Of a stretch of 64,000 nt of DNA, positions 1 to 64,000 are shown piece by piece. Position 1 is the first letter of the stretch. Every line of letters starts with the position of its first letter. Origin of the DNA: Astropecten irregularis (taxonomy: Eukaryota > Echinodermata > Asteroidea > Paxillosida > Astropectinidae); contig OZ020251.1 in NCBI GenBank assembly GCA_963971285.1, forward strand, positions 7,068,001 to 7,132,000. The letters run 5' to 3'. The position numbers and the translations under genes are program-made. Below the pieces are notes generated by a model. The model did no database searches. It was not told the origin of the DNA and worked only from the letters and a program-made list of their open reading frames with translations.

Positions 1-400
1 AACAAAATTATACGTGTCTTTTTATTTTCAGTGTAGATCATATATCTGAATTTTTGAACCTGAAGTCGCCCTGCTTAGCGAAATCTGCCATGTTTTATGA
101 ATTACGTTATGACGTGCTGCACTGTTTGTGTACTATCATATGCCAGCACGCAGTCTAATCCTATATTTTGAACCCGATCTTTGAAAACTGCCTGCTCATT
201 TCTGGGGAAAATTCAGGAAAAACAAAATTATACGTGTCTTTTTATTTTCAGTGTAGATCATATATCTGAATTTTTGAACCTGAAGTCGCCCTGCTTAGCG
301 AAATCTGCCATGTTTTATGAATTACGTTATGACGTGCTACACTGTTTGTGTATTATAATATGCCAGCACGCAGTCTAATCCTATATTTTGAACCCGATCT

Positions 401-3400
401 TTGATAACTGCCTGCTGATTTCTGAGGAAAATACAGGATAAACAAAATTATACGTGTCTTTTTATTTTCAGTGTAGATCATATATCTGAATTTTTGAACC
501 TGAAGTCGCCCTGCTTAGCGAAATCTGCCATGTTTTATGAATTACGTTATGACGTGCTACACTGTTTGTGTATTATAATATGCCAGCACGCAGTCTGATC
601 CTATATTTTAAACCCGATCTTTGAAAACTGCCTGCTCATTTCTGGGGAAAATTCAGGAAAAACAAAATTATACGTGTCTTTTTATTTTCAGTGTAGATCA
701 TATATCTGAATTTTTGAACCTGAAGTCGCCCTGCTTAGCGAAATCTGCCATGTTTTATGAATTACGTTATGACGTGCTACACTGTTTGTGTATTATAATA
801 TGCCAGCACGCAGTCTAATCCTATCTTTTGAACCCGATCTTTGAAAACTGCCTGCTCATTTCTGGGGAAAATTCAGGAAAAACAAAATTATACGTGTCTT
901 TTTATTTTCAGTGTAGATCATATATCCGAATTTTTGAACCTGAAGTCGCCCTGCTTAGCGAAATCTGCCATGTTTTATGAATTACGTTATGACGTGCTAC
1001 ACTGTTTGTGTATTATAATATGCCAGCACGCAGTCTAATCCTATATTTTGAACCCGATCTTTGAAAACTGCCTGCTCATTTCTGGGGAAAATTCAGGAAA
1101 AACAAAATTATACGTGTCTTTTTATTTTCAGTGTAGATCATATATCCGAATTTTTGAACCTGAAGTCGCCCTGCTTAGCGAAATCTGCCATGTTTTATGA
1201 ATTACGTTATGACGTGCTACACTGTTTGTGTATTATAATATGCCAGCACGCAGTCTAATCCTATATTTTGAACCCGATCTTTGAAAACTGCCTGCTCATT
1301 TCTGGGGAAAATTCAGGAAAAACAAAATTATACGTGTCTTTTTATTTTCAGTGTAGATCATATATCTGAATTTTTGAACCTGAAGTCGCCCTGCTTAGCG
1401 AAATCTGCCATGTTTTATGAATTACGTTATGACGTGCTGCACTGTTTGTGTACTATCATATGCCAGCACGCAGTCTAATCCTATATTTTGAACCCGATCT
1501 TTGAAAACTGCCTGCTCATTTCTGGGGAAAATTCAGGAAAAACAAAATTATACGTGTCTTTTTATTTTCAGTGTAGATCATATATCTGAATTTTTGAACC
1601 TGAAGTCGCCCTGCTTAGCGAAATCTGCCATGTTTTATGAATTACGTTATGACATGCTACACTGTTTGTGTATTATAATATGCCAGCACGCAGTCTAATC
1701 CTATATTTTGAACCCGATCTTTGATAACTGCCTGCTGATTTCTGAGGAAAATACAGGAAAAACAAAATTATACGTGTCTTTTTATTTTCAGTGTAGATCA
1801 TATATCTGAATTTTTGAACCTGAAGTCGCCCTGCTTAGCGAAATCTGCCATGTTTTATGAATTACGTTATGACGTGCTACACTGTTTGTGTATTATAATA
1901 TGCCAGCACGCAGTCTGATCCTATATTTTAAACCCGATCTTTGAAAACTGCCTGCTCATTTCTGGGGAAAATTCAGGAAAAACAAAATTATACGTGTCTT
2001 TTTATTTTCAGTGTAGATCATATATCTGAATTTTTGAACCTGAAGTCGCCCTGCTTAGCGAAATCTGCCATGTTTTATGAATTACGTTATGACGTGCTAC
2101 ACTGTTTGTGTATTATAATATGCCAGCACGCAGTCTAATCCTATCTTTTGAACCCGATCTTTGAAAACTGCCTGCTCATTTCTGGGGAAAATTCAGGAAA
2201 AACAAAATTATACGTGTCTTTTTATTTTCAGTGTAGATCATATATCCGAATTTTTGAACCTGAAGTCGCCCTGCTTAGCGAAATCTGCCATGTTTTATGA
2301 ATTACGTTATGACGTGCTACACTGTTTGTGTATTATAATATGCCAGCACGCAGTCTAATCCTATCTTTTGAACCCGATCTTTGAAAACTGCCTGCTCATT
2401 TCTGGGGAAAATTCAGGAAAAACAAAATTATACGTGTCTTTTTATTTTCAGTGTAGATCATATATCCGAATTTTTGAACCTGAAGTCGCCCTGCTTAGCG
2501 AAATCTGCCATGTTTTATGAATTACGTTATGACGTGCTACACTGTTTGTGTATTATAATATGCCAGCACGCAGTCTAATCCTATATTTTGAACCCGATCT
2601 TTGAAAACTGCCTGCTCATTTCTGGGGAAAATTCAGGAAAAACAAAATTATACGTGTCTTTTTATTTTCAGTGTAGATCATATATCTGAATTTTTGAACC
2701 TGAAGTCGCCCTGCTTAGCGAAATCTGCCATGTTTTATGAATTACGTTATGACGTGCTGCACTGTTTGTGTACTATCATATGCCAGCACGCAGTCTAATC
2801 CTATATTTTGAACCCGATCTTTGAAAACTGCCTGCTCATTTCTGGGGAAAATTCAGGAAAAACAAAATTATACGTGTCTTTTTATTTTCAGTGTAGATCA
2901 TATATCTGAATTTTTGAACCTGAAGTCGCCCTGCTTAGCGAAATCTGCCATGTTTTATGAATTACGTTATGACGTGCTACACTGTTTGTGTATTATAATA
3001 TGCCAGCACGCAGTCTAATCCTATATTTTGAACCCGATCTTTGATAACTGCCTGCTGATTTCTGAGGAAAATACAGGAAAAACAAAATTATACGTGTCTT
3101 TTTATTTTCAGTGTAGATCATATATCTGAATTTTTGAACCTGAAGTCGCCCTGCTTAGCGAAATCTGCCATGTTTTATGAATTACGTTATGACGTGCTAC
3201 ACTGTTTGTGTATTATAATATGCCAGCACGCAGTCTGATCCTATATTTTAAACCCGATCTTTGAAAACTGCCTGCTCATTTCTGGGGAAAATTCAGGAAA
3301 AACAAAATTATACGTGTCTTTTTATTTTCAGTGTAGATCATATATCTGAATTTTTGAACCTGAAGTCGCCCTGCTTAGCGAAATCTGCCATGTTTTATGA

Positions 3401-4360
3401 ATTACGTTATGACGTGCTACACTGTTTGTGTATTATAATATGCCAGCACGCAGTCTAATCCTATCTTTTGAACCCGATCTTTGAAAACTGCCTGCTCATT
3501 TCTGGGGAAAATTCAGGAAAAACAAAATTATACGTGTCTTTTTATTTTCAGTGTAGATCATATATCCGAATTTTTGAACCTGAAGTCGCCCTGCTTAGCG
3601 AAATCTGCCATGTTTTATGAATTACGTTATGACGTGCTACACTGTTTGTGTATTATAATATGCCAGCACGCAGTCTAATCCTATCTTTTGAACCCGATCT
3701 TTGAAAACTGCCTGCTCATTTCTGGGGAAAATTCAGGAAAAACAAAATTATACGTGTCTTTTTATTTTCAGTGTAGATCATATATCCGAATTTTTGAACC
3801 TGAAGTCGCCCTGCTTAGCGAAATCTGCCATGTTTTATGAATTACGTTATGACGTGCTACACTGTTTGTGTATTATAATATGCCAGCACGCAGTCTGATC
3901 CTATATTTTGAACCCGATCTTTGAAAACTGCCTGCTCATTTCTGGGGAAAATTCAGGAAAAACAAAATTATACGTGTCTTTTTATTTTCAGTGTAGATCA
4001 TATATCTGAATTTTTGAACCTGAAGTCGCCCTGCTTAGCGAAATCTGCCATGTTTTATGAATTACGTTATGACGTGCTACACTGTTTGTGTATTATAATA
4101 TGCCAGCACGCAGTCTAATCCTATATTTTGAACCCGATCTTTGAAAACTGCCTGCTCATTTCTGGGGAAAATTCAGGAAAAACAAAATTATACGTGTCTT
4201 TTTATTTTCAGTGTAGATCATATATCTGAATTTTTGAACCTGAAGTCGCCCTGCTTAGCGAAATCTGCCATGTTTTATGAATTACGTTATGACGTGCTGC
4301 ACTGTTTGTGTACTATCATATGCCAGCACGCAGTCTAATCCTATATTTTGAACCCGATCT
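401..4360 (+). repeat. Six-monomer higher-order repeat (3 x 1320 bp)
   Basis: Three successive blocks of six monomers (401-1720, 1721-3040, 3041-4360) carry the same order of subtypes. Each opens with the GATTTCTGAGG subtype and has the TACTATCATA subtype near its end; in the third block that monomer is at 4141. The TATCTTTTGAACC and TATATCCGAA variants recur at matching positions. A related six-monomer block returns at 6341-7660 and 10521-11840. This is local block amplification, seen directly from matched private variants. Confidence 0.85.
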
Positions 4361-5900
4361 TTGAAAACTGCCTGCTGATTTCTGGGGAAAATTCAGGAAA
4401 AACAAAATTATACGTGTCTTTTTATTTTCAGTGTAGATCATATATCTGAATTTTTGAACCTGAAGTCGCCCTGCTTAGCGAAATCCGCCATGTTTTATGA
4501 ATTACGTTATGACGTGCTACACTGTTTGTGTATTATAATATGCCAGCACGCAGTCTAATCCTATATTTGGAACCCGATCTTTGAAAACTGCCTGCTCATT
4601 TCTGGGGAAAATTCAGGAAAAACAAAATTATACGTGTCTTTTTATTTTCAGTGTAGATCATATATCTGAATTTTTGAACCTGAAGTCGCCCTGCTTAGCG
4701 AAATCTGCCATATTTTATGAATTACGTTATGACGTGCTACACTGTTTGTGTATTATAATATGCCAGCAGGCAGTCTAATCCTTTATTTTGAACCCGATCT
4801 TTGAAAACTGCCTGCTCATTTCTGGGGGAAATTCAGGAAAAACAAAATTACACGTGTCTTTTTATTTTCAGTGTAGATCATATATCTGAATTTTTGAACC
4901 TGAAGTCGCCCTGCTTAGCGAAATCCGCCATGTTTTATGAATTACGTTATGACGTGCTACACTGTTTGTGTATTATAATATGCCAGCAGGCAGTCTAATC
5001 CTTTATTTTGAACCCGATCTTTGAAAACTGCCTGCTCATTTCTGGGGAAAATTCAGGAAAAACAAAATTATACGTGTCTTTTTATTTTCAGTGTAGATCA
5101 TATATCTGAATTTTTGAACCTGAAGTCGCCCTGCTTAGCGAAATCCGCCATGTTTTATAAATTACGTTATGACGTGCTACACTGTTTGTGTATTATAATA
5201 TGCCAGCACGCAGTCTAATCCTATATTTTGAACCCGATCTTTGAAAACTGCCTGCTCATTTCTGGGGAAAATTCAGGAAAAACAAAATTATATGTGTCTT
5301 TTTATTTTCAGTGTAGATCATATATCTGAATTTTTGAACCTGAAGTCGCCCTGCTTAGCGAAATCTGCCATGTTTTATGAATTACGTTATGACGTGCTAC
5401 ACTGTTTGTGTATTATAATATGCCAGCACGCAGTCTAATCCTATATTTTGAACCCGATCTTTGAAAACTGCCTGCTCATTTCTGGGGAAAATTCAGGAAA
5501 AACAAAATTATACGTGTCTTTTTATTTTCAGTGTAGATCATATATCCGAATTTTTGAACCTGAAGTCGCCCTGCTTAGCGAAATCTGCCATGTTTTATGA
5601 ATTACGTTATGACGTGCTACACTGTTTGTTTATTATAATATGCCAGCACGCAGTCTGATCCTATATTTTGATCCCGATCTTTGAAAACTGCCTGCTCATT
5701 TCTGGGGAAAATTCAGGAAAAACAAAATTATACGTGTCTTTTTATTTTCAGTGTAGATCATATATCTGAATTTTTGAACCTGAAGTCGCCCTGCTTAGCG
5801 AAATCTGCCATGTTTTATGAATTACGTTATGACGTGCTACACTGTTTGTGTATTATAATATGCCAGCACGCAGTCTAATCCTATATTTTGAACCCGATCT

Positions 5901-8900
5901 TTGAAAACTGCCTGCTCATTTCTGGGGAAAATTCAGGAAAAACAAAATTATACGTGTCTTTTTATTTTCAGTGTAGATCATATATCTGAATTTTTGAACC
6001 TGAAGTCGCCCTGCTTAGCGAAATCTGCCATGTTTTATGAATTACGTTATGACGTGCTGCACTGTTTGTGTACTATCATATGCCAGCACGCAGTCTAATC
6101 CTATATTTTGAACCCGATCTTTGAAAACTGCCTGCTCATTTCTGGGGAAAATTCAGGAAAAACAAAATTATACGTGTCTTTTTATTTTCAGTGTAGATCA
6201 TATATCTGAATTTTTGAACCTGAAGTCGCCCTGCTTAGCGAAATCTGCCATGTTTTATGAATTACGTTATGACGTGCTACACTGTTTGTGTATTATAATA
6301 TGCCAGCACGCAGTCTAATCCTATATTTTGAACCCGATCTTTGATAACTGCCTGCTGATTTCTGAGGAAAATACAGGAAAAACAAAATTATACGTGTCTT
6401 TTTATTTTCAGTGTAGATCATATATCTGAATTTTTGAACCTGAAGTCGCCCTGCTTAGCGAAATCTGCCATGTTTTATGAATTACGTTATGACGTGCTAC
6501 ACTGTTTGTGTATTATAATATGCCAGCACGCAGTCTGATCCTATATTTTAAACCCGATCTTTGAAAACTGCCTGCTCATTTCTGGGGAAAATTCAGGAAA
6601 AACAAAATTATACGTGTCTTTTTATTTTCAGTGTAGATCATATATCTGAATTTTTGAACCTGAAGTCGCCCTGCTTAGCGAAATCTGCCATGTTTTATGA
6701 ATTACGTTATGACGTGCTACACTGTTTGTGTATTATAATATGCCAGCACGCAGTCTAATCCTATCTTTTGAACCCGATCTTTGAAAACTGCCTGCTCATT
6801 TCTGGGGAAAATTCAGGAAAAACAAAATTATACGTGTCTTTTTATTTTCAGTGTAGATCATATATCCGAATTTTTGAACCTGAAGTCGCCCTGCTTAGCG
6901 AAATCTGCCATGTTTTATGAATTACGTTATGACGTGCTACACTGTTTGTGTATTATAATATGCCAGCACGCAGTCTAATCCTATCTTTTGAACCCGATCT
7001 TTGAAAACTGCCTGCTCATTTCTGGGGAAAATTCAGGAAAAACAAAATTATACGTGTCTTTTTATTTTCAGTGTAGATCATATATCCGAATTTTTGAACC
7101 TGAAGTCGCCCTGCTTAGCGAAATCTGCCATGTTTTATGAATTACGTTATGACGTGCTACACTTTTTGTGTATTATAATATGCCAGCACGCAGTCTGATC
7201 CTATATTTTGAACCCGATCTTTGAAAACTGCCTGCTCATTTCTGGGGAAAATTCAGGAAAAACAAAATTATACGTGTCTTTTTATTTTCAGTGTAGATCA
7301 TATATCTGAATTTTTGAACCTGAAGTCGCCCTGCTTAGCGAAATCTGCCATGTTTTATGAATTACGTTATGACGTGCTACACTGTTTGTGTATTATAATA
7401 TGCCAGCACGCAGTCTAATCCTATATTTTGAACCCGATCTTTGAAAACTGCCTGCTCATTTCTGGGGAAAATTCAGGAAAAACAAAATTATACGTGTCTT
7501 TTTATTTTCAGTGTAGATCATATATCTGAATTTTTGAACCTGAAGTCGCCCTGCTTAGCGAAATCTGCCATGTTTTATGAATTACGTTATGACGTGCTGC
7601 ACTGTTTGTGTACTATCATATGCCAGCACGCAGTCTAATCCTATATTTTGAACCCGATCTTTGAAAACTGCCTGCTGATTTCTGGGGAAAATTCAGGAAA
7701 AACAAAATTATACGTGTCTTTTTATTTTCAGTGTAGATCATATATCTGAATTTTTGAACCTGAAGTCGCCCTGCTTAGCGAAATCCGCCATGTTTTATGA
7801 ATTTCGTTATGATGTGCTACACTGTTTGTGTATTATTATATGCCAGCACGCAGTCTAATCCTATATTTTGAACCCGATCTTTGAAAACTGCCTGCTCATT
7901 TCTGGGGAAAATTCAGGAAAAACAAAATTATACGTGTCTTTTTATTTTCAGTGTAGATCATATATCTGAATTTTTGAACCTGAAGTCGCCCTGCTTAGCG
8001 AAATCCGCCATGTTTTATGAATTACGTTATGACGTGCTACACTGTTTGTGTATTATAATATGCCAGCACGCAGTCTAATCCTATATTTTGAACCCGATCT
8101 TTGAAAACTGCCTGCTCATTTCTGGGGAAAATTCAGGAAAAACAAAATTATACGTGTCTTTTTATTTTCAGTGTAGATCATATATCTGAATTTTTGAACC
8201 TGAAGTCGCCCTGCTTAGCGAAATCTGCCATGTTTTATGAATTACGTTATGACGTGCTACACTGTTTGTGTATTATAATATGCCAGCACGCAGTCTAATC
8301 CTATATTTTGAACCCGATCTTTGAAAACTGCCTGCGGATTTCTGAGGAAAATACAGGAAAAACAAAATTATACGTGTCTTTTTATTTTCAGTGTAGATCA
8401 TATATCTGAATTTTTGAACCTGAAGTCGCCCTGCTTAGCGAAATCTGCCATGTTTTATGAATTACGTTATGACGTGCTACACTGTTTGTGTATTATAATA
8501 TGCCAACACGCTGTCTGATCCTATATTTTAAACCCGATCTTTGAAAACTGCCTGCTCATTTCTGGGGAAAATTCAGGAAAAACAAAATTATACGTGTCTT
8601 TTTATTTTCAGTGTAGATCATATATCTGAATTTTTGAACCTGAAGTCGCCCTGCTTAGCGAAATCTGCCATGTTTTATGAATTACGTTATGACGTGCTAC
8701 ACTGTTTGTGTATTATAATATGCCAGCACGCAGTCTAATCCTATATTTTGAACCCGATCTTTGAAAACTGCCTGCTGATTTCTGAGGAAAATACAGGAAA
8801 AACAAAATTATATGTGTCTTTTTATTTTCAGTGTAGATCATATATCTGAATTTTTGAACCTGAAGTCGCCCTGCTTAGCGAAATCTGCCATGTTTTATGA

Positions 8901-11900
8901 ATTACGTTATGACGTGCTACACTGTTTGTGTATTATAATATGCCAGCACGCAGTCTAATCCTATATTTTGAACCCGATCTTTGAAAACTGCCTGCTCATT
9001 TCTGGGGAAAATTCAGGAAAAACAAAATTATACGTGTCTTTTTATTTTCAGTGTAGATCATATATCTGAATTTTTGAACCTGAAGTCGCCCTGCTTAGCG
9101 AAATCCGCCATGTTTTATGAATTACGTTATGACGTGCTACACTGTTTGTGTATTATAATATGCCAGCAGGCAGTCTAATCCTTTATTTTGAACCCGATCT
9201 TTGAAAACTGCCTGCTCATTTCTGGGGAAAATTCAGGAAAAACAAAATTATACGTGTCTTTTTATTTTCAGTGTAGATCATATATCTGAATTTTTGAACC
9301 TGAAGTCGCCCTGCTTAGCGAAATCCGCCATGTTTTATAAATTACGTTATGACGTGCTACACTGTTTGTGTATTATAATATGCCAGCACGCAGTCTAATC
9401 CTATATTTTGAACCCGATCTTTGAAAACTGCCTGCTCATTTCTGGGGAAAATTCAGGAAAAACAAAATTATATGTGTCTTTTTATTTTCAGTGTAGATCA
9501 TATATCTGAATTTTTGAACCTGAAGTCGCCCTGCTTAGCGAAATCTGCCATGTTTTATGAATTACGTTATGACGTGCTACACTGTTTGTGTATTATAATA
9601 TGCCAGCACGCAGTCTAATCCTATATTTTGAACCCGATCTTTGAAAACTGCCTGCTCATTTCTGGGGAAAATTCAGGAAAAACAAAATTATATGTGTCTT
9701 TTTATTTTCAGTGTAGATCATATATCTGAATTTTTTAACCTGAAGTCGCCCTGCTTAGCGAAATCTGCCATGTTTTATGAATTACGTTATGACGTGCTAC
9801 ACTGTTTGTGTATTATAATATGCCAGCACGCAGTCTAATCCTATATTTTGAACCCGATCTTTGAAAACTGCCTGCTCATTTCTGGGGAAAATTCAGGAAA
9901 AACAAAATTATACGTGTCTTTTTATTTTCAGTGTAGATCATATATCCGAATTTTTGAACCTGAAGTCGCCCTGCTTAGCGAAATCTGCCATGTTTTATGA
10001 ATTACGTTATGACGTGCTACACTGTTTGTGTATTATAATATGCCAGCACGCAGTCTAATCCTATATTTTGAACCCGATCTTTGAAAACTGCCTGCTCATT
10101 TCTGGGGAAAATTCAGGAAAAACAAAATTATACGTGTCTTTTTATTTTCAGTGTAGATCATATATCTGAATTTTTGAACCTGAAGTCGCCCTGCTTAGCG
10201 AAATCTGCCATGTTTTATGAATTACGTTATGACGTGCTGCACTGTTTGTGTACTATCATATGCCAGCACGCAGTCTAATCCTATATTTTGAACCCGATCT
10301 TTGAAAACTGCCTGCTCATTTCTGGGGAAAATTCAGGAAAAACAAAATTATACGTGTCTTTTTATTTTCAGTGTAGATCATATATCTGAATTTTTGAACC
10401 TGAAGTCGCCCTGCTTAGCGAAATCTGCCATGTTTTATGAATTACGTTATGACGTGCTACACTGTTTGTGTATTATAATATGCCAGCACGCAGTCTAATC
10501 CTATATTTTGAACCCGATCTTTGATAACTGCCTGCTGATTTCTGAGGAAAATACAGGAAAAACAAAATTATACGTGTCTTTTTATTTTCAGTGTAGATCA
10601 TATATCTGAATTTTTGAACCTGAAGTCGCCCTGCTTAGCGAAATCTGCCATGTTTTATGAATTACGTTATGACGTGCTACACTGTTTGTGTATTATAATA
10701 TGCCAGCACGCAGTCTGATCCTATATTTTAAACCCGATCTTTGAAAACTGCCTGCTCATTTCTGGGGAAAATTCAGGAAAAACAAAATTATACGTGTCTT
10801 TTTATTTTCAGTGTAGATCATATATCTGAATTTTTGAACCTGAAGTCGCCCTGCTTAGCGAAATCTGCCATGTTTTATGAATTACGTTATGACGTGCTAC
10901 ACTGTTTGTGTATTATAATATGCCAGCACGCAGTCTAATCCTATCTTTTGAACCCGATCTTTGAAAACTGCCTGCTCATTTCTGGGGAAAATTCAGGAAA
11001 AACAAAATTATTCGTGTCTTTTTATTTTCAGTGTAGATCATATATCCGAATTTTTGAACCTGAAGTCGCCCTGCTTAGCGAAATCTGCCATGTTTTATGA
11101 ATTACGTTATGACGTGCTACACTGTTTGTGTATTATAATATGCCAGCACGCAGTCTAATCCTATCTTTTGAACCCGATCTTTGAAAACTGCCTGCTCATT
11201 TCTGGGGAAAATTCAGGAAAAACAAAATTATACGTGTCTTTTTATTTTCAGTGTAGATCATATATCCGAATTTTTGAACCTGAAGTCGCCCTGCTTAGCG
11301 AAATCTGCCATGTTTTATGAATTACGTTATGACGTGCTACACTGTTTGTGTATTATAATATGCCAGCACGCAGTCTGATCCTATATTTTGAACCCGATCT
11401 TTGAAAACTGCCTGCTCATTTCTGGGGAAAATTCAGGAAAAACAAAATTATACGTGTCTTTTTATTTTCAGTGTAGATCATATATCTGAATTTTTGAACC
11501 TGAAGTCGCCCTGCTTAGCGAAATCTGCCATGTTTTATGAATTACGTTATGACGTGCTACACTGTTTGTGTATTATAATATGCCAGCACGCAGTCTAATC
11601 CTATATTTTGAACCCGATCTTTGAAAACTGCCTGCTCATTTCTGGGGAAAATTCAGGAAAAACAAAATTATACGTGTCTTTTTATTTTCAGTGTAGATCA
11701 TATATCTGAATTTTTGAACCTGAAGTCGCCCTGCTTAGCGAAATCTGCCATGTTTTATGAATTACGTTATGACGTGCTGCACTGTTTGTGTACTATCATA
11801 TGCCAGCACGCAGTCTAATCCTATATTTTGAACCCGATCTTTGAAAACTGCCTGCTGATTTCTGGGGAAAATTCAGGAAAAACAAAATTATACGTGTCTT

Positions 11901-13160
11901 TTTATTTTCAGTGTAGATCATATATCTGAATTTTTGAACCTGAAGTCGCCCTGCTTAGCGAAATCCGCCATGTTTTATGAATTTCGTTATGACGTGCTAC
12001 ACTGTTTGTGTATTATAATATGCCAGCACGCAGTCTAATCCTATATTTTGAACCCGATCTTTGAAAACTGCCTGCTCATTTCTGGGGAAAATTCAGGAAA
12101 AACAAAATTATACGTGTCTTTTTATTTTCAGTGTAGATCATATATCTGAATTTTTGAACCTGAAGTCGCCCTGCTTAGCGAAATCCGCCATGTTTTATGA
12201 ATTACGTTATGACGTGCTACACTGTTTGTGTATTATAATATGCCAGCACGCAGTCTAATCCTATATTTTGAACCCGATCTTTGAAAACTGCCTGCTCATT
12301 TCTGGGGAAAATTCAGGAAAAACAAAATTATACGTGTCTTTTTATTTTCAGTGTAGATCATATATCTGAATTTTTGAACCTGAAGTCGCCCTGCTTAGCG
12401 AAATCTGCCATGTTTTATGAATTACGTTATGACGTGCTACACTGTTTGTGTATTATAATATGCCAGCACGCAGTCTAATCCTATATTTTGAACCCGATCT
12501 TTGAAAACTGCCTGCGGATTTCTGAGGAAAATACAGGAAAAACAAAATTATACGTGTCTTTTTATTTTCAGTGTAGATCATATATCTGAATTTTTGAACC
12601 TGAAGTCGCCCTGCTTAGCGAAATCTGCCATGTTTTATGAATTACGTTATGACGTGCTACACTGTTTGTGTATTATAATATGCCAACACGCTGTCTGATC
12701 CTATATTTTAAACCCGATCTTTGAAAACTGCCTGCTCATTTCTGGGGAAAATTCAGGAAAAACAAAATTATACGTGTCTTTTTATTTTCAGTGTAGATCA
12801 TATATCTGAATTTTTGAACCTGAAGTCGCCCTGCTTAGCGAAATCTGCCATGTTTTATGAATTACGTTATGACGTGCTACACTGTTTGTGTATTATAATA
12901 TGCCAGCACGCAGTCTAATCCTATATTTTGAACCCGATCTTTGAAAACTGCCTGCTGATTTCTGAGGAAAATACAGGAAAAACAAAATTATATGTGTCTT
13001 TTTATTTTCAGTGTAGATCATATATCTGAATTTTTGAACCTGAAGTCGCCCTGCTTAGCGAAATCTGCCATGTTTTATGAATTACGTTATGACGTGCTAC
13101 ACTGTTTGTGTATTATAATATGCCAGCACGCAGTCTAATCCTATATTTTGAACCCGATCT
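5901..13160 (+). repeat. 19-monomer higher-order repeat (4180 bp), second copy partial
   Basis: Monomers at 5901-10080 are repeated in order from 10081, an offset of 4180 bp (19 x 220). Matched markers include the TACTATCATA monomers at 5901/10081 and 7441/11621, and the rare CCTGCGGATTTCTGAGG monomer at 8321/12501 with its CCAACACGCTG end. The match stops near 13160, where the second copy switches to a TACTATCATA monomer instead of the CAGCAGGCAG type seen at 8981. Smaller 7-monomer (1540-bp) repeats follow: 11621-13160 to 13161-14700, and 14701 to 16241. Confidence 0.8.
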
Positions 13161-16100
13161 TTGAAAACTGCCTGCTCATTTCTGGGGAAAATTCAGGAAA
13201 AACAAAATTATACGTGTCTTTTTATTTTCAGTGTAGATCATATATCTGAATTTTTGAACCTGAAGTCGCCCTGCTTAGCGAAATCTGCCATGTTTTATGA
13301 ATTACGTTATGACGTGCTGCACTGTTTGTGTACTATCATATGCCAGCACGCAGTCTAATCCTATATTTTGAACCCGATCTTTGAAAACTGCCTGCTGATT
13401 TCTGGGGAAAATTCAGGAAAAACAAAATTATACGTGTCTTTTTATTTTCAGTGTAGATCATATATCTGAATTTTTGAACCTGAAGTCGCCCTGCTTAGCG
13501 AAATCCGCCATGTTTTATGAATTACGTTATGACGTGCTACACTGTTTGTGTATTATAATATGCCAGCACGCAGTCTAATCCTATATTTTGAACCCGATCT
13601 TTGAAAACTGCCTGCTCATTTCTGGGGAAAATTCAGGAAAAACAAAATTATACGTGTCTTTTTATTTTCAGTGTAGATCATATATCTGAATTTTTGAACC
13701 TGAAGTCGCCCTGCTTAGCGAAATCCGCCATGTTTTATGAATTACGTTATGACGTGCTACACTGTTTGTGTATTATAATATGCCAGCACGCAGTCTAATC
13801 CTATATTTTGAACCCGATCTTTGAAAACTGCCTGCTCATTTCTGGGGAAAATTCAGAAAAAACAAAATTATACGTGTCTTTTTATTTTCAGTGTAGATCA
13901 TATATCTGAATTTTTGAACCTGAAGTCGCCCTGCTTAGCGAAATCTGCCATGTTTTATGAATTACGTTATGACGTGCTACACTGTTTGTGTATTATAATA
14001 TGCCAGCACGCAGTCTAATCCTATATTTTGAACCCGATCTTTGAAAACTGCCTGCGGATTTCTGAGGAAAATACAGGAAAAACAAAATTATACGTGTCTT
14101 TTTATTTTCAGTGTAGATCATATATCTGAATTTTTGAACCTGAAGTCGCCCTGCTTAGCGAAATCTGCCATGTTTTATGAATTACGTTATGACGTGCTAC
14201 ACTGTTTGTGTATTATAATATGCCAACACGCTGTCTGATCCTATATTTTAAACCCGATCTTTAAAAACTGCCTGCTCATTTCTGGGGAAAATTCAGGAAA
14301 AACAAAATTATACGTGTCTTTTTATTTTCAGTGTAGATCATATATCTGAATTTTTGAACCTGAAGTCGCCCTGCTTAGCGAAATCTGCCATGTTTTATGA
14401 ATTACGTTATGACGTGCTACACTGTTTGTGTATTATAATATGCCAGCACGCAGTCTAATCCTATATTTTGAACCCGATCTTTGAAAACTGCCTGCTGATT
14501 TCTGAGGAAAATACAGGAAAAACAAAATTATATGTGTCTTTTTATTTTCAGTGTAGATCATATATCTGAATTTTTGAACCTGAAGTCGCCCTGCTTAGCG
14601 AAATCTGCCATGTTTTATGAATTACGTTATGACGTGCTACACTGTTTGTGTATTATAATATGCCAGCACGCAGTCTAATCCTATCTTTTGAACCCGATCT
14701 TTGAAAACTGCCTGCTCATTTCTGGGGAAAATTCAGGAAAAACAAAATTATACGTGTCTTTTTATTTTCAGTGTAGATCATATATCTGAATTTTTGAACC
14801 TGAAGTCGCCCTGCTTAGCGAAATCTGCCATATTTTATGAATTACGTTATGACGTGCTACACTGTTTGTGTATTATAATATGCCAGCAGGCAGTCTAATC
14901 CTTTATTTTGAACCCGATCTTTGAAAACTGCCTGCTCATTTCTGGGGGAAATTCAGGAAAAACAAAATTACACGTGTCTTTTTATTTTCAGTGTAGATCA
15001 TATATCTGAATTTTTGAACCTGAAGTCGCCCTGCTTAGCGAAATCTGCCATGTTTTATGAATTACGTTATGACGTGCTACACTGTTTGTGTATTATAATA
15101 TGCCAGCACGCAGTCTAATCCTATATTTTGAACCCGATCTTTGAAAACTGCCTGCTGATTTCTGAGGAAAATACAGGAAAAACAAAATTATACGTGTCTT
15201 TTTATTTTCAGTGTAGATCATATATCTGAATTTTTGAACCTGAAGTCGCCCTGCTTAGCGAAATCTGCCATGTTTTATGAATTACGTTATGACGTGCTAC
15301 ACTGTTTGTGTATTATAATATGCCAACACGCTGTCTGATCCTATATTTTAAACCCGATCTTTGAAAACTGCCTGCTCATTTCTGGGGAAAATTCAGGAAA
15401 AACAAAATTATACGTGTCTTTTTATTTTCAGTGTAGATCATATATCTGAATTTTTGAACCTGAAGTCGCCCTGCTTAGCGAAATCTGCCATGTTTTATGA
15501 ATTACGTTATGACGTGCTACACTGTTTGTGTATTATAATATGCCAGCACGCAGTCTAATCCTATATTTTGAACCCGATCTTTGAAAACTGCCTGCTGATT
15601 TCTGAGGAAAATACAGGAAAAACAAAATTATATGTGTCTTTTTATTTTCAGTGTAGATCATATATCTGAATTTTTGAACCTGAAGTCGCCCTGCTTAGCG
15701 AAATCTGCCATGTTTTATGAATTACGTTATGACGTGCTACACTGTTTGTGTATTATAATATGCCAGCACGCAGTCTAATCCTATATTTTGAACCCGATCT
15801 TTGAAAACTGCCTGCTGATTTCTGAGGAAAATACAGGAAAAACAAAATTATACGTGTCTTTTTATTTTCAGTGTAGATCATATATCTGAATTTTTGAACC
15901 TGAAGTCGCCCTGCTTAGCGAAATCTGCCATGTTTTATGAATTACGTTATGACGTGCTACACTGTTTGTGTATTATAATATGCCAACACGCAGTCTGATC
16001 CTATATTTTAAACCCGATCTTTGAAAACTGCCTGCTCATTTCTGGGGAAAATTCAGGAAAAACAAAATTATACGTGTCTTTTTATTTTCAGTGTAGATCA

Positions 16101-18660
16101 TATATCTGAATTTTTGAACCTGAAGTCGCCCTGCTTAGCGAAATCTGCCATGTTTTATGAATTACGTTATGACGTGCTACACTGTTTGTGTATTATAATA
16201 TGCCAGCACGCAGTCTAATCCTATCTTTTGAACCCGATCTTTGAAAACTGCCTGCTCATTTCTGGGGAAAATTCAGGAAAAACAAAATTATACGTGTCTT
16301 TTTATTTTCAGTGTAGATCATATATCTGAATTTTTGAACCTGAAGTCGCCCTGCTTAGCGAAATCTGCCATATTTAATGAATTACGTTATGACGTGCTAC
16401 ACTGTTTGTGTATTATAATATGCCAGCAGGCAGTCTAATCCTTTATTTTGAACCCGATCTTTGAAAACTGCCTGCTCATTTCTGGGGGAAATTCAGGAAA
16501 AACAAAATTACACGTGTCTTTTTATTTTCAGTGTAGATCATATATCTGAATTTTTGAACCTGAAGTCGCCCTGCTTAGCGAAATCTGCCATGTTTTATGA
16601 ATTACGTTATGACGTGCTACACTGTTTGTGTATTATAATATGCCAGCACGCAGTCTAATCCTATATTTTGAACCCGATCTTTGAAAACTGCCTGCTGATT
16701 TCTGAGGAAAATACAGGAAAAACAAAATTATACGTGTCTTTTTATTTTCAGTGTAGATCATATATCTGAATTTTTGAACCTGAAGTCGCCCTGCTTAGCG
16801 AAATCTGCCATGTTTTATGAATTACGTTATGACGTGCTACACTGTTTGTGTATTATAATATGCCAACACGCAGTCTGATCCTATATTTTAAACCCGATCT
16901 TTGAAAACTGCCTGCTCATTTCTGGGGAAAATTCAGGAAAAACAAAATTATACGTGTCTTTTTATTTTCAGTGTAGATCATATATCTGAATTTTTGAACC
17001 TGAAGTCGCCCTGCTTAGCGAAATCTGCCATATTTTATGAATTACGTTATGACGTGCTACACTGTTTGTGTATTATAATATGCCAGCACGCAGTCTAATC
17101 CTATATTTTGAACCCGATCTTTGAAAACTGCCTGCTGATTTCTGGGGAAAATTCAGGAAAAACAAAATTATACGTGTCTTTTTATTTTCAGTGTAGATCA
17201 TATATCTGAATTTTTGAACCTGAAGTCGCCCTGCTTAGCGAAATCTGCCATGTTTTATGAATTACGTTATGACGTGCTACACTGTTTGTGTATTATAATA
17301 CGCCAACACGCAGTCTGATCCTATATTTTAAACCCGATCTTTGAAAACTGCCTGCTCTTTTCTGGGGAAAATTCAGGAATAACAAAATTATACGTGTCTT
17401 TTTATTTTCAGTGTAGATCATATATCTGAATTTTTGAACCTGAAGTCGCCCTGCTTAGCGAAATCTGCCATGTTTTATGAATTACGTTATGACGTGCTAC
17501 ACTGTTTGTGTATTATAATATGCCAGCACGCAGTCTAATCCTATATTTTGAACCCGATCTTTGAAAACTGCCTGCTCATTTCTGGGGAAAATTCAGGAAA
17601 AACAAAATTATACGTGTCTTTTTATTTTCAGTGTAGATCATATATCTGAATTTTTGAACCTGAAGTCGCCCTGCTTAGCGAAATCTGCCATGTTTTATGA
17701 ATTACGTTATGACGTGCTACACTGTTTGTGTATTATAATATGCCAGCAGGCAGTCTAATCCTATATTTTGAACCCGATCTTTGATAACTGCCTGCTGATT
17801 TCTGAGGAAAATACAGGAAAAACAAAATTATACGTGTCTTTTTATTTTCAGTGTAGATCATATATCTGAATTTTTGAACCTGAAGTCGCCCTGCTTAGCG
17901 AAATCTGCCATGTTTTATGAATTACGTTATGACGTGCTACACTGTTTGTGTATTATAATATGCCAGCACGCAGTCTGATCCTATATTTTAAACCCGATCT
18001 TTGAAAACTGCCTGCTCATTTCTGGGGAAAATTCAGGAAAAACAAAATTATACGTGTCTTTTTATTTTCAGTGTAGATCATATATCTGAATTTTTGAACC
18101 TGAAGTCGCCCTGCTTAGCGAAATCTGCCATGTTTTATGAATTACGTTATGACGTGCTACACTGTTTGTGTATTATAATATGCCAGCACGCAGTCTAATC
18201 CTATCTTTTGAACCCGATCTTTGAAAACTGCCTGCTCATTTCTGGGGAAAATTCAGGAAAAACAAAATTATACGTGTCTTTTTATTTTCAGTGTAGATCA
18301 TATATCCGAATTTTTGAACCTGAAGTCGCCCTGCTTAGCGAAATCTGCCATGTTTTATGAATTACGTTATGACGTGCTACACTGTTTGTGTATTATAATA
18401 TGCCAGCACGCAGTCTAATCCTATCTTTTGAACCCGATCTTTGAAAACTGCCTGCTGATTTCTGAGAAAAATACAGGAAAAACAAAATTATACGTGTCTT
18501 TTTATTTTCAGTGTAGATCATATATCTGAATTTTTGAACCTGAAGTCGCCCTGCTTAGCGAAATCTGCCATGTTTTATGAATTACGTTATGACGTGCTAC
18601 ACTGTTTGTGTATTATAATATGCCAGCACGCTGTCTAATCCTATATTTTGAACCCGATCT

Positions 18661-21600
18661 TTGAAAACTGCCTGCTCATTTCTTTGGAAAATTCAGGAAA
18701 AACAAAATTATACGTGTCTTTTTATTTTCAGTGTAGATCATATATCTGAATTTTTGAACCTGAAGTCGCCCTGCTTAGCAAAATCTGCCATGTTTTATGA
18801 ATTACGTTATGACGTGCTACACTGTTTGTGTATTATAATATGCCAGCACGCAGTCTAATCCTATATTTTGAACCCGATCTCTGAAAACTGCCTGCTCATT
18901 TCTGGGGAAAATTCAGGAAAAACAAAATTATACGTGTCTTTTTATTTTCAGTGTAGATCATATATCTGAATTTTTGAACCTGAAGTCGCCCTGCTTAGCG
19001 AAATCTGCCATGTTTTATGAATTACGTTATGACGTGCTACACTGTTTGTGTATTATAATATGCCAGCACGCAGTCTAATCCTATATTTTGAACCCGATCT
19101 TTGAAAACTGCCTGCTGATTTCTGAGGAAAATACAGGAAAAACAAAATTATACGTGTCTTTTTATTTTCAGTGTAGATCATATATCTGAATTTTTGAACC
19201 TGAAGTCGCCCTGCTTAGCGAAATCTGCCATGTTTTATGAATTACGTTATGACGTGCTGCACTGTTTGTGTACTATCATATGCCAGCACGCAGTCTAATC
19301 CTATATTTTGAACCCGATCTTTGAAAACTGCCTGCTCATTTCTGGGGAAAATTCAGGAAAAACTAAATTATACGTGTCTTTTTATGTTCAGTGTAGATCA
19401 TATATCTGAATTTTTGAACCTGAAGTCGCCCTGCTTAGCGAAATCTGCCATGTTTAATGAATTACGTTATGACGTGCTACACTGTTTGTGTATTATAATA
19501 TGCCAGCACTCAGTCTTATCCTATATTTTGAACCCGATCTTTGAAAACTGCCTGCTGATTTCTGAGAAAAATACAGGAAAAACAAAATTATACGTGTCTT
19601 TTTATTTTCAGTGTAGATCATATATCTGAATTTTTGAACCTGAAGTCGCCCTGCTTAGCGAAATCTGCCATGTTTTATGAATTACGTTATGACGTGCTAC
19701 ACTGTTTGTGTATTATAATATGCCAGCACGCTGTCTAATCCTATATTTTGAACCCGATCTTTGAAAACTGCCTGCTCATTTCTGGGGAAAATTCAGGAAA
19801 AACAAAATTATACGTGTCTTTTTATTTTCAGTGTAGATCATATATCTGAATTTTTGAACCTGAAGTCGCCCTGCTTAGCGAAATCTGCCATGTTTTATGA
19901 ATTACGTTATGACGTGCTACACTGTTTGTGTATTATAATATGCCAGCACGCAGTCTAATCCTATATTTTGAACCCGATCTCTGAAAACTGCCTGCTCATT
20001 TCTGGGGAAAATTCAGGAAAAACAAAAGTATACGTGTCTTTTTATTTTCAGTGTAGATCATATATCTGAATTTTTGAACCTGAAGTCGCCCTGCTTAGCG
20101 AAATCTGCCATGTTTTATGAATTACGTTATGACGTGCTACACTGTTTGTGTATTATAATATGCCAGCACGCAGTCTAATCCTATATTTTGAACCCGATCT
20201 TTGAAAACTGCCTGCTGATTTCTGAGGAAAATACAGGAAAAACAAAATTATACGTGTCTTTTTATTTTCAGTGTAGATCATATATCTGAATTTTTGAACC
20301 TGAAGTCGCCCTGCTTAACGAAATCTGCCATGTTTTATGAATTACGTTATGACGTGCTACACTGTTTGTGTATTATAATATGCCAGCACGCAGTCTAATC
20401 CTATATTTTGAACCCGATCTTTGAAAACTGCCTGCTCATTTCTGGGGAAAATTCAGGAAAAACAAAATTATACGTGTCTTTTTATGTTCAGTGTAGATCA
20501 TATATCTGAATTTTTGAACCTGAAGTCGCCCTGCTTAGCGAAATCTGCCATGTTTTATGAATTACGTTATAACGTGCTACACTGTTTGTGTATTATAATA
20601 TGCCAGCACGCAGTCTAATCCTATATTTTGAACCCGATCTTTGATAACTGCCTGCTGATTTCTGAGGAAAATACAGGAAAAACAAAATTATACGTGTCTT
20701 TTTATTTTCAGTGTAGATCATATATCTGAATTTTTGAACCTGAAGTCGCCCTGCTTAGCGAAATCTGCCATGTTTTATGAATTACGTTATGACGTGCTAC
20801 ACTGTTTGTGTATTATAATATGCCAGCACGCAGTCTAATCCTATATTTTGAACCCGATCTCTGAAAACTGCCATCTGATTTCTGGGGAAAATTCAGGAAA
20901 AACAAAATTATACGTGTCTTTTTATTTTCAGTGTAGATCATATATCTGAATTTTTGAACCTGAAGTCGCCCTGCTTAGCGAAATCTGCCATGTTTTATGA
21001 ATTACGTTATGACGTGCTACACTGTTTGTGTATTATAATATGCCAGCACGCTGTCTAATCCTATATTTTGAACCCGATCTTTGAAAACTGCCTGCTCATT
21101 TCTTTGGAAAATTCAGGAAAAACAAAATTATACGTGTCTTTTTATTTTCAGTGTAGATCATATATCTGAATTTTTGAACCTGAAGTCGCCCTGCTTAGCG
21201 AAATCTGCCATGTTTTATGAATTACGTTATGACGTGCTACACTGTTTGTGTATTATAATATGCCAGCACGCAGTCTAATCCTATATTTTGAACCCGATCT
21301 TTGAAAACTGCCTGCTGATTTCTGAGGAAAATACAGGAAAAACAAAATTATACGTGTCTTTTTATTTTCAGTGTAGATCATATATCTGAATTTTTGAACC
21401 TGAAGTCGCCCTGCTTAGCGAAATCTGCCATGTTTTATGAATTACGTTATGACGTGCTGCACTGTTTGTGTACTATCATATGCCAGCACGCAGTCTAATC
21501 CTATATTTTGAACCCGATCTTTGAAAACTGCCTGCTCATTTCTGGGGAAAATTCAGGAAAAACTAAATTATACGTGTCTTTTTATGTTCAGTGTAGATCA

Positions 21601-24159
21601 TATATCTGAATTTTTGAACCTGAAGTCGCCCTGCTTAGCGAAATCTGCCATGTTTAATGAATTACGTTATGACGTGCTACACTGTTTGTGTATTATAATA
21701 TGCCAGCACTCAGTCTTATCCTATATTTTGAACCCGATCTTTGAAAACTGCCTGCTGATTTCTGAGAAAAATACAGGAAAAACAAAATTATACGTGTCTT
21801 TTTATTTTCAGTGTAGATCATATATCTGAATTTTTGAACCTGAAGTCGCCCTGCTTAGCGAAATCTGCCATGTTTTATGAATTACGTTATGACGTGCTAC
21901 ACTGTTTGTGTATTATAATATGCCAGCACGCTGTCTAATCCTATATTTTGAACCCGATCTTTGAAAACTGCCTGCTCATTTCTGGGGAAAATTCAGGAAA
22001 AACAAAATTATACGTGTCTTTTTATTTTCAGTGTAGATCATATATCTGAATTTTTGAACCTGAAGTCGCCCTGCTTAGCGAAATCTGCCATGTTTTATGA
22101 ATTACGTTATGACGTGCTACACTGTTTGTGTATTATAATATGCCAGCACGCAGTCTAATCTTATATTTTGAACCCGATCTCTGAAAACTGCCTGCTCATT
22201 TCTGGGGAAAATTCAGGAAAAACAAAAGTATACGTGTCTTTTTATTTTCAGTGTAGATCATATATCTGAATTTTTGAACCTGAAGTCGCCCTGCTTAGCG
22301 AAATCTGCCATGTTTTATGAATTACGTTATGACGTGCTACACTGTTTGTGTATTATAATATGCCAGCACGCAGTCTAATCCTATATTTTGAACCCGATCT
22401 TTGAAAACTGCCTGCTGATTTCTGAGGAAAATACAGGAAAAACAAAATTATACGTGTCTTTTTATTTTCAGTGTAGATCATATATCTGAATTTTTGAACC
22501 TGAAGTCGCCCTGCTTAACGAAATCTGCCATGTTTTATGAATTACGTTATGACGTGCTACACTGTTTGTGTATTATAATATGCCAACACGCAGTCTGATC
22601 CTATATTTTAAACCCGATCTTTGAAAACTGCCTGCTCTTTTCTGGGGAAAATTCAGGAAAACAAAATTATACGTGTCTTTTTATTTTCAGTGTAGATCAT
22701 ATATCTGAATTTTTGAACCTGAAGTCGCCCTGCTTAGCGAAATCTGCCATTTTTTATGAATTACGTTATGACGTGCTACACTGTTTGTGTATTATAATAT
22801 GCCAGCACGCAGTCTAATCCTATATTTTGAACCCGATCTTTGAAAACTGCCTGCTCATTTCTGGGGAAAATTCAGGAAAAACAAAATTATACGTGTCTTT
22901 TTATTTTCAGTGTAGATCATATATCTGAATTTTTGAACCTGAAGTCGCCCTGCTTAGCGAAATCTGCCATGTTTTATGAATTACGTTATAACGTGCTACA
23001 CTGTTTGTGTATTATAATATGCCAGCACGCAGTCTAATCCTATATTTTGAACCCGATCTTTGATAACTGCCTGCTGATTTCTGAGGAAAATACAGGAAAA
23101 ACAAAATTATACGTGTCTTTTTATTTTCAGTGTAGATCATATATCTGAATTTTTGAACCTGAAGTCGCCCTGCTTAGCGAAATCTGCCATGTTTTATGAA
23201 TTACGTTATGACGTGCTACACTGTTTGTGTATTATAATATGCCAGCACGCAGTCTAATCCTATATTTTGAACCCGATCTCTGAAAACTGCCATCTGATTT
23301 CTGGGGAAAATTCAGGAAAAACAAAATTATACGTGTCTTTTTATTTTCAGTGTAGATCATATATCTGAATTTTTGAACCTGAAGTCGCCCTGCTTAGCGA
23401 AATCTGCCATGTTTTATGAATTACGTTATGACGTGCTACACTGTTTGTGTATTATAATATGCCAGCACGCTGTCTAATCCTATATTTTGAACCCGATCTT
23501 TGAAAACTGCCTGCTCATTTCTTTGGAAAATTCAGGAAAAACAAAATTATACGTGTCTTTTTATTTTCAGTGTAGATCATATATCTGAATTTTTGAACCT
23601 GAAGTCGCCCTGCTTAGCGAAATCTGCCATGTTTTATGAATTACGTTATGACGTGCTACACTGTCTGTGTATTATAATATGCCAGCACGCAGTCTAATCC
23701 TATATTTTGAACCCGATCTCTGAAAACTGCCTGCTCATTTCTGGGGAAAATTCAGGAAAAACAAAATTATACGTGTCTTTTTATTTTCAGTGTAGATCAT
23801 ATATCTGAATTTTTGAACCTGAAGTCGCCCTGCTTAGCGAAATCTGCCATGTTTTATGAATTACGTTATGACGTGCTACACTGTTTGTGTATTATAATAT
23901 GCCAGCACGCAGTCTAATCCTATATTTTGAACCCGATCTTTGAAAACTGCCTGCTGATTTCTGAGGGAAATACAGGAAAAACAAAATTATACGTGTCTTT
24001 TTATTTTCAGTGTAGATCATATATCTGAATTTTTGAACCTGAAGTCGCCCTGCTTAGCGAAATCTGCTATGTTTTATGAATTACGTTATGACGTGCTGCA
24101 CTGTTTGTGTACTATCATATGCCAGCACGCAGTCTAATCCTATATTTTGAACCCGATCT
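18661..24159 (+). repeat. 10-11-monomer higher-order repeats
   Basis: The rare TTTCTTTGGAAAATTC monomer occurs at 18661, 21081 and 23500, spaced 2420 and 2419 bp (11 monomers, the second spacing shortened by a one-base deletion). A monomer pair with TTTATGTTCAG, TGTTTAATGA and CAGTCTTATC occurs at 19321 and 21521, 2200 bp (10 monomers) apart. In that pair one substitution removes the usual stop, so a 102-residue frame spans two monomers. This is not taken as coding. Confidence 0.8.
22640..22680 (+). other. One-base deletion that shifts satellite phase
   Basis: In this monomer the A-run after ATTCAGG is one base shorter than in neighbours. Every monomer downstream is shifted by one relative to multiples of 220. 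It is the only phase change seen between 1 and 27192 and marks a useful unique position in an otherwise uniform array. Confidence 0.9.
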
Positions 24160-27100
24160 TTGAAAACTGCCTGCTCATTTCTGGGGAAAATTCAGGAAAA
24201 ACTAAATTATACGTGTCTTTTTATTTTCAGTGTAGATCATATATCTGAATTTTTTAACCTGAAGTCGCCCTGCTTAGCGAAATCTGCCATGTTTTATGAA
24301 TTACGTTATGACGTGCTACACTGTTTGTGTATTATAATATGCCAGCACTCAGTCTAATCCTATATTTTGAACCCGATCTTTGAAAACTGCCTGCTGATTT
24401 CTGAGAAAAATACAGGAAAAACAAAATTATACGTGTCTTTTTATTTTCAGTGTAGATCATATATCTGAATTTTTGAACCTGAAGTCGCCCTGCTTAGCGA
24501 AATCTGCCATGTTTTATGAATTACGTTATGACGTGCTGCACTGTTTGTGTACTATCATATGCCAGCACGCAGTCTAATCCTATATTTTGAACCCGATCTT
24601 TGAAAACTGCCTGCTCATTTCTGGGGAAAATTCAGGAAAAACTAAATTATACGTGTCTTTTTATTTTCAGTGTAGATCATATATCTGAATTTTTGAACCT
24701 GAAGTCGCCCTGCTTAGCGAAATCTGCCATGTTTTATGAATTACGTTATGACGTGCTACACTGTTTGTGTACTATCATATGCCAGCACGCAGTCTAATCC
24801 TATATTTTGAACCCGATCTTTGAAAACTGCCTGCTCATTTCTGGGGAAAATTCAGGAAAAACTAAATTATACGTGTCTTTTTATTTTCAGTGTAGATCAT
24901 ATATCTGAATTTTTTAACCTGAAGTCGCCCTGCTTAGCGAAATCTGCCATGTTTTATGAATTACGTTATGACGTGCTACACTGTTTGTGTATTATAATAT
25001 GCCAGCACTCAGTCTAATCCTATATTTTGAACCCGATCTTTGAAAACTGCCTGCTGATTTCTGAGAAAAATACAGGAAAAACAAAATTATACGTGTCTTT
25101 TTATTTTCAGTGTAGATCATATATCTGAATTTTTGAACCTGAAGTCGCCCTGCTTAGCGAAATCTGCCATGTTTTATGAATTACGTTATGACGTGCTGCA
25201 CTGTTTGTGTACTATCATATGCCAGCACGCAGTCTAATCCTATCTTTTGAACCCGATCTTTGAAAACTGCCTGCTCATTTCTGGGGAAAATTCAGGAAAA
25301 ACTAAATTATACGTGTCTTTTTATTTTCAGTGTAGATCATATATCTGAATTTTTGAACCTGAAGTCGCCCTGCTTAGCGAAATCTGCCATGTTTTATGAA
25401 TTACGTTATGACGTGCTACACTGTTTGTGTATTATAATATGCCAGCACTCAGTCTAATCCTATATTTTGAACCCGATCTTTGAAAACTGCCTGCTGATTT
25501 CTGGGGAAAATTCAGGAAAAACTAAATTATACGTGTCTTTTTATTTTCAGTGTAGATCATATATCTGAATTTTTGAACCTGAAGTCGCCCTGCTTAGCGA
25601 AATCTGCCATGTTTTATGAATTACGTTATGACGTGCTACACTGTTTGTGTATTATAATATGCCAGCACGCAGTCTAATCCTATATTTTGAACCCGATCTT
25701 TGAAAACTGCCTGCTCATTTCTGGGGAAAATTCAGGAAAAACAAAATTATACGTGTCTTTTTATTTTCAGTGTAGATCATATATCTGAATTTTTGAACCT
25801 GAAGTCGCCCTGCTTAGCGAAATCTGCCATGTTTTATGAATTACGTTATGACGTGCTGCACTGTTTGTGTACTATCATATGCCAGCACGCAGTCTAATCC
25901 TATATTTTGAACCCGATCTTTGAAAACTGCCTGCTCATTTCTGGGGAAAATTCAGGAAAAACTAAATTATACGTGTCTTTTTATTTTCAGTGTAGATCAT
26001 ATATCTGAATTTTTGAACCTGAAGTCGCCCTGCTTAGCGAAATCTGCCATGTTTTATGAATTACGTTATGACGTGCTACACTGTTTGTGTATTATAATAT
26101 GCCAGCACTCAGTCTAATCCTATATTTTGAACCCGATCTTTGAAAACTGCCTGCTGATTTCTGAGAAAAATACAGGAAAAACAAAATTATACGTGTCTTT
26201 TTATTTTCAGTGTAGATCATATATCTGAATTTTTGAACCTGAAGTCGCCCTGCTTAGCGAAATCTGCCATGTTTTATGAATTACGTTATGACGTGCTACA
26301 CTGTTTGTGTATTATAATATGCCAGCACGCTGTCTAATCCTATATTTTGAACCCGATCTTTGAAAACTGCCTGCTCATTTCTTTGGAAAATTCAGGAAAA
26401 ACAAAATTATACGTGTCTTTTTATTTTCAGTGTAGATCATATATCTGAATTTTTGAACCTGAAGTCGCCCTGCTTAGCGAAATCTGCCATGTTTTATGAA
26501 TTACGTTATGACGTGCTACACTGTTTGTGTATTATAATATGCCAGCACGCAGTCTAATCCTATATTTTGAACCCGATCTCTGAAAACTGCCTGCTCATTT
26601 CTGGGGAAAATTCAGGAAAAACAAAATTATACGTGTCTTTTTATTTTCAGTGTAGATCATATATCTGAATTTTTGAACCTGAAGTCGCCCTGCTTAGCGA
26701 AATCTGCCATGTTTTATGAATTACGTTATGACGTGCTACACTGTTTGTGTATTATAATATGCCAGCACGCAGTCTAATCCTATATTTTGAACCCGATCTT
26801 TGAAAACTGCCTGCTGATTTCTGAGGAAAATACAGGAAAAACAAAATTATACGTGTCTTTTTATTTTCAGTGTAGATCATATATCTGTATTTTTGAACCT
26901 GAAGTCGCCCTGCTTAGCGAAATCTGCCATGTTTTATGAATTACGTTATGACGTGCTGCACTGTTTGTGTACTATCATATGCCAGCACGCAGTCTAATCC
27001 TATATTTTGAACCCGATCTTTGAAAACTGCCTGCTCATTTCTGGGGAAAATTCAGGAAAAACTAAATTATACGTGTCTTTTTATTTTCAGTGTAGATCAT

Positions 27101-27188
27101 ATATCTGAATTTTTTAACCTGAAGTCGCCCTGCTTAGCGAAATCTGCCATGTTTTATGAATTAAGTTATGACGTGCTACACTGTTTGT

Positions 27189-27192
27189 GTAT
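27189..27192. other. Target-site duplication GTAT, left copy
   Basis: The satellite reads TGTTTGTGTAT up to 27192, then foreign sequence begins. The right flank restarts with GTATTATAATATGCC at 51739. Intact monomers read GTGTATTATAATATGCC, so GTAT is present twice around the insertion and once in empty monomers. This is a clean 4-bp duplication. A TTAA-specific (piggyBac-like) or TA-specific (Tc1-like) inserter is therefore excluded. Confidence 0.9.
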
Positions 27193-27223
27193 AACGCGAT
27201 TGGAACTATTTTGGAATAATTGG
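27193..27223 (+). repeat. Left terminal inverted repeat of the 24.5-kb element
   Basis: Begins AACGCGATTGGAACTATTTT and pairs with 51708-51738 on the opposite strand. The single mismatch is at 27218 (A here, T in the reverse complement of the right copy). Similarity drops off after 31 bp. Confidence 0.93.
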
Positions 27224-27671
27224 ATAAGCCCATTTCTCGCTTTTAACTACGAAAAAGTCAAAGATTTAAAGTTTCATTTCGAAGATTCCCCTTTTCGAGA
27301 AGGAATATTACAAGGTACAAGAAATACTACTGGAATATATATTAATTTAATTTTATTCGAGAAATTTTGAGGGTACCGAGTTCAATTCTCTTAAAAAGCA
27401 TTATTCACTGCTTTAAAACAAAACGTTCGTTACTGGGAAAGTCATCTCAATACAAGTAGCAATTTAAGTAAATAAATGACAAATATGAGAAAGTCCCTGA
27501 ATCATCAAATCAACTGAAGTGTTTATTTTCAACCTTTGGCTTAATTAAAACACACACCGATAAAAACAAATTAGCAACACAAATTTACATTTAACAAAGA
27601 GAGGCAAGCTATATGTGGAATACACTAACACACAAGAGACATCGCTGCATGATCACACTGTGCGTAGAAGA
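27224..27671. other. Left subterminal unique sequence
   Basis: About 450 bp of AT-rich, apparently single-copy sequence between the terminal repeat and the first palindrome array. A frame runs from satellite into this stretch (27020-27370), but it is a chimera created by the insertion. No gene or motif was recognised. Confidence 0.6.
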
Positions 27672-29102
27672 AAGAGACGCCCTGGCGGTACGCCAATTGG
27701 CGTACCTTCAACAGCCCCAGTGTGTGAGTGCAATACAAGATAGAGACGGCCTAACGGTACGCCAATTGGCGTACCTTCAACAGCCCCAGTGTGTGAGTGC
27801 AATACAAGGTAGACACGGCCTGACGGTACGCCAATTGGCGTACCTTCAACAGCCCCAGTGTGTGAGTGCAGTACAAGATAGAGACGGCCTGACGGTACGC
27901 CACTTGGCGTATCTTCAACAGCCCCAGTGTGTGAGTGCAGTACAAGATAGAGACGGCCTAACGGTACGCCAATTGGCGTATCTTCAACAGCCCCAGTGTG
28001 TGAGTGCAATACAAGGTAGACACGGCCTGACGGTACGCCAATTGGCGTACCTTCAACAGCCCCAGTGTGTGAGTGCAGTACAAGATAGAGACGGCCTGAC
28101 GGTACGCCACTTGGCGTATCTTCAACAGCCCCAGTGTGTGAGTGCAGTACAAGATAGAGACGCCCTGGCGGTACGCCAATTGGCGTACCTTCAACAGCCC
28201 CAGTGTGTGAGTGCAATACAAGGTAGACACGGCCTGACGGTACGCCAATTGGCGTACCTTCAACAGCCCCAGTGTGTGAGTGCAGTACAAGATAGAGACG
28301 CCCAATTGGCGTACCTTCAACAGCCCCAGTGTGTGAGTGCAATACAAGGTAGACACGGCCTGACGGTACGCCAATTGGCGTACCTTCAACAGCCCCAGTG
28401 TGTGAGTGCAATACAAGGTAGACACGGCCTAACGGTACGCCAATTGGCGTACCTTCAACAGCCCAAGTGTGTGAGTGCAATACAAGGTAGACACGGCCTA
28501 ACGGTACGCCAATTGGCGTACCTTCAACAGCCCCAGTGTGTGAGTGCAATACAAGATAGAGACGGCCTGACGGCACGCCAATTGGCGTACCTTCAACAGC
28601 CCCAGTGTATGCCAGTGCAATACAAGATACAGACGGCCTAACGGTACGCCATTTGGCGTACCTTCAACAGCCCCAGTGTGTGAGTGCAGTACAAGATAGA
28701 GACGGCCTGACGGTACGCCAATTGGCGTACCTTCAACAGCCCCAGTGTGTGAGTGCAGTACAAGATAGAGACGGCCTAACGGTACGCCAATTGGCGTACC
28801 TTCAACAGCCCCAGTGTATGCCAGTGCAATACAAGATACAGACGGCCTGACGGTACGCCAATTGGCGTACCTTCAACAGCCCCAGTGTATGCCAGTGCAA
28901 TACAAGTAACAGACGGCCTGACGGTACTCCAATTTGGCGTATCTTCAACAGCCCCAGTGTATGCCAGTGCAATACAAGATACAGACGGCCTGACGGTACT
29001 CCAATTTGGCGTATCTTCAACATCCCCAGTGTGTGAGTGCAATACAAGAAACAGACGGCCTGACGGTACTCCAATTTGGCGTATCTTCAACAGCCCCAGT
29101 AT
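27672..29102. repeat. Palindrome array, left (about 69-bp unit, about 21 copies)
   Basis: Tandem units of about 69 bp each contain the perfect 20-bp palindrome GGTACGCCAATTGGCGTACC followed by a roughly 49-bp spacer (TTCAACAGCCCCAGTGTGTG...). Intact examples start at 27687, 27756 and 27825. One unit near 28300 has lost the left half of the palindrome. The last three units (from about 28921) are degenerate, reading GGTACTCCAATTTGGCGTATC-like sequence with one extra T. Because 69 is 3 x 23, open frames of 342 residues (plus) and 307 residues (minus) run through the array. Both are 23-residue repeats, and I regard them as by-products of the unit length. Confidence 0.95.
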
Positions 29103-31060
29103 ATGCCACTACTAGACTACTAGTCACAGGCTATGGTACAGAAATTTGCCTACGTTCAATAGCCCAATTTCTGGGAGCAAAGAAACTTGATGGGTATGAT
29201 GCCTGTTCTATGTTAACTCTAAATGTGCGGGGCAAATCCAGAAATGTTCTGGTTGTCCACCATAGCCTTTTACTGCAATAAACCTTTTTTTACAGTAAGA
29301 AAACATCATGTCAAGAGAAATGAGCAATGTACGGTAATCGTACATCGTCAACATAATATGAAAACAATATTATACATGTACAATGCCATGTGTAATCATG
29401 TGAAAGCATGTGAACTTTCAAAACATTCCTAAATCATAGTTTAAAAAGTTTAGTATTAGGAATTTTAATTTTGTGCATATATTAACAAAGACGATAATAA
29501 AAGTGAAATTTCTACTTTCTCTTCCGAAGAGGAAGATTACAAACGCACCCACTGTATTATATTTGTAAAGAAAAAAACAGAGTCGTATACATTGTTGTAT
29601 TCATTTACTCAAAAGGAACGGTGCTGTTCGTGGTAAAGCTGACTCCAATTATATATTCCTACATTCGAGCCCTTCGAATCTTCAAACGTCTATAATCCTA
29701 TCTGAAGTTGCAGGCGGTATAGTAATGTCCGGTTTGTCGTCAGGGTGCAGGTTCAGTGTACTGTAACGCACGTGCAGGTGTCCATGAGTCCTCCACTTTG
29801 TCCATCGAGTTTCTGACTGCTTTCCCAGAACAATATTACCTATAGAAAAGATTATCAATAGAAAAAAAAAGAGATGAACAAGAGTAATACTTATTCAAGC
29901 TTTAATTGCCCCCCTAAGCATGATATATAAATGTACGCGCGCAAATTACGCCATAGGCGTACATAATAGGCATACATGTCGATATCAAGATAGCAATAAA
30001 ACCACCAAAACGGCCGTTTTATTAAAACTTTACAAAGCCCCCTTGTATAGGGATTTTAGCCTTACGGTGATGTGCTTCAATTGAATGAGATTTCGCATGA
30101 TTATAAATCAATAAATAATCCCTCAAAAAGGGCTTGATGTTTTAATTCTATTTCTCATGATTAAACATAGTGGATGCAAGTTTATTGTCAGGGCAATGAA
30201 AGTCAATGAAAGTTCAAAACTCATAATGTCGCAGACAATCTACCGCAGTCAGTACCTCCTTACTATTAAAATTGTATCTATCTCTATAAAAACGACATCA
30301 GCAAGGCAAGTCTATTTCTGAGAGCATCGCGTGCATGCAACAGACATAATGTACTCACCCATTTCAAATGTTTCCACAAATGCCACCCTCAGCCCCTGGT
30401 TATGAAGGGTTTCTCTTTCTCAAGTCACGCGTTCAGCCATTCCTGGTAAAGCCGGCACACTGTCAGTTCATCGTCTCTATTGGCAAAATGTAAAACAACA
30501 TGAATTTGAAAAACCGTTTACCTCTTTTACTCGAGCCAATAAAGTTCGTATATAAATTATATGAAAAAAGCGTAACCAACATTATATCTGAAATACGTTT
30601 AAGCGTATTAGGATTGTCGGTCCAACCGATGACCATACGAATGATGCGAAGCAAGAATTTTAATTAATAGTCATTACTAAAAGTCTGAAACGTCATTGGG
30701 AACCCTTCAATCTACATGCGTATAGCACTCTGCCAAAGAATGTTATTTATGGCAAAGAATTCAAAATATATGAACATTTCATCTATCGATTTCATTTGAA
30801 ATCGTGCATGGTGAGTTTGGACAGTTTGGAAAAGCAGTATTAACTGTAGATCTCGGAATGTGGAATTGTGGATGTATGTATAATGCAATTACCGTGTTTG
30901 TATTCACTACTGAATAATATCGGTCAGGACCCATGGTGATAATGACAGACAATTAACTAAATTAAATAGGCCCTTTGCAGGGAGAGTAATAAAAAGGTTT
31001 AATAGAAGCTACTTTGAATCGTACAAAATGACAAAATAAAACTCGAGAATATGACTCTAC
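29103..31060. other. Unique AT-rich sequence without a recognised gene
   Basis: About 2 kb of interspersed AT-rich DNA. It holds only short frames with no recognisable domain. A 14-bp perfect palindrome AAAACGGCCGTTTT lies at 30007-30020. A degenerate relative of the array palindrome (ACGCCATAGGCGTAC) lies near 29948. Confidence 0.55.
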
Positions 31061-32420
31061 TCCTTCTGACTCTACCTCCATGATAACTATGACTTAATTC
31101 TCATATTGGAGTGTTATACCCTTATATACCATGGAGGAAGAACAGTTCCTCCATGACTATACAAATCAAGCCGGTTCTTTGAACTTGGTGCAAGCATAAT
31201 GGAGGTATAGCTCCATGGTGCAAGCATTTCTACCTCCATGGTGCAAGGCACCAAGCCTTAGCCCGTTTGACCCCAATATTTATCGTGTAATTACTAAGCT
31301 AATAACAGCTGATTAGAGAGGGGTAGGTCTATCTTTTCTTCAACCAGTATGGTTGGAACATGGAGGGAGAGCTACAATCAAAGACATAGTATAAGCATAG
31401 AAATCTACCTCCATGCATCAGATCATAAATGTAGCCATTTCTACATCCATGGTTGGTCGAACCATAGAGCAATGACTATGGGCGAATCATATCAATTTCC
31501 AAAACACATGGAGAAAGAATCCAAGTATACTCTCGGACTTACGGCTAGCGGCTAAACATCATGCATGTGACCATGGCGGAAGAAATAGAGTCTATTTCTT
31601 CCTCCATGATGTGACAAGTTATATCATTTATCTCTTGAAAAAACCAACACACCCAACCACAACTTAACAACAAAATCCATTCAAATTACAATGACATTGG
31701 CATGTGGCTTCGTTTGATATTTTACATGTCAAAATGCACAAAATACTACCAACCCAGGTTTACTGAGGATCGGCCCGTAACTTCTGTGTGTTTTAAATTG
31801 ATAAAGACAATTTGTTGTTCTAATTCTTTTATTTATTTATTTATTTATTTATTAACCAAGACCAACAGGAATACAAATCGCCAATTAAAGGATGGTTATT
31901 TAGGCTATATAAACAAACAAGCACAAACACACAAACAAACACTCGGACAGCCAACAGACAGACAAGTAAATTAACAGATAAATAAATCCATATGTACATT
32001 ATATCTATAAAATAGCCCAGTATTATTAGTATTAGCCTAATCAATAGAGCTAGTGAGCTACAAACTTATACCATGGCTTTCATGGAGGCCTCCCTTCCTC
32101 CATGGTTTCAAGCAGTCACCATAATTATGATCGTTTGATCATGGAGAAAACCTACCTCCATGGTTTAATGAGGTCGAGGTAACTAGGAATAGACCAATAA
32201 TCAAATATAATTTTCCTCAATTCAAAAATCTAATTGAAGTTCAGCTTACCTTGATCGTGTCCTCGCTCATTACGATTTACGACAGGCTTTGGATTCTCGT
32301 CCTATCTTGACTTTTGAGTATACATGATTAACGAAAGCTGCGCCATTTCTAAGGCGAGTCATTTTCCTCTCCCATTTTCCAGCACAACAAAATGTGCATT
32401 TTTCTACCTTCATGGTTGGA
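31061..32420. repeat. Cluster of CCTCCATGG motifs and hairpins
   Basis: TACCTCCATGG, its reverse complement CCATGGAGGTA and close variants recur more than a dozen times without a fixed period. Several form hairpins. At 31130-31155 the 10-base arms CATGGAGGAA/TTCCTCCATG are perfect. At 31572-31608 the 17-base arms match at 16 positions. Others lie at 31200-31245, 32070-32106 and 32140-32165. Scattered relatives occur at 35330, 36938-36963, 37090, 37545 and 45905. No protein-coding signal was seen. Confidence 0.75.
31827..31853. repeat. (TTTA)n microsatellite
   Basis: Six or so uninterrupted TTTA units. Short and unremarkable, but a clear simple repeat. Confidence 0.9.
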
Positions 32421-33460
32421 TATGGTGCCTCTCTCTCTACTGATACATCCAGGGAATAACCGGAATTTAGTAGGTTTATGGTGTAACGAGTAGTGTAAAC
32501 ATCAGTCTGTCAGCAAGATGGGGCATGCGATTCATCGCTCTGGAAGTGTAATTAATCATCCCCTGTTACGCAACTTGGAAGGCAAGGTCTCTCCAGCTGT
32601 CATGCACGGAGGAAATTAGAAAGTCCCTAATGATATGCCCATAGAGCAACACCGTACAGACATCTGCTGTGTGTATAATTCTACAATTTAGAAACTGTAA
32701 CCCGGTCTAATAGTTTTGTTAATATAAATGAGAACTGTATACTAAAGGCATTTCTGTTCGAAAAAACGTTGCAATCCACTTTGCAATAATCATACCTGTC
32801 CCATCATATATAGTAACCATAATTTTTTTAACTTGTAAAGCTATATAGTCTCCTTTAATAATAGTTTTATGAACAATCAAAGTCCACTTTCGATGAATAT
32901 ATAGCGTGGTCGCACAATATGGCTTTCGGACTAAGAAGAAATACATGATCAAACTAATCTTGAAAAAATATATATATCGTTCCAAATCACCCCCGACAGG
33001 TATCTTCCCAAGATCTGTGAGTGAGGATTTCCCATTCATATCAATGAATTAAAGGACATTACAATTTTGCTGAGGCATTGCCATGCTCTTCATTGCGAAG
33101 TAATTGTATCCAAAGACAAAACACAAAACTCCTGCACCATCCCATCAACCATTCTCTTCTTCCTCCATCTGCATCAAGGCGTACGACAGTATAATATTCA
33201 ATGGATCAGTAGCGATAATGAGATAAATTTATACCGGTTTGCAAAACACAAACAACGTGGGGAGAGTGGGTCACAGAAAAATGCATATCACATTCTCTAC
33301 AAAATGAATTCTATCTGAGGCTTCTTAGTACTTCTTCATACAAATCAACACATCTGAACATCCACATAAATTGTTAACGGGTGGATTATTAATAACAATA
33401 TCTCAATCTCGTACAAAGATATTTTTTTCTCAAAGAAAGGCAGATTCTTAAGCAAACATT
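32421..33460. other. Unique sequence without a recognised gene
   Basis: AT-rich DNA with short frames (for example 106 residues on the minus strand, 32719-33039) that show no domain. I see nothing functional in it. Confidence 0.5.
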
Positions 33461-33519
33461 GTCAAGAAAGATACTGTAATACTTTAAAAGTCATTAGTGG
33501 AATTACCAGTCCCATTCGG
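33461..33519 (+). repeat. Dispersed repeat copy 1, upstream part (interrupted)
   Basis: GTCAAGAAAGATACTGTAAT...CCCATTCGG resembles the start of copies 2 (43014) and 3 (44773). The copy breaks at 33519, where the nested element begins, and resumes at 36698. Confidence 0.75.
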
Positions 33520-33540
33520 CCCCCTTATAGAAATATAATG

Positions 33541-34060
33541 GTGCTTGCCGGCAAGCTTACAGCAAGCTTGCCGGCAAGCTTGCCGGCAAGCTCCCAGCAA
33601 GCTTGCCGGCAAGCTGGTATTATGCTTGCCGGCAAGCTGGTATTATGCTTGCAGCAAGCTTGCAGGGTTTCAAAAATGCAAATGAGGGCAAGCTTGCTTT
33701 TGCTTGCGGCAAGCTTGCGGCAAGCTTGATTTCAAGTTTGCGGCAAGCTTGTAGCAAGCGTGCAGCAAGCTTGCTTTTGCTTGCGGCAAGCTTGCAGCAA
33801 GCTTGTTTTCAAGTTTGCGGCAAGCTTGCAGCAAGCTTGTTTTCAAGTTTGCGGCAAGCTTGCAGCAAGCTTGTTTTCAAGTTTGCGGCAAGCTTGCAGC
33901 AAGCTTGTTTTCAAGTTTGCGGCAAGCTTGCAGCAAGCTTGTTTTCAAGTTTGCGGCAAGCTTGCAGCAAGCTTGTTTTCAAGTTTGCAGTTTTTATCCT
34001 GGTGCTTGCCGGCAAGCTTGCTCACTAGCAAGCTTGTATTATGCTTGCAGCAAGCTTGTA
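33541..34060. repeat. GCAAGCTTGC palindrome array, left end of nested element
   Basis: Dense, irregular repeats of the perfect 10-bp palindrome GCAAGCTTGC, starting about 20 bp inside the terminal repeat. The outer part has the longer palindrome AGCTTGCCGGCAAGCT. From about 33790 to 33985 a regular 34-bp unit (with TTGTTTTCAAGTTTGC between palindromes) is repeated about five times. Overlapping open frames in several phases come from the repeat. Confidence 0.92.
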
Positions 34061-34154
34061 TACCTTGCATGGCCATTAACAGGTGGAGAAAATACTCTAT
34101 AAAGATTTTAACTGCAATGAAACTCTGGGCAATTTTATTATAATAAAGTTTGCA

Positions 34155-34162
34155 AAAAATTT
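34155..34162 (-). promoter_or_regulatory. Possible poly(A) signal, minus strand
   Basis: AATAAA on the minus strand lies downstream of the gag-like remnant, in CTTCAATAAATTTT context. It is only a hexamer match and could be chance in AT-rich DNA. Confidence 0.3.
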
Positions 34163-34289
34163 ATTGAAGCACTTGTTCACATTTACAGGGATGTGAGTGG
34201 CCACACAAACACAAAATCTAAAAACACCAAGGAAACGCTGTAATTTTTATACTTTTGTACACAGCAGGTATACATAAAAACCTGAAATT

Positions 34290-34940
34290 CTAAAAACGTC
34301 AATCTTGTCCCGCCACTAATTGGCTTCAAGATTGAATGGCAACTTCTTGATAAGGTGCGTGTTCTCGCTGCCATTGTCGAACACTCCCAGGCTACATGTA
34401 GGTGTGGTACGTACCACACTGTGGTGGCTCGTGCTGCATGGACTTTCTCCAGAAAAATCAGAGAAATCTCTTAGGCCCGCTGAATCTCTTGGTGATATCC
34501 TTGGCCACTGTCACAGCTTACTCGTGAAAGCTGTACTGACTACGCTGCTAGCTGTTTCCGTATCTCTCCGTCAGCACCTCTCTTGCCCTGATGTACATAT
34601 GCTTCCTCCGTGCCAATGAGCAGGTAGTGCTCGACGAGATGCTGTGATGTCTGCATCAAGGGGTTGGCTGTTGATAAGCGAATTGAATGAATTTCGGCAC
34701 AGGGGATATTGCAGCTGTTCTCTATTTAACTCTGCTAGTTGGGAGATGCACTTTTCAAGCACTGACGATATCGTCATCCATCTAAATTTCACTCTGGTGA
34801 TGAGACTCTGCAGCACTTAATTTTGCTGGCTGTAGTTGTTCCAGCTTTTTATCCCTCTCTATCCTCATTGCTTCAACCTTGGTGGTCGCCTGCAACTCCT
34901 CTAGCTTCAGTTGCTTTTCTTTGTCGGTAAACTCCAGCTA
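34290..34940 (-). pseudogene. Decayed BEL/Pao-like gag (DUF1759-type) remnant
   Basis: Read on the minus strand, three coding-like segments appear in the order expected for Gag proteins of BEL/Pao retroelements. First is a Lys/Glu/Leu-rich coiled-coil-like stretch (KEKQLKLEELQATTK, about 34855-34925). Next is a segment with WPRISPRD and GLRDFSDF (about 34455-34505). Last is HLIKKLPFNLEA followed by WRDKID (about 34296-34358). The frame is broken by a stop just before the WPRIS segment, by a stop between the KLP and WRDK motifs, and by frameshifts, for example an extra T after GLRDFSDF. It cannot make a protein. The family assignment rests on motif memory only. The remnant may have been captured by the nested element or inserted into it. 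Confidence 0.5.
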
Positions 34941-34941
34941 T

Positions 34942-35330
34942 TCACTCCAGACTTCCAAAAAGATGTATATTCTCAATATATTCCACCGAATTACGAAACA
35001 GGGAGTCACTTGAATGTAGTGGCACATGTGATTCAGCTATCTGCAATTTAATAATACAGAACAGAGAAAAACAATAAGACAACTTGTCTTTGTGTACATA
35101 ACAAATGCAACTTTGCACAATGCATAAATACACATGTAAAAAAGCACAATTTATCCAAACAAAAGTAGGCCTCTGGCCAAAATCACTTGAAATAATGGTC
35201 AAAACTATAATCAAAGTTACTAGCAAACAATAAAGAAATATAAAGAAAGGTTAACTTACCAAGTTGGGGTCTCTATAGGGTCTCAATCAGGGTGAATTAG
35301 GAAGAAGAAAATGTTGGCTTTGAGTCCTAC
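34942..35330 (-). other. Apparent exon-intron-exon remnant, minus strand
   Basis: On the minus strand, CTTG|GTAAGT at about 35260 is a strong 5' splice site. A pyrimidine-rich tract ending TTAAATTGCAG at 35041 is a good 3' splice site, giving a 219-bp intron (35041-35259). The following exon reads IAESHVPLHSSDSLFRNS, stays open for about 33 codons, then stops just before the gag-like segment. The function is unknown. It may be the 5' part of the same decayed transcript unit. Confidence 0.4.
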
Positions 35331-36215
35331 CTCCATGTGGTTGGTTATACACTGTGACAGTGGACAGTGCTGACAAAATGGCTACTTGTATACATGTGGC
35401 ATACCAGAGGTCAGTGTGGTCACTTGACACCTGTGGCATTCCTAAGATAAGTTTGTTTACATTAACTGTCTAATCCTCTTGCACACATGTTTATTGGAAG
35501 AAACATGACTGTGCTGGCTAAAACAATGAATATGCATATGACCTGAGCAAGCTCTTTCAATGAAAAAACTAAAGGAAAAATCTTCAAAAATAATACAGAG
35601 ATAAATGAATGACTAATAATCCTAACTAATAATAACGGTGGTGAATACAATAACAAGGCACTTGACAATTTAAAACACAAAAAAAAACAAGTCATCCAAA
35701 AGCTTGGCAAATCATGAACTATATATTGTAATACTAGCCGAACCCTCACTGCACAGCCTGCTGCTGTGACATTACTTTAAATTATAAAATAAATGCAGAT
35801 CAGTAAAAATGTAGAGCTAGACCTTAAACAATTTTCTTTGAATCCTCATAGGAATTTGGGACAATTTTCAAAATACAATAACTAAACTTTTCATACTAAT
35901 AATTTATGTGTAAGTATGCAGGACTCTTGATTAAAAAACTTAATTGCCAGGAATTCCATAGGAAGAATTAATTTAATAGAAGATAGAACTCTTGATTAAT
36001 TAATTGACCATGCAGGTTGATATCCAAATTAAATTGATAAACTCCAATATCATGCTTTTTGATTTTAAATCCTGGCTTTTTATGTCTGGGAAAACTTTCA
36101 AAATCAAATTACTTAATTAATTATCAAAGTAATTAAACAAAAAGGGGTGTTTGATAATTCTGTCTGGTTGGGTCCTAATTGTGCAGTTAATTGTTTGCAT
36201 TCATATGTTTCTCAT
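35331..36215. other. AT-rich interior of nested element
   Basis: Low-complexity AT-rich sequence with TTAATTAATTA words and one CCTACCTCCATG motif at 35327-35338. The only longer frame (95 residues, minus, 35462-35749) looks like a hydrophobic by-product of AT-rich DNA. No gene was recognised. Confidence 0.5.
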
Positions 36216-36675
36216 GGCAAGCTTGCAAGCTGACAGCAACTTGGTTGCAAGCTTGCAGCCAACCATGCAAGCTTGCAGCCATATTGCTGCAAGCTTGCAA
36301 GCTGACAGCAACTTGGTTGCAAGCTTGCAGCCAACCATGCAAGCTTGCAGTCATGATGCTGGCAAGCTTGCAAGCTTGCAGCCATGATGCTGGCAAGCTT
36401 GCAAGCTTGCAGTCATGATGCTGGCAAGCTTGCAAGCTTGCAGCCATGATGCTGGCAAGCTTGCAAGCTTGCAGCCATGTTGCTGGCAAGCTTGCAAGGT
36501 GACAGCAAGCTGCGCGCTGATCAATACAAGCTTGCCGCAAGCTTGTTGGTAAGCTTGCATAAGCTTGCAGGCTTGCCAGGAGCTTGTCGGGAGCTTGCAG
36601 AAGTACCGTACAAGCTTCTTTAAGCTTGCCGCAACCTTAATAAGCTTGCCGCAAGCTTAATACTAGCTTGCAGCA
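36216..36675. repeat. GCAAGCTTGC palindrome array, right end of nested element
   Basis: The same palindrome core as the left array but with different spacers. There are two copies of a roughly 72-bp unit (with GACAGCAACTTGG), then about four copies of a 31-bp unit (AAGCTTGCAGCCATGATGCT), then degenerate units reaching to about 20 bp from the right terminal repeat. Open frames on both strands are by-products. Confidence 0.92.
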
Positions 36676-36697
36676 ATCTTAATTTTCTATAAGGGGG

Positions 36698-36862
36698 TGC
36701 CCACGTTTTTAGAAAACAGTGAAAAACGCCAACTTTATTTTAAAAAAATGTTTTCGCCGTTATGTTTGGTCTTAAAAAGATCAAAAGTATTTGTAGTCAT
36801 TTCAGGCAGAAAGATGTTAGCCTTGTGGTTCTACCACCATCATCTTTATGTCGTGTAAGTTG
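36698..36862 (+). repeat. Dispersed repeat copy 1, downstream part
   Basis: TGCCCACGTTTTTAGAAAAC...CTACCACCATCATCTT aligns with copies 2 and 3 beyond their TGCCCACTTTTTGAG. It is the most diverged of the three; its version of the GATCTTTTAAAAGATC palindrome is broken. Confidence 0.75.
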
Positions 36863-38985
36863 GTAGTGGTACATCACCTCTACAGTTTTGAGGGCAAGGC
36901 TCTTATCTTTTAACAAAAATGCAGTTGTTATGTAAGACCATGGAGGTAGAAATACCTCAATGGTAAGACCGTAGAGCTAGGGCACTTAACTGATGGGTAA
37001 GACAAGCGACACACCAAGGAAAACCACTGAGCCATGGGTAATTGGTAGCTATAAGATAAACAATGTTTAGGGATCAACTACGCAAGTTAAAGCATGGAGG
37101 TAGGAAAAGAAGTGATGCATGCATGGTTTTCCAAAATAGCAGAATGAAACTAATTTCATTTCCCACACCATGCACCCATTCTCAATGTGTAGAGCCGGCA
37201 GATCGAGAAATATAATAATATATAGGTAATAATATAAAAACCTGACATTATCTTAACGATAAAGAGTTGGATTTACAAGAAAGAAATTGTGTTTCAATAC
37301 TACATCATCCCATCCGTCCATCTCAGCACATAGACTGCAGGATCGGTACAACTAACCTAACCGGGCTAAATGCAAGAAAAATAAACTTAAGACCTAAAAA
37401 AATTTTTTAGCAAGTACATGGACAACACCCATAACCACAAGTAGCTGTATGTATAGGTAGCAGTGTACTTCATGATTTCATTAACTGTACACAGAAATTG
37501 ACTTCACTATAATTATGCTATTACTTCTCACTATATAGTTGTAGCATGGAGGAGGAGAACTAGCTAATTCTTCTTCCATTGCTGTAGGCTTTCAACCATA
37601 GGGAGGTGTTTTTTTTTGACACACACAAAATCACAAAATGCCCTTCCCCAACCCCGAACCTGGAAACACAAGTATACTGATGAATACATAAAAGAGCTTG
37701 ATCAGAAAAGTGATTAGTATGCAGACTCTGAATATGATCTGCGGCACTTGGTTATAAAGCAGGATTAGCGATGAAACTATTTACATAATGTGTTGTATGA
37801 ATAAAAACTAGTATTTGCTTTTACTGCCATGTTTTTAAGCATTTGCTCGCGTTTGTATGAATACAAGTAAAGTGAATGTTTTTACTGGAAAACATTAAAT
37901 CCTAAGAGCATTTATCTTTTACTTTTGAAGCTTTACCTTGACCATTAGTATCTGGTTGGTTTGGTATGAATAAAAAGAGGTAAGTGCTTCAGATGTCGAG
38001 TATTATTTTACGACATGTCATTTTCCAAGATTGGGTTAAATTAGAGCTACCTTGAAAAATGAGAGGAACATAATAATGTACACAATTGTACCATTCATCA
38101 ATGTTTTTTGCCAAGACAAAGTGTTCTTTAAACTCGAAAACTAAACTCGAAACTCGAAAATTCAACTCGAAAAAACAAAACCACCCTCAGTAAGTTGCTA
38201 GTCCTACGTGAAATGAACACAGACATGTACATACACCGTAATATATACACAATTGTTCCTTTCTCACGGAAAAGTGTACTGTAGTTTCAATAGGGTTCAT
38301 TCATCATGAGCCCGAAAATGTACGCACCAGACACACTCACACCGTGGACTTCCTAGCTCCATGCTCACACGCACGCTATACGTAAACAGCATGATTCGAG
38401 ACCTGCATTTTGCACATGTAGGTATATAGGCCTATACAGATTTATTCGGGCAGACGGGCAGCGCTTGGTTGATGGGGTTACAGTTACAGTTACCGACGAA
38501 GTCTAAAGGACATTAATTAGGAGAAGACTAATTTTGTCACAAGTACAGCAGTTATTAGAATCATGGTGACAGGCATAATAAGGCACTAATAATGAGGTTG
38601 AGTGTACGAAACTGTTAATAAATACAATATTGGGGCTCTGACCTGTTTATGCTACTATGCCAGGGAAAACACAGTTATTAAGTTGATGTCCAAGAAAAAC
38701 GGTTTCTGCGTGGTTTTCTGCGGCTTTGTCTTGTTCTTGTTCTGGTTTCTTTTTGATTTCTTTTCGAATTTAGACCCATGATGTTGTTGTCATCCAGTAT
38801 AAGGTAGACTTACGGTTGCAATTAAATGATAATTTTATAAACTTGTGCAGCCCCGCTACGGACCAATAAATGGAGTATCAGGCATCAACCCCACACATTC
38901 CTAAACGTACGTATACTCTTTAGATGGAGGCAAGTACAATACATGTACACCCAACAACTCGCTCCACATATAAAATTAGGAGAGG
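36863..38985. other. Unique sequence without a recognised gene
   Basis: About 2.1 kb of AT-rich DNA. It contains a hairpin at 36938-36963 (CCATGGAGGTA/TACCTCAATGG arms), further CATGGAGG words at 37090 and 37545, and a short cluster of ACTCGAAA words at 38138-38176. No domain-bearing frame. Confidence 0.5.
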
Positions 38986-41300
38986 GCATCATCCATCCTG
39001 CAACCTCAATACATGAAGGCGTATGCATCACCCATCGCAACCTCAATAGATGAAGGCGTATGCATCACCCATCGCAACCTCAATACATGAAGGCGTATGC
39101 ATCACCCATCGCAACCTCAATAGATGAAGGCGTATGCATCACCCATCCGGCAACCTCAATACATAAAGGCGTATGCATCACCCATCGCAACCTCAATAGA
39201 TGAAGGCGTGTGCATCACCCATCCGGCAACCTCAATAGATGAAGGCGTATGCATCACCCATCCCACAACCTCAATACATGAAGGCGTATGCATCACCCAT
39301 CGCAACCTCAATACATGAAGGCGTATGCATCACCCATCGCAACCTCAATAGATGAAGGCGTATGCATCACCCATCGCAACCTCAATAGATGAAGGCGTAT
39401 GCATCACCCATCGCAACCTCAATAGATGAAGGCGTATGCATCATCCATCGCAACCTCAATAGATGAAGGCGTATGCATCATCCATCCCACAACCTCAATA
39501 GATGAAGGCGTATGCATCACCCATCGCAACCTCAATACATGGAGGCGTATGCATCATCCATCCCACAACCTCAATACATGAAGGCGTATGCATCACCCAT
39601 CCCGCAACCTCAATACATGAAGGCGTATGCATCATCCATCCCACAACCTCAATACATGAAGGCGTATGCATCATCCATCCCGCAACCTCAATACATGAAG
39701 GCGTATGCATCACCCATCCCACAACCTCAATACATGGAGGTGTATGCATCATCCATCCCACAACCTCAATAGATGAAGGCGTATGCATCATCCATCCCGC
39801 AACCTCAATACATGAAGGCGTATGCATCACCCATCGCAACCTCAATACATGGAGGTGTATGCATCATCCATCGCAACCTCAATAGATGAAGGCGTATGCA
39901 TCACCCATCCCGCAACCTCAATACATGAAGGCGTATGCATCATCCATCCCACAACCTCAATACATGAAGGTGTATGCATCACCCATCCCGCAACCTCAAT
40001 AGATGAAGGTGTGAGCATCACCCATCCCGCAACCTCAATACATGAAGGTGTATGCATCACCCATCCCGCAACCTCAATACCAGAAGGCGTATGCATCACC
40101 CATCCCGCAACCTCATAGACGATGGTGTGAGCATCACCCATCCCACAACCTCAATAGATGAAGGCGTGTGCATCACCCATCCCGCAACCTCAATAGATGA
40201 AGGCGTGTGCATCACCCATCCCGCAACCTCAATAGATGAAGGCGTATGCAAAATCCATCCCGCAACCTCACTACATCCAGGCGTATGCATCACCGATCCC
40301 GCAACCTCGATCAATACACGAAGGCGTATGCATCACCCATCCCGCAACCTCAATAGATAAAGGTGTGAGCATCACCCATCCCACAACCTCAATACATGGA
40401 GGCATATGCATCATCCATCCCGCAACCTCAATACATGAAGGCGTTTGCATCACCCATCGCAACCTCAATAGATGAAGGCGTATGCATCACCCATCGCAAC
40501 CTCAATACATAAAGGCGTATGCATCACCCATCCCGCAACCTCAATAGATGAAGGTGTGAGCATCACCCATCCCACAACATCAATACATGAAGGCATTTGC
40601 ATCATCCATCCCGCAACCTCAATACATGATGAAGGTGTATGCATCACCCATCGCAACCTCAATAGATGAAGGTGTGTGCATCACCCATCCCGCAACCTCA
40701 ATAGATGAAGGCGTATGCATCATCCAACCCGCAACCTCAACGCAGGTGTGAGCATCACCCATCCCACAACCTCAATAGATGAAGGTGTGTGCATCACCCA
40801 TCCTGCAACCTCAATAGCTGATGAAGACGTGTGCATCACCATCCCGTAATTTCAACAGACGAAGGCGTAAGCATAACCATCCCATAACCTCCACAGGTGA
40901 AGGCGTGTACAGCATCACCCATCCTGCAACCTCAATAGATGAAGGCGTATGCATCACCCATCTCACGTACAACCTCAATAGATGAAGGTGTGAGCATCAC
41001 CCATCCCGTAACCTCAATAGGTGAAGGCGTGTGCATCACCCATCCCCAAACCTCAATACATGAAGGCGTGTGCATCACCCATCCCACAACCTCAATACAC
41101 GAAGGCGTATGCATCACCCATCCCACAACCTCAATAGATGAAGGCGTATGCATCACCCATCCCGCAACCTCAATAGATGAAGGTGTGAGCATCACCCACC
41201 GCAACCTCAATACATGAAGGCGTGTGCATCACCCATCCCGCAACCTCAATAGATGAAGGAATGTGCATCACCCATCCCGCAACCTCAGTCATAGATGGAG
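38986..41300 (+). repeat. 37/39-bp minisatellite, about 60 units
   Basis: Tandem units of AACCTCAATAGATGAAGGCG followed by TATGCATCACCCATC and then either CGC-type (37 bp) or CCCGC/CCCAC-type (39 bp) endings. Each unit holds the palindromic hexamer ATGCAT. Short units dominate on the left (39000-39500) and long units on the right. Units decay from about 40730 onward. Because 39 is a multiple of three, frames stay open on both strands for up to 127 codons. I read these as by-products. Confidence 0.95.
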
Positions 41301-41910
41301 ATAAGAGCATCAACTAGCCCACTACTTCTACAGATGACGACGACTGCAACGTCATAGATAATGGCGAGTGCATCAACCATCCCGCAAGCTCGATTGATGG
41401 ATGAATATGGCATCCAACCATAGCCACGCTGTAGATGGTGTACCGTTGAAAAGTTGCTTCATAACCCTTAATCCAATCCTAACTTTGATCGAACAACTGC
41501 TCCCGGCTAGCCCCTAACCCTAACCCTACCCGACCCTTATACTCATCACTACCCTAACCCTAACCCTAACCCTAACCCTAACCCTAACCCTAACCCTAAC
41601 CCTACACCCGATCTGATCCCAGCTGCCATTAACCTTAATCCCAATTAACCCTTTACTCTAACCCTACTGAGTGTGGTAAACCCTTCTCTGTGGATGCAAG
41701 TGATGAGTGCATCACCCAATAACCTCTTTAGATGGATGGAGGATCTACATCATCCAACCATCAACCCTCACACTGTCACAGACGAAGCAATCATTATAGC
41801 CACCCAACCCCTCTCTTGCCCATCTCCGTAAGGTTGGCGACTGCATGAACCAAAAACCTGCCACCTGGAGGAGAGTGCATCAATCAAGCAGCACCCATCC
41901 TTCTGTACAA
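41301..41910 (+). repeat. Decayed minisatellite units flanking a telomere-like tract
   Basis: Scattered remnants of the 39-bp unit (GATGGATGG, GAGTGCATCA, CATCAACCATCCCGCAA) continue on both sides of the CCCTAA tract. The tract therefore arose inside, or was inserted into, an older extension of the minisatellite. Confidence 0.6.
41551..41604 (-). repeat. Interstitial TTAGGG telomere-type tract
   Basis: Nearly nine uninterrupted CCCTAA units (TTAGGG on the minus strand), with a further two at 41513-41527 and degenerate CCCTAA words to 41665. TTAGGG is the usual animal telomere repeat. The tract is interior, surrounded by decayed minisatellite, so it is not a chromosome end. Confidence 0.93.
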
Positions 41911-43013
41911 AAACCCAATAATGATATAATATAAATAATAAATGAAAAACTTAATATTTCAGAGTTTTTATGCGTCGGTCTTTAGCGCGATCATATTATT
42001 ATTTTATTCGGTTTATCGTCCGTCCCTGGATATTTTTAATCGTGTTCCTGGACACCTATGATAGCGTCAAGCGAGGAAGTTTGGGGGCACAGACTAAATT
42101 CTTGAGGAGTGCGCCCTCTTTCTTTTACCAAACTTTTTAGCTTACGTTCGTTTAGCTTCCACGGGGCAGCCCTGACCTGGGAATGGTCGTGTATGCTGCA
42201 CAAAAAACCGCGAGAAGGCGGGGACGAATTTAAGTTGTGTCGACTCCTGGGTGATAAACGAACGCAGCCTTTATCGCTTCAGAATTAAACGCGAAACCAC
42301 TATGATGAGGTTGCAGATCTCTTATAAAACGCCAAGTTTATTCTTATAGCGCTTGCGGAATTCAATAATCACACATTCCCCATGAGAAACAGGGCTGAAA
42401 TGAAACACTTTTAGGCATACGGTTCACTTGTGAAGTTTGACGGATAGAAACGATAAACTAAAGCGCGATACAGATATCAAACTTTGTCTAAATGTTTGGA
42501 AACATATTGAAAATTGTACAAAATTATCAATTCAAACAAAAGAAATTCAATATGATTTTAAAAACTGTGAAAGTAAAGGCAAATACCAACCTTTTTCTTT
42601 CAACACCTCAATGAACCGAATTGGAAAGAATGATTAATTATGCGTACTTTCTTTTGAAATATGATTTATTCTGTTGTAAATGCAAATTATTCGATTCCTT
42701 TCTGACAAGTCTTGCGCTTGAATGCAATGCAAAGCTATTCTTACAGAAAAACTATAGTTTCTGCTCCACGGTCACATAGTTAGGGTGTGGATTACAGGGG
42801 ATGCAATTTCCCCTCTGCACTTTCAGATCAGAGGGATGGACAACACGATCATCTTTCCACATATTATTTTTATGGAAGGGAACTCTTTTTTCCGTTTTTT
42901 TTCCTTTTTATAATTCACACTTGTATATCTGGGGACTGATGGGAATAATGATCGGGAAAACACCATCAATAATGCTTAAAGGTAGAACTTTGGTGTATGT
43001 CATAGAACTTTCG
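41911..43013. other. Mixed-composition sequence without a recognised gene
   Basis: Includes a higher-GC segment at about 42000-42330 that differs from its AT-rich surroundings. The only frame of note (66 residues, 42437-42637) shows no domain. Nothing functional was identified. Confidence 0.5.
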
Positions 43014-43330
43014 TGGGCAAAAATATCAAGGAAGATACAGTAAAAGTAATCTGTGAAAATGCCAGGCCCATACGGTGCCCACTTTTTGAGAAAACAGTGA
43101 AAAACGGCCAGGATATTTCTGAAGTCTTTTCTCTTTTGTTGATCTTTTAAAAGATCAAAAAGATTTTCGGTCGTTGTTTTACTAATGTCTGGATATTTAC
43201 ACTATTTTAGGTGGAAACAAATTTAACGGTTTGTTTCTACCACCACCATCTTCATACCCTGTAAGTTATACGTAAATTTGTGAAAATTTTCTGTTTTGGT
43301 TTCTTGCCTAAGTATGATACTGCCATAGAG
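43014..43330 (+). repeat. Dispersed repeat copy 2 (uninterrupted)
   Basis: Shares GGGCAAAAATATCAAG, TGCCCACTTTTTGAG, TTTCGGTCGTTGTTTTACTA and CTACCACCACCATCTTCATA with copy 3, and in part with copy 1. It contains the perfect 16-bp palindrome GATCTTTTAAAAGATC at 43141-43156. CCCATACGG|TGCCC at 43067-43080 is the empty site for the nested element found in copy 1. Confidence 0.88.
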
Positions 43331-44097
43331 GAAGGTTTTGTAACCGACATGATGTTTTAGTAATTAGTTCTGCGCTACTGTTTTTACTTGTCTCTTGCGT
43401 GTTCTGCAAGTATAGGCTCTCAAATGTGATTGGTTTTTCGTGATGTAGGTAGGCCTATCATTATGATTGTTTGTGTGTGTATACAGACAGCCCTTTTTGT
43501 GAATTGGGGAAGTTTTATTCTGACTTATCTCTATCGCTAATGTTACTTCAGGAGCCGGAGATGCACCAAAACAATCGTTTCTCCCAGTAACCCATACTAA
43601 TACTAGGCCTATTTCAAATGACAGTTTCTTGTCCGTATTCCAAGGCAGGTATGTTTTGTCATACTAGCCTGTTTGAGCTCTATTGACCATGGCATCACAC
43701 GGCAATGTGAGCGAGTATTGGTCGGGACATGGAGGAAGGAATGGAGGGATGGGTTCAAACGGCCCACCAACCCACTGCTCTCTGACCAGTGTAAAGAGCA
43801 GGGATAGAAGGTCTCCCATACTGGGCGTCCAATGACCGGCAAATAATCTGCGATAATACTCCAAGGTCAGTGGAAGTTCCGAGAATGTGTCGTAGTATAC
43901 TATACGTCTAGTGCATGCATGTAACGACCATTGCGGCTAGCTGGTGGTGTAGCTGGTTGTGTGGGCTCATACACAATGAACTGTACATTACACCCAGCTC
44001 TGAAGTCCTGAACGTATGAAAGGAGATGTGACTGCGACTGTGAGTAATCTTACCAACATTGCGTGCCCGAGTTTGTTTTTGATGCTACATGTATAAG
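43331..44097. other. Unique sequence without a recognised gene
   Basis: Contains TAGGCCTA words and short frames (77 residues, minus, 43609-43842) with no recognised domain. Confidence 0.45.
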
Positions 44098-44572
44098 CAT
44101 TTTTTCTGCAATGGATTATATCTGAGTGAGAATAAACTGATTCCAAGAACGACACACAAGTCAATTAACAAAGTTGGAACAACAACGTAGGCCTACCGGA
44201 AATAAATGGCGCACCGGCCACACTGAACAAGGAGTTTATACTGAACATGGAGGATTATAGAACACCGAGCTGCCCACTCGCTGCACAATACAGAAGTGGG
44301 TATTGAGACTATTTTCCGTAACGACAGTGAGTGTGTGAACTTCCAATTGATGCCAGCGAGCTATTCCTTTTTTTCTGCAAAGGATTTTGACTTTTGTGGG
44401 AACCTGAGTGAGAACGTAGACAAACAACCATGGACAAACTGACATCAAGAACGACATGCACTCCGGCGACAACAACGTAGGCCTCGGAATGGCGCACCCG
44501 CGGCCGCACTGAACTAGACTGCTCGTACTCGCTGCACAAGTGGGTATTGAGACTCTTTCCCGTGATGACAGT
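44098..44572 (+). repeat. Diverged tandem duplication (about 230 + 207 bp)
   Basis: 44098-44328 and 44366-44572 share, in order, TTTTTTCTGCAA.GGATT, CTGAGTGAGAA, CAAGAACGACA, ACAACAACGTAGGCCT, AATGGCGCAC, GCACTGAAC and AAGTGGGTATTGAGACT, separated by small indels. A 134-residue minus-strand frame (44236-44640) spans both halves but has no recognisable domain. Confidence 0.8.
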
Positions 44573-44772
44573 CGGTTTGAACTTTCAAGGCAATCGGTAA
44601 ATTTGAGATTAAGAAGATGTCTGAGTTGTCGTTTTGCCACTGTAGAAACAAGAGTTGTGGAACTTTTAACATGGAGTGGACAGGGTGCACGTACTTTTGA
44701 ACTTAAAATACATCGTTTAAATTTTTAAAGGTAATACCATAATATTGTTTTTATCACTGAAATACAGATTCA

Positions 44773-45078
44773 TGGGCAAAAATATCAAGAAAGATACAGT
44801 AACAGTCCATCCGTGAAACTTTCAGTCCAATAAAGTGCCCACTTTTTGAGAAATCAGTGAAAAACAGCCACATTATTTCTTATTTTTGATCTTTTAAAAG
44901 ATCAAAAAGATTTTCGGTCGTTGTTTTACTAATTTCTGGATAAATACACAATTTCGGGCGGAAAAAAATGTAACGGTATGTTTCTACCACCACCATCTTC
45001 ATACCCTGTAATATGATACATGTACGTAAATCTGTGAAAATTTCTGTTTTGGTTTCTTACCAAAGTATGATACTACCT
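44773..45078 (+). repeat. Dispersed repeat copy 3 (uninterrupted)
   Basis: Begins GGGCAAAAATATCAAGAAAG and shares the same block order as copy 2, including the palindrome GATCTTTTAAAAGATC at 44888-44903 and CTACCACCACCATCTTCATA. It ends near the shared AAGTATGATACT. It provides a second empty site at 44826-44842. Confidence 0.88.
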
Positions 45079-45973
45079 TTAAATATAATTGTTAAAAGAG
45101 AAATCACAAAGCATCATGCAGGAAGGAATCACTCCCATTCCATATTTGGATTCAGTGATCTGACTCAAATTTTACTTTAACAGTGTCTCTCATAATGTTT
45201 TTCAAAAACTGGACACATCTTAAGCATCTTCGTTTTTGGAAACATTTTAATGGTTCGTGAAATTGAAGCACCAAAAATCACTTGGGGTATAATTTTGTAG
45301 AGTTTTGCTTAAGAACTGTATTTTATTGCTCAAACAAAATTGCTTTTAATACAGCATGCACCATCAAAAGGTTGTCATGTTTGAGTTATTTGGAAAACAA
45401 TTCCTGTGGCTATTTGCACAGGCCCTAAACAAAATAATACCCCAAAATGTATTCTTCTACCTCAGCATACTGTAAAACCATTTTGGAAAGAACTCCATGG
45501 CAGAACCTAAGTGTTTTACTCAAGAACTGACTGACTGTTCAGAGGCAATTTTATTTCACTGGTTCAGTTCACTAAAACATTTGTTTATCACTACACACAA
45601 AAGTTAATTAATTATGGCACAGGTTGCAGGTTCTTACTCGGTTAAATTTTCAAAATTGTCTTGGAGTTTTCTGTATCTGTATAATGTGAACTCCTTTTTA
45701 AAGTAAGTTGAGTTTAAAGTGTAATTGATTGAAAAGAATCATGAGTTAACATAATTTTTAGGGGGGGGGCTAGAGGAACTGTTGTGGCACCCCTCAACGT
45801 GGATAACTTGTGAACAATTTATGTGCATGGTGTACACAAAGTGCATAATGAATGTACATTTCCATTTCAAAATTTAGTGGTTTGTTAGCCTAGTTTTGTG
45901 TAATCATGGAAGGACCTTCCTACATGGTTTAATGAAGAAGGGAGGTCCATTGTTTCACAGTATAGCCATTATA
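45079..45973. other. AT-rich sequence without a recognised gene
   Basis: No domain-bearing frame. A G9 run lies at 45761-45769, and a hairpin-like CATGGAAGG...CCTACATGG lies at about 45907-45928, related to the CCATGG motif cluster. Confidence 0.5.
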
Positions 45974-46568
45974 ATTGAATACCTGAATACAACAATGACC
46001 CAAGTCCATGACAAGTGATTTTGAGATAAATAAAAAAAACTTCATATTTTTTTCAATCCTTCAGTTTTATACCTTAAGTCACCAGGGTAAGGTTAACATT
46101 GAAATAGAAATATAAAATGGTATAAGGCATGATAAATAGCATTTACGTTATTATGTGGGGGGGGGGGGTCATTTTGTTTGGTGGACTTGGGTCATTGTTT
46201 GAATCATACACAGTGAAATCATTGTTGAGGAAAGTACACGACAATAAGCTGCTCTAAATGATGTTTATTTACATCAACATTAGTTACACTTACAGCATTG
46301 ATATAAACATTACTAATGTATCATATGTGCATAATACACACATCCTTTGTACCTACACAATCTCACCCCCATCAAGCGGTGGCACTATAACTTGGGTTGC
46401 TGTTGTGTACATGCTAGATTTCTCACGCGCAAAATAGGCATATAGAGCTTGGACTTGGGTTTGTCTTTCACACATCTGGTGGGCCTATGTGTAAACAACA
46501 ACTTCCCATGTCTAACTCAATTTGGCCAAAACCTGGACTTGGGTCATTGTTGTATTCAGGTATTCAAT
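45974..46568. mobile_element. 595-bp MITE-like element with 35-bp perfect TIRs
   Basis: 45974-46008 (ATTGAATACCTGAATACAAC...) is the exact reverse complement of 46534-46568. The flanks carry ATA on both sides (45971-45973 and 46569-46571), consistent with a 3-bp target duplication. An internal copy of TGGACTTGGGTCATTGTT sits at 46182-46199. A G12 run lies at 46157-46168. The 60-residue frame inside (46449-46631) overruns the element and is not convincing. Size and structure fit a non-autonomous MITE; a PIF/Harbinger-like origin is possible but the duplication is not the canonical TWA. Confidence 0.85.
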
Positions 46569-47145
46569 ATATCTCTGCACCAGTGCAATCCAGCATTAAT
46601 CAAGTTACATTATGGACATGCAACTGAATGAAGTATTTATTATATACATTCCAATCCCAGGAATTATTTACCATATACAGCAAATGCTTGATTTCAGTTA
46701 CATGGCTTAAATAATACATGACCTACATGGGGCATTAACAACTGTGGACAATATAGCCCTTGGTTTTGATTAAGTGATTTTGTTTGCATCTGAAAAAAAT
46801 CATATTTATTTGCTCAACAGTAATGACATACAAAATTGGCAGTTTTGTTGTCAACATATAACGTTGTATAGAAGTGTATAGGCCAATGTATGTATAGTCA
46901 TACATGTATATTTGGGTACTTGGTACAAATACATGTATAAATTGTATGTTACATGCATGTACATTTAAGGTTAGCAGGAAGTAAGCCTAGTTCTTGATAT
47001 ATTATTCCTTGTTTAATTGTGGATGAATTTGAAGAGATTTAATTGTAAGTGATGTGCACATATCATAACATTGAAACTAACCCAGAATCCTAAAGGTGGG
47101 TCTCTAGCCCTGCAGAGCAATGTGTTGTATATATACATGTTTTAT
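46569..47145. other. Unique AT-rich sequence
   Basis: Rich in TACATGTA and ATGCATGTA words near 46890-46965. No gene was recognised. Confidence 0.5.
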
Positions 47146-47164
47146 TGATGCTAGGCTGACCATG
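47146..47164 (+). repeat. Inverted bracket of the right palindrome array, left copy
   Basis: TGATGCTAGGCTGACCATG here matches the reverse complement of 51135-51153 at 18 of 19 positions. The whole right array is thus bracketed by inverted copies of part of its own spacer. No target duplication was seen around it. Confidence 0.65.
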
Positions 47165-47214
47165 TTGTACCATAGCTTTATGGTTGTACCGTCTCAGACA
47201 TATGACACAGTTCA

Positions 47215-50200
47215 TCGGCGTACGCCAATTGGCGTACCCTACTGAAGCTAGGCTGACCGTGTTGTACCATTGAGTCATATGGTACACTCCACCGGGGTAC
47301 GCCAATTGGCGTACCCTACTGAAGCTCGACTGACCACCATGTACAATTGAGTCATATGTTACACTCCACCGGGGTACGCCAATTGAAGCTAGGCTGACCA
47401 TGTTGTACCATTGAGTTATATGGTACACTCCACCGGGGTACGCCAATTGGCGCACCCTACCGAAGCTCGATCGACTGACCATGGTGTACCATTGGGGCAT
47501 ATGGCACACTCCAGCAGGGTACGCCAATTGGCGTACCCTGCTGAAGCTAGGCTGACCATGTTGTACCATTGAGTCATATGGCACACTCCACCGGGGTACG
47601 CCAATTGGCGTACCCTACTGAAGCTCGACTGACCATGTTGTACCATTGAGTCATATGGCACACTCCAGCAGGGTACGCCAATTGGCGTACCCTACTGAAG
47701 CTCGACTGACCATGTTGTACCTTAAGTCATAATATTATGGTACACTCTACCGGGGTACGCCAATTGGCGTACCCTACTGAAGCTAGGCTGACCATGTTGT
47801 ACCTTAAGTCATATGGTACACTCAACCGGGGTACGCCAATTGGCGTACCCTACTGAAGCTCGACTGACCATGTTGTACCATTAAGTCATATGGTACACTC
47901 CACCGGGGTACGCCAATTGGCGTACCCTAGCTAGGCTGACCGTGTTGTACCATTGAGTCATATGGTACACTCCACCGGGGTACGCCAATTGGCGTACCCT
48001 ACTGAAGCTAGGCTGACCATGTTGTACCTTAAGTCATATGGTACACTCAACCGGGGTATGCCAATTGGCGTACCCTACTGAAGCTCGACTGACCATGTTG
48101 TACCATTAAGTCATATGGTACACTCCACCGGGGTACGCCAATTGGCGTACTTTACTCTAGCTAGGCTGACCATGTTGTACCATTGAGTCATATGGCACAC
48201 TTCACCGGGGTACGCCAATTGGCGTACCCTAGCTAGGCTGACCGTGTTGTACCATTGAGTCATATGGTACACTCCACCGGGGTACGGCAATTGGCGTACC
48301 CTACTGAAGCTAGGCTGATCATGTTGTACCATTAAGTCATATGTCACACTCCAGCAGGGTACGCCAATTGGCGTACCCCACTGAAGCTCGACTGACCATG
48401 TTGTACCATTAAGTCATATGGTACACTCCACCCTACTCTAGCTAGGCTGACCATGTTGTACCATTGAGTCATATGGTACACTCCACCGGGGTACGGCAAT
48501 TGGCGTACCCTACTGAAGCTAGGCTGACCATGTTGTACCATTAAGTCATATGTCACACTCCACCAGGGTACGCCAATTGGAATACCCTACTGAAGCTCGA
48601 CTGACCATGTTGTACCATTGAGTCATATGGCACACTCCAGCAGGGTACGCCAATTGGCGTACCCTACTGAAGCTCGACTGACCATGTTTTACCTTAAGTC
48701 ATATGGTACACTCCACCAGGGTACGCCAATTGGCGTACCCTACTGAAGCTAGGCTGACCAGGTTGTACCATTAAGTCATATGGTACACTCCACCGGGATA
48801 CGCCAATTGGCGTACCCTACTCTAGCTAGGCTGACCATGTTGTACCATTGAGTCATATGGCACACTCCAGCAGGATACGCCAATTGGCGTACCCTACTCT
48901 AGCTAGGCTGACCATGTTGTACCATTGAGTCATATGGCACACTCCAGCAGGGTACGCCAATTGGCGTACCCTAGCTAGGCTGACCGTGTTGTACCATTGA
49001 GTCATATGGCACACTCCAGCAGGGTACGCCAATTGGCGTACCCTACTGAAGCTAGGCTGACCATGTTGTACCATTGAGTTATATGGCACACTCCAACGGG
49101 GTACGCCAATTGGCGTACCCTACCGAAGCTCCATTGACTGACCATGGTGTACCATTGAGTCATATGGCACACGGCACCAGGGTACGCCAATTGGCGTACC
49201 CTACTGAAGCTCGACTGACCACGTTGTACCATTGAGTCATATGTTACACTCCACCGGGGTACGCCAATTGAAGCTAGGCTGACCATGTTGTACCATTGAG
49301 TTATATGGTACACTCCACCGGGGTACGCCAATTGGCGCACCCTACCGAAGCTCGATCGACTGACCATGGTGTACCATTGGGGCATATGGCACACTCCAGC
49401 AGGGTACGCCAATTGGCGTACCCTGCTGAAGCTAGGCTGACCATGTTGTACCATTGAGTCATATGGCACACTCCACCGGGGTACGCCAATTGGCGTACCC
49501 TACTGAAGCTCGACTGACCATGTTGTACCATTGAGTCATATGGCACACTCCAGCAGGGTACGCCAATTGGCGTACCCTACTGAAGCTCGACTGACCATGT
49601 TGTACCTTAAGTCATAATATTATGGTACACTCTACCGGGGTACGCCAATTGGCGTACCCTACTGAAGCTAGGCTGACCATGTTGTACCTTAAGTCATATG
49701 GTACACTCAACCGGGGTACGCCAATTGGCGTACCCTACTGAAGCTCGACTGACCATGTTGTACCATTAAGTCATATGGTACACTCCACCGGGGTACGCCA
49801 ATTGGCGTACCCTAGCTAGGCTGACCGTGTTGTACCATTGAGTCATATGGTACACTCCACCGGGGTACGCCAATTGGCGTACCCTACTGAAGCTAGGCTG
49901 ACCATGTTGTACCTTAAGTCATATGGTACACTCAACCGGGGTATGCCAATTGGCGTACCCTACTGAAGCTCGACTGACCATGTTGTACCATTAAGTCATA
50001 TGGTACACTCCACCGGGGTACGCCAATTGGCGTACTTTACTCTAGCTAGGCTGACCATGTTGTACCATTGAGTCATATGGCACACTTCACCGGGGTACGC
50101 CAATTGGCGTACCCTAGCTAGGCTGACCGTGTTGTACCATTGAGTCATATGGTACACTCCACCGGGGTACGGCAATTGGCGTACCCTACTGAAGCTAGGC

Positions 50201-51115
50201 TGATCATGTTGTACCATTAAGTCATATGTCACACTCCAGCAGGGTACGCCAATTGGCGTACCCCACTGAAGCTCGACTGACCATGTTGTACCATTAAGTC
50301 ATATGGTACACTCCACCCTACTCTAGCTAGGCTGACCATGTTGTACCATTGAGTCATATGGTACACTCCACCGGGGTACGGCAATTGGCGTACCCTACTG
50401 AAGCTAGGCTGACCATGTTGTACCATTAAGTCATATGTCACACTCCACCAGGGTACGCCAATTGGAATACCCTACTGAAGCTCGACTGACCATGTTGTAC
50501 CATTGAGTCATATGGCACACTCCAGCAGGGTACGCCAATTGGCGTACCCTACTGAAGCTCGACTGACCATGTTTTACCTTAAGTCATATGGTACACTCCA
50601 CCAGGGTACGCCAATTGGCGTACCCTACTGAAGCTAGGCTGACCAGGTTGTACCATTAAGTCATATGGTACACTCCACCGGGATACGCCAATTGGCGTAC
50701 CCTACTCTAGCTAGGCTGACCATGTTGTACCATTGAGTCATATGGCACACTCCAGCAGGATACGCCAATTGGCGTACCCTACTCTAGCTAGGCTGACCAT
50801 GTTGTACCATTGAGTCATATGGCACACTCCAGCAGGGTACGCCAATTGGCGTACCCTAGCTAGGCTGACCGTGTTGTACCATTGAGTCATATGGCACACT
50901 CCAGCAGGGTACGCCAATTGGCGTACCCTACTGAAGCTAGGCTGACCATGTTGTACCATTGAGTTATATGGCACACTCCAACGGGGTACGCCAATTGGCG
51001 TACCCTACCGAAGCTCCATTGACTGACCATGGTGTACCATTGAGTCATATGGCACACGGCACCAGGGTACGCCAATTGGCGTACCCTACTGAAGCTCGAC
51101 TGACCACGTTGTACC
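47215..51115. repeat. Palindrome array, right (about 75-80-bp unit, about 50 copies)
   Basis: Units contain the same 20-bp palindrome as the left array, here usually extended to 22-24 bp by flanking GG/CC and AG/CT pairs. One copy (47512-47543) is a perfect 32-bp palindrome. The spacer is different: CTACTGAAGCTAGGCTGACC...GTACCATTGAGTCATATGGTAC...CTCCACCGG. It holds a second dyad (GTACCAT/ATGGTAC). Some units are shortened (GTACGCCAATTGAAGC near 47375) or lack the palindrome (near 48430). Minus-strand frames of up to 164 residues are by-products of the repeat. Confidence 0.95.
47346..51115. repeat. 1885-bp tandem duplication within the right array
   Basis: 47346-49230 is repeated at 49231-51115, an offset of 1885 bp, including every odd unit: the shortened palindrome unit, the CGCACCCTAC variant, the 32-bp palindrome, the palindrome-less unit and the TTGGAATACC variant. 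I saw no difference in the stretches compared. The duplication is therefore young relative to divergence between units. Confidence 0.92.
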
Positions 51116-51134
51116 ATTGAGTCATATGGCACTC

Positions 51135-51153
51135 CATGGTCATCCTAGCATCA
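51135..51153 (-). repeat. Inverted bracket of the right palindrome array, right copy
   Basis: On the minus strand it reads TGATGCTAGGATGACCATG, 18/19 identical to 47146-47164. It overlaps a small hairpin, AGCATC/GATGCT, at about 51148-51163. Confidence 0.65.
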
Positions 51154-51707
51154 GTAGATGCTGGGAAGACCATGGGTTGTTTGGCTTTATTTAAGATGAA
51201 AGGATTTTTAAAGTTTAATATGATGATTCTGTTTCATTTGAAGTTGTTTGGAAGGATATTGACCATATTTGATGATAAATAAATCAACTGATGAATTGAA
51301 AATAAGATTCTCTATTTGTTTTAGTTTGTGTTCTGTGAATGTTTGTGTTTTGAAGGATGTTTTCTGGTAGTTTAGGGTTTGGATAGATGAAAAGCATTTA
51401 TTCAGCCAAATCATTTCATCATAAACGCCTTTTGATTATTTAGGTGAAAATGTCCAAGAACAATTTGAACAAAATAGAGATGTTGAGTTGTCATGTGTGA
51501 AATCTACACAGGTCCATAAAGGTAAATTTCACATAAATAAGGTTTAGCAAAGGAAAAATACCATGTTATTCGACAAAATCATTCTTGCTGTATAAATCTA
51601 AGAAAAGTTGGTATAGCAATCAATATTGTGTGCTTTTATCTTAAAAATCACCGAATTATCGTCCGTTTGTCTTGTTGTCTCCATGAAAAAGTAAAAAGGT
51701 TGCATTT
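51154..51707. other. Right subterminal unique sequence
   Basis: About 550 bp of AT-rich sequence between the right palindrome array and the right terminal repeat. No gene, and no clear similarity to the left subterminal segment beyond the terminal repeat itself. Confidence 0.55.
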
Positions 51708-51738
51708 CCAATAATTCCAAAATAGTTCCAATCGCGTT
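51708..51738 (-). repeat. Right terminal inverted repeat of the 24.5-kb element
   Basis: Ends with AATAGTTCCAATCGCGTT and is the reverse complement of 27193-27223 at 30 of 31 positions. Confidence 0.93.
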
Positions 51739-51742
51739 GTAT
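51739..51742. other. Target-site duplication GTAT, right copy
   Basis: GTAT immediately after the right terminal repeat, followed by TATAATATGCCAGCACTCAG, the expected continuation of the monomer broken at 27192. Confidence 0.9.
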
Positions 51743-53770
51743 TATAATATGCCAGCACTCAGTCTAATCCTATATTTTGAACCCGATCTTTGAAAACTGC
51801 CTGCTGATTTCTGAGAAAAATACAGGAAAAACAAAATTATACGTGTCTTTTTATTTTCAGTGTAGATCATATATCTGAAATTTTTGAACCTGAAGTCGCC
51901 CTGCTTAGCGAAATCTGCCATGTTTTATGAATTACGTTATGACGTGCTACACTGTTTGTGTATTATAATATGCCAGCACGCTGTCTAATCCTATATTTTG
52001 AACCCGATCTTTGAAAACTGCCTGCTCATTTCTGGGGAAAATTCAGGAAAAACAAAATTATACGTGTCTTTTTATTTTCAGTGTAGATCATATATCTGAA
52101 TTTTTGAACCTGAAGTCGCCCTGCTTAGCGAAATCTGCCATGTTTTATGAATTACGTTATGACGTGCTACACTGTTTGTGTATTATAATATGCCAGCACT
52201 CAGTCTAATCCTATATTTTGAACCCGATCTTTGAAAACTGCCTGCTGATTTCTGGGGAAAATTCAGGAAAAACAAAATTATACGTGTCTTTTTATTTTCA
52301 GTGTAGATCATATATCTGAATTTTTGAACCTGAAGTCGCCCTGCTTAGCGAAATCTGCCATGTTTTATGAATTACGTTATGACGTGCTACACTGTTTGTG
52401 TATTATAATATGCCAGCACGCAGTCTAATCCTATATTTTGAACCCGATCTTTGAAAACTGCCTGCTCATTTCTGGGGAAAATTCAGGAAAAACTAAATTA
52501 TACGTGTCTTTTTATTTTCAGTGTAGATCATATATCTGAATTTTTGAACCTGAAGTCGCCCTGCTTAGCGAAATCTGCCATGTTTTATGAATTACGTTAT
52601 GACGTGCTGCACTGTTTGTGTACTATCATATGCCAGCACGCAGTCTAATCCTATATTTTGAACCCGATCTTTGAAAACTGCCTGCTCATTTCTGGGGAAA
52701 ATTCAGGAAAAACTAAATTATACGTGTCTTTTTATTTTCAGTGTAGATCATATATCTGAATTTTTGAACCTGAAGTCGCCCTGCTTAGCGAAATCTGCCA
52801 TGTTTTATGAATTACGTTATGACGTGCTACACTGTTTGTGTATTATAATATGCCAGCACTCAGTCTAATCCTATATTTTGAACCCGATCTTTGAAAACTG
52901 CCTGCTGATTTCTGAGAAAAATACAGGAAAAACAAAATTATACGTGTCTTTTTATTTTCAGTGTAGATCATATATCTGAATTTTTGAACCTGAAGTCGCC
53001 CTGCTTAGCGAAATCTGCCATGTTTTATGAATTACGTTATGACGTGCTACACTGTTTGTGTATTATAATATGCCAGCACGCTGTCTAATCCTATATTTTG
53101 AACCCGATCTTTGAAAACTGCCTGCTCATTTCTTTGGAAAATTCAGGAAAAACAAAATTATACGTGTCTTTTTATTTTCAGTGTAGATCATATATCTGAA
53201 TTTTTGAACCTGAAGTCGCCCTGCTTAGCGAAATCTGCCATGTTTTATGAATTACGTTATGACGTGCTACACTGTTTGTGTATTATAATATGCCAGCACG
53301 CAGTCTAATCCTATATTTTGAACCCGATCTCTGAAAACTGCCTGCTCATTTCTGGGGAAAATTCAGGAAAAACAAAATTATACGTGTCTTTTTATTTTCA
53401 GTGTAGATCATATATCTGAATTTTTGAACCTGAAGTCGCCCTGCTTAGCGAAATCTGCCATGTTTTATGAATTACGTTATGACGTGCTACACTGTTTGTG
53501 TATTATAATATGCCAACATGCAGTCTGATCCTATATTTTAAACCCGATCTTTGAAAACTGCCTGCTCTTTTCTGGGGAAAATTCAGGAAAAACAAAATTA
53601 TACGTGTCTTTTTATTTTCAGTGTAGATCATATATCTGAATTTTTGAACCTGAAGTCGCCCTGCTTAGCGAAATCTGCCATGTTTTATGAATTACGTTAT
53701 GACGTGCTACACTGTTTGTGTATTATAATATGCCAGCACGCAGTCTAATCCTATATTTTGAACCCGATCT

Positions 53771-56700
53771 TTGAAAACTGCCTGCTCATTTCTGGGGAAA
53801 ATTCAGGAAAAACAAAATTATACGTGTCTTTTTATTTTCAGTGTAGATCATATATCTGAATTTTTGAACCTGAAGTCGCCCTGCTTAGCGAAATCTGCCA
53901 TGTTTTATGAATTACGTTATAACGTGCTACACTGTTTGTGTATTATTATGCCAGCACGCAGTCTAATCCTATATTTTGAACCCGATCTTTGATAACTGCC
54001 TGCTGATTTCTGAGGAAAATACAGGAAAAACAAAATTATACGTGTCTTTTTATTTTCAGTGTAGATCATATATCTGAATTTTTGAACCTGAAGTCGCCCT
54101 GCTTAGCGAAATCTGCCATGTTTTATGAATTACGTTATGACGTGCTACACTGTTTGTGTATTATAATATGCCAGCACGCAGTCTGATCCTATATTTTAAA
54201 CCCGATCTTTGAAAACTGCCTGCTCATTTCTGGGGAAAATTCAGGAAAAACAAAATTATACGTGTCTTTTTATTTTCAGTGTAGATCATATATCTGAATT
54301 TTTGAACCTGAAGTCGCCCTGCTTAGCGAAATCTGCCATGTTTTATGAATTACGTTATGACGTGCTGCACTGTTTGTGTACTATCATATGCCAGCACGCA
54401 GTCTAATCCTATATTTTGAACCCGATCTTTGAAAACTGCCTGCTCATTTCTGGGGAAAATTCAGGAAAAACTAAATTATACGTGTCTTTTTATTTTCAGT
54501 GTAGATCATATATCTGAATTTTTGAACCTGAAGTCGCCCTGCTTAGCGAAATCTGCCATGTTTTATGAATTACGTTATGACGTGCTACACTGTTTGTGTA
54601 TTATAATATGCCAGCACGCAGTCTAATCCTATCTTTTGAACCCGATCTTTGAAAACTGCCTGCTCATTTCTGGGGAAAACTCAGGAAAAACAAAATTATA
54701 CGTGTCTTTTTATTTTCAGTGTAGATCATATATCTGAATTTTTGAACCTGAAGTCGCCCTGCTTAGCGAAATCTGCCATGTTTTATGAATTACGTTATGA
54801 CGTGCTGCACTGTTTGTGTACTAATGTGTAAAAATGTTTGTGTACTATCATATGCCAGCACGCAGTCTAATCCTATATTTTGAACCCGATCTTTGAAAAC
54901 TGCCTGCTCATTTCTGGGGAAAATTCAGGAAAAACTAAATTATACGTGTCTTTTTATTTTCAGTGTAGATCATATATCTGAATTTTTGAACCCGAAGTCG
55001 CCCTGCTTAGCGAAATCTGCCATGTTTTATGAATTACGTTATGACGTGCTACACTGTTTGTGTATTATAATATGCCAGCACTCAGTCTAATCCTATATTT
55101 TGAACCCGATCTTTGAAAACTGCCTGCTGATTTCTGAGAAAAATACAGGAAAAACAAAATTATACGTGTCTTTTTATTTTCAGTGTAGATCATATATCTG
55201 AATTTTTTAACCTGAAGTCGCCCTGCTTAGCGAAATCTGCCATGTTTTATGAATTACGTTATGACGTGCTACACTGTTTGTGTATTATAATATGCCAGCA
55301 CGCTGTCTAATCCTATATTTTGAACCCGATCTTTGAAAACTGCCTGCTCATTTCTGGGGAAAATTCAGGAAAAACAAAATTATACGTGTCTTTTTATTTT
55401 CAGTGTAGATCATATATCTGAATTTTTGAACCTGAAGTCGCCCTGCTTAGCGAAATCTGCCATGTTTTATGAATTACGTTATGACGTGCTACACTGTTTG
55501 TGTATTATAATATGCCAGCACGCAGTCTAATCCTATATTTTGAACCCGATCTCTGAAAACTGCCTGCTCATTTCTGGGGAAAATTCAGGAAAAACAAAAT
55601 TATACGTGTCTTTTTATTTTCAGTGTAGATCATATATCTGAATTTTTGAACCTGAAGTCGCCCTGCTTAGCGAAATCTGCCATGTTTTATGAATTACGTT
55701 ATGACGTGCTACACTGTTTGTGTATTATAATATGCCAGCACGCAGTCTAATCCTATATTTTGAACCCGATCTCTGAAAACTGCCTGCTCATTTCTGGGGA
55801 AAATTCAGGAAAAACAAAATTATACGTGTCTTTTTATTTTCAGTGTAGATCATATATCTGAATTTTTGAACCTGAAGTCGCCCTGCTTAGCGAAATCTGC
55901 CATGTTTTATGAATTACGTTATGACGTGCTACACTGTTTGTGTATTATAATATGCCAGCACGCAGTCTAATCCTATATTTTGAACCCGATCTTTGAAAAC
56001 TGCCTGCTCATTTCTGGGGAAAATTCAGGAAAAACAAAATTATACGTGTCTTTTTATTTTCAGTGTAGATCATATATCTGAATTTTTGAACCTGAAGTCG
56101 CCCTGCTTAGCGAAATCTGCCATGTTTTATGAATTACGTTATAACGTGCTACACTGTTTGTGTATTATAATATGCCAGCACGCAGTCTAATCCTATATTT
56201 TGAACCCGATCTTTGATAACTGCCTGCTGATTTCTAAGGAAAATACAGGAAAAACAAAATTATACGTGTCTTTTTATTTTCAGTGTAGATCATATATCTG
56301 AATTTTTGAACCTGAAGTCGCCCTGCTTAGCGAAATCTGCCATGTTTTATGAATTACGTTATGACGTGCTACACTGTTCGTGTATTATAATATGCCAGCA
56401 CGCAGTCTGATCCTATATTTTAAACCCGATCTTTGAAAACTGCCTGCTCATTTCTGGGGAAAATTCAGGAAAAACAAAATTATACGTGTCTTTTTATTTT
56501 CAGTGTAGATCATATATCTGAATTTTTGAACCTGAAGTCGCCCTGCTTAGCGAAATCTGCCATGTTTTATGAATTACGTTATGACGTGCTGCACTGTTTG
56601 TGTACTATCATATGCCAGCACGCAGTCTAATCCTATATTTTGAACCCGATCTTTGAAAACTGCCTGCTCATTTCTGGGGAAAATTCAGGAAAAACTAAAT

Positions 56701-59700
56701 TATACGTGTCTTTTTATTTTCAGTGTAGATCATATATCTGAATTTTTGAACCTGAAGTCGCCCTGCTTAGCGAAATCTGCCATGTTTTATGAATTACGTT
56801 ATGACGTGCTACACTGTTTGTGTATTATAATATGCCAGCACGCAGTCTAATCCTATCTTTTGAACCCGATCTTTGAAAACTGCCTGCTCATTTCTGGGGA
56901 AAATTCAGGAAAAACAAAATTATACGTGTCTTTTTATTTTCAGTGTAGATCATATATCTGAATTTTTGAACCTGAAGTCGCCCTGCTTAGCGAAATCTGC
57001 CATGTTTTATGAATTACGTTATGACGTGCTGCACTGTTTGTGTACTATCATATGCCAGCACGCAGTCTAATCCTATATTTTGAACCCGATCTTTGAAAAC
57101 TGCCTGCTCATTTCTGGGGAAAATTCAGGAAAAACTAAATTATACGTGTCTTTTTATTTTCAGTGTAGATCATATATCTGAATTTTTGAACCCGAAGTCG
57201 CCCTGCTTAGCGAAATCTGCCATGTTTTATGAATTACGTTATGACGTGCTACACTGTTTGTGTATTATAATATGCCAGCACTCAGTCTAATCCTATATTT
57301 TGAACCCGATCTTTGAAAACTGCCTGCTGATTTCTGAGAAAAATACAGGAAAAACAAAATTATACGTGTCTTTTTATTTTCAGTGTAGATCATATATCTG
57401 AATTTTTGAACCTGAAGTCGCCCTGCTTAGCGAAATCTGCCATGTTTTATGAATTACGTTATGACGTGCTACACTGTTTGTGTATTATAATATGCCAGCA
57501 CTCAGTCTAATCCTATATTTTGAACCCGATCTTTGAAAACTGCCTGCTGATTTCTGAGAAAAATACAGGAAAAACAAAATTATACGTGTCTTTTTATTTT
57601 CAGTGTAGATCATATATCTGAATTTTTGAACCTGAAGTCGCCCTGCTTAGCGAAATCTGCCATGTTTTATGAATTACGTTATGACGTGCTGCACTGTTTG
57701 TGTACTATCATATGCCAGCACGCAGTCTAATCCTATATTTTGAACCCGATCTTTGAAAACTGCCTGCTCATTTCTGGGGAAAATTCAGGAAAAACAAAAT
57801 TATACGTGTCTTTTTATTTTCAGTGTAGATCATATATCTGAATTTTTGAACCTGAAGTCGCCCTGCTTAGCGAAATCTGCCATGTTTTATGAATTACGTT
57901 ATGACGTGCTACACTGTTTGTGTATTATAATATGCCAACATGCAGTCTGATCCTATATTTTAAACCCGATCTTTGAAAACTGCCTGCTCTTTTCTGGGGA
58001 AAATTCAGGAAAAACAAAATTATACGTGTCTTTTTATTTTCAGTGTAGATCATATATCTGAATTTTTGAACCTGAAGTCGCCCTGCTTAGCGAAATCTGC
58101 CATGTTTTATGAATTACGTTATGACGTGCTACACTGTTTGTGTATTATAATATGCCAGCACGCAGTCTAATCCTATATTTTGAACCCGATCTTTGAAAAC
58201 TGCCTGCTCATTTCTGGGGAAAATTCAGGAAAAACAAAATTATACGTGTCTTTTTATTTTCAGTGTAGATCATATATCTGAATTTTTGAACCTGAAGTCG
58301 CCCTGCTTAGCGAAATCTGCCATGTTTTATGAATTACGTTATAACGTGCTACACTGTTTGTGTATTATAATATGCCAGCACGCAGTCTAATCCTATATTT
58401 TGAACCCGATCTTTGATAACTGCCTGCTGATTTCTGAGGAAAATACAGGAAAAACAAAATTATACGTGTCTTTTTATTTTCAGTGTAGATCATATATCTG
58501 AATTTTTGAACCTGAAGTCGCCCTGCTTAGCGAAATCTGCCATGTTTTATGAATTACGTTATGACGTGCTACACTGTTTGTGTATTATAATATGCCAGCA
58601 CGCAGTCTGATCCTATATTTTAAACCCGATCTTTGAAAACTGCCTGCTCATTTCTGGGGAAAATTCAGGAAAAACAAAATTATACGTGTCTTTTTATTTT
58701 CAGTGTAGATCATATATCTGAATTTTTGAACCTGAAGTCGCCCTGCTTAGCGAAATCTGCCATGTTTTATGAATTACGTTATGACGTGCTGCACTGTTTG
58801 TGTACTATCATATGCCAGCACGCAGTCTAATCCTATATTTTGAACCCGATCTTTGAAAACTGCCTGCTCATTTCTGGGGAAAATTCAGGAAAAACTAAAT
58901 TATACGTGTCTTTTTATTTTCAGTGTAGATCATATATCTGAATTTTTGAACCTGAAGTCGCCCTGCTTAGCGAAATCTGCCATGTTTTATGAATTACGTT
59001 ATGACGTGCTACACTGTTTGTGTATTATAATATGCCAGCACGCAGTCTAATCCTATCTTTTGAACCCGATCTTTGAAAACTGCCTGCTCATTTCTGGGGA
59101 AAATTCAGGAAAAACAAAATTATACGTGTCTTCTTATTTTCAGTGTAGATCATATATCTGAATTTTTGAACCTGAAGTCGCCCTGCTTAGCGAAATCTGC
59201 CATGTTTTATGAATTACGTTATGACGTGCTGCACTGTTTGTGTACTAATGTGTAAAAATGTTTGTGTACTATCATATGCCAGCACGCAGTCTAATCCTAT
59301 ATTTTGAACCCGATCTTTGAAAACTGCCTGCTCATTTCTGGGGAAAATTCAGGAAAAACTAAATTATACGTGTCTTTTTATTTTCAGTGTAGATCATATA
59401 TCTGAATTTTTGAACCCGAAGTCGCCCTGCTTAGCGAAATCTGCCATGTTTTATGAATTACGTTATGACGTGCTACACTGTTTGTGTATTATAATATGCC
59501 AGCACTCAGTCTAATCCTATATTTTGAACCCGATCTTTGAAAACTGCCTGCTGATTTCTGAGAAAAATACAGGAAAAACAAAATTATACGTGTCTTTTTA
59601 TTTTCAGTGTAGATCATATATCTGAATTTTTGAACCTGAAGTCGCCCTGCTTAGCGAAATCTGCCATGTTTTATGAATTACGTTATGACGTGCTACACTG

Positions 59701-60636
59701 TTTGTGTATTATAATATGCCAGCACGCTGTCTAATCCTATATTTTGAACCCGATCTTTGAAAACTGCCTGCTCATTTCTGGGGAAAATTCAGGAAAAACA
59801 AAATTATACGTGTCTTTTTATTTTCAGTGTAGATCATATATCTGAATTTTTGAACCTGAAGTCGCCCTGCTTAGCGAAATCTGCCATGTTTTATGAATTA
59901 CGTTATGACGTGCTACACTGTTTGTGTATTATAATATGCCAGCACGCAGTCTAATCCTATATTTTGAACCCGATCTCTGAAAACTGCCTGCTCATTTCTG
60001 GGGAAAATTCAGGAAAAACAAAATTATACGTGTCTTTTTATTTTCAGTGTAGATCATATATCTGAATTTTTGAACCTGAAGTCGCCCTGCTTAGCGAAAT
60101 CTGCCATGTTTTATGAATTACGTTATGACGTGCTACACTGTTTGTGTATTATAATATGCCAGCACGCAGTCTAATCCTATATTTTGAACCCGATCTCTGA
60201 AAACTGCCTGCTCATTTCTGGGGAAAATTCAGGAAAAACAAAATTATACGTGTCTTTTTATTTTCAGTGTAGATCATATATCTGAATTTTTGAACCTGAA
60301 GTCGCCCTGCTTAGCGAAATCTGCCATGTTTTATGAATTACGTTATGACGTGCTACACTGTTTGTGTATTATAATATGCCAGCACGCAGTCTAATCCTAT
60401 ATTTTGAACCCGATCTTTGAAAACTGCCTGCTGATTTCTGAGGAAAATACAGGAAAAACAAAATTATACGTGTCTTTTTATTTTCAGTGTTGATCATATA
60501 TCTGAATTTTTGAACCTGAAGTCGCCCTGCTTAGCGAAATCTGCCATGTTTTATGAATTACGTTATGACGTGCTACACTGTTTGTGTATTATAATATGCC
60601 AACACGCAGTCTGATCCTATATTTTAAACCCGATCT
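53771..60636 (+). repeat. 20-monomer higher-order repeat (about 4.42 kb) in the right block
   Basis: The ACGTTATAACG monomer at 53771 recurs at 58193 (4422 bp), and the monomer with an extra 24 bp at 54649 recurs at 59073 (4424 bp). The intervening subtype order matches. The 2-bp difference is explained by a TA deletion near 53946. An internal half-period relative (55993, 56433, 56873, 57093) lacks the 24-bp insertion. Confidence 0.8.
54810..54860 (+). repeat. 24-bp internal duplication in a satellite monomer
   Basis: The monomer reads TGTTTGTGTACTAATGTGTAAAAATGTTTGTGTACTATC, where others read TGTTTGTGTACTATC. About 24 bp has been added, duplicating TGTTTGTGTACTA with a short filler. The identical change at about 59234-59284 marks the same ancestral monomer copied 20 monomers away. 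Confidence 0.85.
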
Positions 60637-63600
60637 TTGAAAACTGCCTGCTCATTTCTGGGGAAAATTCAGGAAAAACTAAATTATACGTGTCTTTTTA
60701 TTTTCAGTGTAGATCATATATCTGAATTTTTGAACCCGAAGTCGCCCTGCTTAGCGAAATCTGCCATGTTTTATGAATTACGTTATGACGTGCTACACTG
60801 TTTGTGTATTATAATATGCCAGCACTCAGTCTAATCCTATATTTTGAACCCGATCTTTGAAAACTGCCTGCTGATTTCTGAGAAAAATACAGGAAAAACA
60901 AAATTATACGTGTCTTTTTATTTTCAGTGTAGATCATATATCTGAATTTTTGAACCTGAAGTCGCCCTGCTTAGCGAAATCTGCCATGTTTTATGAATTA
61001 CGTTATGACGTGCTACACTGTTTGTGTATTATAATATGCCAGCACTCAGTCTAATCCTATATTTTGAACCCGATCTTTGAAAACTGCCTGCTGATTTCTG
61101 AGAAAAATACAGGAAAAACAAAATTATACGTGTCTTTTTATTTTCAGTGTAGATCATATATCTGAATTTTTGAACCTGAAGTCGCCCTGCTTAGCGAAAT
61201 CTGCCATGTTTTATGAATTACGTTATGACGTGCTACACTGTTTGTGTATTATAATATGCCAGCACTCAGTCTAATCCTATATTTTGAACCCGATCTTTGA
61301 AAACTGCCTGCTGATTTCTGGGGAAAATTCAGGAAAAACAAAATTATACGTGTCTTTTTATTTTCAGTGTAGATCATATATCTGAATTTTTGAACCTGAA
61401 GTCGCCCTGCTTAGCGAAATCTGCCATGTTTTATGAATTACGTTATAACGTGCTACACTGTTTGTGTATTATAATATGCCAGCACGCAGTCTAATCCTAT
61501 ATTTTGAACCCGATCTTTGATAACTGCCTGCTGATTTCTGAGGAAAATACAGGAAAAACAAAATTATACGTGTCTTTTTATTTTCAGTGTAGATCATATA
61601 TCTGAATTTTTGAACCTGAAGTCGCCCTGCTTAGCGAAATCTGCCATGTTTTATGAATTACGTTATGACGTGCTACACTGTTTGTGTATTATAATATGCC
61701 AGCACGCAGTCTGATCCTATATTTTAAACCCGATCTTTGAAAACTGCCTGCTCATTTCTGGGGAAAATTCAGGAAAAACAAAATTATACGTGTCTTTTTA
61801 TTTTCAGTGTAGATCATATATCTGAATTTTTGAACCTGAAGTCGCCCTGCTTAGCGAAATCTGCCATGTTTTATGAATTACGTTATGACGTGCTGCACTG
61901 TTTGTGTACTATCATATGCCAGCACGCAGTCTAATCCTATATTTTGAACCCGATCTTTGAAAACTGCCTGCTCATTTCTGGGGAAAATTCAGGAAAAACT
62001 AAATTATACGTGTCTTTTTATTTTCAGTGTAGATCATATATCTGAATTTTTGAACCCGAAGTCGCCCTGCTTAGCGAAATCTGCCATGTTTTATGAATTA
62101 CGTTATGACGTGCTACACTGTTTGTGTATTATAATATGCCAGCACGCAGTCTAATCCTATCTTTTGAACCCGATCTTTGAAAACTGCCTGCTCATTTCTG
62201 GGGAAAATTCAGGAAAAACAAAATTATACGTGTCTTTTTATTTTCAGTGTAGATCATATATCTGAATTTTTGAACCTGAAGTCGCCCTGCTTAGCGAAAT
62301 CTGCCATGTTTTATGAATTACGTTATGACGTGCTGCACTGTTTGTGTACTATCATATGCCAGCACGCAGTCTAATCCTATATTTTGAACCCGATCTTTGA
62401 AAACTGCCTGCTCATTTCTGGGGAAAATTCAGGAAAAACTAAATTATACGTGTCTTTTTATTTTCAGTGTAGATCATATATCTGAATTTTTGAACCCGAA
62501 GTCGCCCTGCTTAGCGAAATCTGCCATGTTTTATGAATTACGTTATGACGTGCTACACTGTTTGTGTATTATAATATGCCAGCACTCAGTCTAATCCTAT
62601 ATTTTGAACCCGATCTTTGAAAACTGCCTGCTGATTTCTGAGAAAAATACAGGAAAAACAAAATTATACGTGTCTTTTTATTTTCAGTGTAGATCATATA
62701 TCTGAATTTTTGAACCTGAAGTCGCCCTGCTTAGCGAAATCTGCCATGTTTTATGAATTACGTTATGACGTGCTACACTGTTTGTGTATTATAATATGCC
62801 AGCACTCAGTCTAATCCTATATTTTGAACCCGATCTTTGAAAACTGCCTGCTGATTTCTGAGAAAAATACAGGAAAAACAAAATTATACGTGTCTTTTTA
62901 TTTTCAGTGTAGATCATATATCTGAATTTTTGAACCTGAAGTCGCCCTGCTTAGCGAAATCTGCCATGTTTTATGAATTACGTTATGACGTGCTACACTG
63001 TTTGTGTATTATAATATGCCAGCACGCTGTCTAATCCGATATTTTGAACCCGATCTTTGAAAACTGCCTGCTCATTTCTGGGGAAAATTCAGGAAAAACA
63101 AAATTATACGTGTCTTTTTATTTTCAGTGTAGATCATATATCTGAATTTTTGAACCTGAAGTCGCCCTGCTTAGCGAAATCTGCCATGTTTTATGAATTA
63201 CGTTATGACGTGCTACACTGTTTGTGTATTATAATATGCCAGCACTCAGTCTAATCCTATATTTTGAACCCGATCTTTGAAAACTGCCTGCTGATTTCTG
63301 GGGAAAATTCAGGAAAAACAAAATTATACGTGTCTTTTTATTTTCAGTGTAGATCATATATCTGAATTTTTGAACCTGAAGTCGCCCTGCTTAGCGAAAT
63401 CTGCCATGTTTTATGAATTACGTTATGACGTGCTACACTGTTTGTGTATTATAATATGCCAGCACGCAGTCTAATCCTATCTTTTGAACCCGATCTTTGA
63501 AAACTGCCTGCTCATTTCTGGGGAAAATTCAGGAAAAACAAAATTATACGTGTCTTTTTATTTTCAGTGTAGATCATATATCTGAATTTTTGAACCTGAA

Positions 63601-64000
63601 GTCGCCCTGCTTAGCGAAATCTGCCATGTTTTATGAATTACGTTATGACGTGCTGCACTGTTTGTGTACTATCATATGCCAGCACGCAGTCTAATCCTAT
63701 ATTTTGAACCCGATCTTTGAAAACTGCCTGCTCATTTCTGGGGAAAATTCAGGAAAAACTAAATTATACGTGTCTTTTTATTTTCAGTGTAGATCATATA
63801 TCTGAATTTTTGAACCTGAAGTCGCCCTGCTTAGCGAAATCTGCCATGTTTTATGAATTACGTTATGACGTGCTACACTGTTTGTGTATTATAATATGCC
63901 AGCACTCAGTCTAATCCTATATTTTGAACCCGATCTTTGAAAACTGCCTGCTGATTTCTGAGAAAAATACAGGAAAAACAAAATTATACGTGTCTTTTTA

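Follow-up and report, generated by a model that had tools for sequence, protein, structure and literature searches.

In this analysis we identify a single 20-bp palindrome, GGTACGCCAATTGGCGTACC, as the shared core of two otherwise unrelated tandem arrays that lie near the opposite ends of one large non-coding DNA transposon. We put at about 0.5 the probability that this palindrome is a subterminal cis site, private to the element, of a non-autonomous DNA transposon family, a putative role assigned by analogy with better known transposons; that it is bound by the element's own protein, a suggestion which draws on the same analogy, may be taken as an even bet. It is fairly probable that one palindrome stood near each end and that each was amplified separately from its single site, and the paired arrangement of the arrays hints that the palindrome matters to the element. 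The sequence studied, referred to here as the window, is a stretch of 64,000 nt (C15:7068001-7132000) from a genome assembly of 475.7 Mb in 168 contigs.

Anatomy of the element

Both arrays sit inside a DNA transposon bounded by 32-bp inverted repeats and flanked by a 4-bp target duplication, an assignment of which we are practically certain (Table 1). Its terminal inverted repeat is AACGCGATTGGAACTATTTTGGAATWATTGGA, with one mismatch between the ends over 32 bp, and it is inserted into a 220-bp satellite that makes up most of the window outside the element. When the flanks were joined across the insertion (200 bp from each side), the resulting empty site matched the satellite at 99.5% identity over 400 bp. 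An earlier note on this DNA had confined its description to 27672..51115; the arrays are indeed found there, but the element itself extends further on both sides.

Several other repeats were observed within the element. A 39-bp minisatellite of about 60 copies occupies window positions 38986-41287, mid-element, in a stretch from which sequence can be aligned to each of the remaining full copies as well, and a telomere-like CCCTAA run of 16.5 copies lies at 41512-41609. A perfect 35-bp inverted repeat around 595 bp (45974-46568) is probably a small transposon, and positions 46117-46300 within it are missing from the full copy on C12.

Table 1. Positions in the window of the transposon, its ends, its arrays and the transposon nested within it
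Feature	Positions	Strand	Remarks
Whole non-coding DNA transposon, 24,546 bp	27193..51738	.	Inverted ends, flanking GTAT repeat, joined flanks matching satellite, three more full copies
Target-site duplication GTAT, left copy	27189..27192	.	
Target-site duplication GTAT, right copy	51739..51742	.	
Left terminal inverted repeat, 32 bp	27193..27224	+	One mismatch vs right end
Right terminal inverted repeat, 32 bp	51707..51738	-	
Left array, ~20.8 x 69-bp units	27668..29100	+	17 cores (12 exact) + 3 degenerate; first core 495 bp from left end
Right array, ~50 x 77-bp units	47183..51136	+	48 cores (31 exact); last core ends 653 bp before right end
Internal duplication of right array, 1,965 bp, first copy	47266..49230	+	Second copy ~49151-51115, 99.64%
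Younger nested transposon, palindrome arrays at both its ends	33520..36697	.	29 GCAAGCTTGC sites: 14 left, 15 right

The palindrome arrays

The earlier note had claimed that the same palindrome is amplified near both ends, in about 21 units on the left and about 50 on the right, and both statements hold. At no more than 3 mismatches the window contains 65 occurrences against a mean of 0 in 100 shuffled sequences, 17 of them on the left (27687-28871) and 48 on the right (47219-51085), and TRF delineates a 69-bp repeat with 20.8 units at 27668-29100 and a 77-bp repeat with 49.6 units at 47384-51136. Exact palindromes number 43, with 12 in the left array and 31 in the right, and three further degenerate left units at 28923, 28995 and 29065 have an extra base within the core. 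The right-hand count, correct as a count, needs to be read in light of the 1,965-bp internal duplicate, which leaves about 25 independent cores among the 48. Outside both arrays the window has no palindrome site within 6 substitutions, half-sites are not enriched elsewhere in the element, and ATTGG, which is present in both the palindrome and the terminal repeat, gives no signal (32 occurrences outside the arrays vs 27.6 expected).

The further claim that only the palindrome is common to the two ends, with unit lengths differing and neither array being a copy of the other, was likewise borne out. Consensus identity between left and right units ends exactly at 20 bp, and the spacers (49 bp left, 57 bp right) have no detectable homology, whether compared locally (best score 12, with shuffled sequences averaging 13.5, p=0.88) or by global alignment (p=0.68). 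Each right unit also holds a second inverted pair, TGTACCAT-8-ATGGYACA, for which 37 matches with 6-10 bp between the arms were counted in 47183-51136.

A family of non-coding copies

At no more than 3 mismatches, the terminal repeat occurs at 14 places in the genome, eight of which are accounted for by the paired ends of four full copies measuring 24,546 bp (C15), 24,619 bp (C12), 21,411 bp (C17) and 19,312 bp (C27). Their target duplications are all perfect and all different (GTAT, CATT, TCTG and TTAT, respectively), and the same ends joined to four different 4-bp duplications are those of a cut-and-paste (TIR) transposon. The other three full copies carry both arrays, and their best shared segments are about 89-99% identical to the C15 copy, arrays included. 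In all four, the first core lies 495 bp from the left end, the last core lies 652-653 bp from the right end, and the consensus core is identical at 20/20 bases in both arrays. Array sizes vary, with left/right counts of cores at no more than 4 mismatches of 17/48 (C15), 26/33 (C12), 33/28 (C17) and 15/23 (C27). Diagnostic 13-bp and 5-bp deletions and a 6-bp insertion in the right array are common to all four full copies, indicating that the long right array is older than their spread; that of the C15 copy expanded again later, as its 1,965 bp duplicate at 99.64% attests.

With regard to the distribution of the palindrome, a genome-wide search based on exact matches only returned 167 copies, all within seven members of this transposon family and none outside it, a result that goes against the earlier note's suggestion of a general host chromatin site. 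The four full copies hold 43 (C15), 44 (C12), 45 (C17) and 29 (C27), and at least three partial members also carry the palindrome, with 1 exact copy at C17:4.918 Mb, 4 at C19:2.603 Mb and 1 at C17:5.378 Mb. Divergent left ends cluster on C17:4.65-5.38 Mb in one orientation, perhaps through segmental duplication.

No coding member was recovered. The element has no long open reading frame outside repeats, and none of the 10 window frames of 90-162 aa that were scanned attains a Pfam cut-off; no DDE transposase was found in the element, and no partner in the assembly. The 14-mer AACGCGATTGGAAC of the end occurs at 13 genome places, eight being the known full-copy ends, and yields no additional facing pair. 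Whether searched by the terminal repeat at no more than 3 mismatches or by the 14-mer, facing end pairs in the assembly comprise the four non-coding copies only, with no autonomous copy among them, and the family is therefore non-autonomous as far as the assembly shows. Rfam and tRNA scans of the window gave 0 matches, the palindrome and the end had 0 matches in viral contigs, and a literal string search of the open literature did not find the palindrome, end or satellite strings. Target duplications of 4 bp, or of 3-4 bp, are made by the Sola1, Chapaev, Ginger and Academ superfamilies. The CENP-B box has the pattern NTTCGNNNNANNCGGGN, which is without a match in the window on either strand, and a CENP-B box satellite was accordingly rejected.

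The window provides another instance of the same plan. The younger transposon nested in the C15 element is absent from the other three full copies, has ends CCCCCTTATAGAAA and a target duplication of GG or none, and is unrelated in sequence to its host element; it too has palindrome arrays near both ends, and its GCAAGCTTGC palindromes occur nowhere else in the window.

Conservation of palindrome and spacer

The earlier note had proposed that selection acts on the palindrome. Within-array diversity (pi) was estimated from whole arrays aligned to the unit, such that units were not picked by the palindrome, and p values were obtained by column permutation; earlier unit sets had been picked by the palindrome, which biases them towards conservation, and had dropped units above 85 bp (1/20 left, 4/48 right). 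Among the four full copies, palindrome columns of the right array are about 2.5-fold less variable than the spacer (pi of 0.036, 0.032, 0.039 and 0.035 vs 0.099, 0.092, 0.093 and 0.094; p = 0.025, 0.034, 0.059 and 0.034), the four tests not being independent since the arrays share ancestry. In the left arrays the same comparison is weak and inconsistent, with palindrome pi of 0.051, 0.018, 0.022 and 0.084 vs spacer pi of 0.066, 0.066, 0.062 and 0.093 (p = 0.35, 0.057, 0.048 and 0.37). The C19 fragment shows no difference (0.045 vs 0.044, p = 0.55). In the divergent copy (C17:4.918 Mb) the relation is reversed, the palindrome having a higher diversity than the spacer (0.183 vs 0.081, p = 0.99) on account of its many half-broken centres. 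With all copies pooled, the palindrome segment ranks 27/69 in the left unit and 7/77 in the right.

Constraint on the palindrome is thus plain in the right arrays, doubtful in the left and absent in the decayed copies, and the proposal of selection stands for the first of these and falls for the last. Equal divergence of palindrome and spacer, the outcome that the earlier note had set against selection, was found in some arrays and not in others. Loss of constraint in decayed copies is expected for relics, and equally expected if the palindrome has no function.

Single-site relatives and the origin of the spacers

A relative at C1:22,119,113, which the earlier note had missed, has a right end 79% identical to that of the window and carries one palindrome, GGTACGCCAATTGGTGTAGACC, in a right-type flank. 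TGACCA stands at 58 and 154 of the extracted sequence, flanking the site at 113, and TGACCA is also found in the right-array unit, at the junction of its downstream-like and upstream-like parts. Judged from these letters, the C1 locus may resemble the state before amplification, since the TGACCA positions in the two, around the single site and at the unit junction, are those expected from an initial tandem duplication between short repeats, but its single site could also be a collapsed array. The palindrome there matches at 19/20 aligned bases, with a 2-bp insertion, and its conservation does not clearly exceed that of its upstream flank (33/35). Left ends on C17 near 4.66, 4.77 and 5.10 Mb present between them one whole core, one insert-split core and one half core, with no long array, and a right-end relative on C25 has no core within 5 substitutions across 1.8 kb.

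These relatives suggest a sequence of events. An ancestor would have had a single palindrome near each end, surrounded by unrelated local sequence, and each palindrome would then have been tandemly amplified with its own flank, 69 bp on the left and 77 bp on the right, the right-side amplification perhaps arising by duplication between the two TGACCA repeats around a single site. Separate local amplification of this kind, each site with its own flank, accounts for the unrelated spacers, and the single-site relative may in this way explain them. Least certain are the later steps, in which the palindrome would be recognized as a dimer by a transposase or partner protein supplied in trans, and the arrays would be retained since more sites compete better for that protein. 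Both the binding role and the reason for amplification are proposed by analogy with the subterminal repeats of plant CACTA elements, which are bound by TnpA-like proteins (PMC2613891).

Comparison with known systems

Among the closest known systems, CACTA (En/Spm) elements resemble this one in having short inverted ends and, towards each end, short motifs whose copy numbers are unequal; these motifs can pair as palindromes and are bound by a TnpA-like protein (PMC2613891), and some CACTA elements contain satellite arrays, as here (PMC8978399). The element described here nevertheless differs in its unit, a satellite repeat of 69 or 77 bp built on a single 20-bp palindrome, and its ends AACGCGATTGG and duplication of 4 bp, not 3, rule out CACTA/EnSpm. 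Galileo and other Foldback-like elements also have tandem repeats of variable number at both ends (PMC4168063), but in Galileo the repeats lie within long inverted repeats, the ends are homologous and the duplication is 7-8 bp, whereas the ends here share 32 bp and the palindrome only; the 4-bp duplication, 32-bp ends and non-homologous arrays rule out Galileo and the P superfamily. The Helentron-type non-autonomous elements (HINE) of oyster resemble our element as non-coding mobile elements with satellite-like arrays and a palindrome (PMC7492417), but ours possesses terminal inverted repeats and duplicates its target site, which excludes a Helitron or Helentron, and the palindrome recurs in every unit at both ends. 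Finally, nematode satellites with a 17-bp CENP-B-like box are diverged tandem repeats that share one short motif (PMC3694981); they are free satellites at 32-64% identity, whereas here two arrays in one transposon have no similarity beyond a 20-bp perfect palindrome.

Alternative explanations

The main rival, and the strongest among the alternatives, holds that a hairpin- or cruciform-prone palindrome causes breaks and slippage and so seeds arrays wherever it occurs, the arrays being passengers with no binding function; we regard this as possible but doubtful. All eight unique array deletions of at least 8 bp, a cut-off set after the list had been viewed, overlap the palindrome (chance product 0.003), and several have a breakpoint in its middle. 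An 8-bp stem (-8.0 kcal/mol) can form in the core, the limited constraint in left arrays and its absence in decayed copies point the same way, and a clam satellite whose breakpoints fall in its palindromes offers a precedent (PMC5139131). However, apart from the post hoc cut-off, the palindrome is touched in only 3 of the 6 unique deletions of 3-7 bp, and whole units fold little below shuffles (left -10.4 vs -9.6, sd 2.4; right -13.6 vs -10.7, sd 2.7). Among 11 variant types there is no compensated double change that keeps the palindrome, which indicates that hairpin-templated repair is not what maintains it. A hairpin seed alone also leaves unexplained why the identical 20 bases lie near both ends; a putative cis site of the element remains our preferred reading.

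Binding by a host chromatin protein, recombinase or CENP-B-like protein, with the arrays as small satellites under host selection, is unlikely: unrelated nematode satellites with a common 17-bp box (PMC3694981) and the location of the C15 element in a large satellite would accord with it, but every exact site is private to the family and the window lacks the CENP-B box pattern. Slightly less credible still is that the palindrome alone was copied from end to end by conversion or tiny insertion and has no role. The halt of consensus identity at exactly 20 bp would fit, but a 20-bp copy event with exact edges is required, and in relatives at a divergence of about 20% or more the site is already present at a right end and at left ends, so that any such copying is old. 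The least credible proposal, which we consider highly improbable, is that the palindrome serves chiefly as an insertion target for other transposons. It derives from two different inverted-repeat inserts in C17 relatives that interrupt the palindrome precisely at the AT in its middle; yet no such insert occurs in any array of the four full copies, and the family of the second (1,041 ends matching a pattern that captures roughly half of the ends) has A before AT in 96 and C before AT in 62 among 100 ends listed. That family favours CAATTG-like sites anywhere and the palindrome happens to contain CAATTG, so its insertion says nothing special about the palindrome, and for this second insert the proposal is largely refuted by the CAAT preference of its own family.

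Implications

Proposals that bound motifs help satellite arrays to start have so far come mostly from comparing unrelated satellites. One speculative extension, which we hold to be rather improbable, is that a bound palindrome, and not the sequence amplified, starts a satellite when the transposase bound to it cleaves or re-replicates DNA, in which case the palindrome-centred deletions would be traces of the enzyme. On that view the element would have carried out one experiment in duplicate, the bound palindrome at each end seeding an independent satellite from adjacent DNA. That the same motif apparently seeded two unrelated arrays in one element provides an internal replicate for this seed hypothesis, and the single-site relative in the same genome provides its before-state. 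Furthermore, the palindrome is a specific candidate for the site at which a protein acts in trans on this giant non-autonomous transposon family.
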